NCBI RefSeq assembly: GCF_037392515.1
Contig: NC_090290.1
Span: 35,861,253 to 35,925,252 of the forward strand
Reading direction: 5' to 3'
From: Haliotis asinina
Lineage: Eukaryota > Mollusca > Gastropoda > Lepetellida > Haliotidae
DNA length: 64,000 bases
Within the stretch, counting starts at the first letter, position 1. Each line of letters opens with the position of its first letter. Under the pieces are notes generated by a model. The model was not told the origin of the DNA and did no database searches. It saw only the letters and a list, made by a program, of their open reading frames with translations. Positions 1 through 64,000 of the stretch are shown piece after piece. The position numbers and the translations under genes were made by a program.

Positions 1-455
1 AGTCTGTAATAGAAATTCCAGACATTTTACACCAAAACAGTACACCCATTACCCACACCAATACTGTAGAGCAATACTCAAACTAATCAATCCTCACATT
101 CAGTGCACAATATGATGAATGCAAGTTTTGGAGATGAATGTAAAATATTTCATCAGATAAACACACAGTACATGCAATATTCATGAAAACACAGAAACAA
201 TATCATTTTTCTGTCGAATCTTTTATTTCATATCATTTTGTACTTGGTCCGGGCTACGAGCACTCTCGACATACCATGGGGCGTAGGGCGAAAATGGGAT
301 TAGATCTAACAATCAGGTGATCGGTAAATTCGGGCACTTTGGATCAGTAAAATCCGGTTTAATGTTAATGACCGAATAGATTGCAACAAATTAGGTGAAC
401 TGTTCTGACGTAGGTAAGTATATTCGGCGTTTTCTCCTTATCTCTTGACTTACCC

Positions 456-665
456 GTGAAGATCCGGGATAGAATTGGTTGTCAGTAACCTGTCAAAGGC
501 AACAGGTGTAGGATCTGGGATCTCTGACTTGGTTGACATATGTCATCTTATGCCAGTTATGTAGATCGATGCTCACACTGTTGAGCACTGGATTGTCTGG
601 TCCAGACTCAATTATTTACAGACCGCCGCCATATAGCTGGATTATTTCTGAGTGCGGCGTTTAAC
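456..665 (+). repeat. SINE-like repeat (family A), degenerate
   Basis: GTGAAGATCCGGGATAGAAT at the start, GATCGATGCTCACA core, and GAGTGCGGCGTTTAACAACA at the end. Confidence 0.75.
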
Positions 666-1470
666 AACAGACCAACCGATCTTGCACGACTGATTCGTTA
701 AACTGACAGAGCATTTTACAAAATTGTATAATTGCTGGTTAACATTTAAGTTTCATCTCAAACACCGAAATGTGTCAGCTGAAAATCAAACTAATCAAAA
801 CAGAGATTCAACAATTACATCTGGACCAAAGAAAAAAAATATAAAAATGATAATATCATTACTCACACATTGCGAAGGCTATAGTTTCTCTTAGCGAAAC
901 GGTATTTAGAAATGCAATGCTATAGTTTGTAGTCCATTAATTTATATACATTGCTTTAAAAAGTTTATAAGTAACACTTTTGATGAATGAATGCTTCTTC
1001 CGCGTTGTAGGCGATAAGCTTTCGCTCTTAGTGAAAGACTGGGTAGTGAGGTGATTTCTATAAGGGTAAAACGGATGTCGGTATAGAACAAACATAACCT
1101 GATACGCCTCCTTACAGAATCATAGTAATGGTCACGCAACTGTTTTACACCACACAACGCCAAACCCGAATTAGGTATTGATTTAATAAAAACTATCGTG
1201 ACGCTGTGGTGGGTGTTTCTAATAAATTAAAAGTGAACAAATGTCCCATTTTCACACTTAATTGTAGTGACGTCATCAACGAAAGATTTCACAGCGAGGA
1301 TTCATACAACTGAATGATTTAGGGCGAGTGGTGGGATAAATTACTTTGAACAGTTTTATTAAGCTTTGTGACTGAAAAGTAAGAGACTAAAATGGTTTAG
1401 TCCTACTAGTTGAAAAATTGAATTCCTTGAATTATGTGTTATAAATATGTTTCCAAGTATACATATTTAA

Positions 1471-1722
1471 GTGAAGATCCGGGGTAGAATAGGTCTTCAG
1501 CAACCCATGCTTGCCACTAAAGGCTTGTCGCAAGAAGTGACTAACGGGATTGGGTGGTCAGGCTCCGCTGACTTGTTTGTCACATGTCATCAGTTCCCAC
1601 TTGCGCTGATCGATGTCCGTGCTGTTGATCACTGGTTTGTGTCCAAACTCGATTATTTTCAGACCGCCGTCATATAGCTGGATTGTTGCTGAGTGAAGCG
1701 TAAAACTAAACTCACTCACTAA
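1471..1722 (+). repeat. SINE-like repeat (family A), full length
   Basis: Starts GTGAAGATCCGGGGTAGAAT and ends AAAACTAAACTCACTCACT. A good reference copy of about 250 bp. Confidence 0.85.
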
Positions 1723-1734
1723 CATAACTAGTTC

Positions 1735-2112
1735 AAGGAGAAGATTCGAGTGAGACTTGGTCTTTGGAAATCCATGTTTGTCATAAGAACCGACCAACGG
1801 GATCAGGTTCTCAGACTCACTGACTCGGTTGACACATGTCATTGTATCCCAACTGCATACATATTTGCTCATGATGTTGGACTGGTTTGTCCAGACTCGA
1901 TTATTTACAGACCGCCGCCATATAGCTGGAATATTGCTGAGTGCGGTGTAAACCTAAACTCTCTCATTTGATTGACATGTCACCGTATCACAATTACATA
2001 GATCGATGCTCATGATGTTGATCACTAGGTTGTGTGGTTCAGATTCGATTATTATTGGCCGCCATATAACTGAAATATTGGTGGGTGCGGCGTAAAACTA
2101 AACTCACTTGAT
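1735..2112 (+). repeat. Two further family A repeats in tandem
   Basis: 1735-1968 is a copy without CTCA tail. 1969-2112 is a second 3' part that begins within the core (TTGACATGTCACCGTATC) and ends GCGGCGTAAAACTAAACTCA. With 1471-1722 they form a head-to-tail cluster. Confidence 0.75.
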
Positions 2113-2924
2113 TATTTATGAACCGCAACGTAACTGGCATATTGCTGACCACATAAATGAATGTTAAAGTTTCACAAATTTCCTATTTTGGGGGTCGCCT
2201 TGTCCATAAACAAAGCGAAATTGAAATTGAATGTAAGTTCCAACTATAAGTTTGCAGTCAGAAGCCGAGAAGGATCCCTTCACGATTCGAACATATAGCT
2301 CACACTCCGATCACGAATATAGCACGCATCGCGTGAGATTTCACACGAGAACTCACCTCACGCAATCACGATAAAAGTCGACATCACACCGTTACATGAG
2401 AAGTAACACATTGCGGAAAAGTAAGAAATAGGTCTGTTTCAGTTTGCTAAGGTACCACCAGACTATCTTATCTTAGAATTGTATGGTGGGTTTCTGAAGA
2501 AGATACCCGGGTCGCGATAATGCTTGTGAAATCGTCATGTGCGTGTATGCTTTAGTTTGATGGCACTTTCCTGACTACATACTGGATGTGAAAAGAGTTT
2601 CGACAGTGTAAGTGTGTGGTATTTGGGAAGTCATATTCTCAGTAACGTAGATATAAAAGGATTTTTGTTACGTTGATTCCAATCCGGTTTTAAAATCCGC
2701 ATTTTCAGGGTCACCCTACCCGACAGGAAGTCGGCGATGTAAACCGTGCCGACATCCACCAAATGAAAGTCTGACAACAGGTGTGCGAAATAGTTTCCAA
2801 ATTTTGCTGGCCAGTCGGGCTAGCAATGCCTGAAAGGTACCAGCCCACAGAATAATTCAGTAGTTCGAAATCTGAATGAAGACACGGGCTTCATCATTAA
2901 GGAGGGGATGAGTGTGTTGAATTC

Positions 2925-3310
2925 CTGTAACATTGCTGAGTATAGGATTTGTGTTGTGTGGAGTCCCATCATGAAATCGAACCCACACTCCGATCGCCAG
3001 CTCACAAAGTCAGCCATCTAACCCACTAAGCCACCGCGACTTCCACAAATGAAGCGGACAATTTGTACTGTAGATCATGTACCCTTCTGACAAGTCTAAA
3101 TTTACATGGCTCTCACCGACATAAACTATGAACACACCATTTAGAAAATTGTCAAATGATATATTTGGGATTACAGTTTTCTCAGTAGGCAACACATTCT
3201 TGTACATTTGTTTGATTGACTCCCATCCGAGATTAGAACCCACAATCTCAGAGTCAGGAACCAACACACAATGCCAACGGTCACAATATGATAGTCGGAC
3301 AACTGGTAAC
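2925..3310 (-). repeat. tRNA-like dispersed repeats, - orientation
   Basis: 2925-3040 holds the complement of a box B-like core (GAAATCGAACCCACACTCC) and of a box A-like region (AACCCACTAAGCCACC). 3205-3310 has a similar core (GAGATTAGAACCCACAATCT) related to family C. Confidence 0.5.
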
Positions 3311-5265
3311 GTGTTTGAGAGGCAAATTAGGAAACTAGGAGTACAACATTGTGGGGCAGGCACAAGACACTATATCAAAACGTCAAGCTCACTAAATAGA
3401 AGGAGTCTGGTTACATAGAATGTGTGTCAATATCAGACAGCTGGCAGGCCAGGCCATGCACATTCATGGAAGCCGTGGTGACTATGTTTGCATTGAGCTC
3501 GAGATGCCTTGCATTTTTCTATAGTCTTCTGTGATTGCGTGTGCGTGTGAACGTCACATTCAGCTCGGTCTATTCCAGCTGTGTGACGACTGCGGTCTAA
3601 GGATGTTATAAGAATGAGAAATCTGCAATAACTTGGTGCGCCTCGTGGCCGCAAGAGCTGTATACTCCCAAGGAAATTGCGATTTATAGTACGATGTGCC
3701 GTTGAGATTGACATCCAGTGATAGAGGGGGGAAATAACATCGCCTTGAGCATGTACTAGCTAGTTGCGCGAATACTTATGTGCGATATATAATATACATA
3801 TCCTATAATAATAAGGCTGCATAAAAAAATAATGTTTCTCGGGCACGTATTTTAGGAAAAAGTATTGACAGAAAAAACGTGACGAGGGAGGAACACGTCC
3901 TTATTTTTCTCGTTCAGAACAGGTAGTAGGAAACTGTCATTTATAGAGGAAATACGGTAACTGCTACTTTGCTGATCCCATCGGGTAATGGTCTCAAAAT
4001 TCGCTATGCGCCCTAGATATATTACAGAATGTTTTTAACTGAATAGATCTCAAATCGAGAGTGCCTCAGCAAGTTTTAATTATCACTGCTATGTTGCATT
4101 GTGTTTCGATCGTTTTGCTTTCTTTCACTTTGCATGTTTTGTAATAAAATAGTTTGTTTTCTGTTGTTAATAAGTTTGTCTTGTTGCGTTGACGGAAAGA
4201 AGAGCACTGAGAAGTCAGGATCCTCACAGCGAACAAAGGATATACGCTATGTGTAGGAGCTTGTCGTTAAGATATAAAGGGACGAAACTCTAATGGTATG
4301 TATTCTAAGGGAGACAATCGTGATCAACACTCAGTCGGGAAAACAAACCGGTGTGCGAGCTTGATGTATCGCAACATTCTAGAGGGTCAAGTGGTTTAGT
4401 ATAATAATTCGTCCGTTATGACTGGATTGGCCCACTGGATTCTCTAGCTGCGCTGAAAATGTAAGTTCTTTTCTCTCATTCCCATTTTTTTTTTTATGTT
4501 TTCAATGTGAGGCCATGATGGATGATTTGGATTTTAGGGACCCGTGCTAATTTTAATTCACTGTGTAACAAACCAGCACGTTCTCCTGTTCTTGTACAAC
4601 GCGGGTAGAATTTCCATCAGTCTTATCTGTGTGAAAGAACAACGCGAGCATAGCGGTGGATGTTATCTTATCCTCTCGTGCTGCGTGAATTCGATAGTTG
4701 TTGGGATTTGTCAAAGTCTGTTCATTTTCTGGAAGGATCTGCATTGGCCCTGGAGTAGTAAATAGATTCGTGCAGAGTCACGGTTTGTAGACTACAGAGA
4801 CAAGGCAAAGGACAGTCTATCTAATAGAGAGAGTGTTGACCAGCACGTCTTGTCTCGGAGAAAGGTCAAGTCTTGAAGAGAACTGGCTTACTACGTTAAG
4901 CCTCCACATGACAATTGGACTTTCGGTAACAAGAGTTCAGTCCACATGGACGTTGGAATCTTCTATGTACTTGGTAAACACGTTGCTTTGATTTCGTGTT
5001 TTTTTACATAATAAACAAAGATGTTTTCTGTGGTTTCAGTGGGGTTTTTTTTGTTTTTTTTGCAATACATTTTCATAACATAGCTGTTTTATTTCTGAAC
5101 TGAAGTTCACATATCGGTACCTCAGTAGTTAAACCTTAAATTATCATAAATCACATTTAGCTTGTGTAAATAAGATCAGAGATATTTCTATTGTTGTTTG
5201 ATTTATCTGAATTTTTTTTTGACAGTTACTGTTGGCAGTCATGGTGGTGTGTTCAGGGTGATTTG
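3311..5265. other. Intergenic stretch without recognisable gene
   Basis: No repeat of the window's families and no recognisable coding. A consensus donor AATGTAAGT at 4459-4467 followed by a pyrimidine-rich stretch could end a non-coding first exon of ABCB6, nearly 10 kb upstream of its start; this is a guess. The minus-strand frame 3433-3714 (93 codons) has no recognisable domain. Confidence 0.3.
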
Positions 5266-5267
5266 GT

Positions 5268-5428
5268 GCAGTGGTGTAGCCAAGTGGTTAAAGCGCTCGC
5301 TCATCACGCTGAATACTCTGGTTCCATTCCACACATGGGTACAATGTGTGAAGCCTATTTCTGGTGTCCGCAGCTGTGATTTTGCTGGAATATTGCTAAA
5401 AGCGGCCTAAAACTAAACTCACTCAGGG
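5268..5428 (+). repeat. tRNA-like SINE (family B), + orientation
   Basis: Box A-like TAGCCAAGTGGTTAAAGC, box B-like GGTTCCATTCC, ends GCGGCCTAAAACTAAACTCA. Confidence 0.85.
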
Positions 5429-6139
5429 TGATACACTAGGGGACAGTTTCGGGGTGGGTGGACGTGATAATGATATTTATGTCTATTGCGAATGGTCCCT
5501 TTAGTTAATGTACAAAGTAAATGACCCTATCCTTGCATATCATGGACAAAGTCATTGACCCCCCTCCCTACCAAGAACAAAATATGAGGCCCCCTTAGTT
5601 CTTCTTTCGTGATTAAAAGGTTGTATTATCTTTGAAGATTTAGACATAGTTAACAGTGACTTCTTTTGAATATAAAACATGGTTGAGATGTTGAAAAAAT
5701 CTCGAAATTTTGGCCTCTAGACTGAAGACAATATTGCCATTTCCTGCAGATTTGATGTCCGTAATTAATTTAATGGGTATTTGGGTGGGGTAGATAATTA
5801 GGGGTTTCGGGTTCCAGTTAGACAATCTTGACACGTCCCTTGCATGAGACATTTGGTATGGCTTTACCAATATCAGTGGAAAAGAAAAGGAGTGTGATAT
5901 TTAAGTTTACAGTTGTTCACATTATCTAATTCCAGTGGGGTGTATGAAGAATGTCTGAGAAGATACTGATATTGGACTTGTTGTCTTTTAACAATATTCG
6001 TACAATTTATAGAAATTTGCTAAAGCCTGTTTGCTCAGACTGGTTTTGTTAATGTTGAAACTACAGACCTAATAGAATTTAATTGGTATTCCAGTGGATA
6101 ATGTGATAGGCTGGTTGTTGGGATGTCACAGTACAAAAG

Positions 6140-7390
6140 TTTAAAGGTCACATGCAGCATAAAATACAACTTTGCAGATTCTGATACCTTTCGGTATGCA
6201 CTTACCGAAACAGATTGTCAAATATGCCAATTCAACCTATAAAGTTGAAAAAAAACGCGATGAAAAAAAACCCCTGCGAAATTGGAGTTCAAACGATTCA
6301 ATAAATTTCCCCCAGCACTAGGGGGAAAGAGTGGTTTCAACAGCTGTGCTGCGCTGCACCCATGATGGATGCGCAGTGAATAGGTTCGCAGAGTTTGAAA
6401 CAGTATGTATGCCCGGAGTATGAGGTCGTGAGCGTCGTGTACACAAACAAGTAAATAAACTACTTGTTACATAAAAAAAAGAATTGTTGATTGTGGTAAG
6501 CAGCCTCTGTCAAAGAGAAAGCTCAGTGTCTGGTTTACTGACACCTGTATGTCTGCCTGCCTCTCTGCTAAAGACAGTATGCAACACACAGCTTCAATCA
6601 TTGACCACATGCAATTTAAACTTTACACCCATCAAGCTATACACCATAAACAAAATAAATACACCATAAATTGATTTATAACTCATGCACCCGAGTCTTG
6701 TCTCTGCCACATTATGTAATTAGGCAGGTGTGATACTTGTACACATGACATGTTTTTATGTCTGTGAGTTGCAAACAAACTACATCCATTTTTTGTCGGA
6801 TGACTGGATCTCACGGAAACTGGTGCAAACTCTTGTCAGTTTCAAGTCTTGACAATTTCCAGCCATCATCACCATCATCTCTGAGATGATTTTTGGATTC
6901 GATTTTGGATCGAACGCAAATTCAGAGAACATGTATTTACAAAGCCCATCATCTCTACATACATTCTTTATGGATAAAAACTTCTTCCTGTGTGTACGAT
7001 TTTGTTTGACAGCGGTTCATGAATCCATACTGAAACGACGCATCAAGTACAATAAAAGAAGTTGTTGTCCATGAGGAATCTTAGTTTCTTGTGACTCCAT
7101 TATATAATGCCCACCAAATGGATCATCTTTCTGTCCACACAATGAGCCCTTAGCATATCAGCAAAGAAACCAGCCAATCAGAAGCCGTAGTTACATTTGA
7201 GTGCACACCTGAGGGCTTTGTTTCGAGGGAAGTAAGCCCAAGTACTAAATATTGCACTTTTGAATCACAATTGCACGCTTATAACTTTGCTTATTTGTTT
7301 TTACACTAGCAGCAATGTATATTATATGTCATGAATAAGTTATAATTGTGTTTTAATTATGTTTGATTTTTTTTTTTGTGTGACCTTTAA
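6140..7390. mobile_element. MITE-like element with TTTAAAGGTCACATGC ends, copy 1
   Basis: The left end matches copy 2 at 18842 base for base over the terminal 16. The right end is TGTGTGACCTTTAA. Long alignable blocks with copy 2 include the GGTTTCAACAGCTGTGCTGC stretch. About 350 bases in the middle (6720-7090) have no counterpart in copy 2. Confidence 0.78.
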
Positions 7391-8105
7391 TGAATCGGTG
7401 TGTATCACGTTTCTCATGTCAGGATTTGATATGTTTCATGATACCAATTTTCTTGGCATTATTGCATAATTGTAGTTACAGTTTGAACATTAATTTATCC
7501 ATATTATATAACTGTCCGTGAAATGATCAACATTCATGATTCTCAGAGATTTGAAAGTTCAAATTTCCCATCTTTTTGCATGGAAAATAAAAATTTACTC
7601 TAAAATTACAGCTGTCATATATATAAAAAACACCATGACACAATTGCAAAATGTGAACAATAGATAAACATACAGTTTTGAATGTGTCGATAATTGTATT
7701 GTTTACGAAAAAAGTATCGCTGTATTGTGCATCCCCAGCTAGTAGACTCTCTGGGTCAATTTGTGAGTTAGGTACTGCAGTCATATATTACTCGCCCATG
7801 GAAGATATGGCAGTGTAATATTTTTATGGCAGTGTTACAGAAGACTAAACTTGCTTCCGTGAAATACCATTTTTTTAAAACTCATTAAAGATTTAGTATC
7901 AAACTGGCCTTTGCTTGTTTGATGCCAAATCATTAACTCATTTAATAAAAATGGTATTACACGGAAGGTCAGTTGGTATCCTCTATATATTGCAGTGACT
8001 TTCTTAGAATATTGTCTGTGACATTTAAAACAGTAATTGGTCATGTCCCTGGCCATGTCTGCCATCATAGTAATTTGTTCAAGGTGATGCAAATGTTTCT
8101 TCATC
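7391..8105. other. AT-rich intergenic DNA, nothing recognised
   Basis: Only short open frames without domain signatures. Confidence 0.4.
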
Positions 8106-8215
8106 ACTTTGAAGCTCTGGGGTAGAATAGACCTTCAGCAACCCATGCTTGCCATAAATGGCGACTTATGCTTGTTGCTTAAGAGCAAAACTAACGGGAT
8201 TGGATGGTCTTTCGC
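8106..8215 (+). repeat. SINE-like repeat (family A), 5' fragment
   Basis: Contains CTTCAGCAACCCATGCTTGC and AACGGGATTGG and then stops. Confidence 0.65.
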
Positions 8216-8639
8216 ATTTGTGAAAACCGGATAAACCTCATTGGTCACCCAAGATAGCACACCTGGCAACTAATTGTATGATGTCCGCCATTCTAAGTAA
8301 TTTAGTTAACCAATAATGAGCAATTATGGTGGTTAATTCTTTGAAGGGAGGATGTTGTTTTTACAATTGCACTTTACGACGGGGTGTAGTCAGTATAGAT
8401 TAGTACATCTACACTTACTGCCTTTTGATATATCCGCTGTAGGAGATAAAAGTAATTAATCAATCAGTGTGTTATCTGTTAATCCTTTGATCGATGTTTG
8501 TTTTTGTAACTCAGCTGATAAAACCTCTTGCATCACTTACATGCACATATTACATAACATACAATACATTTGCTATTACAGACTTTAATTTATAATGTTG
8601 AGTATTCACTCCAGACTGGAGAAATGCCAAATGGGAACC

Positions 8640-8960
8640 TTTGTTGAGTAACCTGAGTGGTGTTACCACTAATCATACCTGTTATAAATTCATTAACTGA
8701 CCATCAAGAGCATGATGACAAATAACACATGTAGGTTTACACCATCAAATGCGTGTTACAGCAAGGAAGATGTAATCTCTGTGTCGCATGCTTCCTGAAA
8801 ACACTTATGGGCTGAAACTGTTTTGAGGATACCAATGGAATTTCATTACATAAAGAATACATACAGGTATTTGCTGTGTACTTGGGTAAATAGGTGTAAT
8901 CAGATTTTTTACGCAAGAAAATTTTCAGATTTGTCTACCAGTGGCGAAGTCATTGTTTTT
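8640..8960 (+). repeat. Dispersed repeat, inverted relative to 19640-19955
   Basis: Contains ATTCATTAACTGACCATCAA, the complement of the block in the intron 3 copy. 9440-9485 and 20480-20510 also share a CATCAG.GCCC.TTTAAGA motif, so the element may extend further. Confidence 0.6.
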
Positions 8961-9869
8961 AGTTACGAATTCAAATAAATTAACTGTGTGTTTTTATTAT
9001 CATAGATAATAAACCAGGGTAGCTACCATAGCTACCAAAATTTGCGTATGATATTTTCTATCACAGATGGGCCAACACTCAAAACTATCTCATTATAGAG
9101 CTTTGCAATCTTTCAGACTGAAACAAATGGCTTGCTACGTGCCATATTTGCACATAACATGAGTAAATATCAAGGTAAAAAATACAGAAATAGGATCAAA
9201 GTGGATCAGTCACTATACCATCCAAGCATCTGATAAAAAACTACACTGCTGGGATATCTTGTTACGATCAAACAAGGAATACCATGGATATTTCTAAATA
9301 ATGACATATGATGGGCATCCAGCCTCCTGACTATTTAGGTGAAGAAATTCTGCTAATATGGACAGGAGCCCTGTCCCTTTGTTCGACACGGTTGAGGGAG
9401 TGGGTGCTGACCAATTTGCAGTTTGGTATCATAATTAGACCGTTTGTGAGAAACATTCGCTTTGCATCAGTGCCCCTTTAAGAGGTTCCAGTTCAGCACA
9501 TGAACTTTACCAGCTTGCAGTCTTTCTTGTTGTTTCTCGAATTATAGATCACATATAAATAACTAACACGTAAACCAACGTTTAAACTTTACTATATTTT
9601 CACAATTAATGGACAATGGCTAAATACCCAAATGAGTTTGAGTGAGGTGGGTACAATTTATTTGGTTACTTAAAGGATAAGTAAACTACCTGTTGAGACT
9701 AACACAAATGAGTACAATCACCCCAAAAGTTATCTGTACCACTGATATTTCTTGGTTTTGTCCAACATATAATTCTGAGCTAGTTCCCCTGTCAGCTTAT
9801 ATGCTTTGACTTGACCATCCTTCTAGTATGAGAGATCGGGTGTTCAGACTGCAGACTTTGATAAGGATG

Positions 9870-9950
9870 CTCATTATGCCAATCACTGGAGTGTCTGGCC
9901 CAGACTTGGTTGTCACCTGGAACACTGATGAGTGAGGCATTAAACAGAAG
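9870..9950 (+). repeat. SINE-like repeat (family A), 3' fragment
   Basis: CACTGGAGTGTCTGGCCCAG and a damaged GATGAGTGAGGCATTAAACA end. Confidence 0.5.
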
Positions 9951-10189
9951 ATCATTGTTTCAAGTCACTATCCTTGGTTTGTAATAAATGGGTGTACTCA
10001 CATTAAATGAAACACCGAGAACAAGTAGGGTTGGTCAAAGTTAATGCTCATCACATACTGCATATGAATTTGTGTGACTGTTCCAACTACTGCGATTACC
10101 GCCTTGAAATACAGACAAAAAGAATCAGTTTGAATCAATGATCATTTGTTAAACAACTTTTATCATTAGTTGAATAAAATAATGAAACT

Positions 10190-11290
10190 TAAATCTTCAA
10201 TTGGTCGGCAGGGGTTAAAAAATCCCATCGCCCAGGACAAGTAAGTTTCATTTTAGGCAATCAAATAATGGTATCTTACTTGTCTGTAGGCTACTAGACA
10301 ATTTCCAATTATGGTTTCAAACTGCAAAATAAACTTGAACTTAATTTCATGTCTGCTCAAAATATAGCTATTAAGTTTCACAATGATAATAAAACAGAGT
10401 TATCATTCTCAGTAGATAGTTCTCTAAACATTAACATCAAATACCATGCTGATTTGTTCTTGCACAAAATTACATCATCATGATTATGTCATAGGAATCA
10501 GGGCAGGTGGAAAATTAGTCAGGACAAGTTACTTTCTCAATGTCACTTGCCTGAATTTGATTTACCATTTTGTTAAAGGTGAAATTGATAGGTACATTTT
10601 CATGCAAACATTCTATAGTTGTACATGATATTGATTCTACATGTGTAAAACCGTGGTTCAATACTCTCCATATGGTTGTAGATGAATATGGTTTTGTCAT
10701 GTTTTCATATCTCATGTCAAAAGGTAACATCTGCTGTACGTAGCTTCAGTTCCTCGTCATGAAAAAACTATTCACTGTACACAGGAAGGGATTATTAATA
10801 TGCTCAAATAAAGAGTAGTGTCTGCTTAATACATCAAATCTAATAAACTAGTATTTTTTTGGGAAGTTATTGAGTCTCAAAATGAAGGAATTCAAAATGA
10901 ATTATGTTGTTGTATGTGAGAATGTTTTTAGGCTGTTTTTTGCAGTGCGATAGTAGTATCATAATATTGGACGTTAGAAAATGGATGCTTTGAACTCATG
11001 TAAAATATATATGTTATGTTGGTATGGCAAATACCAGTGTTGATATTTCTACCTAAAAATATATTTCTTGTTAGCCGTCATTATGAATCTTCTTGTGTTC
11101 TGGTTCATCACTAATGGTGTCCTGATTAATTGAAATAATCAAGGATTGGTCACAGTGCCTAAACAACCAAGCAGTCGATCACATATTTCTCATTATCGAA
11201 CACAAACGATTTTGGAACTACTGTCTTAGTGGTTGAAACGCTTGCCGGTGGAACATATATTAGATGTTGTCAGGGCCAGAAAATGTGATA
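10190..11290. repeat. Dispersed repeat modules shared with 29895-30495
   Basis: 10200-10545 appears in reverse at 30140-30495, and 11100-11285 in direct orientation at 29910-30070. The 500 bases between them have no counterpart in the second locus. Confidence 0.55.
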
Positions 11291-12035
11291 AAAACTCACT
11301 TCGCTTTGCACTTAAAGTCATAAAGGGATATATCTCTTCAGGAGTATAGGAAGTTTGTGTTTATGATATATTAGTAATCTTTTTAAAGTGGATGCTGAAC
11401 ATCTGTGACATTGTCTGAATAACCTGTTAGTGTTATTTTTTCAAATAGTGTTTTCTCTATATTCATCACATTCAGGTGAAAAGAACGACCTGGTTGATAA
11501 TAAGGCCTTACTAAATTTACCTTATCTCTTGTATCTGAAATATTGATGTGTCAAAATCTAGAACACAGATATCATAATATGTTTCAGTGTATATCATATG
11601 TCAAGTGAAAGACAAAGAGACCTGTGACCATCAGCACCACCACTAATAAGGCTGCAGGTGACAGTAATAGACACAAAAGAGGTTAGATTATTTCATAACC
11701 AGCTTTTTCTTGGTTATAGTATGACCTTGTCCTCATTGTGATAAATGTGCCTTGGAAATGACCTCTTTGTAATTGTGCTATCTTTTTGTGGGTGTTTATC
11801 ATTGTGTTATGTTTAACTGATGCTTTTAGAGGAATCTAATGAAATTGCAGTATAAAACGATAAAGATCTGGTTCTGCCTTGTGATGTTTCTGTCAGTAAA
11901 TATCACTATGGTAACATGCAGGGGATGATGTGAATGAAGGTGTAGAACATTTTCTATGGAAAGCAGAAGGCAACTTTCCCTATGAGTTGAGTACCTGAGT
12001 TTTGTTTGACTCTATTCAGTTCAGTCATTGTATAA

Positions 12036-12304
12036 CAGGGCTTGATTTAAGACATGTTAACCTACTAGCACCAGGTGCAGCCTAAGATGAAAACCTAGTT
12101 ACACCAGCCAAATTCCAGTTGCACTTCATGTATTGCAATGTGCATTGAAGGAAATTTGCTATTGAATTATTCAGATGTTTTATTCAGAAGTTTATCCACT
12201 CAAAAATGTACTTGTACCTGGTGCAAGTTAGACTAAAAACTAGGTAGCACTTAGCAATATGTGGTTGCACCAGTGTCAGTAACAAATCTCTAAATCGAGC
12301 CCTG
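12036..12304. mobile_element. MITE-like element with CAGGGCT ends
   Basis: Left CAGGGCTTGATTTAAGA and right TCTAAATCGAGCCCTG are imperfect inverted copies. Subterminal CACCAGGTGCA and ACCTGGTGCAA also mirror each other. 269 bp without coding. No clear target duplication. Confidence 0.7.
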
Positions 12305-12603
12305 TATGATGTGAATGAAGATGACACTAAAAAGTTAAAATTAAGCTTAGACTAAGAGCCAAGTGTGAACTCATAAAATCAGTAGTTATTGACACACACA
12401 CAATGAATGGCGTGAATAGGTGTATCATGTGTATCATTTATATAAGTAGACTAATACTGATATTATGTTGTTGTTTTTATTGGGGTTTATGTCATAATAG
12501 ATGCTATAGATATGATACAAACCATTTGAAATTTCATAGTTTCTTGAATACAATTTGATGTTTGATCTGGTAAATATCAAATCCATTTCAATATTTTCTT
12601 ATA

Positions 12604-13010
12604 TACTACTCATCAAAAGTCTAGATTCACTAGTGTAATTGTAGCCGTTTACTTTTGTCACCTGTTCTAAACGAGATTTTGAAAAATGTTTCATTCTTTG
12701 TAAAGGTAATGTTTACACATGTACTGACATATTGTAAATCTAATTTGTAACGTTGAAAAGGTTATTGTCAGTAACTGATGAAAATCAGTGAAAATTGGCA
12801 CATTTTTAACAAAACTTACACCAAAACATGAATGTTCACATACACAATTTTTCCCGCATACTTTTTAGCAATTTGATGCATGAACCATCTTGTATTTCAC
12901 CTGCATAAAGCTTATAGTTTGTTCCCCCACGTTAATGGAACGATGTAACCATATACATATATATGTATACAGTGAGCACTTTTGTGAGGCTAAACATTTG
13001 ATGGGTAGTA
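12604..13010. mobile_element. MITE with about 27-bp inverted ends and TA target duplication
   Basis: The left end starts TACTACTCATCAAAAGTCTA and the right end is its inverted copy with four or five changes (AAACATTTGATGGGTAGTA). TA flanks both sides. 407 bp without transposase; Tc1/mariner type by ends and target. Confidence 0.82.
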
Positions 13011-13079
13011 TATGTTAGTTTGGGTAGTATTGATTTAGAATGACGTAACAAAGGGTTCAAACACTGATCAAAGCCATGA

Positions 13080-13305
13080 AGGTCCCAGGGTAGAATAGGC
13101 CTTCAGCATCCCATGCTTGCCATAAAAGGTGACTATGGGATGGGGTGGTCAGACTCGCTGACTTGGTTGACACCTGTCATCGGTTCGCAATTGCGCAGAT
13201 CGATGCTCATGTTGTTGATTACTGCCATGGATTGTCTGGCCCAGTCTCGATTATTTACAGACTGCCGCCATATAGCTGGAATATTGCTGGGTGCGGCATA
13301 ACTCT
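13080..13305 (+). repeat. SINE-like repeat (family A)
   Basis: Starts GGTCCCAGGGTAGAATAGGC and ends GGGTGCGGCATAACTCTAAA. Its tail has expanded into the microsatellite that follows. Confidence 0.85.
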
Positions 13306-13424
13306 AAACTAACTCACTCACTCACTCACTCACTCACTCACTCACTCACTCACTCACTCACTCACTCACTCACTCACTCACTCACTCACTCACTCACTCA
13401 CTCACTCACTCACTCACTCACTCA
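13306..13424 (+). repeat. CTCA tetranucleotide microsatellite, about 29 units
   Basis: Uninterrupted CTCA repeat directly continuing the SINE tail; the longest simple repeat in the window. Confidence 0.95.
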
Positions 13425-13430
13425 AAGATC

Positions 13431-14228
13431 AATCAGTGCCTGTCAGTGACAACAGTTTAGTCTCATCAATATCATGAACTTGTTCTAGTGTCGGTTTCAA
13501 AGTAAGGATATATATTGTTGAACAAACTTTATGGGCAACAATTTTTTTTGTTCCCCGCTCCGCATTGCGGCATACTGACTATGTAGTCAGTATGTACGTC
13601 CCGATTCTTGTAAAGCGATATCTCACGAACTATTGTACCCATTATCTTCAAATTTGGTGACAGTCTACATTAGGGGATTACCAAGACACCAGTCAGTTTT
13701 GGTGACTATCAATATTTCATTGTACTTGAGCGGCGGGTACATTGACATATTTGTGGCAAACACTTGTTATTATTTTGTGAGGTCGACAACAACGGTACAA
13801 GAATCAGTATCAAAATGTCGGACTCAAGAAATAAAAGAAGTTGCTATCCATGAATTTTGTGCGGTGTAAGTATGTGAACCTTTTAGGTTTGGTTTTGTAG
13901 TGAAATAGGTTAGAATTAAAATAGAATTATAGTCTGACAGACTGTTATTTGAATTTTCGGTTTGGTTGTGTTTGTTTGGGGCAGCTGATGTACACTCTTA
14001 TTGATTGGTCTGAAATTGATTGACGATACACATATGAGACTACCAATACCCCTTTGCACAGTAATACGGGGCTCTGTGAGAAGGGGATTTGGGATATGTT
14101 CATGTAGATAGTTAGTGCTTTGTTAAGTAAAACTGGGTTTTCTGACATGAATAGAGGTCATTCTTAGACTTAATTTTGAATTGCAGTTTCTGTTGAGGAT
14201 TATCATTTATGATATATTTTCTTTACAG
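13431..14228. other. Proximal upstream region of ABCB6 exon 1
   Basis: Includes a 24-bp hairpin at 13570-13593 (CATACTGACTA, TG, TAGTCAGTATG) and a consensus donor GTAAGTATG at 13867. The latter could end a non-coding exon spliced to 14229 (intron about 360 bp). No promoter motif can be assigned with confidence. Confidence 0.3.
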
Positions 14229-14282
14229 ATATAGACCGGCGGTCTGCCAGCTTTGTCTCCCTTGAATGACAGGCCAGTCAAG
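14229..14282 (+). other. ABCB6: 5' untranslated part of ABCB6 exon 1
   Basis: A strong acceptor (pyrimidine run ending in TTTACAG at 14228) lies 54 bases before the start codon, so at least one non-coding exon should lie upstream. It was not located with confidence. An out-of-frame ATG at 14266 in weak context would open an overlapping uORF of about 45 codons. The main ATG at 14283 has A at -3 and is the better start. Confidence 0.6.
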
Positions 14283-14776
14283 ATGCTGTTCTGTGAAAAC
14301 AACACACTGTGGACATCTGTGTGGGTCGACGAGGGAATCAACCAATGTTTCTTCGACACAGTATCCGCAGGAGTTCTGTTCATCATCATCATGGTATGTG
14401 GTCTGACTCAGTGTTTCTTCTACGGGCGGTACGCCACTCTCATCCAGCCCCGTCGTGTTCCCTGGTCGGGATGGTATGTGGTACAGATCATTATCACCGC
14501 CCTGATGGCTTGTGAGGCCCTACTACACATGATTATACAGGACACCTCCCTCGGACAGCAGTTGTATGGATATGAGATTCTGACGTCGATGTTGTTGCTG
14601 GTTGCATGGATTGTCTCCTTTAGACTGATGAGCTTGGAGAGGAACTACGCCCTGCCGTCAATACCTACAAGAGGCCATGGACTGGTGTTGCTTCTGTTCT
14701 GGTGTATGGCATTCGTCAGGGAGAATCTGGCCTTTGTTTCATGGTGGAGTCATAAATGGTGGTGGTACATGGATGG
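14283..14776 (+). CDS. ABCB6: ABCB6 coding exon 1 (TMD0)
   Basis: Encodes residues 1-164 plus two bases. Start chosen because the N-terminus aligns with human ABCB6, including two cysteines 18 residues apart (C4 and C22; C8 and C26 in human). A standard N-glycosylation sequon NNT lies at N6. Several hydrophobic helices follow, then the conserved SW..(K)WWW stretch. Donor GTGAGT at 14777; the exon end is copied into the intron minisatellite. Confidence 0.93.
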
Positions 14777-17700
14777 GTGAGTAGTGGTTGGACATGGATG
14801 GGTGAGTAATGGTTGGACATGGATCATTGGATGGGTGGGTAGTGGTTGGATATGGATGGGTGAGTAGTGGTGGGACACTGATGGGTGGTAGTGGTGGTAC
14901 ATGGATGGGTGGATAGCTTTGCGACATGGATAGGTAGGTAATGGTGCTACATTGGTGGGTGGGAATTGGATGGGTAGGTAATGGTAGTACATGGATGGGT
15001 GGGTAGTGTTGCGACATGGATGGGTAAGTAGAGATGGTACATGTATGGGTATGTAGAGGTGGTACATGTATGGGTATGTAGAGATGGTACATGTATGGGT
15101 ATGTAGAGATGGTACATGTATGGGTATGTAGAGGTGGTACATGTATGGGCATGTAGAGTTGGTACATGTAATGATGTATGGGTATGTAGATGTGGTACAT
15201 GTATGGGTAAGCAGAGGTGGTACATGTATGGGTATGTAGAGATGGTACATGTATGGGTATGTAGAGATGGTACATGTATGGGTAAGCAGAGGTGGTACAT
15301 GAATGGGTAAGCAGAGGTGGTACATGTATGGGTATGTAGAGGTGGTACATGTATGGGTATGTAGAGGTGGTACATGTATGGGTATGTAGAGATGGTACAT
15401 GTATGGGTATGTAGAGGTGGTACATGTATGGGCATGTAGAGTTGGTACATGTAATGATGTATGGGTATGTAGATGTGGTACATGTATGGGTAAGCAGAGG
15501 TGGTACATGTATGGGTATGTAGAGATGGTACATGTATGGGTATGTAGAGATGGTACATGTATGGGTATGTAGAGATGGTACATGTATGGGTATGTAGAGA
15601 TGGTACATGTATGGGTATGTAGAGGTGGTACATGTATGGGTATGTAGAGTTGGTACATGTAATGATGTATGGGTATGTAGATGTGGTACATGTATGGGTA
15701 AGCAGAGGTGGTACATGTATGGGTATGTAGAGATGGTACATGTATGGGTATGTAGAGATGGTACATGTATGGGTATGTAGAGACGGTACATGTATAGGTA
15801 TGTAGAGGTGGTACATGTATGGGTATGTAGAGATGGTAGATGTATTGGTATGTAGAGATGGTACATGTATGGGTATGTAGAGACGGTACATGTATAGGTA
15901 TGTAGAGGTGGTACATGTATGGGTATGTAGAGATGGTAGATGTATGGGTATGTAGAGATGGTACATGTATGGGCATGTAGAGTTGGTACATGTAATTATG
16001 TATGGGTATGTAGATGTGGTACATGTATGGGTAAGTAGAGGTGGTACATGTATGGGTATGTAGAGGTGGTACATGTATGGGTATGTAGAGGTGGTACATG
16101 TATGGGTATGTAGAGGTGGTACATGTATGGGTATACAGAGGTGGTACACAGATGGGTAGGTAAAGGTGGTACATGGATGGGTGGGTAGTATCGGGACATG
16201 TATGTGTGAATGGTACACTTGTTCACAGGTTCGATTCCCAAAATAGGTGCAGTGTGAAAACATTTTTACTGTTCCCACTGGAGCAAACCTCTCTCTATCT
16301 CTCTCTCTCTCTCTCTCACTCACAAACTCACGAACTCACTCACGATGATGACCTCTGTGTTTCAGCACTGAAAACTACCTGGAGTTTGGTTTCTGGGTGG
16401 TGCGGTACGTCTTCACCCTCACTTTGTTCATCATGGGACTGAAGGCGCCAGGACTGTCCCACATGAAGTACGACATCCTTGTCAATGACATGGTGAGACA
16501 GTGCTGAAATGTCAGCTTTTTATTCTTGAATCTCATTTGTTGGTTTTCAGGAGGAAAGTGACAAAAGCTGAAAAATGAAGGGTAGCCTTGTGCAGTGTGC
16601 AAAATAGGGATTTAATAACAGTGAGTCTGCCTGCTTTTGTCGCCTGTTCCGACAAGCATGGGAGACTGAGGATCAGTTCTAACCAGGATCTTCATGGGTA
16701 CAGATACCATGGAATATAGGTTTTATAAATCTCGGTTCAGCCTGATTTGTTGTTAAAGTTTGTCAACACTCAATTGTTTCAATATTTCCACACACATCAA
16801 ACTGATACTGCTAATTAACTGGAGTAACCAAACCCAAACCTGGTCGTTATGATCAGATGTTCTCTGAGACATTTGTAATATTTTTTACTGTTTTTTCCTG
16901 TTACTGAGATGAAGAATGGCTGATTTGCCCCATTGGTGTATTGTATGGAATCTATTTCTAGTGACCCCACCATTATATTGCATGAGGATTGCTACAAGCA
17001 GCATAAAACTCATTCACAAACTACAGTCATCCCTCGCAATAACATGGATCTTGGGGTCCACTGATGACCCCTGCTTTATTAGACAGCTGTGTTATAGTAC
17101 TTATCACATTATGTGGAACGAAGGCCAAGTAAAATCGTATTTTCCCAGGACATAACAAAACTGCTATTTCGTGTATTGTGCCTAGTCAAAACCATATCGT
17201 ATCGTTGAAGGTGAAAATATACATATATATGTAAGGGAAACTTGCAATCAAAAATCACTAGACATGATAACTTAATTGTTGTTCCTGTTATGCTACCTGT
17301 TATTCAACTAAACAGATGTTTTAGTGCAAGTCATGTAAAGACGATCCGATAATATTACCTAATAAAACTTATTTTCTGTTATCAGAATATTTTATATATT
17401 AAGCATTTATTGTAACAGATTATTATACATTGCTATTGGTTTTATATATAATGCATGTTTTCTGCAAGCATATTTAATATAACAATGAACACAGGCCATT
17501 ACCTGTCTGGATACATTTTATGTAGGAGACAGTTTGACAAGTCACTGCTGACTTCCTGTGCTACTTTGATTGTAGAAAACAAAAGGTTAGCCATTTAATT
17601 GTTAAAAATGACATCAATGAATCAGTGATGTGGAGTCCATGGATTATGAGACTAATCTGTTTGTGATTGCTAAGAACAATGTGAAATTGGTGCTATTGCG

Positions 17701-20700
17701 GTAGGCGTGAAAAACGGAATGTGGTAAGCGGAAGTTGTACACGTATGGAATGAGGAAATACCATTCTCTCACGGTGTCTCCATTGTTTCTGTCAACAGTT
17801 TTAATGAGTAAAATTGGGATTGAATTTAATCAAATAAAATGTGGTTTCTCGCACCATACGTTCTCGGGTGACCGTGTTTTACCAAGCTATAGCACACTGT
17901 GTTGCATAACAGCAAACATTGTAAGTACTCATCATAACTTAACTGATAGCATGTGTTGTCTTTCATAAGTTACTACTACGATGCTGGTAAGATTATTATT
18001 GACAAAACCCTTCATGTTTTAAGCATCTGAAACACAATGGATATGTACGATAAACACTGTCAGTTGCCATCCGCACTGAATTTCACTGGTGAAGGGGTGT
18101 GATCGCAGTCCAAGTTTAGTTTGTATGGGAGCCACAGATTATTTTGGTTTGAACGAATCCGCGGTATTGCAAAGCGCGTTATTGTGGGGGATGACTGTAG
18201 TTTAAGCCCCTTCATAACTTGGGTGGTGGAGTAGCTTGTGGTTAAAGCCTTTACTTGTTGCACAGAAGACTCGGGTTTGATTCCCCACATGGGTGCAGTG
18301 TGTGAAACCCATTTCTGGTGCCCCCCACCATTACATTGCTGGGAAATTGTAAAAAGCAGCACTAAACCAAATTCACTCACTCCATGATAACTATTTGGGT
18401 CTCAACTATTTTGTAAGAAGTCTGAAGTTGTTATTGTGTTAAAAATCTTTCCTTCATGACCACGTGTGTCCAGTCTGGTGGAGGTGTCGGCGGTCAATCC
18501 TCGTCAACGTGGAGCAACATCATGGTGAAGCTACGGATGATGATCCCATACTGCTGGCCTAAGGGCAATGTGATACTTCAGCTGACTGTGTTGATGTGTC
18601 TGTTGATCCTGGTTGCAGGCAGAGTCATCAATGTCTTTGTCCCTCTCTACAGTAAACTAATCAGTGAGTACACCCTTCTGGGCTATATTATTCCAGAACA
18701 CTCTTTTCTCAGGATCAGCATTGACTTTCAATTCCACTTGCTTGTCTCTTGTTTCTTGAAAGGAGGAGCTTTGAAAATGTCGCCCCTTTTCCATGGAACT
18801 CCCTACCACAAGGTGTTTAACTCTGTACCTCTCTCGATACATTTAAAGGTCACATGCGATGTGAAACACAACTTTGCAGATTCTGATACCTTTTGGTTTG
18901 CACTTACTGAAACAAGTCACCAACAATATCAATTCATCCTATGAAGTTGAAAAAAAAACGTGATGAAAAAAGCCTTTGAAATTGGAGTTCAAACGATTCA
19001 CTAATTTTTCCCCAGCGCGGACGGAAAAAGTGGTTTCAACAGCTGTGCTGCGCTGAATTCATAATGCATGCACATTGGGTAGGTTCACAGAACTTGAAAC
19101 AGTATGCATGCCCGCAGTATGAGGTCATTGGCAGTAGTCTAATCTTGTTTGTGTACAGAAACAAGTAAATAATCTACTTGTTACCTAAAAAAGCATGTTG
19201 ATTGTGATAAGTCGCCTCTGTCACAGAGAAAACTAATGTTTGGTTTATTTACTCCTATATTTCTGCATGCATGTCTGCTAATGACAACATGCAATGCTCA
19301 ACTTGAATCATTGACCTCATCCAATATGAAATGAACACCTATTCGGCTTATACGCCATATACAGAGAGCCATCTTAGTGTATCAGCAAATGAGCCCACCA
19401 ACGAAAAGATTTCATTACACTTGCAGACTCACTGGGTGCGTTATCCCGGGTTTTTTGTTTTGAGCATCATAGACCCAAGTACAAATTATTGCACTTTTTA
19501 TTTAGCTTGTAATTTTTTTCTTTTTGTTTTGTTCATAATCAGCTATGCATTATAAATATATATTGAAAAGTGATAATTGTGTTTTGATTATGTTTGAGTT
19601 TTGGGTTGCATGTGGCCTTTAAAGAGGCGAATAATGTTTCTCGCCAGTGGTCTAATTACGAAACCAAATTTTCTTGGTAAAAATTGTAAAAAAAATGATT
19701 ATACCCATTTACCCGAGTACACAGCAAATGCCTATATGTATTTCTTATGTAACAATGAAGTTCCATTGGTATCCTCAAAACAGTTTCGGCCCATAAGTTA
19801 TTTTCAAGCTGCATGCAACACAGATTACATCTTCCTTGCTGTATCCCGCGTTTGATGGTATAAACCTGCACATGTTATTTGTCATCATTCACTTGATGGT
19901 CAGTTAATGAATTTATAACAGGTATAATTAGTGGTAACACCAGTGAAATTACTTTCATCTGTCTTAAATTAAATATTTGCATTTTGTTTTAATTTATTGC
20001 TTGTAGCATTCAGCAGAATCAGTATTGCAGCATACGTGCCCAAGGTCATGCATTGTGTTTGTGTGAAATATGATTCGCGTTGGCAATCTATACAATGTTT
20101 GGATATAAAAATCATGTTAAAAATTCACCATAAGTATAAGATTATGGTTTTTTTATTAATTTTCAAAATGCATACAAATGTGTGAAGGAACTAATTAGGT
20201 TTATAAGACAAGATATAAAGATGTACACTCACTTCCTTATTTTGCAGTCCTATCAGGTTTTTTTTATACCACTGGCAGATGATTGGACTTCAAGGTGTTT
20301 TATTTGTTGTCATAATAATGAAGTAAAGTGACTGCATCTTTGTTGATCAGTCTATACGTAAACTATCAATTGCGCATATGGGTGGCACAGCAGATATTAC
20401 GAACCAGTCACGAGTACTGGGATATCATCCGCGTACTCATGGGAGAAAAACAATAACAAAAGAAACAACCAGTCCATGTAAATTTCTCTGCATCAGCGCC
20501 CTTTTAAGAAAGATCTAAAAAGATAATACCTTTTAACAGTTGTCTATTAATTATGTCAAGTTTATTCTAACCTACAATTGCACCTACCATGACCAACCAT
20601 CACAAGAACTTAGAAATACAACATATGACGTCTGACATAATCAACCATTGAACAGTGACTTTGACAACGTTGCCCTTAAGACTAAACGATATTACCTCTG

Positions 20701-23700
20701 ACACATTGCAGGAAGACAACTTTCAACACACCCGAGATGTGTTGCAAGGGAGACAACTGATGTAGTTTATGTGCGGAGCGTGTCTGGTTTCTTTTTTATG
20801 TGTTTGTATTGTGCACTAGTTGGGGATACTTGCACCATGGTAATATGCACTATTATAATCATCATTTCTGTTCCAGATTGCAATCCAGACAGAATAAGTT
20901 TTCAGTGAATTGTACAGCTTTTCACTCATTGACGTCCTTGCTATAAGCCTATTGTTTTATTGATGTTTGAAAAATATGTCTAGCAGCCAAACTCCTAGCA
21001 CCAAGTGAATATTGAGAGCTTCTACAGATGATTAGTGTGGTTTGGATAGTCCCTTGATGGTCAGGTTTCTTGGTGTACTATTCAACAAAATAGGCAGATG
21101 ACTCTTACATCAAAACAGATTGTTTTGAATCCTTTCTACCTGGTTCATATCCCAGAATTTGATGACAATATTTGATTTAGTTCAAAGAGAAAAACTGCAA
21201 TTATGACTGATCCCATAAACTGTCCTGAAAAATGATTTTTTCGACTTTCAGTCAACAGCTTGACGCCCAGCAAAGAAACAAGTGGAGACAACTCTAACTT
21301 GACTGCTCCAACCCTGTCCTTCCGGTGGGACTACATCTTGGTGTTTGTGGGACTCAGTTTTCTGAAAGGGGGAGGAGCAGGTAAGGTGCTTGCAGGACAC
21401 AACTCAGGACAGTAGTAAGCAACAAGTGCCTAAAGTTCGATGGCCTGGTGGTTTGGTTGCTGCCTTATGTTGCTGAATTCCTGGGTTTGATTCCTGGTGT
21501 GTGTATGATATGAAATAATGTCTTTGTTTAGGGGATAGAAATGCTTCATTGAGTGAAAGAGGAGATATGGTTTGAGCATGTGTGTGCAAACTGCTTAGTA
21601 TTCATAATTATTTGTAAGGGTGTCAGTATAACATAATATTGGTATTCTGTTCACTGATACATCTCCCTTAGGCATTGTTATTAAATTGTAGGAACTTCAG
21701 GGCTACTTAACAACATGAGATCATTCTTGTGGATCAAGGTGCAGCAGTTTACCACCCGAAGAGTCCAGGTCAAACTCTTCAACCACCTGCATCAGTAAGT
21801 CCACCCTGCATCTGTACATCCACCCCTATCTGTAAATCCATCCCTATCTGTAGATACACCCCATCTGAAAGTCTGTCCCCTATCTGTAAGTCCACCCCAT
21901 CTGTAATTCCACTCGCATTTGTAAATCCATCCCATATTTCAGTCAACCACCATCTTCAAAGATCTTTACATCTATACCCATCTGTATATCCATCACCATC
22001 TGTAAGTCCATATCCATCTGAAGGTCCACCCCTATCTGGAAATCCACCCCGTCTGTAAGTCCACCTCCATCTGTAAGTCCACCCTTATTTTAAGATCCAC
22101 CCCCCTCTGTAAGGCATGGTATTCCATTGTGGTAGTGTGAGATGAGACTGTATCTTACAACATGACATCCTGTATCACAGACTGTCGCTTCGATGGCATC
22201 TACAGCGGAAGACCGGGGAGGTGCTTCGAGTGGTTGACAGAGGCACCAACAGCATCAACAACCTGCTCAGGTAGGCAAAAGCCTAAAACATCAGCTGTAA
22301 TCATAAATCAACCATTGTAATTAGGAGACAGCATCAGCCGGAGGTTTCAAATGAAATATTCCCGTGCTTCAAATACTCGGTAACATTGGCCGACACGTGA
22401 TGTTTATCGACATTGTAAACAAAAAGTAAACCAAACGGTTTTATTGTCTGAACTTGTTTACATCGAGTACAAGTACAGCAGTGAAGTGTCATCGGCTGGC
22501 CATTTCAGCTGGTTCCCATGGCAGCATCTAGAGCTGCACATTTGTGGCGTCATTCTAACTTTACGTCACAATATGATTTGTAGACGTCACCACTGTTGAC
22601 ACAACAAAAAAAATTGTGTGCGATGTTTCTACGCATCAATATGCAGCAAACAGTCTTGCAGTTTCCGGGAATCAAATACCCTCTGATCATGTTTTTGAAC
22701 CAATCTGATGGCAGAAGACAGTGACTTTTGGTTTACAATTGCTAATGATATACATTGAGATTCGAATTTGAATGTGTCTGCAACTTGAGAATGTACCTGT
22801 AGTTGAAGAAATGCACTTTAACATTTCATGTCATTTGTATAACAAGTTGAGAAACAAGTTTTTACCAAGTGTTTGTAAAAGTGACTTTTTTATGTACCCT
22901 TCTGTGCATGTATTAGCTATAGAACGACCGCAGTTATTCAAGTAGGATTGGTTTGTCTAAGGAACCATATAGGCCTTCAGCAACCCATGCTTGCCATAAA
23001 AGGCGACTATGCTTGTCGTAAGAGGCGACTAACGGGATCGGGTGGTCAGGCTCGCTGACTTGGTTGATACATGTCATCGGTTCCCAATTGCGCAGATCGA
23101 TGCTCATGTTGTTGGTCACTGGATTGTCTGGCCCAGACTCGATTATTTACAGACCGCTGCCACATCGCTGGAATATTGCTGAGTGCGGCGTAAAACTAAA
23201 CTCACTCACTCACTCACTCACTCACTTTAAGGAATCATAACTGATCTAATGAGCCATTCGCAGTTTCACTGTGCTAGAGTTGTTACATAGGCATGCATGG
23301 CTTAATCCATGAGACAAGCATATGATATACTGGCAGAAGAAAGTTGTATGAGATAATACTGTGTTAGAATCTTCAGCATCCTATATTCTGGAGTGCACAC
23401 AAATCAGACAGCTGAATACTAACAGAAAAGGGAAACAACTGACAATTTTATGAATGCTTCATTTACTTTTTGTTGGCGGGGAAACTTGACCATTAATGGA
23501 AACTGAACATGAAAATGGAAAAACTGAGTTGTGATATGAAACTGAATGTCTTCAACAACAGACCGCCTGATTCAGAACCCTCCTGACAGTCCACCATTCT
23601 GCCCATGCTCCTCAACAACAACTTGTCCTCAAATAGCCAACATCCACCTCTGTGCAAGATATCATGTCATCTTTCTTCTTGCTGCAAATAATTGTCCTCC

Positions 23701-26700
23701 GAAGTGGGTAATTAAGACCACATCATTCAGTGGATGTGGGTCATTGCCAGAATTATAATCATCGATATTTTTAGCTTTAATGTGTGGCTAATTTGCTTAA
23801 AATTTGCCAACAGCTGAAGGGATGTTGTAAATCCAACTTTGGTTGCAAAAGTAATATGTAAGTCGCCATGTTCCCTGGCATGGTGATCTACCTTCAGTTG
23901 TTGGCGATCTGTAGCCCAATTTTTTCTTGTATTCTATTGAAATTATTCAGCATTTTACCTGGAAATCAAATTAGTGATTTGTGATAGTCTAGTAATTATA
24001 CTGTGCTTCCCTGACAGGTTTTCCAAAATGTACAGATATATTTATTCGTAGTATATAACTTTTTGTCATCAAAATATAGCTGAAATATTGTCAATGTGAC
24101 ATAAAGTTTTACCTCGCTCACTCTACTTGTTGTAGCTACCTCCTCTTCAACATCGTCCCCACCATCGCTGACATAGTGATTGCTATCGTATACTTCATCA
24201 CGGCCTTCAACTACATCTTCGGGATCATCGTGTTCCTCTGCATGGCCCTCTATCTGAGTGAGTGTGCACATCATGCACAAATGAGGCAATAAGTTCTCTT
24301 GAGTTCAACTTATTTGTCACTTTTTTTGATTGAGAGTAGAAGAGTATAATTGTGAAGAGTGAGGGTAATTGTGTGAAAGTGGATGCATTTTTAATGACAC
24401 AGAACAGTATTCCAGCAACTTGGCAATGACCACCCACCGCCCATTTGAAAATGACTGAAGACCACATTGTATGCTTTGCACTGGCAACCCAAGTGTTGGC
24501 TTCATTGGGGTAGGTACCCTACACCCCATCCCCCAATATTTTTGTGAGTGGCATCCAATAGACATTTTTGCATCATGATATTTCTCTAACGTGCCTATTT
24601 CTTAAAATGAGGTTGCAACTGAAAGTTCTACCTGAAGTAAATCCAATCACACAAAAAGGTTGCCTATCTTGAACTGAGCTCAGTGGAGTACTGCAATGTA
24701 TGTAATGTATGTGTGTATGCAGTCAGTGGTGCTTTCCTGAAAACAACACACGCTGCACAGGCCATCTAAGCTTAAAACTTAAAAGACAGTGACATCACCA
24801 AAGCTTTGGATCTCTGGATGAATGTTTTTGAACCTATCCTTGCTTGTTAAATGGTGCCTTCCTGTCAAACGGTTTCTAAAACTGTCTGGATTATCAGTCT
24901 GTCAGATGCACTGATTGAGTAACTTTTGATTGGGTATTCCTTGTTTGACGTGTGACATGTTTGTAATTTGTCTTCCCCCAAGTTGTTTTCTTTGCTTAAC
25001 TGATGTATTGTATAGATCTGTTGTTGATATATGAACTGGTGAATAAGAAAGTATATGACCTTGTGGGTAATAAAGAGATGATGATTGTTTATTGCTTCAT
25101 GATATTTTTGAGATCTGAAGTCATTTGCAGTTTTCTCAAAAAAATATGATGCTTGCAAATATTTCATGCTTTGCAGTATATATGTGTTAGAAGCCATTCA
25201 TGGTACCCAGTGCTACTCCAGTCATGTAAAAATACTCTTTAAAAAAAGTAGGGGAACTTCATTTATTTATTTATGATTAAAAATATTTAGAAAATTTGTC
25301 GAAGTCAATCAAAGTTGATATGGTAAAACTGAATGTTTTCAGAGTGCATCACCATTTGCACTCCTTACAGCCACAGCTATTTGGAATGTAGTCGCATTTG
25401 GCATGTAATTTGCATCTTAAAACAAACGTTTGCAAACAAACACTAACAAATGTGTAATGCAAGATGAATGTCAAAATTAATGTTCTAAGTGATTTCTCAA
25501 CCTTCTTGAAAACCGTCAAAATCAAGAGTGGAACCCCATGCACTTGTATGGGGTTACTGCATTGTGCATGTGCATCTCATGCGTTGTCTTTAGGTGTGGT
25601 AATAGAGGGAATTGGTGGTGCCTTCAAAAGGTGTCTGTCATGAAACGTTTGTCTATGTTTACATTTCCTGTCCAAATTGAAAGTTCATTATCCCCTACTT
25701 TTTTAAGAGTATAGGTAAATATTTCAGCCCTACAAATATCTTTCTCAGCTTACACCTTCATCATAACTGAGTGGAGGACCAAGTTCCGGCGTCTCACAAA
25801 CAAGCTGGACAATGAAGCCAATGCCAAAGCAGTAGACTCCCTGCTGAACTTTGAGACTGTAAGTTGGTTGCAGCTTTAGTACTCGCCTTTGTTTTGCTTT
25901 TGATGGATCTGCCAGTATGTTTATACATTTTATATAAGAGGATATTTGATTGAGATTCTGATTGAAATGAGTCCTTACTGACAGTGTGTTACTGTAGTCA
26001 CATGTCACCAGTGATGAATATAACCAGTGAGATGCTTGGTCGGGATTCACAGACAGGAATTCTTACTAAAAGTGCTGTCGGAAATAGATAAAGACTATTT
26101 TGGCACTGCCTATGTCAAAACAACCCAATTCAGCCTAACTAGGCATTCAATGGGATGCACAAGAGGATATCTATAAAAGCATGTTTACATGTAAAATTGG
26201 GAAAGACTCAGAAGAAATGCAAATAGCTGCTTGAAACAAAAGATCAGACTGTAGATCATGATTACGTTGCTTAGCCAGGTATAAAGATGGACCGTCAACT
26301 CACTTTGAATGAAATTTGTGTGCTGCCTATAGGCACAATGGGTCAACTCAAAGATATTTTCTGCTATTTCATGTATGTTGAATATGTATCATCAGTTGAT
26401 TAAGATATTATATTTCTTTCAAAAATCTTATGTTAATTTATGTAAAAGAATGTTATACCTGATAGCCATTAAAAGGCATTGTATTAAATGCCTCAAAATA
26501 TATAATTGACATATATATGATACTGGATAGTATTTGTAAATTGTTATGACATGCCAAGTACTTCCCCAGTTTAATCAGGATTGTCATATCTCAGCTGATA
26601 TCTGTATCCCCCAGCCCCCAACCATTGTCTGCTTTATGCATCCTGGTTTTGCTTTTGAGATGACCCCTCCTATCTGTTTCTTTTTATTGTGACAGTGAGA

Positions 26701-29700
26701 CTACATGGTAGCTACATCCTTAATAGTTTCAGTAAGAAAGTTATTACATTTTACAAGGGGCTATTTATTATAATGAAGCCTATTGCTCATTTCTGCACTA
26801 ATCTCTCCTCAGTAAAGTTTCTTTTTTCTTTTTTTTCGTTTTCTATCTTCTCAATGCTGAGATTGTAGTTAGGACTAACTTAGTTTAAGAAATATTTCAC
26901 ACTGTCACATATCAACCATGTAAATTGTTGAGGTAAAAGTGAAAAAAAAAAATTTTCCTATATCCAACAGTACTTCAACACAGTTTCACAGTTCTGACAT
27001 GTCACCAGTGTTGGTTGTAATTGTATCGGGCTGGCAGTGTCAGATATTAGCAGCCCCATGTGGCCTTCAGTAAATTATCTTTCATTGCATTTTTCAACCA
27101 GAATCTTACCCATATATATACTAAAATGCAAATTTCTCTCTGCTCCAAAGTCTTCGCTAACTGATTTTGTAGGAACTGTGTGAAACTGTGTACAGTGTAG
27201 TATATTTGGTATTTAGTGGTTTGACTTGGGCCTGCAAATTTCATTCAAGGCCTGTTGATTTCAAAGACTGCAGGCGACAGCAGGCCCTGAAGGTCAACTG
27301 GGAAATTTAAGTATTGTATACACTGCACGTCACCAGTGATGGATTTGTGTGTGTGATCAACGTGTCATCAGATATCAAAAGATGCTTGGTTGAAATTCTC
27401 ATGGAAAGAAGCCCTTACTAACCTATATTATCACTCTTGTGTTGTAATAACTAGGCACTGAAATGATGGTTTAAGATAATTTTCGATTGCTTTCAGGTTA
27501 AGTACTATGGTGCTTCAGAGTTTGAAACACAGAGATATGATAAAGCCATCCAAGCCTTCCAGGTAAGTCAGTGTCCATATAAAACAGGTTTAGACATTCC
27601 TTGGATTATCTTCCAGTTGAACAGGTACCATTTTAACAAGATAAGTATTGGTTACTGGCACTGGAATCACATGCCTAAAGAACTGTCAGCACTTACCTAT
27701 GGTCGATTTGGGAACTAGTTCAGAATTATAAGCTGATGAAAAAGATGAAGGATAGGTTGAGTTTGTCAGCATCAACCCCCCTAAGATACTGCTGCGGGCT
27801 GAGTTACGTCCCTTTTGCGTGTCAGGAACACATGATTGTGTGTTCAAAACCTAGTTTGACCCTATTAATGTCTTTGTTAGCATGCTGACTTGGTTGACTC
27901 ATTTCATCATATCCCATTGGTAAAAGATTGATGCTCATGGTGTTAATCAGTGGATTGTCTGGTCCAAACTAAATCATTTACAGAATGCCGGCATATAGCT
28001 GAAATATTGTTGAGTGCGACCTAAAACTGCACACACTTGTTATTCGTGTATGTGCATGATCCTTCCATCGCAAGCACCTGTCATATCAAGTAGTAATACA
28101 AATAATGTTTGTTGTCTGTATTTCTAGACCGCTGAGTGGAAGTCCACAGCAAGCCTCAATCTCCTCAACTTAGGACAGAACTTCATCGTGAACATCGGCA
28201 CTCTGACAGGGTCGTTGCTGTGTGCCTACGCTGTAGTGCATGGGCTCAACTCACTCCACTTAACAGTTGGGGATTATGTGCTTTTCGGCACCTACATTGC
28301 ACAGCTATATGCTCCCCTCAACTGGCTGGGGACATACTACAGGTACTGGCAAAGTATGTACTTATTTTTGTTCAGACTCAGGTGGCCAGGTCCTCCTGGC
28401 ATCACCGTTGGCTGTGCAGATATCATGTCCTGTGGACATAACAGGAACTGATGATTGTGGGTTTGAAATCTAGTTTGTCCCTGCTATTTTTGTTGGTTTG
28501 TCAGTCCATCCCCTTATCATCTAAGACACTGCTGATACCTGAGTTGTGTCCCTTTTGTGTGTCAGGAACCCATGATGGTGTGTTCGAAACCTAGTTTGAC
28601 CCCACTAATTTCTTTGTTAGTACCAAACATGTGATAGTGTGTTTCATCAAGGTGGTAAACTGGGGCGGTGGGGTAGCGAAGAGGTGAAAGTGTCCACTCA
28701 TCATGCCGAAGACATAGGTTCGATTCCCCACATGGGCACAGTGTGTTAAACCCATTTCTGGTGTCCCCTGCCATGATACTGCTGGAATGTTGCAGAAAGC
28801 GGCGTAAACTCAAAACTCAGACAGACACACCCAAAGTGGTAGACGTCTAATGGCACACTGTAATTTGAATAGAGTTCAATTTGTTGGGTGAACAAGCCTT
28901 GATTAGGGGTGAAATGACCCTAATATGGGATGAAATAACTTATTTTGGAGTTGGAATGAAACAGCCCAGGCAAAATGACCTGGGTAAAACTGGTTGGGGT
29001 GAAACGACCCTGATCCGTCAGCAGGTATAACTCCACTTGAGTGTATTTGGTCTGAAGGATTAGCTACACTTGATAGTGATTCGCTGACCATGGCATATGC
29101 TTTCATAAGGAACATCACAAATAACTGCATCCTGTTGTTTAGATCCCTGTGTCTGTTCTGTGTTTCAGAATGATCCAGCAAGCATTTATAGATATGGAGA
29201 ACATGTTTGAGCTTCTTGAAGAACAGTGTGAGGTTTGTACCCCTTAACTTTGACTTAGCTATCTGGGGCACATTCCTCAATGCAGTTGTAGTGCTATCAC
29301 AATTGTAAATCTATGATTAAGTGTAGGAGTTTCTATCAAATTAGTGCTATGATTGCTTTGGGGAATGGGGCCCTGGATTTGAACTGTGAAAGTCAATATG
29401 GGCAGGTTTGGTCACTGGACTGATGACCCATCATTATATCAATATCATCCTACTGTCTGTTCAGACTATCAATCACATGGCCCAATTTCTTAAAGCGCTC
29501 GTAAACCTAGGACCTTGTAACTTTTCTCGAAATATTCATACTCTTGTTCTGTAACATAGGTATGAATGTTATGAGAAATGTTATGAGACCTTAGGCTTAT
29601 GAGAGCTTTGGGAAACGGGACCCTTGATTGTCTGGCTCAGATTGATTATATATACAGACTACAGTTGTGTTCGTTTAGTTTTACGCTGCCTTTAGCAACA

Positions 29701-32700
29701 TTCCAGCACTATCACAGTGGGGAAACCAGATACTGGCTTCACACTTTGCACCCATGTCAGGGATTGAACCTGACTCTTTGGTGTGCCAAGCAAACGCTTT
29801 AACCACTGGACTACTCCACCGCCCATACATCTTGGAATGTGTTACGTTTTGTAACCAAATGATTGTTCCAAATGATTGTCATGGTGAAAGATTGAGAATT
29901 GTGTCTAGTGGTGTTCTGATTAATTGAAATATTCAAAAAGATTGGTCGCAGTGGCCAGACAACGAAGCAATCGATCACATTTTCTCATTGAACACAGACG
30001 ATTTGCTGACCACTGTGATAGAGTTTGAAATACTTGATAATGGAACATATGTAGGATGTTGTCAGGGCCTGAAAATATGTTGGATTCTTAGAACTCTCAC
30101 TTCACTCAGGGTTTCAAAATGTTTCTTTAAAAGCCACTTGCCATAGGACAAGTGATGTTAAAAAGTAACTTGACTAATTTTCTACTTGCCCTGATTTTTC
30201 TGACATAATCATGATGTAATTATGAAAGAATAGATCAAGATGGGATTTGATGTTGATGTTTACTGTACTGTTTATTGAGGCGTGATAAATAAGAAAGAAA
30301 GAAAACTCTACTTCATTGTGAGATTTGATAATTACATTTTTAGCAGATATAAATGAAATCCAAGTTTGTTTGCTGTTCGAAACCATAAGTGGAAATTTTG
30401 TAGTAGCACACAAACAAGTAAGATACCATTTGATTGCCCGAAGTGACGGTAACTTGTAACGGTCTTTGGGCTGTAGGATTTTTAAACCCCTGCTTCACTT
30501 ACTGAAAAGTCATGACTAGATATTTCTTGAAGAATCCAGAAAGTATATATTCTTGATATGTTAGTCATCTCTGAAGCACCAAGATGCATCATTTTACCAT
30601 GGATGTGATATTTGCAAATTCAATTTCCACAGTTTCTAAATGAAACAAGAAACGACAGAGAACCAAATGTTTTTTCTTTATATTTATCTACAATTACAAC
30701 CCGAAGAGAAAAATCTAAAAAGTGTCTCTAACCAATTTTTTTCAATTATTGATTGTTCGTATTGAACCAGTAATCAAATGTAAAATTTCAATCAATTCCT
30801 AACATTAATTGTGATATGAATCTCCAGTCAAAACAGCATATTTGACATACCATCTGCTGGTGCATCAAAATTGCTGCATAGCTCCACATCAGGGGTGCAT
30901 TGCAAACAACCAGTCGCTTGCAAGCAATGTACAGCAATTCACCTGACAACGAAGCGCTAACTTTCAGCCTCTTGCAATTGCTGGATAAGGTCGCTTCGTT
31001 CTCAAACCAAAATGGCGGCTCAGGAAAATTTGAATTTGAAGACTGAACAAAAATGTTTGGCTGCCAAATTGGCAAAAAACAGCTTACATCCCGGCATCCT
31101 CAGTTTGTTCCACAAGTTCAATGTAGTCATCAACAATCATAAATTCATCACTCGTCATCCACACTCTCCTAACATGTTCTTTATTAGCGCCAGACGAGCA
31201 AACAGTAAAAATGGCAGAGTGATAAACGCTTTGAGCTGTTGCAAGCCCGGAATAAGCGATTCATTTGCTTACTCTAAGCGATTTTTGGCTTGCAACGCAC
31301 CCCAGTTATATGGAAAACACAAATAATGTATCTGTTGATTGAACTTTTTCTGGTGCCATGATGAACAACAAGGTGAGTTTATGGATATACAACTTCTTTA
31401 ATATAACAAGACCAACATTTCGGTTGTAGCTTGTAACAAGTACCTACATCACTTTCTTGATAACAGTGTTAGAAACTACATCAAATTCTCCTGGTTGTTC
31501 ATCGCACTGACTTCTAAATGCCACTCAAAGAAATTGGTGTCATGATGTTATTTCTGTTACTATTTCCACATCCAGGTGACTGACAAACCTGGTGCCCCGG
31601 ACCTCGTGTTGAAGGAAGGACAGATTGAGTTCCGCAACGTCAGCTTCCACTACGACCCAGCGTATGTCTAGCCTATCATAATGTTCACTGACCTGCCACA
31701 GCAGTGCCTTCTAGCATTGCTCATGTGGACAGGGGATGCATATTTGAAGAATGTTTTTTTATGTGATATGGGCAAGAGGTTTACTTTGTATTAAATGGAA
31801 GTCACAGTCTCCAAAATATTTCACATTGAATATAAATGTCCAGAATACATAATGCCTTTCCAGAAAGTGGTTAAAATGTAGCATCTGTTTTGGATTACAC
31901 TTTAATTTAAAGTACAGATTTTTGGACTTTTGAAATTTAAGTTCCGTCTGGGATTTGAACTCACACTGTCAGAGTAATGCACCTAATCATTAGTACACAA
32001 TGTCAGCCATCTATTCCGCTCAGCAACCAATGCTTTTTGCAGGTTACAGTGTCATAATATGTTGTTTGGTCAAAAGTATCCTGCCCTTGGTGTTGTTATG
32101 GTTAAATAACTACTGTGACAAAAGGTATAAGGAATCCCCTCTGAACCATCAAAATATAACACAGACAACTCTGAAATATTCAATAATATATTGAGCAAAC
32201 AATGAGAAAGTTACAGTGAAACTCAATACAGATTTCTAGCATAATGCCATTGAGTTACAAGTCTAAGATAATGGGTCACAAGTATACGACATTAACTCAC
32301 CCAAATCTTGGTATTATAGAGAGCAGAAATACTAGATGGTGCTTGTTTACAAAGTCAGTAATCATGCAGACTTTGTCAAACGATGGTGATGTTGATAATG
32401 TTGCTGACACACAGGCAGAGGCAGAATTCCAGTAATTCCGAGTGTAAGTGTCTGTGTGTTAGTCCATGTCGCACAACACAACAACCAGCCTTTATATGTA
32501 CAACACACAGTCAAGAACATTCAAGCAAAATACGGCTGTCACCATTCACTTAGAACTTTCTTGAACAGGAAATAAACAAGAGATTGCAAAGGGCAGGTAA
32601 CTGTGAAGTACTATCTGGAAAGGCATGCTGCTAAAAGTACTATTACCGTGATATGAAACAACTCAAACTCAAAGCTCTAAACATTGCGACCCAGTGATAA

Positions 32701-35700
32701 CTATCACTTTATCATTGATAATACAAATTACATTACATGAAAGTGCAACTGGGATTTGGCTGTTGCAACTAGGTTGTTAATTTAGGTCGCACCTGGTGCA
32801 GGGTGTTACCATCTCTAAAACTGAGCCCTGTAAGACTGTGACATCTATGGTGTGCTTGCATTTAAATCATAACATTTGCAACTTCTCAATAAAGCTTACA
32901 TTCTGTTTGCTATTACAGGAAGCAGATACTGAAAAACATCAGTTTCACTGTACCACCAGGACAAACATATGCTTTGGTGAGTGCACTGCAGATACTAGCT
33001 TTCTTGAATCTTATATAGTATGGCTGAACCTCAGATCCTTCCCTTTGCGTATAAAATATTTTTACTATCATCTATTTTCTTGTAATATGAATTTGTTTTA
33101 AAAATATTTTGACAAAAGTTTTAAGCCCACGTGGTTGAAAGACTTATGCAATAATTACGTACTTGTTTAGTGTTTGTTGTTTTCATTTTGTTGTGTTCAT
33201 TTTCATATATAGGGCTATTGTGTAACATACTTTTCGTCTCTTTGTCCAAACAGAGAAGATTAAAAACACCCAACCTCTGGACTAAGTCACACGGCATCCA
33301 CAAACTCATTGACCCATGCTTGAATCCAACCATTGTGAACACATATGAAGCATACTACCCATGAAGATCTGGGTTACAGTATTGATCTTCCATAACAATG
33401 CTTGTCATAAGAGATGATTAACATGATTGGGTGTTTAGACTTGGTTGAAACATGATCGATGCTCATGCTGTTCATCACTAGGTTGTATAGTCCAGATCTG
33501 ATTCTTTACCGACTGCCTCCATATTGCTGAGTGCGGCGTGATACTAAACTCCTTCACACACTCACTCATTGAATCATACACCCAAGGATCCATTTACCCT
33601 TGCACCCAAACACCTATAAATTCACTCACTTGCTACTTCACCAAATCACCAAACACCCATCCACCTCCTTGCTCAGACACAGCTGACTCCTAGAAACCCT
33701 TTCATCCACCTGCACAACATCTCTTACCACCTACTGACCCACCAACCCACTCAGCCACCTGCACAACATCTCTTACCACCTACTGACCCACCAACCCACT
33801 CACCCACCTACACAACATCTCTTACCACCTACTGACCCACCAACCCACTCACCCACCTACACAACATCTCTTACCACCTACTGATCCACCAACCCACTCA
33901 CCCACCTACACAACATCTCTTACCACCTACTGATCCACAAGTCCACTCACCCACCTGCACAACATCCTCTCACCTACTGACCCACCAACCCACTCACCCA
34001 CCTACACAACATCCTCTCACCTACTGACCCACCAACCCACTCACCAACCTACACAACATCCTCTCACCTACTGACCCACCAACCCACTCACCCACCTACA
34101 CAACATCCTCTCACCTACTGACCCACCAACCCACTCACCCACCTACACAACATCCTCTCACCTACTGACCCACCAACCCACTCACCCACCTACACAACAT
34201 CCTCTCACCTACTGACCCACCAACCCACTCACCCACCTACACAACATCCTCTCACCTACTGACCCACCAACCCACTCACCCACCTACACAACATCCTCTC
34301 ACCTACTGACCCACCAACCCACTCACCCACCTACACAACATCCCCTCACCTACTGACCCACCAACCCACTCACCCACCTACACAACATCCTCTCACCTAC
34401 TGACCCACCAACCCACTCACCCACCTACACAACATCCTCTCACCTACTGACCCACCAACCCACTCACCCACCTACACAACATCCTCTCACCTACTGACCC
34501 ACCAACCCACTCACCCACCTACACAACATCCTCTCACCTACTGACCCACAAGTCCACTCACCCACCTTCACAACATCTCTTACCACCTACTGACCCACCA
34601 ACCCACTCACCCACCTACACAACATCCTCTCACCTACTGACCCACCAACCCACTCACCCACCTACACAACATCTCTTACCAACTACTGACCCACAAGTCC
34701 ACTCACCCACCTTCACAACATCTCTTACCACCTGACCCACAAGTCCACTCACCCACCTTCACAACATTGTCTTACTGCCTGATGACACACCAGCTCACTC
34801 ACCCACCCACACAACATCCTCTTACCACGTACTGACCCTCCAGCCCACCCACCTACACAACATCCTCTTACCACGTACTGACCCTCCAGCCCACTCATCC
34901 ACCTTCACAACATCTCTTACCACCTACTGACCCACAAGTCCACTTACCCACCTTCACAACATTGTCTTACTGCCTGATGACACACCAGCTCACTCACCCA
35001 CCTACACAACATCCTCTTACCACGTACTGACCCTCCAGCCCACCCACCTACACAACATCCTCTTACCACGTACTGACCCTCCAGCCCACTCATCCACCTT
35101 CACAACATCTCTTACCACCTACTGACCCACAAGTCCACTTACCCACCTTCACAACATTGTCTTACTGCCTGATGACACACCAGCTCACTCACCCACCTAC
35201 ACAACATCCTCTTACCACGTACTGACCCTCCAGCCCACCCACCTACACAACATCCTCTTACCTACTGACCCACTAGCCCACTCAGCCACCTTCACAACAT
35301 TGTCTTACTGCCTGATGACCCACCAGCCACCCACCTACACAACATCCTGTTACCACGTACTGACCTTCCAGCCCACTCAGCCACCTACACAACATCCTCT
35401 TACCATGTACTGACCCTCCAGCCCACCCACCTACACAACATCCTCTTACCACATACTGACCCTCCAGCCCACTCAGCCACCTACACAACATCTTCTTGCC
35501 ACCTACTGACCCCCCTGCCCACTCTGCCATCTGCCCTCTGGCTGATTGTTTCTCTCTGTATTCAGGTGGGCCACACTGGTAGTGGAAAGAGCACAGTGAT
35601 CCGGCTACTGTTCCGCTTCTATGATATCAACAAGGGGACTGTGTTAATAGATGGCCAGGATATATCACAGGTAGACTGACATGTGTTAATAGATGGCCAG

Positions 35701-38700
35701 GATATATCACAGGTAGACTGACATGTGTTAATAGATGGCCAGGATATATCACAGGTAGACTGACATGCATTTATAGATGACAAGGAATATCACAGGTAGC
35801 CTGACATGTTCATAGATGACAAGATATATCACAGGTAGACTGACATGTGTTAATAGATGGCCAGGATATATCACAGGTAGACTGACATGTGTTAATAGAT
35901 GGCCAGGATATATCACGGGTAGACTGACATGCATTTATAGATGACAAGATATATCACAGGTAGCCTGACATGTTCATAGATGACAAGATATATCACAGGT
36001 AGACTGACATGTGTTTATAGATGACAAGATATATCATAAGTAGACTGACATGTGTTTATAGATGGCCAAAATATGTACAAGTAGACTGATGTGTTGATTG
36101 ATGGCGAGGATATGTACAGGTAGACTAGCATTTGTTTATAGATGACCAGGATATGTCACAGTTAGACTGACATACATTTATAGATGACAAGATATATTAC
36201 AGGTAGACTGAAGTATTTAAAGATATTAGATGTCTTACACGTAGACTGACATGAGTGTAAATGTGCTAGATATATCACACGTAGACTGACGTGTTGATAG
36301 ATGGCAAGGATATATATATATCACAGGTAAACTGACATGTATTTATAGATGACAAGATATATCACAGGTAAACTGACATGTGTTTATAAATGGCGGGGAT
36401 ATATATCACAGGTAAACAGAAGTGTTAAAAGATATCAGATACGTTGCAGGTTGACTGATATGTCTGAAGATGTTACAGGTAGACTGACATGTGTTTTTGA
36501 TGTTAGATGTGTTACAAGTAGACTGACATGCATATGAAGATGTTAGATGTGTTACAGGTAGACTGACATGTGTCTGAAGATGTTACAGGTAGACTGACAT
36601 GTGTTTATGTTGTTAGATGTGTTACAGGTTGACTGACATGTGTCTGAAGATGTTAGGTATGTTACAGGTAGACTGACCTGTGTCTAAAGATGTTAGATGT
36701 GTTACAGATAACTGACATGTGTCTGAAGATGTTACAGGTAGACTGACCTGTGTCTAAAGATTTTAGACATGTTAAAGGTTCACTGACATGTGTCTGTCGA
36801 TGACCAGGCCTCCTCAGTGATACAGAATATCGTTTGCATCTTTCAGGTGACCCAGAGTTCTTTGAGAAAGCAGATAGGCGTGGTCCCCCAGGATACAGTA
36901 CTGTTTAACAATGACATCAAGTACGTATTTGCACATTGCTGCTCAATGTGGACCCAGACATAAATTGACCCCGTTATTAAAAAGGTTACATGATTATTTA
37001 ACAGTTTTTACTTTTGATTCAATGAAACCTGTGTTATTTGTATCTGGAACCCTGAAGACCCTGAACTTAAATTCTGTAACCCATGCTTGTTGTAAGAGGA
37101 AGCTAACGTGATTGGATGGTTAGTCTTGCTGACTTGGTTAACACGTCATTGTATCCTGATTGCGCAGGTCGGTGCTCATAATCTGATCACCGGATTTTCG
37201 GGTGCAGAAGTGATTATTTACAGACCACCTCCATGTAGCTGGAATGTTGCTGAGTGTGGCATTAAACAACAAACCAGCCAACCAACTTGTGTCTGGACAC
37301 ACACACAGTGTGAAAATCCCTCAGAATATATGCACAATAGAACCTGAGCTTGTCCAGACTATTGGAAACAGTCACATATGCATGAACAACAATGTAAGTG
37401 CAATGAACTTGGACACAGTCTTGTCTAACATTAATTTGGTAGGATTTTCTTTTCATTATTTACTTTATTTCCAAAGCATTTATACATATTTCTTGTTTCA
37501 GATATAACATCCGATATGGCAAGGTTGAAGCATCTGACGAAGATGTGTATGAAGCTGCTGCCTTTGCCGACATCCATCACAGAATTCTAGGCTTCCCTAA
37601 TGGTGAGGACGACATTGTGAATTGCAGGATTGTAGTGATGTAACTCACAGTTAATTTGACATGGGTCATCATATCCCAATTATGTAGAACAATGCTTGTA
37701 ATGTTGATCATTGGATTGTCTGGTCCATATGCGATAATTTCCTGACATAGCTTGAATATCGCTGAGTGTGGTATTAAACAACGAACTGCAGTCTTCTAAC
37801 CTGGGAAAATCGTAATAATTCTTTTATTTCATTTTGAACATGGCTGTTTCAGCAGCGGTTTCTATGTTTTAGACCTTTTTCTAAGATTATATTTGGTCTA
37901 ACATGTAGTTAAAACTTTCTGAAGCTATGAAGCAAAAGTCTCAGTGTAAGGTGTGTCAAATACATAAGATATGATGTTCACAAGATGTACTTTTGGCGTT
38001 AGAACTGGTTATGAAAGTTGACAGTTAAGGAGACTTCAGCTGAAAATGAAAAGATTCTATTGTGTGATGATTTCTGCACTAATGTGAAGGATTGTACGCT
38101 AATATTATCATGATTATTGATGATTGCAGCCTATGAGACGGTAGTTGGGGAGCGTGGTCTGAAGTTGAGTGGGGGAGAGAAACAGAGGGTTGCCATCGCC
38201 AGGACGATGCTGAAAGCTCCTGCCATTGTGCTTCTGGATGAGGTACAAGCCGGGTCTCCACCACAATACTCTCACCTATACCAGTAGATACAACTCTGAC
38301 TTCAGCTACAACACAATTACAGTCTAAGTAAAGTTAGTCTCATTTGATTGGACGATCATAGGTCACTGAAAGGTTACCTGACACTACCTCATACTAGGGT
38401 TTGTTAGACTCAGTAGTGGAGTGTAATGAAAAGTACTGAGACTAAGTTTACTTAGCCTTAACACAGTTAGATCCATGACATAAGCTCCAACATATTGATC
38501 CCCACAATGTTAGCTACAACACACTGATCCCTGTGTCAGCTACAACACACTAATCCCCATGACATTAGCTCCAACACACTGATCCCATGACATTAGCTAC
38601 ACCAGACTGGTCCAGCATGAGATTAGCTGCAACACACTGATCCCCTTGACATTACCTACAACACACTGACCTTCATGACAGCTACAGCACACTGATCCCA

Positions 38701-41070
38701 TGATGTTGGCTACGACACACTGATCCCCTTGACATTACCTACAACACACTGACCTTCATGACAGCTACAACACACTGATCCCCATGATGTTAGCTACAAC
38801 ACTGTGAATCCAACAATATTAGTTACAACACATTAGCTACAAGATAGTGAACTCAGCGGCAATAGCTGCAACATAGTGAATATTGCAACATCAGCTACAA
38901 GTCAGGTGCAACTCTAGTCCTGCTCATGATGTTACTTTCTGTGTTTGCAGGCTACTTCAGCTCTAGACACTAAGACAGAGCGGAACATCCAGGCATCTCT
39001 GGCCAGAGTGAGTGAGAACAAAACAACACTTGTGGTTGCCCATCGACTCTCCACAGTCATCAATGCGAACCAGATCCTTGTACTGGACGAGGGTGAAATT
39101 GTCGAGCGTGGAACGTGAGTTGAAAACTTTGATTCTCATAATAATATGGAGGTCCATGTTTCACAAAAACTTTAGTGCTACAACTACTGGATGTCTGTGT
39201 CAGAGAATAGATTAAGATCATAACAGCATAGTATGTTTTCGCTGTATGTCAGTTTAATAGGAGGAGGAAAGAGCTGTAGGTCTCGCATATTTACCAATTT
39301 GATGAAAACTACCAGCAAAGATATAGTGCTAGCAAGACTAGAAATATAATCAGGGAAAACCACTGAAAAAACAATTCAAACCCACTGTCTAAGGTTTGGG
39401 GTGTGCCCAAGAGATCCAGGTTTGAAAAATTGCTAATAGCTGTGCCTTAGATAATGGGTCCCTTAAAACATTGATCTAGATCCACAAAGTGTTCGCAAGA
39501 TTATGACCTGTGGTAACTTTATGTTGAAAGTAGGTCTAAACCGAACTAGGGGAGGAAGAAAAGCCTAGTGGACAAAGCATTGGCTTCGTCATGCTGAAGC
39601 CTGGGGTTTGATTCCCCATATGGGTACAATGTATGAAGCCCATTTCTGGTGTCCCCTGCCATAATTTTGCTGGAATATTGCCAACAGCAGCGTAAAATTA
39701 AACTCTGCACCCAACACACCCAGTGAAGGTTAGATTCAAATAGGCAGCAAGCAACCCCATACTGTACAGGGGAAGAATGTGTTGTTAATCACAGTCAGAC
39801 ATAGCATTATCGGATTGCGCTCATAGTATCAATCATATGGTTGTCTGGTCCAGGCTTCAGTATTTACAAGTAGCACATAGCTAAAATGTATTGCTCGGTG
39901 AGTAGTTAGAATGCAAAGTAGTTAGAATGTCAGACTTACACATCATCTGATAAACAACTAAGGCTTATCCACTTATACATGTAATTATATTACATGTAGC
40001 CTGCTCATGTAGTGGTAAAAATTTCATGTGGCCCGCTGAGATATTCAAAACTCCTCATCTTAAGTATGACACTTATCTCGCATTGGTTTCTGGAGTGAGT
40101 GCATGTTTATCCTAAAGCATGGGTAAAGGGAGGTAACTCTTGGCTTGCCTCATCTATAGGATTTAAAATGACAAAATGAAAGTTACAAATTCTGCCTGTG
40201 TATGAGTGAATGCAGGAAAGGCACATTTAGGTCATTATGTGATGCATCCTTTGGTTCACACAAGGCATCACACAATATGCCCTGTGTGATAGGTTAATAA
40301 CTAACAATGTGACACCATATACACCTTGAAAGTAATTAAGGACTCCCACTATTTAAGGGATGATGAGAAACAACACTTACTGTAACTCTCTTACTATTCC
40401 AAAGATAGTGGAACCTTAGCGATTGTGAATCATACAATCTACTGGCAAATGAAACACAAGGAAATGATTCCAATTCGTATTGTTTTGATTGCGTAACCAG
40501 CGTGATTTGTTCACTGTTGATTTTTGATGAAAATAGTCACTAAACAAGTATGGTCGTAGCATTGTCAGTGGCTGACTATTACAAGAAATTATGCACAAGG
40601 AATGTCACATGTTAACGTCTGATGTGTCTGGCATCAGTATCGGGTGTGTCCCCCACGTGCTTGGATGGCAGCTAGAATCCTCCTCCTCATGCTACTATTA
40701 AACCTTCTGATAAGATCAAAGTGGCAATTGCCACCATTCTTCATGCAAAGCAGCTTCCAGCTGTTCAAGATTCTGGAGAGGGGGTTCTCTCAATCTCACA
40801 CGGTGTCCAAGAAAGTCCCATTCATGTTTAACAATTGTTGACAGTTGCTCTGCAATCATGAAATATATCAGAAGGTGCTTAATTCACTTCCAGGTGTATA
40901 TTTTATGTGAAACATGTTGCAGGCATGATGAACTTCTCGAGCATGGAGGTTACTACTATGATATGTGGCAGCAACAACTCACCAAGACCGAGGAAGGTGA
41001 AGAGAACGGCGATGAGAATGGTGCCTGCGCAAGCAATGGTGGTGACGGAAATGGTGACATCAAAAGCTGA
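14283..41070 (+). CDS. ABCB6: ABCB6-like half ABC transporter, 19 coding exons, complete
   Basis: Exons: 14283-14776, 16366-16492, 18474-18663, 21252-21380, 21692-21794, 22181-22270, 24136-24257, 25749-25858, 27497-27562, 28128-28342, 29169-29232, 31576-31661, 32919-32976, 35566-35670, 36847-36920, 37502-37602, 38130-38242, 38951-39114, 40923-41070. All introns are GT-AG and every split codon joins, giving 2559 nt or 852 residues plus stop; human ABCB6 has 842. Seen: a hydrophobic TMD0 (about residues 1-205), a six-helix core (about 235-550) with the family motif NFETVKYY, and an NBD with Walker [10 protein letters not shown] (K626), Q-loop Q668, signature LSGGE (724-728), Walker B VLLDE (745-749) and H-loop H780. 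Known for the family: a homodimeric half transporter linked to porphyrin, heme and metal handling in endolysosomal, plasma or mitochondrial outer membranes. Inferred: same role here. A very small exon between exons 2 and 3 cannot be excluded, because that linker is shorter than in human. ABCB7 and ABCB10 are less likely because of the TMD0. Confidence 0.95.
14777..16200 (+). repeat. 25-bp minisatellite starting at the ABCB6 exon 1 splice donor
   Basis: About 55-57 tandem units of 25 bp fill most of intron 1. The first units (GTGAGTAGTGGTTGG then ACATGGATGG) repeat the last ten bases of exon 1 plus the donor. Later units have drifted to a GTATGTAGAG form, which still resembles a donor. A variant with ATGATG spacing recurs at about 15170, 15460, 15660 and 15995, indicating higher-order duplication. 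Because 25 is not a multiple of 3 and no phase has a stop, all three minus-strand frames stay open for 375-474 codons with a 25-residue period. I read these as by-products, not genes. Confidence 0.95.
16294..16322 (+). repeat. CT-rich microsatellite
   Basis: A CT dinucleotide run about 40 bases before the exon 2 acceptor of ABCB6. It may act as part of an extended pyrimidine tract. Confidence 0.7.
16366..16492 (+). CDS. ABCB6: ABCB6 coding exon 2
   Basis: Completes the split codon of exon 1 and encodes to residue 207. It carries the last TMD0 helix ([17 protein letters not shown]) and the conserved KAPGL turn. Acceptor TTTCAG at 16365, donor GTGAGA at 16493, phase 0. Confidence 0.93.
18219..18384 (+). 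repeat. tRNA-like SINE (family B), + orientation
   Basis: Box A-like TAGCTTGTGGTTAAAGC and box B-like GGGTTTGATTCCCC are followed by the family body and a CACTCACTC tail. It lies in ABCB6 intron 2, 90 bases before exon 3. Confidence 0.85.
18474..18663 (+). CDS. ABCB6: ABCB6 coding exon 3
   Basis: Encodes residues 208-270: a glycine/serine-rich linker, the conserved STW, the CWPKG motif and the first helix of the ABC core. Acceptor TGTCCAG at 18473, donor GTGAGT at 18664, phase 1. The open frame runs on into the intron but the homology stops here. Confidence 0.93.
18842..19623. mobile_element. MITE-like element with TTTAAAGGTCACATGC ends, copy 2
   Basis: The left end TTTAAAGGTCACATGC is answered at the right by GCATGTGGCCTTTAAA, its imperfect inverted copy. 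The body is alignable by eye to 6140-7390 over several hundred bases. No transposase is visible. It sits in ABCB6 intron 3. Confidence 0.8.
19640..19955 (-). repeat. Dispersed repeat, inverted relative to 8640-8960
   Basis: About 315 bases match the reverse complement of 8640-8960 by eye, for example the TTGATGGTCAGTTAATGAAT block. It begins directly after the MITE at 18842-19623. The family was not recognised. Confidence 0.65.
21252..21380 (+). CDS. ABCB6: ABCB6 coding exon 4
   Basis: Encodes residues 271-313. A polar luminal loop ([17 protein letters not shown], containing the sequon NLT) is longer than in the human protein. A helix ending in the conserved FLKGGGAG follows. Acceptor TTTCAG at 21251, donor GTAAGG at 21381, phase 1. 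Confidence 0.92.
21692..21794 (+). CDS. ABCB6: ABCB6 coding exon 5
   Basis: Encodes residues 314-347, with the strongly conserved [15 protein letters not shown] stretch that precedes the FNHLH coupling region. Acceptor TTGTAG at 21691, donor GTAAGT at 21795, phase 2. Confidence 0.94.
21787..22115 (+). repeat. 17-19-bp minisatellite starting at the ABCB6 exon 5 splice donor
   Basis: About 17 irregular units of the form CATCTGTAAGTCCACCCC fill most of intron 5. The first unit is the exon end (GCATCA) plus the true donor GTAAGTCCACC. Several later units keep a perfect GTAAGT, for instance near 21886, 21999, 22053 and 22071. Units vary in length and have many substitutions, so the array is older or less homogenised than the other donor-linked arrays in the window. 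Confidence 0.85.
22181..22270 (+). CDS. ABCB6: ABCB6 coding exon 6
   Basis: Encodes residues 348-377, [20 protein letters not shown] followed by GTNSINNLL, among the most conserved parts of the ABCB6/HMT1 core. Acceptor CACAG at 22180, donor GTAGGC at 22271, phase 2. Confidence 0.95.
22965..23226 (+). repeat. Abalone-type SINE-like repeat (family A), nearly full copy
   Basis: Runs from the CCTTCAGCAACCCATGCTTG block through the GATCGATGCTCATG core to the shared 3' module and a CTCA tail. It lies in ABCB6 intron 6. Its first half reads as an open minus frame but has no protein signature. Confidence 0.85.
24136..24257 (+). CDS. ABCB6: ABCB6 coding exon 7
   Basis: Encodes residues 378-418: two helices of the core, with [12 protein letters not shown] and [17 protein letters not shown] matching human ABCB6 closely. 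Acceptor TTGTAG at 24135, donor GTGAGT at 24258, phase 1. Confidence 0.94.
25235..25709. mobile_element. MITE with 20+ bp inverted ends and TA target duplication
   Basis: The left end CTCTTTAAAAAAAGTAGGGG and the right end CCCCTACTTTTTTAAGAG are inverted copies, each flanked by TA. The 475-bp body has no transposase. Ends and target site fit a Tc1/mariner-type non-autonomous element. It lies 39 bases before exon 8 of ABCB6. Confidence 0.82.
25749..25858 (+). CDS. ABCB6: ABCB6 coding exon 8
   Basis: Encodes residues 419-455, including [10 protein letters not shown] and [10 protein letters not shown], which are hallmarks of the ABCB6/ABCB7/HMT1 group. Acceptor TTCTCAG at 25748, donor GTAAGT at 25859, phase 0. 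Confidence 0.95.
27497..27562 (+). CDS. ABCB6: ABCB6 coding exon 9
   Basis: A 22-codon exon (residues 456-477) starting [18 protein letters not shown]. It follows LLNFET of exon 8 without a gap. Acceptor TTTCAG at 27496, donor GTAAGT at 27563. Confidence 0.93.
27770..28040 (+). repeat. Repeat cluster: family D fragment plus 3' half of a family A SINE
   Basis: 27770-27885 matches 28485-28640 by eye (both contain the CCTAGTTTGACCC block). From 27885 the core and 3' module of a family A repeat follow, ending in a degenerate AAAACTGCACACAC tail. Confidence 0.6.
28128..28342 (+). CDS. ABCB6: ABCB6 coding exon 10
   Basis: Encodes residues 478-548: the last core helices, with GSLLCAYAV, the conserved [15 protein letters not shown] and PLNWLGTYY. 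Acceptor TTTCTAG at 28127, donor GTACTG at 28343, phase 2. Confidence 0.95.
28375..28640 (+). repeat. Two copies of a dispersed tRNA-like repeat (family D)
   Basis: 28375-28480 and 28485-28640 are related to each other and to 27770-27885. Each carries a box B-like GTTTGAAA or GTTCGAAA followed by CTAGTTTG. No other family recognised. Confidence 0.5.
28659..28828 (+). repeat. tRNA-like SINE (family B), + orientation
   Basis: Begins GGGGCGGTGGGGTAGCGAAG, has box B-like GGTTCGATTCCCC and ends in a damaged GCGGCGTAAACTCAAAACTC module. Confidence 0.85.
29169..29232 (+). CDS. ABCB6: ABCB6 coding exon 11
   Basis: Encodes residues 549-570, [19 protein letters not shown], the conserved linker from the last core helix to the NBD. 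Acceptor TTTCAG at 29168, donor GTTTGT at 29233, phase 0. Confidence 0.93.
29671..29825 (-). repeat. tRNA-like SINE (family B), - orientation
   Basis: Reverse copy: it starts with the complement of the 3' module (TAGTTTTACGCTGCC) and ends with TTAACCACTGGACTACTCCA, the complement of box A. Confidence 0.85.
29895..30495. repeat. Dispersed repeat related to 10190-11290
   Basis: 29910-30070 matches 11100-11285 in the same orientation (shared GATTAATTGAAAT and GTTGTCAGGGCC blocks). 30140-30495 matches 10200-10545 in reverse. The same two modules are therefore present at both places in a rearranged order. Confidence 0.6.
30892..31303. mobile_element. MITE with GGGGTGC inverted ends
   Basis: The left end GGGGTGCATTGCAA and the right end TTGCAACGCACCCC are inverted copies, with CGCTT matching further in. 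The body has an open frame (31012-31326, starting [13 protein letters not shown]) without a recognised domain. The ends resemble PIF/Harbinger-type elements; no clear target duplication seen. Confidence 0.6.
31576..31661 (+). CDS. ABCB6: ABCB6 coding exon 12
   Basis: Encodes residues 571-598 at the NBD entry: [17 protein letters not shown], with the A-loop aromatic Y just before DPA. Acceptor TCCAG at 31575, donor GTATGT at 31662, phase 2. Confidence 0.93.
31850..32000 (-). repeat. Partial foldback/tRNA-like repeat (family C)
   Basis: Contains the arm GGATTACACTTTAATTTAAAG and the complement of a box B-like core (GGGATTTGAACTCACACT). Related to 49990-50145 and 61700-62010. Confidence 0.5.
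32746..32832. repeat. Terminal fragment related to the element at 12036-12304
   Basis: Shares GCACCTGGTGCA and the end CTCTAAAACTGAGCCCTG with the longer element. The left end is missing. Confidence 0.55.
32919..32976 (+). CDS. ABCB6: ABCB6 coding exon 13
   Basis: Encodes residues 599-618, [19 protein letters not shown], the NBD strand leading to Walker A. Acceptor TTACAG at 32918, donor GTGAGT at 32977, phase 0. Confidence 0.93.
33362..33575 (+). repeat. SINE-like repeat (family A), degenerate
   Basis: Starts GAAGATCTGGGTTACAG, keeps the GATCGATGCTCATG core and the GAGTGCGGCGTGATACTAAAC module, and ends in ACACACTCACTC. Confidence 0.75.
33600..35520 (+). repeat. 47-bp minisatellite in ABCB6 intron 13
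   Basis: About 40 units of CTACTGACCCACCAACCCAC / TCACCCACCTACACAACATC / CTCTCAC. Spacing is 47 bp where units are regular (33950-34540) and more variable toward 35520. The + strand is almost free of G while the minus strand has several GGG tracts per unit. The array ends about 45 bases before the exon 14 acceptor, so its C/T-rich end adjoins the pyrimidine tract. Unlike the donor-linked arrays, it shows no exon sequence. Confidence 0.95.
35566..35670 (+). CDS. ABCB6: ABCB6 coding exon 14 (Walker A)
   Basis: Encodes residues 619-653: Walker [10 protein letters not shown], then [11 protein letters not shown] and IDGQDISQ. Acceptor TATTCAG at 35565, donor GTAGAC at 35671, phase 0. The last 31 bases recur unchanged in the following intron. 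Confidence 0.96.
35640..36800 (+). repeat. 42-bp minisatellite containing the exon 14 end and its splice donor
   Basis: The unit is 31 bases of exon 14 plus 11 bases of intron. Copies at 35682-35723 and 35724-35765 start as perfect repeats of 35640-35681, with donor copies GTAGAC at 35713 and 35755 spaced by exactly 42. Further near-perfect copies occur to about 35935; later units shorten to roughly 35-40 bp and diverge but keep CAGGTAGACTGACATG. Reading through the true donor in frame gives GTA GAC TGA, a stop after two codons. Confidence 0.95.
36847..36920 (+). CDS. ABCB6: ABCB6 coding exon 15 (Q-loop)
   Basis: Encodes residues 654-677, [20 protein letters not shown] then NND, with Q-loop glutamine Q668. 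Acceptor TTTCAG at 36846, donor GTACGT at 36921, phase 2. Confidence 0.95.
37075..37290 (+). repeat. SINE-like repeat (family A), degenerate
   Basis: From CCCATGCTTGTTGTAAGAGG through GACTTGGTTAACACG to GCTGAGTGTGGCATTAAACAA. The tail lacks CTCA. Confidence 0.7.
37502..37602 (+). CDS. ABCB6: ABCB6 coding exon 16
   Basis: Encodes residues 678-711: [20 protein letters not shown] and [12 protein letters not shown] of the helical subdomain. Acceptor TTTCAG at 37501, donor GTGAGG at 37603, phase 1. Confidence 0.95.
37655..37790 (+). repeat. SINE-like repeat (family A), 3' fragment
   Basis: Only the core and 3' module remain (GATCATTGGATTGTCTGGTC, then GCTGAGTGTGGTATTAAACAA). Confidence 0.6.
38130..38242 (+). 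CDS. ABCB6: ABCB6 coding exon 17 (signature and Walker B)
   Basis: Encodes residues 712-749: [20 protein letters not shown] and [10 protein letters not shown], the ABC signature and Walker B with catalytic E749. Acceptor TTGCAG at 38129, donor GTACAA at 38243, phase 0. Confidence 0.97.
38470..38910 (+). repeat. About 30-bp minisatellite in ABCB6 intron 17
   Basis: Units of the type ATGACATTAGCTACAACACA followed by CTGATCCCC, with irregular spacing. It ends about 40 bases before exon 18. It does not contain the exon 17 end. Confidence 0.85.
38951..39114 (+). CDS. ABCB6: ABCB6 coding exon 18 (D-loop and H-loop)
   Basis: Encodes residues 750-803: ATSALDT (D-loop), [21 protein letters not shown] with H780, and [13 protein letters not shown]. 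Acceptor TTTGCAG at 38950, donor GTGAGT at 39115, phase 2. Confidence 0.97.
39549..39715 (+). repeat. tRNA-like SINE (family B), + orientation
   Basis: Box A-like AGCCTAGTGGACAAAGC, box B-like GGTTTGATTCCCC, then the family body to GCAGCGTAAAATTAAACTC. In ABCB6 intron 18. Confidence 0.82.
40630..40845 (-). pseudogene. Tc1/mariner-like transposase C-terminal fragment, antisense in ABCB6 intron 18
   Basis: The minus strand reads [20 protein letters not shown], then an EEWWQLP block, and after one in-frame stop [19 protein letters not shown]. These match the C-terminus of Tc1-like transposases (an EHVWD.LGRRVR type motif to the RGGHT.Y end). The catalytic N-terminal part is absent. The fragment ends about 75 bases before exon 19, so it is a dead insertion. 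Confidence 0.8.
40923..41070 (+). CDS. ABCB6: ABCB6 coding exon 19 (C-terminus)
   Basis: Encodes residues 804-852: [18 protein letters not shown], the family C-terminus, then an acidic, Gly/Asn-rich tail ([12 protein letters not shown] and [12 protein letters not shown]) and TGA. The low-complexity tail is specific to this protein relative to human ABCB6. Acceptor TTGCAG at 40922. Confidence 0.95.
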
Positions 41071-41129
41071 AGACAAACTGAGTAATCTGCTCAGTGTTGT
41101 ACTTCTTGCAGATTCTCAGTGCTGTATGT

Positions 41130-41575
41130 TTTGAAGATCAACAGTGTTGAACATTAAGGATTCACGGCAGTAATGTACATCTTGAAAGCCCACAATGTTG
41201 TACATCTTGTAGATCCACAATAGATCCTCAGTGTTATTCATCTTGAAGAACCACAATACTCTGCATATTGACTACCCAGAATGTTACATATCTAGAAGCT
41301 CCACAATGTTGTACATCTTGAAGATCCACAGTGTTGTGCATCTAGAAAATCCACAATGCTGTACATCTTGAAGATCTACAGCTATGTTGTACATCTGAAA
41401 GATCAAGTGGTACACATCTTTAAGATCCAGAATGATGCACATCTTGAAAATCCAGAATGGTACACCTCTTAAGATCAACAGTGTTGTGCATTTGAAGATC
41501 CTCAATGTTGTTTATCTTGATGATCAACAATGTTGTTCGTCTTTAAGATCTCACTACAGTGTCATACTTTTTGAG
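41130..41575 (+). repeat. About 27-bp minisatellite just after the ABCB6 stop codon
   Basis: About 15 degenerate units of the type TGTTGTACATCTTGAAGATC / CACAA. It begins within 100 bases of the stop, so it is probably in the 3' UTR. No clear AATAAA close by was identified. Confidence 0.85.
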
Positions 41576-42540
41576 GCTTCACAACTTTATTGCACATTTT
41601 GAAGATATGTTTATATGAAAAATAGGGTCTCACATGTGATCTTGTTGCATTTAAAACCATGGGTAGTTGGAAGACATCTTGCCATTTGGAACAGCTGTGA
41701 TAACTATCAATTTGTAAGAAATTGTGATGATTATACAGCAATGTAAAAAGCAGATAATACCAGAAGTAGGTATGGACAATGTTATACCAGAGCATACCAG
41801 AACATACCAGCACTGATAAATATACTGTTAAAATCAGCGTGTATAATCTTGTGGAAAACACATGCAGGTTTACTAACTGTGCCAACAGCCAACATGTAAT
41901 ATGTGCAAAGGATATTCTCAAGCAGAATTTCCATATCAGGATCATACAATTTCAAAGCTGATTTGTTTTTTGAGTGCCAAGGCATTTGCTAGCCATTAAG
42001 GTATTAGTTTGTTCAAGGTCTGCAGTTCCCCTTTGTTTTTGCATCCAAAATGTGCACCATTACAACCATAGGATTAAATGAAAAATGCAGCCTAACCTTT
42101 ATATCTACAAATTTATGTGAGAAATAGATTTGTAGCTGAGTTACCTCTAGCTGTCTTCAAAACAAACATTGCCAGGCACACTTAGTATCTTTATGCTATA
42201 TTTATCATACACCTTCACCAGCTACTGAGTATAACTCACTGAGCATCACACAGTAATGTGTATAGAATTAAAGCTTTTACATCTGTTTTTTAACTTTTAT
42301 AGCTTTATGGGACAAGAGTACAATATAGTTTTATCTTTTGCAGCTACTTTTTTGTTTCAGCAGGCACCTGGTGCAAGTATAATTAAGTCAATTAAATCAA
42401 GTCATTTGAACCACCAATTAAATCAAGTCAGTTAAATCATCAGTCATATCAAGTCAGTTAAATCACTGAAGTCAGTTAAATTATTTAAATCAAGTTAATT
42501 AAATGAGCCATGCAAGGACCCACTTTCACTTGTAAGCTTA

Positions 42541-42866
42541 CAGGCAAACAAGGATAAGTTGAGCACAGATCTGACAGTTGAATTCTATTAGCATGCATGA
42601 GTGCTGGTCACTGGCGCTTGCCATTGTGAGCAAAGTGAACCCAGGTAGCCCGCGATCAAGTGTAGTGCGATGGCTGAAGCAACACAAGAGTCTTATGAGC
42701 AAGGCATGTGCAGCTACGTGAGGAATTCATTTTATCGTCATGCACTGCACATGCTGTAGCTCTCTCCCTTTCACATACCAAATGCGTTTGCTGATTTGCG
42801 TTTGCCATGCACCCCCTACTTGTAAACACCTTCTCTGCTCCATTCCTACTTATCCTTGTTTGCCAG
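42541..42866. mobile_element. MITE-like element with CAGGCAAACAAGGATAAG ends
   Basis: The right end CTTATCCTTGTTTGCC is an exact inverted copy of 16 bases. The body of about 325 bp shows no coding signature. Confidence 0.65.
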
Positions 42867-43236
42867 TACGATCTTGTAACTTTTCTCATAGCATTCTTAC
42901 TCTCCCATACAGTAACTGTTGACTTGCGAGAACACATTTCGCCTTATTACAGGGCTTGAAACTGCTTTAGTTTGAGTCAAAATTACGTTTTTCCTACATA
43001 GTTATTCAAATGTTCAATTGTGATAATAATGGTTATGGAAAATCAAAACTCAGGTGTCAGATTTGAATATTTTGGTGAATCCAGTTGAATTGTTGCAGAA
43101 CTAGTGACAGGGATAGAATTGCTTATGACATTGTCCAGACATTATTTTGATGATGCTACGAGATAATTCACATTTTTGCACCTGGTTCTGGTTGTGAAAA
43201 ATTATGAAATTATACCCTTTACAGCTTTATTATAGA

Positions 43237-43412
43237 CAGTGGAAGCTGTCATAACCGGCATCTGTCCAATACAGCATGTTGTCAACACCGGTATAAAACT
43301 TAAGTCTTGTCCATGGCTTGTACATTTTTCATCAGTTCTACAATCCGGCATTCTGTCTAAATTTGGTTATTTTTTCAGTCCCGATGACTGCCGGTTTATA
43401 CAAATTCCACTG
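43237..43412. mobile_element. Short pogo-type MITE
   Basis: CAGTGGAA at the left and TTCCACTG at the right, with AACCGGC / GCCGGTT further in; TA on the right and a changed dinucleotide on the left. 176 bp. Confidence 0.7.
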
Positions 43413-43584
43413 TATTCTCAGCGGCTGAAACCAAAACCATATCTTGAGAATTTACATTATAATCAGTAAATGATATTTCAGTTTTATTTTTCTTTTCTCA
43501 GTGCCAGTTTGGTACTTAGTCATGATATTGAAAACTCATATACAGAGAGAGGGGGAAACTTAAATGAAGGTTATCCCCATTTTG

Positions 43585-44745
43585 GGGTCACAAGCTTTTG
43601 CTGTGATTATTCCGTCTGTAAAGAAGATATATGAAAATGGCCTAAGTTCTTCATCATCAAATACATTGTGTGTTTTGAATGCAATTTATGATTTGATCAT
43701 TATTACATATAGACACATGAAAATGGCCGAAGTTCTTCATCGTCAAATACATTTTGTGTTTTGAATGCAATTTATGATTTGATTGTTATTACATGTAGAT
43801 GCATGAAAATGGCCCAAGTTCTTCATCGTCATATTCATTGTGTGTTTTGAATGCAATTTATGATTTGATCGTTATTACATGTAGACACATGAAAATGGCC
43901 TAAGTTCTTCATCGCCAAATGCATTGTGTGTTTTGAATGCAATTTATGATTTGATCTTTATTACATGTAGATACATGAAAATGGCCGAAGTTCTTCATCG
44001 TCAAATACATTTTGTGTTTTGAATGCAATTTATGATTTGATTGTTATTACATGTAGATGCATGAAAATGGCCCAAGTTCTTCATCGCCATATTCATTGTG
44101 TGTTTTGAATGCAATTTATGATTTGATCGTTATTACATGTAGACACATGAAAATGGCCCAAGTTCTTCATCGTCAAATGCATTGTGTGTTTTGAATGCAA
44201 TTTATGATTTGATCTTTATTACATGTAGATACATGAAAATGGCCGAAGTTCTTCATCGTCAAATACATTTTGTGTTTTGAATGCAATTTATGATTTGATT
44301 GTTATTACATGTAGATGCATGAAAATGGCCCAAGTTCTTCATCGCCATATTCATTGTGTGTTTTGAATGCAATTTATGATTTGATCGTTATTACATGTAG
44401 ACACATGAAAATGGCCCAAGTTCTTCATCGTCAAATACATTTTGTGTTTTGAATGCAATTTATGATTTGATTGTTATTACATGTAGATGCATGAAAATGG
44501 CCCAAGTTCTTCATCATCCAAATGCATTGTGTGTTTTGAATGCAATTTATGATTTGATCATTATTACATGTAGATACATGAAAATGGCCCAAGTGCTTCA
44601 TCGCCAAATGCATTGTGTGTTTTGAATGCAATTTATGATTTGATCATTATTACATGTAGGTACATGAAAATGGCCCAAGTGCTTCATCGCCAAATGCATT
44701 GTGTGTTTTGAATGCATTTTATGTTTTGATCATTACTACATGTCT
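43585..44745 (+). repeat. 86-bp satellite array with three-unit higher-order pattern
   Basis: About 13 units measured from the CATGAAAATGGCC block (43715, 43802, 43888, 43974, 44060 and onward). Three variants alternate: CATTTTGTG with GCCGAAG, CATATTCATTG with GCCCAAG, and AAATGCATTG. The A-B-C order is seen at 43715-43973 and again twice after 43974, a 258-bp higher-order unit, before breaking up after 44400. Confidence 0.92.
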
Positions 44746-45350
44746 ATGACTGGCAAGTTTTGTTTCAGTCAGGTTGTAATAGATACTTATCTATATTCCG
44801 GTATATTTTGTATTAACTGTCAAAGCTATTTTTGAAAGCTGCATATTTTATGTGAAGGGTTTCACCCCTGATGGAAGAATTCAACACTGGACGGTGATCG
44901 TGCTAAATTAGGAATTATTTTCTCATCTTCAGCAGTATTGTATGCATTCAATCTGAGGAACCCAGACAGATCTTGTAATATCAGTGGGTTACCCAGTCTT
45001 CACGAATGGTGTTTCAAAGTAACAGGACTTTGGGTCCTGTAAGTTTCAGATATCTGTCTGACCCACTGAAAATTCACAGGACCTACAGAATAAAATTAAA
45101 CACACATTTCAGATTTAGCATTTCTCATAATTAGCATTGAAATTAACATTATATAATGAAAAACATTTTATTAACATTACCATAAATCTGTAAACAGTGA
45201 ACAAGTGTCACATGCCACAAATAACAAAACTTCAGACAAAGTTATTGTGAGATATGCAGTCAGACACTGGGGCCAGCAGTTTGGGGACTTCTGTCTGACC
45301 ATTGGCAAATCTGCCGGATTTGTCAGAGGGTCGGACACTATTTGTGAACA

Positions 45351-45507
45351 CTGGTAGCCTAATGGTTAGTGTTTGCTTGTCATGCCAAACTCCCAGGTTC
45401 TATTTCTCATGTGGGTACAATCTGTGAAACTCATTTCTGGTGTTTTCCCACGATTATATTGGTAGTATTTTGCGAAAGGTGGCGTAAAACTAAACTCACT
45501 CACTCTA
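45351..45507 (+). repeat. tRNA-like SINE (family B), + orientation
   Basis: Box A-like TAGCCTAATGGTTAGTG, damaged box B, and GGTGGCGTAAAACTAAACTC end with a CTCACTC tail. Confidence 0.8.
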
Positions 45508-45795
45508 TTAATATCATCACCTTATGCTACCTTTGTTATTTTGCATTAAGAAGACCATCTGATGGGTAAAAAATGAATTTTCAAGAACTGAATTCTTAAC
45601 ATCTTAAAAATTTACAATAGTTCATCCAAGGTGACCATTATAATTCCAGTTCTTTTTGCAAAATTTTAGACTTTCTGCATGTTTTTCTGGACAGTGTTAC
45701 TCCAAGAGTGACCCTGTGTAAGTGATGTGTGCTGAGCTTCCCTTCCAGAGGATGTTTTACATGTAACTATCTGTACACAGGTGTTTAAATCTCCC

Positions 45796-46243
45796 CTGAT
45801 TGAGTGAGATGGGTTTTACACAGCATTAGCCGTATTCTAGCCATATCATGGCAGAGGACACAGGAAATGGACTTCACACATTGTGCCCATGTGGAGAATC
45901 GAACTCGGGCCTTTGGTTTGACAAGTGAACACTGTAACCGCTGGAGACCCGTGAAGGTCCCAGGGTAGAATAGGGCCTTCAGCAACCCATGCTTGCCATA
46001 AAAGGCGACTATGCTTGTCGTAAGAGGCAACTAATGGGAAGGGGTGGTCAGGCTTGCTGACTTGGTTGATACATGTCATCGGTTCCCAATTGCGCAGATC
46101 GATGCTCATGTTGTTGATCACTGGATTGTCTGGTCCAGATTTGATTATTTACAGACTGCCGCCATTCAGCTGGAATATTGCTGAGTGCAGTGTAAAACTA
46201 AACTCACTCACTCACTCACTTTAACCACTGGACTACCCAATAT
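45796..46243 (-). repeat. tRNA-like SINE (family B), - orientation, interrupted by a family A repeat
   Basis: The reverse SINE runs 45796-45951 and resumes at about 46219-46243. The box A complement appears on both sides of the insert (CTGTAACCGCTGGAG and CTTTAACCACTGGAC), which looks like a target duplication of about 15 bp. Confidence 0.75.
45952..46218 (+). repeat. SINE-like repeat (family A), nearly full, nested
   Basis: GTGAAGGTCCCAGGGTAGAA to the CTCACTCACTCACT tail. Inserted in the opposite orientation to its host SINE. Confidence 0.88.
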
Positions 46244-46387
46244 CATGAGAAGTAGGGATGAATGTGTAGCATAACAGCACATTTATCATAATGAAAGGAG
46301 TATGGGGGTAATTGAGTGATTAAAGTGTTTGATAATCATGCTGAAATAGGTTTGATTTCCCAAGCATGTGTAAATTTCTAACCCACA

Positions 46388-46510
46388 GAAGGGGCGGTGA
46401 GGTGGCCTACTGGTTAAGGTATCCACTAATTACCCTGATGACCTGGGTTCAATTCCCCACATGGGTACAATGTCTGAACCCCATTATTGGTGTACCTCGC
46501 CATGATATTT
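46388..46510 (+). repeat. tRNA-like SINE (family B), 3' truncated
   Basis: GGGGCGGTGAGGTGGCCTAC start and box B-like GGGTTCAATTCCCC. Confidence 0.8.
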
Positions 46511-46527
46511 TGGAGATAAATATTTTG

Positions 46528-46760
46528 GGAAATCAGAGGTATATAACAAAATTATAATAGCTCTAAATTTGATTTAAAACCGAACACATAGCGTGGGGTT
46601 TAAAGTACAAAATTTAGAGCTGTTATAATTTTGTTACATACCACTGATTTTCCAACACAATACGTTTATCTCCATTCTGCCATTACCATGTTACTCAGAT
46701 TTTAAACAAATACTTAACGTGTTGGAAAATCAGAGGTATATAACGTGATTATATACCTCT
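46528..46760. mobile_element. Foldback element with about 40-bp arms
   Basis: AAATCAGAGGTATATAACAA and onward to about 46575 is answered in reverse at 46607-46653 (TTGTTACATACCACTGATTT). A further copy of the arm lies at 46724-46757. The RNA or single strand would form a long hairpin. Confidence 0.7.
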
Positions 46761-46957
46761 GAATGACTTAACCAATCACATTCCAGTATGTACTGAGGTC
46801 ATGGTAGAATGCTGGAATATTCCTCACTCACTCACTAACCGATCGTAACTTATGAAAGGATTTTTACTCCAAATCCAAGATCTACATTATGTAAGTAATG
46901 TGATGTAACTAATATAGCCAGTTACCTCTTTCCCTTCGCTTCACATTTAGACAGGAA

Positions 46958-47106
46958 TGGGCGGAGGGTATCCTAGTGGTAATAGCATCCAAGCTGAAGA
47001 CCCGGGTTTGATTCTCCACATGGGTTCAGTGTTTGATGCCCATTTCTGGTGTCCCTTGCTGTGATATTGCTAAAAGTGTCTTAAAACCACGCTCACTCAC
47101 TCACCC
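46958..47106 (+). repeat. tRNA-like SINE (family B), + orientation
   Basis: Box B-like GGGTTTGATTCTCC, body and a CTCACTCACTCACCC tail. Confidence 0.82.
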
Positions 47107-47527
47107 ACTGAAGACTTGAAGGTATTGAAAGCCTTTGCACCATTCTGAATCAAACTGATCATTTCACTACTGTCACCATCAAGTATTGTGGGAGATCTTT
47201 TCAGCTATCTTTTTGTTTGTTATATGCTTTACAAGGAAATCTGGAATGTTTCATCTTCAAATTGTAGAATCAGAATGTATCCCTAAACAGTTGTATTGAT
47301 CTGTTGAAAGAAAATGGATTTGATGTGTTGTGGACTTACCCTCTTCTTTGAAAGCATTACTTTGATTCATAATCTTCCCACTGGATCTGATTTTATGTGA
47401 ACTGTAAAATAACAAACATATCCAGTAATAAGTGTTTTGTCTCATTTTGTGTACCTTTTTCTAAAATGTTATCCCAGGATAAATCAGTACATCTTGTGCT
47501 GAATTATACTTTGTTCAGTGTCATATA

Positions 47528-47650
47528 TACTAAACAGCAAAAGAAATGCAACGTCTTTTCTCACATTTCTAAATAGGAGACATAATCTCCTGAACGCTTA
47601 CTTTATGAGGTTTCATTTTTCAAAACTGGCATTTATTTTGCTGTTCAGTA
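47528..47650. mobile_element. 123-bp MITE with TA target duplication
   Basis: TACTAAACAGCAAAAG at the left and TTTTGCTGTTCAGTA at the right, flanked by TA (47526-47527, 47651-47652). Tc1/mariner type by ends. Confidence 0.78.
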
Positions 47651-48175
47651 TAGTTTAAACTTACAGTATTTTTATACTTTCATGCTGAATAGGTCCGCAC
47701 TGTGAAACTGCAGAATGGAAAGACATGTTGTATCAGAAAATTCACCTTAGTGAAAGAGTCAGATTGATGTATTAGAATGGATTGAATAGATTGTGTAATC
47801 CCAGAAATCCACACTAATCATGATCTCATCTTGAATGTGTGTCTTGTATTGCATTCGTTAATACCCTATGTAGGTTAGAATCAGTCTCCAGCAGCTGACA
47901 GAGAAATAACTATACCGATAGTTGATTGCAGCATACTCTAGCGATAGCGATAATACTGTTGTTAGTGTGTTCCCAAACAACATTTGGGAAACTATTGATA
48001 GTCACACATACAATCAGTGAATCAATAGTTTTTCATTTCTACCATCGAGAAACTGATAATTGGTGTTGGGGATTCAACACTTACAGTCCATCGATAGTTT
48101 GATGTATTGTTAGAGACTGACTTTGATCAGGAATTGTATTCTGGTATTGTGTATGTATGTCTTGTAGAGCACTCG

Positions 48176-48378
48176 TTCTTAACCTGGGAACATCCATGTT
48201 TGAATTTGCCTTCGACAACCATGGTCCTCATAAGAGGTGATTCAGATGGTCAGATGAATCGTATCATGTACAGCCCAGTTGTATCAATACTCACGATGTC
48301 AAACACTGGATTATCTTGTCCAGACTTGCTTATTAACAGACCAATTGTTGTTGGGAGTGAATGTAAACAACAGTGAGA
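48176..48378 (+). repeat. SINE-like repeat (family A), degenerate
   Basis: Retains GGTCCTCATAAGAGGTGATT and CACTGGATTATCTTGTCCAG; the tail is lost. Confidence 0.6.
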
Positions 48379-48714
48379 CAAATTATCCTGAGGTACCTAC
48401 AGATCATGAAAAAATGAAATATTTTGGCTAACCATCAACCAATATGGTCAGGTATTGTAGTCTGTCTTAGACCCTGATCTACATTTTTTTCCTTTCTGCT
48501 AACACTTCCTGGAACACAAAGGTCCTAAATGAAGCAAATCTAGGTTTTCTCAGGCTTTGAATCTTGCTTGGGTTTCTTTTCAGTTCAGTGAAGTTGTTTG
48601 TATTAATCAAAATTATACATTTTGGGGAATTAAACTTTAGTCCAGCAGCTGTGAGTACATGCACAATGTCCAAGGTTATCCTGGTACATTTAGGATTTTC
48701 TGGTGATGGGCACT

Positions 48715-49520
48715 GGTAGAGTTAGATGACCTGTACTGCCATGCTCTTGACTGTGCGTAGAGTGAGATGACCTGTACCACCAAGCTCTTGACTGTTGATA
48801 GCATTAGATGATGTGTACCACCATGGTCTTGACTGTTGATAGCGTTAGATGACATGTACCACCCATTCTCTTCCCACAGAGGTTACTTGTCATATCTTCC
48901 AACGAAACTCTCTTCTGATACGGCCATATTTCGCGATTCTCATAAAATCCCCTAGCGGCAAAAAATGGCAGCAGATTTATCTCCCTTTTTTCTATCCAAT
49001 CGGAACACGTGTTACATCGATTTAGATTCAACTTGACAAATGCAAGCAATGTGGAGAAACAAAAATGACAAGACTGACTTCTGTGTAGGAGAAACATTCG
49101 AGTATCGTGCTTGGGAAGAGGTTCTAGTTTTCACGATGCATCCGGAAATTACCGAGATCTTTTGAACGATCACTTTTGAAACAGGGTCGCTGATTGCACT
49201 ACTAAATCTGATTGCCTCCAATCACGAGTCTTGAACACTCGCACCATGAAAGGGTCATATTAGAACAGAGGTTACGTAGGAAGATGTGACAAGTAACCAC
49301 TGTGGGAACAGAATGTGTACCACCATGCTCTTGACTGATGATAGCGTTAGATGATGTGTACCACCATGGTTTGACTATTGATAGCTTTAGATGACCTGTA
49401 CTGACATGCTCTTGACTGTTGACAGAGTTAAATGACCTGTACTGTCATGATCTTGACGGTTGGTAGAGTTAGATGACCAATACCGGCCATGCTTTTGGCT
49501 GTTTGTAGAGTTAGGTAGGA
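48715..49520 (+). repeat. 41-bp minisatellite split by a MITE
   Basis: Units of GTTAGATGACCTGTACCACC / ATGCTCTTGACTGTTGATAG occur at 48715-48862 and continue at 49316-49520. About nine units in all. Confidence 0.85.
48863..49315. mobile_element. MITE with about 37-bp inverted ends and 8-bp target duplication
   Basis: Left TTCCCACAGAGGTTACTTGT and right ACAAGTAACCACTGTGGGAA are inverted copies, extending through CATTCT / AGAATG and CATATCTTCC / GGAAGATGTG. TGTACCAC stands on both sides (48855-48862 and 49316-49323). 8-bp duplication suggests hAT or P type. No transposase. Confidence 0.85.
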
Positions 49521-49544
49521 AGTAACATTATGGCGCCAACAAAC

Positions 49545-49770
49545 AGATAGAATTTTATTTATGTTGACGTTTGTCAGGAGTAGTAAGGAATGCTGACCAT
49601 GACTTCCAGGGATTTGACGTTTGTCAGGAGGAGTAAGGAATGCAGACCATGACTTCCAGGGATTTGACATTTGTCAGGAGGAGTAAGGAATGCAGACCAT
49701 GACTTCCAGGGAAAAGACGTTTGTCAGGAGGAGTAAGGAATGCTGACCATGACTTCCAGGGATTTTTAGT
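49545..49770 (+). repeat. About 52-bp tandem repeat, four units
   Basis: GACGTTTGTCAGGAGGAGTA followed by AGGAATGCAGACCATGACTT and CCAGGGATTT, almost identical in the four units. Confidence 0.9.
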
Positions 49771-49989
49771 CGACAGGTTCCTTTTATAACTTCACCATGA
49801 TTTCATCAAGGTTAGCACATTGTTCCATTTATCTGCCAAATTTGAAAATTATCTGTAGGACATTTTGGATAATAGTCTGTGAATGTCGAGCAAGTGAACT
49901 GAGTTGAATGTAGTGCGGGGGAAGACAGTAGTTATAGGCTATGCAGTAGTTAGGTTCACAAACCATTGTAGTGATCATATGTTACGTGT

Positions 49990-50145
49990 AGGATTACACT
50001 TTGTTAGTTAATTACAGATTCTAGTACTTATGTTGGGTTTAGACCAGTCCGGGAATTGAACCCACATCCTCAAAATTCTGGATGGGACTCAATCCAACAA
50101 GTGCACCATTATCTGTACTTTGTGAGAAAGTGTAATTCTAGATAC
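49990..50145 (-). repeat. Foldback repeat with tRNA-like centre (family C)
   Basis: The arm GGATTACACTTTGTTAG is answered by TTTGTGAGAAAGTGTAATTC. Between them lies the complement of a box B-like core (GGGAATTGAACCCACATCC). Confidence 0.6.
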
Positions 50146-51112
50146 AACCTGTGACATTTGACAGCATTGTGTAATCATTAATGTTTTTCTATGAGGTGGG
50201 ACACTAAATCATGTTATTAAACTAAAGCTGAGGGTTTTAAACTTGGGGTATTGCAAGTTAGATCTAGTTACATTTGTGTATTCAGCATTGCAAGGCTTTT
50301 TCCTCAATTGTAATAAACAGTAAAATTTTAGTTTTCACTGACCTGTGTTTGTGAACATTTTATTTAGATCTTGTAAGATTAAAAACTGACTTGTCTAAGG
50401 TTTACAGTGGTATTTTTAGTTGTTTAAGTCTGAAGAATATACCACATGTAGATTCTCATTCTTGAAAAGGACTGTCCCTGTACATATTTGTGACATTGTA
50501 ATTTGTTTTATTTTAATTGTCAACACTCTATTACTTGTTGTCAAAAGTCATATTACAACTTCAGCAGTTACGTTCCTGTTGTCAAGAATTTTATTACAAC
50601 TGTCCTCTGTTGTTTTCCTGTTATCAGCAGCAAGTATGTTTTAGTCTGTCTCATCAATTGCATTCAACACATATAGCAATGTTTTTTTCCATGGGAATCA
50701 CTTCAGCAGCTTTGTGAGGTACATGCACAGAGTATCACTTGACATGAAAGTATTTCCCTTTGCTTCTAATAACGAAGAAGTTACAGAAACTGATGTTTTT
50801 GTTTTGGATTTTTTTTTTGTTGTTGTTGGTTTAATGTATATATTCTTCAGTGTACTATAATGATGACAAGAACATATTTCAGCTGTAATGGAGAGGCCAC
50901 TGATTGATATTATACAGGTTAGGGTTTTGTATTCATTTCACAGTCAATTTAAACCTTTTGTTCTCTGGACCTTCATGTATTCTTTATTGATGGATAAATA
51001 CGCTAATGATCGTTATCATTGATCTGTTTTAATGTGAAAATGCTTAATGTAGAGGTGTTCAAGTCCCATACTTCAAAACTAAGATTTTTGCCACAAAAGT
51101 ACTTTTTGACGC
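50146..51112. other. Intergenic DNA, nothing recognised
   Basis: AT-rich with short open frames. A 36-base segment bounded by AG and GT at about 50882-50917 was considered as an exon and not kept. Confidence 0.4.
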
Positions 51113-51510
51113 GAGTGAGTGAGTTAAATTTTACGCTGCAGCAGTATATATCATGGCAGGGGACAAAAGAAATGAGCTTCGCACACGGTACCTATGTGGG
51201 GAATCAAAATCTGAGACTTTCTACGTATTTTGTTGTACAATTTTACTCCAAAAGAGGCCCTGTCAAGGTTATGTGGTGTGTGTAGCTTCTCTTTAGAGGA
51301 TGTTTTACATGTAACCATCTGTACGCAGGTGTCTTCTGTTATAACTGAGTGAGTGAAATGGGTTTTACACCTCTTATAGCAATTTTCCAGCAGTATCATT
51401 GCAAGGAACACTAGAAATGGGCTTCACACATTGTAGTAAGGTGGGGAATTGAAACTAGGCCTTAAGCGTAATGAGCGAATACTTTAACCACTGGTCGGCT
51501 GAACTGTTTT
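51113..51510 (-). repeat. Two tRNA-like SINEs (family B), both - orientation
   Basis: 51113-51235 and 51343-51510 each start with GTGAGTGA and the complement of the 3' module. The second keeps TTTAACCACTGGTCGGCT, the box A complement. Confidence 0.78.
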
Positions 51511-53289
51511 TGACCTGTAAGGATTTAATGGCACATCCTATCTTTCTGATAAGAATAGGTATTTAATGGCAGTACAGATGTTTGGAGTGGAGATCTGGAT
51601 TTGATTTAGAACATTTATTTCACAGTACTAGTAAGTTTCATGAATATTGTCAGCTGTATGTGTTGAATGCAGTGTCAATGAAATCGAACCCTTACAGTAC
51701 TTTATACGAATATGTTATCATGGATTGACCACTGATTTACATTGTCTGTCTGTGTGATTTATGTCATTTTATATAAGCTGTAATATCAAGCTATCATTAA
51801 ATCGATACACAGTGTAATACAGTGTACATGTAAACAATGAACAGATGTCGTTTTCTGCAATTCAGCTACAGTGTGCAATCTCAAGTCTTGATTGATGCGA
51901 TGATCACTTATTAGATTTGTTTTATTTACAGATATGTAGTCGATGTTAAGCAAGGTTTTATTTTTATCAATAAAAGTATAAAGACCATGTATTTTGTATT
52001 TTTTTAAGATTGAGGAAAGGTTGATGCTGCATGTCTGTCTGTTCCGAATATGCCTTGGTGATGCCTCGTAATTTTTGTTAATAATAATGGTGATGATAAT
52101 AAATGCAGAAAGCTGCAGTGTTGGGGAGTCTACATATTCTCCAGGAAGTTCTCTGTTAGTTCGACTTGGCAGGGTTTCCTGGGACAAGTCCTATTTGTTG
52201 TCTTGGCTGTGTGTGGAGGGGGAAAGGGCCCTGAGCTGTATATGAACCTTACAGCCCTGGTTATGCCATGATCACCCGAACCCTCTCTGCTGCTTACTAC
52301 TTTTAATCTGTACAAAATATTAATAATGATATGTCCATTTACATTTAGCGTCAAACTCTACACCAGGTATGCTCATAGTGCTGACAGTCAATAGCACATC
52401 CTTATCCTGGATAACCCAGGCCACCTTTTGGGCATTAGACTTATTACTTATCCCACTGGGTACCCATTTTCTGCTGGGTGAACAGAGGCAATTTTGAACA
52501 AACTCACATGCCTAAGGTGAAACCACATTTGTCACATGTTCTTCATTGTGGTTGCAGTCAAAAGGGACATAGGACATAGGGACAGAGATTTTTAAATAAA
52601 CAACACTGAGACACTCTGATATGTTTGTGACATTTAGGATTAGAACTACTGCAAAAACTTGTAATAAATTTCTTGTAATCTTACTGTTTTTTAAATGTTT
52701 GGCCCTTTCGATGTAAGTCTACGGCCCTTTTGACTTACGTCTATGGGCCTCTTGATGTTCCTTTGGCCCTTTTGACTTACCTCTTGACGTTCCGTTGGCA
52801 ATTTTGACTTACTTCTTGACGTTCCTTTGGCCCTTTTGACTTTTTTCAATTTTGGCCCTTTTGTCCTTTGGCCCTTTTAACCTGTCCTCCTTCATTGTTA
52901 GGGTGGACTGAATTGGTAAACAAGCAACGCATTAATTGCTTATCTGAATACTGCACTGAGGCCACACTTGTACACTCCAGAAAATCAGAAATACAGAAAC
53001 GTACCTTAGGATGATTCCATTCCGCATAATGTCCGATGTTTAGGGTACGTACGTTTCTGAATTTTGTCTGTATACAGAAACGTAGCTCGGGTAAGTATCT
53101 GACAGGACACAGAAGTTTATTCAGTATTTCAGGCCATAGTACCTGTGCCGACAAGGACCGTTTCAGCAGTTCTCAGTTAGTATTTTCACTTTCGAACATC
53201 AGGTTGAAGACGACATCCCTAACGATAGCTACAGATTAAACCGACTCCACCAATAACTGTGATTTACTGGCCTTGTCAGTCAGTGAGTG
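51511..53289. other. Intergenic DNA; degenerate GGCCCTTTTGAC repeat at 52700-52885
   Basis: The only structure seen is a run of GGCCCTTTTGACTTAC / CTTGACGTTCCTTTGG motifs and an inverted pair of ACGTTTCTG / CAGAAACGT near 53050-53085, followed by GTAAGTATC at 53092. The last could be a non-coding first exon of CCDC148, but nothing proves it. Confidence 0.35.
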
Positions 53290-53415
53290 TGCGCAGATCG
53301 ACGTTCATGCTGTTGATCACTGGATTTCTGGTCCAGACTCGATTATTTATAAACAGCCGCCATATAGACGGAATATTGCCGGGTGCGGCGTAAAACTAAT
53401 ACATTCTCTCACTCT
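53290..53415 (+). repeat. SINE-like repeat (family A), 3' half
   Basis: GCGCAGATCGACGTTCATGC to GGGTGCGGCGTAAAACTAAT. Confidence 0.75.
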
Positions 53416-53418
53416 TAA

Positions 53419-53562
53419 GTGAGTGAGTTTGTTTTTACGCGGCCTTTAGCAACAGTCCAGCAATATCATGGCTGACGACACCAGAAATGGGATTCACACA
53501 TTGTACCCATGTGGGAATTCACACTCGGATCTTCGGCGTTTTTATCATTACGTTACCCCTCA
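53419..53562 (-). repeat. tRNA-like SINE (family B), - orientation
   Basis: Starts AAGTGAGTGAGTTTGTTTTT, directly behind the family A half copy, so the two tails face each other. Confidence 0.78.
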
Positions 53563-53717
53563 TTATCTGCAAGATGATAAGACACGTTATTTTGCAATTT
53601 CTGCTCTAGGCACTGAGGCACTGTCATATGCAGTCACTCCCATATATACGTGCGGATTACTGTGTAAGAGAAATACTAGTCACAGAACATATACTAGTAC
53701 CTAACTGCTCACTGAAC

Positions 53718-53925
53718 GGACCCGGGGTAGAATTGGCAGAATTGGTCTTCAGCAATTAAGGGGATCGGGTGATCAGTCTCGGTGACGTGACTGACACATA
53801 TCATCGTATCCCAAGTCCGTAGAGTGATGTTCATGCTGTTGATCACTGGATTATTTACAGACCGCTACCATATTCTCACTAACTGGAATATTGCTCTGTC
53901 CGGCGTTAAGCAAGAAGCGCACAAA
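53718..53925 (+). repeat. SINE-like repeat (family A), internally shortened
   Basis: ACCCGGGGTAGAATTGGCAG start, TGTTGATCACTGGATTATTT core, and CCGGCGTTAAGCAAGAAGCG end. Confidence 0.7.
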
Positions 53926-53929
53926 CAAA

Positions 53930-55115
53930 TACGCCCGTGAACGTTAAACCCCATATTACCTTACCCCGCGTAAATGTACGATTCATACCAATAAAATACT
54001 TTATGGATGAAAACTTGAGTCAGTTAATTTGAAGTTTAACTTCAGATCTACGAAGATTTGGGTACAACTCCGCCAAAATTGTTTGTGTACAAATCAAAGA
54101 TTATACGTATTTCTTGTTGCAGATCCTACGGAAATCTAGACTTGTCAAATATACTCAGTAGAGTTATTTGGAAATGTTTGGATGCATTTCTGTCAGGGCC
54201 GTTGTGACTTTCAAGGCATTAAATTCATGGTAACTTGTATGTTGAGCACTTAAAGAGCACACTAAATCTAGCAGATATTCTGTTTGTTTGGCGTTTTAGA
54301 CGGTGATGAATAATAAGAAAAGTACAATACTCTATGGATGCCTATCTCATTACTTTTAAAATTTCATGTGCCAATCAATACTTATGGAGAAGGGCCTGTT
54401 TCCGAGACATGACCAGTGCGTCGTGTGGTGTTCCGAATGTTTCATTACCCATAATGCATCAGGCAACATGGCCAAATGTGTTGTTTACGTTCACGACAGG
54501 CCAGGCTAAACATTTCAATTTAATGTACTGGTATAATGTCAACGATGAAAACTGAAATGAAATGATGACAATACGAGGATGCTTCTTCACAATATTTCTG
54601 CGTAATATCGTTCTTATATTTTGTGAGTAAAAAACTAATTTATTACTCGGAAAGTTGTTTAGGATGAAAATCGAGACCCCACGAACTTCGTGGCGAATTG
54701 CCGAATACTTATCAGTGCACCTGACTTGCATTTTGTGTATTTTCACTCCGCAGTTTATATTCCTTCGAATTCCATCTGCTAAACAACTACCAAAATTTCG
54801 ATTGCATAATTTGGGTGGTTTTTTTTCTTAATAAAAATGAATGATAATTAAAAAACCCAAACGTCACTGAACTCCAGGTATGACATTTGTCATAAACACT
54901 GGTTTGTATTGCTGAAAATGATATGTCCTTGGTCCAACTTAAGTATTTTGATGGCTATCATGTTTTCGACCGTCAGTCACCAGTTATGACTTATGCATCA
55001 TTTCATCAAATAAACTGTATAAAGAAAGGTAAACCACTCTTAGATTGAATTTGTCTGTGGATACTTGTGGACAAGAGGATAACATGTGATACAAAGTGTT
55101 GTTTTTTTTTTTTGT
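53930..55115. other. Intergenic DNA, nothing recognised
   Basis: Relatively rich in CG compared with the flanks around 53930-54800. No coding with domain similarity. Confidence 0.35.
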
Positions 55116-55117
55116 TT

Positions 55118-55325
55118 GTTGTTTAATGCCACACTCAGCATGATTGCCACTATATGGACTAGACAATCCAGTGATCCACAGCATGAGGATTGACCTACTC
55201 AACCAGGATATAGTGATGTGTATCAACCAAGTCAGTGAGCCTGACCACCCTATTCTGTTTGTTCATTCATATGACAAAAATAGGTTGTTGAAGGCCAATT
55301 CTGACCTGGGTCTTCACAGGTTGTG
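55118..55325 (-). repeat. SINE-like repeat (family A), - orientation
   Basis: Complement of the 3' module at TTGTTTAATGCCACACTCAG, core at CAATCCAGTGATCCACAGCA, and 5' end at ACCTGGGTCTTCAC. The only clearly reversed family A copy in the window. Confidence 0.75.
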
Positions 55326-55486
55326 ATGAGTTAGTGAGATGAGGAGGAAGAAAATCTCATGATTATTTTGCTATTACCTAAAGCTAGTTGCAAGGAAATA
55401 AAGTGTCATGCTGTGGGAAGTACAGCTGCCAGAAAACAACTCAACTCATTTATTATGAAAATACATAATGCACAGAATATAACATA

Positions 55487-55612
55487 CAGTGCACTCTGTC
55501 TAACTCTAACCTTTAGGCATTGATCTGAAAAATTTCTGTGTAACTCGGACTGCTGTCTAATTCAGACTTTTCAGTTGGTCCCAAGCCGGTCCGAATTAGA
55601 CAGAGTGCAATG
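55487..55612. mobile_element. 126-bp pogo-type MITE with TA target duplication
   Basis: CAGTGCACTCTGTCTAA at the left and TTAGACAGAGTGCAATG at the right, TA on both sides (55485-55486 and 55613-55614). Confidence 0.8.
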
Positions 55613-55842
55613 TATACAGTTTTCAATTCTGTAACTGTGTTTTTAGCAAACTTGTTTATAACAAATTGACATTTGACAAACCTCCTTATTCTCGACCATT
55701 TGATGTATGTATTATGTCATTTTGAGTATAACTAAATGTGGATCCAAGCTATCCCCTTGCATTTTTTATAACTGTAGTTCTCTCACTGAATGCAGCAATA
55801 GCGATAGTACTCAGCTGACAACTATTTCTGTTTTCATTTCAG

Positions 55843-58800
55843 GTAATGGATGAAGTGTGTTGACATTTGGCCAACTCGACCTGCGTGATGAGCGGGCGGG
55901 ACTACAGGTCCTTTGTCACCAACCACAGGGCAGAGGAGATGGGTAAGTGTCAGGTCATTGAAATTTGGACATACTTGTATGTAAATGAACTTCTGAGGTT
56001 TTTTTTGCTTAATTTATTCCCTCTCTCATCAACTGTTTGTGTTTTCTTATTAATATACAACACCTCTTTCATTTTGTTTACAAGTGTGTCTGTCATCAGT
56101 AAACAAAGATGTAGTCAGGTGTGAAAAGTTCAGTGTATTTTGGAGACATACTGGTAGCCAGATCATTTTAAAGTACATTTTATATGATCAGTGAAATTAA
56201 TTGTATGTAGTAATATTGTGGAATTATTTAAGTTAAGGGCACATCATATTCTAAATAAGTAAGAATTCACAAGCAAAGAAAATTCAGTTTTGCTCTTGGG
56301 TAAAGATAAATTTCAAATTTCCTTCAATTATAATCAGGAAATGGGCATCAAATGGACAGAATGTTTGTTGATAATGAACAGTACATTGATGGAACCCTGA
56401 TAAATGACCATCGTACGAGACCAACTCTTGACCAAGTCAGATTGGGATAAGTTGTATGACTGTGACACTTCTAGCACCTTACAGGCAGCTTGAAGTAACC
56501 AGGTTTATAATGTCGTAGTGCCCTAAGCACGCCCAAGTACATGGATACAGGTGCTTCATAAATGTCCTTTATTAAGTCATGACATCTTCCTTTGAAAAGT
56601 GCACACTGTTTGCCAGACTTGATGTCTACAAATAAAATGAAAATAAAACGTTGTTACTTTGTTTGATTGTTATTGTAAATAAATGTAACAATAAAGTAAA
56701 AGAATTTTAAAAAATTCAATGTTTGTTCTAGAAAATATCACACTTTATTTTGAGTTCTAATGTCAACTATGTCCATCAATAAATGACATTAGCAACATAT
56801 AGGTCTGTCAAACATGTGACATTAGCAACAATAATTACAGGACATATTAAAAAGAAGTAATGGAAATATATAATTAATATATGTGCATTAGATTAGATCA
56901 GTAACAAATCTACCTCAAAGACATCAAAGATTCGCCATGGTCTGGGGTCCGTGTGTGATACTGGTTCTTATACAAACTTCACGGGAACCAAATTTTCTTC
57001 TTTCACCCCAGTCTTGGAACTGCAATTAAAGAGACTAATCACTTAATCTAAACCAACATCATGCTCGCTAGATCCACTACCCACAAAATTCCTCTTTGGA
57101 TTAGTGGACGTGCTTCTTCCCGTGATAACAAAGATTGTAAACACCAGCTTGGCCACTGGAAAGGTGCCATCATGCTTCAAAGAGGCAGTTATCAAGCCAC
57201 AAATCAAGAAACCAGCTCTTGATGCTCAGACCTTGAGCAACTACCGCCCGGTATCCAACTTGACATTCATGTCAAAGATTCTACAAAAAAGTTGTTAAAG
57301 CACAGCTCGTGGAACATCTTCAAAAGTCTAATCTGATGGACAACTATCAGTCCGCATATAGAGTGGCACACAGCACTGAGACAGCTCTAAACTGTGTTAT
57401 GAATAACATAAAAATGTCTGTTGATTCTGGAGACATCGCCATGTTAGTCCTGTTAGACTTATCAGCCGCGCAATGCTGCTGAGTCGTTTGGAACATGACT
57501 ATGGCTTGAACGGCACTGTCCTGGAGTGGTATTCATCATACCTTACAAATAGGAAACAGTTTGTCCACATAAATAAAGCTATGTCCCGCAGTGAAGTTCT
57601 GGCCTGTGGTGTCCCTCAAGGGTCCGTGCTCGGTCCGATCCTTTTCACCATGTACACAAGACCTTTGGGACACTTGATATCAGAGAAGCATGTGGCTCAT
57701 CATTTCTATGCTGATGACTCGCAGCTGGTAGACAGTTTCAGACCCACCTTAGCAAGTCAGATGGAATCTTTGCATAACATGGAAAGTTGTCTCGACAATG
57801 TCAAATCCTGGATGTCAACCAACATGCTTAAATGACGAAAAGACAGAGGCCATCATCATCGCTCCACCTTCTAGACAGGAAAAATCCCGGCTAACCCACC
57901 TGCAAATTGGACAGTCTCTCATACTTTTCTCGCCTCATGTAAAAAATCTTGGTGTTTTTATTGACTCTTCTCTTACTATGGATAAGCAAGTAGACCATCT
58001 CTGCAAAGTATGTCACTTTCATTTGAGAAACAGGATCAATCCGTCATCTTCTTGCAGCTGAAACCACAGCCACTCTGGCTAGATCGCTCATACTTTCTCG
58101 TTTGGATTACTGTAACAGCTTACTGGTGGGAATATCAGGAGATCAGCTGAACAGACTGCAGAGGATACAGAACAGGGCTGCCCGTATAATAACCAGGACT
58201 AAGCTCCATTCTCACATCTCCCCAGCTCTACAGTCACTGCACTGGCTCAGGATCTGTGAAAGGATTGACTTTAAGATCCTTTCTTTAGTCTACAAGTCTT
58301 TTCAAAACACTGCCCCTGTCTATCTTCAGGACATGTTTGCCCACTACAAGCCCTCTAGAAATCTCTGATCAGCTGACCAACTGCTCTTGACTGTACCAGT
58401 GTATAAACTGAAATCTATTGGGGCTCGATCCTTCTCACATGCAGCTGCCTCATTATGGAACTCTCTCCCATTTAACCTCAAGAGTGCACCTACGCTATCT
58501 TTGTTTAAATCTGGACTAAAAACGTATCTCTTCCAACGCTACCACTAACTGTATCCACTGTTGTCCGCCCTGTGCATATGCATAGATGTCATACGCGCTT
58601 TGAGCATGTCCCTCAGTGATGTGGAACTAGTGCTTTATAAATACCCTTATTATTATTTATTATTATTACCTCTCTGTGATAGTTTCTTACAATTCCAGCT
58701 AATATTTTAAAGCCATGATTTAGTGTGCTGTTACTACTGCTATGATGGACCTAAATGTTGCTAATGTCTGCCAAATTCTAGCAGTAACATCCTGTATTTT

Positions 58801-61800
58801 TTTTAAATAACATAAAAATAAGTGGCGGTGTCATATTTTTCATATTTTGTCCGTTAAGTATCCACAGACCATTAAAACGTATCATAAATATTCTGTTTTT
58901 CGTTTCTTCAAAATTATTATCTGTAATCACTGATGTTTGCACTTTTCGATGGACGATATCTCTGAGTATCAGTGCAACAACTGTCTTTAGTCACAAAAAA
59001 GGGCCTTCAAATTACAAAGCTACACTTGCCAATCCCACAATGTAGTATACCTTACTACATGCAAAAGCTGCCAGAAACAATATGTAGGTGAGACTGAAAG
59101 ATGTTTCAGAATCCGACTAACAGAACACTATGCTGATACCACACACAAGCAAGACAAACCTGTTGTACTTCATTTCAATTCGGAACATCATGGCAAAAAT
59201 GATCTTCAATTCCAAATCATAACCCAACTCAGAGACAACCCAGACTCTGAGACAACCCAGACTCTGAGACAACCCAGACTCTGAGACAACCCAGACTCTG
59301 AGACAACCACCAAAACAGAAGATCTCTTTAACTGAAGTGGATATTTGAGCTCCATACGTTCTACCTGCAAGGACTCAACGACAGGACTATAGGCTGAAAT
59401 ATCCCTTTCTCCTTCTCTGTCTTTAGCAGATGTTGAAGAATGTGTGATAGGTCATCTTGGCATTTACCCTGGTAGATTGCTATATGGTACTGGTTGGGCT
59501 TCAAAGATGTCAGTTAGTTAGGGATTGTTCATAAGTTTTGGCAGGGGACAGTGTGGGATATATATCATATTTATGGAGAAGCATGTACAATGTCGGTGAC
59601 CCCGCCTAAAATTACAAAATTGATGACACTCCCTAGCACATGTGTACAAAACTGATGACCCCCCATTCTCATTGGAACAAAACATGTGTCCCCCCATTAA
59701 AAATCATCCTCACCCTCCCCTAGCCATGAATAACGAATGGTCCCTGATTACTTCAGTATGGCACACGATATTATTGACTGAAAAATTTCATTCACCATTT
59801 GTGTAGATCGCCTTGTCCGTCGGATGTCAGATGGCGTACGCAGCAACATGTACGACCACAATGTGGACTACAACAAACTCAAGGCCATGGCAATGGAAAA
59901 GAGGTTTTCTGGTCACAAGACATTAATGAAGGTGCAGAAAATTGAGCAGCTTTCGAAACAAACAAAAGAAAACCATTTGTTGAAACAACAGCGTTTAGTA
60001 TGGCAGAAGGAATTCATACACTTGAATCATCTCCGCAAGAAGCAGGGGGCCGAAATTGATCTACATATTCAGGAGAATTGTATCATAGCAGCTTGTCGTC
60101 AGCTGTATCAGGACGCTGAATACTACCAGGCTGGACTGGACAAAGACCTGGAGAAGTTTAAACTGGACACTGTGGAACCGGTGTGGAACCTCAGGTAACC
60201 CTGTTAAAAGAGTATGAAATTGTGAAGATTGGGTTATGTTTAAATTGACCAGTTAATGTTGAGAAGAAATATTGCTGTACAACATATCAATCACGGTGCT
60301 GTTGCTGTAGTTGTGCTCAGCTTATATTGCGGAAAATGAAGGTGTAAGGTGCTTGTTGTTTGTCATTAGTGTGAGGATGGATGATGTAAATGCATTATGC
60401 CATTACCTTATGCCACCCATTTCAATTTTCTGTGGTACTGTCTTAAAACTCCTACCAGCCACATACACAGACATGAGCTGTATGTCCAAGAGCTGCCTTA
60501 ATGTTGTTTCAGCACTGACTTGATGTTGTTCTTCAGGGATGACCCAATGTCAGTGTTCCAGAGATGCCAGCTGTATTTGTCCCAGTGATGACATATTATC
60601 GTTCCCGATATGACTTGATGTTATTGTTCCCGAGAAGACTTGATGTTGTTCCAGATATGACCTTTTGTTCCAACAGTGACCTGATATTGTTTTTCCAGGG
60701 ATGACCTGACCTACTGGCTGAAGGAGAACAAGGAAGAGTTACGTCTGGGCGCCCCGGAGGTGATCGAGCATCATGCACAGATTATGGACACCATTGCCTC
60801 TGTCAAACAGCAGCAGAAGGACATCTTGGATAAACTGAAGCAGGAGCAACGATGTCTGGAACAGGAACTTCTGTCAGGTGGGTTGTTGTCATGGTTACAG
60901 GAATACAAGAGAGTCAGTTGGTGTTACAACAGTCCAGCTGACCAGTATGTGAGCAAGACAAATTACTTTCAGATGTCAGCTATTCATGAAGCTTTATGAT
61001 GCAACTGTTTTTTCCTCCAAGTCAATGTAAAACCCTGTTACCCCAATACCTTTTGCTCGGACATTTCAGATGAATTGTTGGAACTGTGTCCCCCTCAGAT
61101 GGAGAAGCGACCCAAGTTTGTTGATGGTATTCCTCCTGAGGCTTACGATCTCGAGTGTCCAGATGAGAGTTTGAAGGTGTCAGTACTTGAGGAATTCTTG
61201 ATCTTGGATCAGAAATATTATGCCCGCCTCGCGAACCTTGACAGCAGACACCGCAAGGCTTTGAGGTAAGTGTAGTTGTAACAGTGTGAAAAGTTTATAC
61301 AGATTTGGCCTTGTGCATTGTCATGGCAATAAACCCATTTCACTCACTCACTCACTGAAACACCAGACTATCCATTTATCAATGTTCTTCCTGTTTACAG
61401 CAGTGACCATACCGGTGGCTGGGACGATGAGGACCACTTCACATTTGTGGCAGTATACGACCAGTATCCCACCGAGTTACAGAACAGGCGGAAACTCCTT
61501 GTGGATAGACTGAAGCGCCACCTACCTCACATGAACAGGGCAGAACTTGTGAGTTGTTAGCTTATTTCTTTAGGATCCAAAGCACAATTTTAAGGTTATC
61601 TGAGCAGTCTATTCAATATAAGGCATCCCATGTTGGTTAAGTTTATAGCTTTGCTTCTATGCCCTATATGTGTCTACCCCCTGAATGAATACATTTAGAA
61701 AGTGGTCAAATGTAACATATGGGATTACACTTTCTTAGTAAAGTATGAATTCTAGTGCTTGTTTGAGTTTGCATTGAGTAAGCATATCTTTTTGGCCATG

Positions 61801-62389
61801 GGAACCGTGCCAGTCAATACTAATTACCATTTGTCTGACTCTTTTCTAACATTTTTGTAGAAGTGGTGATGGCTGTGTGGGTTTAGGCACCTGACTTAGG
61901 TGCCTTGGGTGTGGGTTCGAACCCCAGATGGGACTCAACTCATAAAAGTACTGGAATTTGTACTTTACTAAGAAAATGTAATCCCAAATATAGCATCTAT
62001 TACATATAACATATATGGGAAATCATCAATGACTTACAAAGCAGTGATCACAGAGGATTTACAGTCATTTTACACACACTTCACTGACTTTGTCCACCAT
62101 GTGAAAAGCATGGTTTTGCTGTAGAAATTAACAATCCACATTTCCAAGAGGTGGAATAATTTTTTTTGTGTGTTTTCTGTAGATGGAGCATGAAGACTGG
62201 TGGCTAGATTTCAAGCATTACAATGAGCGACACAAGTCCATCTTGTCCGACTGGCTGCGTGACCGTCGGGAGCTGTTGGTGAAGGCCAGGTTGGTGTTTG
62301 CTGAGGCTGCTGCTGCTCAGGACCTGGAGGACCTGAAGGAGGACAGCAGACAGAAACAGCTAGAGCTGTGTGAAGCCCTGTACACTCAG
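55843..62389 (+). CDS. CCDC148: CCDC148-like coiled-coil protein, first six coding exons, 3' end outside the window
   Basis: Coding segments 55888-55942, 59807-60194, 60699-60877, 61070-61265, 61401-61548 and 62183-62389, with 5' UTR from 55843. All junctions are GT-AG and in phase: 1173 nt, 391 codons, no stop. By recollection of human CCDC148 (about 590 residues), matching blocks are VDYNKLKAMAMEKR near the N-terminus, LECPDESLKVSVLEEF, YDQYPTELQNRR, HLPHMNRAELMEHE and QKQLELCEALYTQ, in the same order. Lys/Glu/Gln-rich stretches predict long helices. The remaining roughly 200 residues should lie downstream of 64000. Function is not established; related coiled-coil proteins occur in cilia, but that is inference. 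Confidence 0.88.
55846..55888 (+). promoter_or_regulatory. Two uORFs in the CCDC148 leader, the second overlapping the start codon (TGATG)
   Basis: 55846-55863 encodes five residues (MDEVC). 55850-55888 encodes twelve residues (MKCVDIWPTRPA), and its TGA shares one A with the main ATG at 55888. Such overlap favours reinitiation, if the mRNA includes this exon from 55843. Confidence 0.5.
55888..55942 (+). CDS. CCDC148: CCDC148 coding exon 1
   Basis: Encodes MSGRDYRSFVTNHRAEEM plus one base. Acceptor TTTCAG at 55842, donor GTAAGT at 55943. The ATG has G at -3. Two short upstream ATGs lie in the same exon. Confidence 0.8.
57040..58670 (+). pseudogene. Decayed non-LTR retrotransposon (CR1/L2-type) reverse transcriptase
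   Basis: Reverse transcriptase blocks in order: LSNYRPVSNL, LLDLSAA (motif A aspartate), GVPQGSVLGPILF, FYADDSQL (catalytic YADD), KNLGVFID, then the C-terminal LDYCNSLLVG, LQRIQNRAARII and LWNSLPF ending at TAA 58548. The copy is broken by a 1-bp frameshift near 57290, a small deletion near 57470 that removes the residues after motif A, shifts near 57830 and 58035, and a stop at 58366. The 5' part and endonuclease are missing. The 3' end (CTTTATAAATACCC then ATT repeats to 58670) is typical of CR1/L2-like elements. It lies in CCDC148 intron 1. The clade is inferred. Confidence 0.85.
59003..59395 (+). pseudogene. Penelope-like element fragment with GIY-YIG endonuclease
   Basis: Reads CQSHNVVYLTTCKSCQKQYV then GETERCFRIRLTEH and HFNSEHHGKNDLQFQII. 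This fits the VYL..C..C...YVGET...R..EH pattern of the GIY-YIG domain in Penelope-like elements. A 17-bp tandem expansion interrupts it, and after a frame change WIFELHTFYLQGLNDRTIG matches the usual end. No reverse transcriptase is attached. It lies in CCDC148 intron 1, 410 bases before exon 2. Confidence 0.75.
59234..59306 (+). repeat. 17-bp tandem repeat inside the Penelope-like fragment
   Basis: Just over four copies of GACAACCCAGACTCTGA, nearly identical, so the expansion is recent relative to the host fragment. Confidence 0.9.
59807..60194 (+). CDS. CCDC148: CCDC148 coding exon 2
   Basis: Largest exon, residues 19-147 plus two bases: VDYNKLKAMAMEKRFSGHKT, then KTKENHLLKQQRLVWQKEF and an EIDLH block. 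It is predominantly helical and charged. Acceptor TGTGTAG at 59806, donor GTAACC at 60195, phase 2. Confidence 0.9.
60699..60877 (+). CDS. CCDC148: CCDC148 coding exon 3
   Basis: Encodes DDLTYWLKENKEELRLGAPE through KQQQKDILDKLKQEQRCLEQ, a likely coiled coil. Acceptor TTTTCCAG at 60698, donor GTGGGT at 60878, phase 1. Confidence 0.88.
61070..61265 (+). CDS. CCDC148: CCDC148 coding exon 4
   Basis: Encodes DELLELCPPQMEKRPKFVDG, LECPDESLKVSVLEEF and LDQKYYARLANLDSRHRKAL. Acceptor TTTCAG at 61069, donor GTAAGT at 61266, phase 2. Confidence 0.9.
61401..61548 (+). CDS. CCDC148: CCDC148 coding exon 5
   Basis: Encodes SDHTGGWDDEDHFTFVAVYD, QYPTELQNRRKLLVDRLKRH and LPHMNRAEL. This is the most conserved block relative to human CCDC148. 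Acceptor TTTACAG at 61400, donor GTGAGT at 61549, phase 0. Confidence 0.92.
61700..62010 (+). repeat. Foldback repeat with tRNA-like centre (family C)
   Basis: The arm GGGATTACACTTTCTTAGTA (61721 on) is answered by TACTAAGAAAATGTAATCCC (61967 on). In the centre, 61863-61935 has a box B-like GGTTCGAACCCC. It occupies half of CCDC148 intron 5. Confidence 0.7.
62183..62389 (+). CDS. CCDC148: CCDC148 coding exon 6
   Basis: Encodes MEHEDWWLDFKHYNERHKSI through QKQLELCEALYTQ (69 codons). Acceptor CTGTAG at 62182, donor GTGAGA at 62390, phase 0. The last 18 bases are copied in the downstream minisatellite. Confidence 0.92.
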
Positions 62390-62722
62390 GTGAGATAGTG
62401 ATGCCCTGTATACTCGTGTGAGATAGTGATGCCCTGTACACTGAGGTGAGATAGGGATGCCCTGTACACCCAGGGGCGATAGTGATGACCTGTACTCTGA
62501 AATGAGATAGTGAAGCCCTGTACACTCAGGTGAGATAGTGAAGCCCTGTACACTCAGGTGAGATAGTGAAGCCCTGTACACTGAGGTAAGATAGTGAAGC
62601 CCTGTACACACAGGTGAGATAGTGATGACCTGTACAGTCAAGTGAGATAGTGATGACCTGCAGACTGTGGTGAGATAGTGAAGCCCTGTAAACTCAGGTG
62701 AGATAGTGAAGCCAAGTACACT
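62372..62722 (+). repeat. 28-bp minisatellite containing the CCDC148 exon 6 end and its splice donor
   Basis: About 12 units of GAAGCCCTGTACACTCAG (exon part) plus GTGAGATAGT (intron part). Units at 62512-62539 and 62540-62567 are identical to the exon-intron junction, while the nearest units (62400-62510) have more changes. Read through in frame, the true donor gives GTG AGA TAG, an immediate stop. Confidence 0.95.
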
Positions 62723-62723
62723 C

Positions 62724-62818
62724 ACTTTGTGGTGGTGGGATAGCCTAGTGGTTAAAGCAGTACCTTGCCACACCGCTAACCCGAGTTTGATTCCCCACAT
62801 GGTTACAATGTGTAAAAA
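62724..62818 (+). repeat. tRNA-like SINE (family B), 5' part
   Basis: Box A-like TAGCCTAGTGGTTAAAGC and box B-like AGTTTGATTCCCC. It is truncated after TACAATGTGT, about 20 bases before the Tigger-type element. Confidence 0.8.
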
Positions 62819-62839
62819 ATAATGAAACAAAAATACATA

Positions 62840-63988
62840 CAGTCAACTCTCGTCTGTCCGACATTCAATGATCCAACATTCACGTTACTCCGACCAAAAA
62901 TTAGGGAACCATTTAAAACAGTGATTATTACTCTCCTTAATCTGACATTCTCGCATTCAGACTCCGACACAGCAAATAACAAATAACAATAGAGCAAGCT
63001 GTATAAAATGCTTACAACCGACCTGAGTTTTCATCACGACGAGATGTCTGTCAGGAGTACACCACCTGCTAAGCGAGCCCAAGTAGAAATTACGCCATTG
63101 ATCAAGAAAGAAATCTGCCTTTTGAAGAAAGACAAACCCCAGACAATACAACAACAAGTCATCACTTTTGCCTAGCAGAAGTTTGCTGTGAAAATTGGAC
63201 TATCAACCGTATCTGACATCCTGAAGCAGTCTACTAAGTGGTTGAGCATATCTATGACTGATTCCAATGTTTCAAGAGCTAGAAAACCCCAGCAGGAGGA
63301 TCTTGAAAAGGCGTTATTTTTGTGGTTTACTGATTTTAGGAGTAGGTCAATTCATGTGAATGATGAACTTGGTTCCCAAGCTATTGGAGGTCAAAACATC
63401 TTTGAACACACTGCAAATATTTCTAACACACCACTTAGATGTGTTTGATGTTAGTGACCTCGACTTCCTTGACAGTAAGAAAACAAAATTGCTGAAGGCC
63501 TCCGAAAAAACTGAACAACAAAAAACAATCAAAGACTTTTTTAAATAAATATAAGTTATTGTTCACCAGACGTCAACATGCTAGTGTAGAAGCAGTTGTA
63601 TGAAAACAGTAGCACATTCAACATCTGGTTAATAATGGCTGCTGATGTGTGGAAACAAACATGAGTTCTGTGTCAATTTAGTTGTGACATTCATGTGAAT
63701 GTAGGTATGAATCTGATTGATTATATGATTTTATATGTATGTTATACCATCTATGAATGTTAATAAATCATAACAAGAATGTATTGTGTATATTTTTTAT
63801 TACTGTGAATACTTTTGCATACGATGACCGGATGTAGTATTTCGGATATGCATGCAACAGAATGGCAATCATGAGCTTTAGTAAACAGTGATACATTGTA
63901 TTATAACACAAATACATTAATCCGACACTCTCCTTAATCTGACATATTTCTCTGCACCCACAAGTGTCAGATAAACGAGAGCTGACTG
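62840..63988 (+). mobile_element. Internally deleted pogo/Tigger-type DNA transposon
   Basis: Inverted ends: CAGTCAACTCTCGT at the left and ACGAGAGCTGACTG at the right, with further matches inward, flanked by TA at 62838-62839 and 63989-63990. From 63044 the + strand reads a CENP-B/pogo-type N-terminal DNA-binding region (KRAQVEITPLIKKEICLLKK, one in-frame TAG at 63173, then LSTVSDILKQSTKWL and QQEDLEKALFLWFTDFRSRS). The catalytic core is missing. In another frame to 63548 the C-terminus reads SEKTEQQKTIKDFFK, a PCNA-interaction (PIP) box of the kind known in pogo transposase. Non-autonomous relic in CCDC148 intron 6. Confidence 0.85.
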
Positions 63989-64000
63989 TATGTCCCTGTC

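Follow-up and report, generated by a model that had tools for sequence, protein, structure and literature searches.

Four introns in the window analyzed here, a 64,000-nt stretch of a 1.14-Gb genome (contig C11:35861253-35925252), begin with minisatellites that start within the preceding exon (9–31 bases) and repeat the exon end together with the 5′ splice site. We favor the explanation, with a probability of about 0.6, that these arrays are minisatellites founded by random local tandem duplications that straddled an exon border, pinned at the exon and growing on the intron side, with no need of a donor-specific initiator. The four arrays of the preliminary description are confirmed, with TRF and direct reading of the sequence in agreement. 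These arrays, the exons to which they are attached, and two contrasting arrays are as follows (all on the + strand):

14289..14776, +, ABCB6 exon 1 (phmmer match to human ABCB6 for part, extended to the donor; Pfam MTABC_N)
14759..16204, +, 25-bp array over the ABCB6 intron 1 donor (14777), 18 exon bases included (TRF, unit alignment)
21724..21794, +, ABCB6 exon 5, conserved part, ending ..NHLHQ (homology, 5/6 join alignment)
21786..22113, +, 17–19-bp array over the ABCB6 intron 5 donor (21795), 9 exon bases included (TRF, unit alignment)
33695..35524, +, contrast: 47-bp array within ABCB6 intron 13, away from splice sites (TRF, neighbouring exons)
35566..35670, +, ABCB6 exon 14 (Pfam and homology, 14/15 join alignment)
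35640..36796, +, 42-bp array over the ABCB6 intron 14 donor (35671), 31 exon bases included (TRF, sequence, unit alignment, gradient)
36847..36918, +, ABCB6 exon 15, part read (sequence, homology, 14/15 join alignment)
38473..38832, +, contrast: 29-bp array within ABCB6 intron 17 (number inferred from the numbering of the preliminary description), away from splice sites (TRF, exon positions)
62183..62389, +, CCDC148-like exon, ending ..LELCEALYTQ (open frame and splice signals)
62370..62724, +, 28-bp array over the CCDC148-like donor (62390; intron 6 in the earlier numbering), 20 exon bases included (TRF, unit alignment)

Two of the window arrays exceed 1 kb by TRF, and the 42-bp array occupies most of ABCB6 intron 14 (35671-36846). 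With a minimum of 2.8 copies, the window contains 14 array clusters in all, six of which, including the four donor-spanning ones, are certainly intronic in ABCB6 and the CCDC148-like gene; a seventh, weak array (60596-60661, 2.8 copies) sits between two predicted exons. The original statement that four of six intronic minisatellites span donors is a fair count, becoming four of seven if the weak array is included. No acceptor-spanning array was seen within the window. From the density of arrays, 0.12 donor-spanning arrays are expected for the window donors, estimated at about 24, and the four observed correspond to a Poisson P of 7e-6, before correcting for the choice of the window. Elsewhere in the window there is an 86-bp array (43625-44743; 13 copies, 92%) to the 3′ side of the last ABCB6 exon found, and a reverse transcriptase (RVT_1) fragment (57425-57835) upstream of the CCDC148-like exons. 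A 22-bp tandem word (ATGCTTGCCATAAAAGG..) is common to positions 22987-23031 and 45989-46033, with a related form in two other loci (L061 and L087), and is probably a piece of a dispersed element.

The host of three of the window arrays is, from its homology, certainly ABCB6, with exon 1 matching both human ABCB6 (phmmer) and Pfam MTABC_N. The exon joins across two of the four array introns, 5/6 and 14/15, are gapless at the join relative to human ABCB6; the former reads HLHQ|LSLRWHL with no insertion, and at the latter human ABCB6 chains match across the whole join, the displayed alignments being those of related ABC transporters. Because these joins carry no insertion, the conserved protein would need the first-copy donor, and the alignments thus support first-copy donors at introns 5 and 14. 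The second gene carries the putative name CCDC148 from the preliminary description; one of its exons has no PDB match and the exon preceding the array has no Pfam match, but an ab initio exon chain terminates at donor 62389/62390. At all four window arrays an in-frame stop codon lies no more than three codons past the first donor, such that use of a later copy would introduce a stop. We considered an early stop as a special feature of these introns and dropped it, as a stop within 33 nt is also present in 59 of 109 ordinary dynein introns.

Alignment of the copies to the exon-derived unit gave 58, 18, 30, and 13 rows for ABCB6 introns 1, 5, and 14 and the CCDC148-like intron, and GT is present at the donor position in 50, 14, 27, and 10 of these, respectively. 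Retention in the donor stretch (−2 to +6) compared with the remaining unit is 0.75 vs 0.86 in intron 1, 0.74 vs 0.81 in intron 5, 0.93 vs 0.86 in intron 14, and 0.91 vs 0.91 in the CCDC148-like intron. The decoy donors are therefore neither strongly purged nor specially guarded, though in introns 1 and 5 the donor stretch falls slightly short, which could reflect weak purging. Many decoys are as strong as the first donor, which speaks for donor choice by position: among decoy GTs scoring above 2, those at least equal to the first donor number 40 of 123 in intron 1, 5 of 5 in intron 5, 16 of 36 in intron 14, and 4 of 9 in the CCDC148-like intron. In ABCB6 intron 14, copies farther from the exon are less identical to the exon unit (rho = −0.80); the remaining three window arrays have weak negative trends that are non-significant, so that the gradient is significant in one array of the four.

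Arrays of this type are present in unrelated genes, as had been reported for the window, and again at other places in the genome. Six further donor-spanning arrays were identified, of which four, at apparent coding exons, came from a genome-wide pattern search for three tandem copies of CAGGTAAGT, and two (L051 and L121) from sampling of exons by gene family:

L001, 35-bp unit, donor-spanning (open frame and splice signals)
L005/L010, 43-bp unit, donor-spanning (open frame and splice signals)
L012, 26-bp unit, donor-spanning (open frame and splice signals)
L125, 42-bp unit, donor-spanning, TSC2 exon (tuberin match)
L051, ~20-bp unit, donor-spanning (ABC transporter exon)
L121:218-640, 70-bp unit, six copies with 99% match, donor-spanning (DNAH2, dynein heavy chain 2, exon)

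The L121 array is apparently very young, to judge from its copies. Its unit consists of 55 exon and 15 intron bases, and the copied stretch is bounded by a common CAT at both duplication ends; this may be the trace that slippage or microhomology-mediated duplication or end joining leaves, a three-base match being weak evidence. The L051 donor is a manual reading, the predictor having preferred a site that is weaker and lies 13 bases upstream of the array. Searches of PDB with short peptides from the L001, L005, and L012 exons gave no match. The L001 exon received a weak score from the ab initio predictor, which did not recover the L005 exon as manually read and placed no exon in L125, where the identity of the exon comes from the tuberin match. 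Of at least 17 donor-word arrays, the surrounding sequence was read for the nine on C2-C5: four are exon-anchored (those listed above), L011 is possibly so, no exon was seen in the sequence around L013 and L122, and in L123 and L124 the array runs off the start of the sequence examined.

The 3′ splice sites have corresponding arrays, three of which were encountered in the exon sample:

L045:162-1028, 34-bp unit, ~22 copies, acceptor-spanning, ending at a dynein exon (unit TTACTAAGTGTTGTGTTGTGGCAG|ATCC)
L042, 19-bp unit, ~16 copies, ending at the acceptor with 1–2 exon bases only (unit TGTTTCAATGTTTAG|GTCA)
L049, 22/41-bp units, short array, acceptor-spanning

The L045 unit contains a T-rich stretch, the acceptor AG, the exon start, and a word that we take to resemble a branch site, and as such looks like an entire 3′ splice-site module. 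A dynein intron in L049 also contains two near-identical 101-bp tandem copies with AG|GT (6115-6318), with no clear exon. Several border repeats of 1.9–2.5 copies, mostly at acceptors, were left out of the array count, as were two found with lenient TRF settings only (L050: 25 bp, 3.1 copies, 8 exon bases, acceptor; L116: 14 bp, 2.8 copies, acceptor) and two that abut a border without exon bases: a weak one at a donor (L091), and a 19-bp array of ~10 copies in a minus-strand gene that stops exactly at the acceptor (L103:451-652). Inclusion of the lenient-setting repeats would raise the acceptor count and not the donor count.

The frequency of border-spanning arrays was estimated from 207 exons picked by gene family, comprising 109 dynein exons in 100 kb of dynein genes, 32 other dynein exons, 42 ABC exons, and 24 myosin exons, all predicted from paralog homology, codon bias, and splice-site weights. 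The 100 kb of dynein genes, which were picked for compactness, contain 120 exons with a coding score of at least 10, of which the 109 scoring at least 15 were retained; the remainder of the sample drew on 42 of 78 ABC_membrane, 24 of 125 Myosin_head, and a further 32 of 88 AAA_6 matches listed. Many of the sampled ABC exons are tandem paralogs, and so are not independent. Donor-spanning arrays are present at two of the 207 exons (L051 and L121; a rate with a 95% interval of 0.1–3.4%, and thus low power), compared to about 0.67 expected from array density and unit length (P = 0.15 for two or more), and acceptor-spanning arrays at three (L045, L042, and L049), also with about 0.67 expected (P = 0.03 for three or more), this count falling to two without L042. 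The L121 array was first met in L036, a locus chosen before any repeat was known and in which the exon missed the flank limit by a few bases; this exon and one neighbour were counted via L121, which was chosen for its array, and without both of them the donor count is one in 205. Pooling both borders gives 4–5 arrays compared to 1.34 expected (P = 0.05–0.01), and borders of either kind may carry modestly more arrays than random founding provides, which would follow if pinned arrays persist for longer.

The window, with four arrays at about 24 donors, differs from the sampled exons (Fisher P = 0.0012 vs 2/207), but it is an outlier that was selected for its arrays. The preliminary description had set as its test a strong excess of arrays at donors and not at acceptors, and the sample does not bear this out; with two donors and three acceptors among the 207 exons, and low power, neither a donor excess nor a donor–acceptor asymmetry is shown.

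A second comparison comes from a genome-wide census of words, in which three copies of the strong donor word CAGGTAAGT at 5–35 spacing were sought, with the reversed word as control. Counted as places there are 131 for the donor word and 32 for the reversed word, an apparent four-fold excess that we rejected because the places cluster: by our own clustering of the listed places there are at least 17 arrays in 12,478 donor-word sites compared to 10 in 10,565 sites for the reversed word (P = 0.24, or 0.12 if 20 donor-word arrays are assumed). The acceptor word TTTTACAGG has 58 places forming 11 arrays in 16,121 sites (P = 0.085 vs the donor word), and the reversed acceptor word 44 places in 23,115 sites. 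A roughly two-fold preference for donors is thus possible and a strong one is not indicated; a two- to three-fold preference is also compatible with the exon sample, given its low power. Neither the sample nor the non-significant census upholds the special link to 5′ splice sites that had been proposed for the arrays. Also seen in the genome are a long array of the acceptor word at 34-bp steps (C26:378922-380732), and clusters of many ABC_membrane exon matches at C6:18.05-18.34 Mb and C1:19.6-19.7 Mb that are probably tandem ABC transporter families.

A simple explanation is that a local tandem duplication founds each array, and that by chance the copied stretch spans an exon border. The exon copy would be under selection for protein and splicing, so the exon-side end of the array would stay fixed, whereas the intron side would be free for further copies to accumulate and decay, with splicing keeping to the exon-proximal copy. 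The same founding and pinning would apply at 3′ splice sites. The suggestion that the exon holds one end of the array in place was made from the window alone and fits the arrays, including the gradient in intron 14. The duplication mechanism, the pinning, and the donor used in the RNA are all inferred, and random founding with exon-side selection would account for the presence of arrays at both borders, for their position, and for the survival of the decoys.

The main competitor is that the region of the 5′ splice site is itself the trigger of tandem duplication, through an R-loop or a U1-paired nascent RNA, such that donors gain arrays more often. The window, with four arrays at donors and none at acceptors, is what this would predict, as are the greater frequency per site of donor-word arrays over those of reversed or acceptor words (ratio 1.4–2.0) and the four of nine donor-word arrays on C2-C5 that apparently begin at a coding exon. 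The ratios are, however, non-significant, the sampled exons have arrays at both borders, and the L121 unit is more exon than intron, and we consider nucleation at donors unlikely. A role for the arrays themselves, such as control of expression through numerous decoy 5′ splice sites that would retain U1 or delay splicing, could be argued from the retention of the donor GT at 0.89–0.97 across many copies, but the other unit columns are retained at 0.81–0.91, and copying by itself would produce a similar result; moreover in introns 1 and 5 the donor stretch as a whole is retained less than the remaining unit, and the unit sequences vary between genes. Maintenance for function is therefore very unlikely.

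An origin of the introns themselves, with tandem copies bearing AG|GT supplying the splice sites and the arrays marking recently gained introns (a Rogers-type model), has precedents described in fission yeast and in globin genes (PMC3087553, PMC4974935), and AG|GT is present in 21 of 30 rows in intron 14 and 7 of 13 in the CCDC148-like intron. Against this, the intron 1 and intron 5 units read TGG|GT and TCA|GT, with AGGT in only 3 of 58 and 0 of 18 rows, and the sequence places the acceptor of intron 14 outside its array; at none of ABCB6 introns 1, 5, and 14 does the unit supply both the donor GT and the acceptor AG of the present intron. We thus regard recent intron gain as a rather improbable source of the arrays. 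The data are from one assembly, which raises the question of artefact, but within every window array the copies are set apart by substitutions and indels at scattered positions, arrays of this class turn up at many loci, and length alleles are described for amphioxus (PMC3087553), so that an assembly error is hardly credible.

A broader proposal, which we put forward tentatively and would not expect to hold in full, is that border-spanning arrays are a common and continuing form of variation, present at about 1% of splice sites per side and perhaps numbering thousands genome-wide, with some genes far above this (ABCB6, with three in ~18 introns). Arrays pinned at the exon would persist and act as nurseries in which donors and whole 3′ splice-site modules are duplicated, with the spliceosome having to choose by position from many equal sites. 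If they are common, these arrays are natural settings in which to test how a splice site is chosen from many identical donors or acceptors of equal strength, and how gene structure is reshaped by tandem duplication.

For minisatellites over 5′ splice sites the preliminary description pointed to amphioxus, in which such repeats are known as mirages, and the original paper is reportedly that of Canestro in 2002. The precedent is real: the available texts describe amphioxus mirages over exon–intron borders in Adh3, the globins BflGb6 and BflGb9, and TnC, with a similar arrangement in PGBD5, having units of 10–72 bp in Adh3 and leaving regular splicing undisturbed (PMC3087553, PMC3902484), and one of them already ties mirages to intron gain (PMC3087553). 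Variable length and somatic instability are also counted among the traits of mirages. As far as these accounts go, the arrays described here have in common with mirages a unit of exon and intron bases with repeated splice signals, and an occurrence at both 5′ and 3′ borders (acceptor arrays L045, L042, and L049); they differ in being from another phylum, if the genome is that of an abalone, and in being described from genome sequence. Human segmental-duplication genes are described as having internal tandem repeats with ~30-bp units, some at exon–intron boundaries, that alter gene structure (PMC2812944); as described, those genes are primate paralogs of recent origin that have novel introns, whereas the genes here are conserved and the ABCB6 5/6 and 14/15 protein joins are unchanged. 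When introns are gained through tandem duplication of AGGT segments, splice signals are, in the account available, likewise copied (PMC4974935), whereas the arrays here copy an existing border. Among invertebrates, intron 3 of an abalone TSSK1-like gene has a 27-bp minisatellite that differs in copy number among individuals, also an intronic repeat in an abalone gene, with splice-site overlap not stated in the available text (PMC6905558), and the accessible part of a report on intronic minisatellites in an earthworm gene describes no splice-site-spanning array (PMC12783039). No report of molluscan splice-site-spanning arrays was found in the titles and abstracts of the open-licence papers listed by our searches. 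The arrays belong to the known class of mirages, to which we add a group of loci and an initial, approximate figure for how often such arrays occur, and they suggest that mirages are not peculiar to lancelets.
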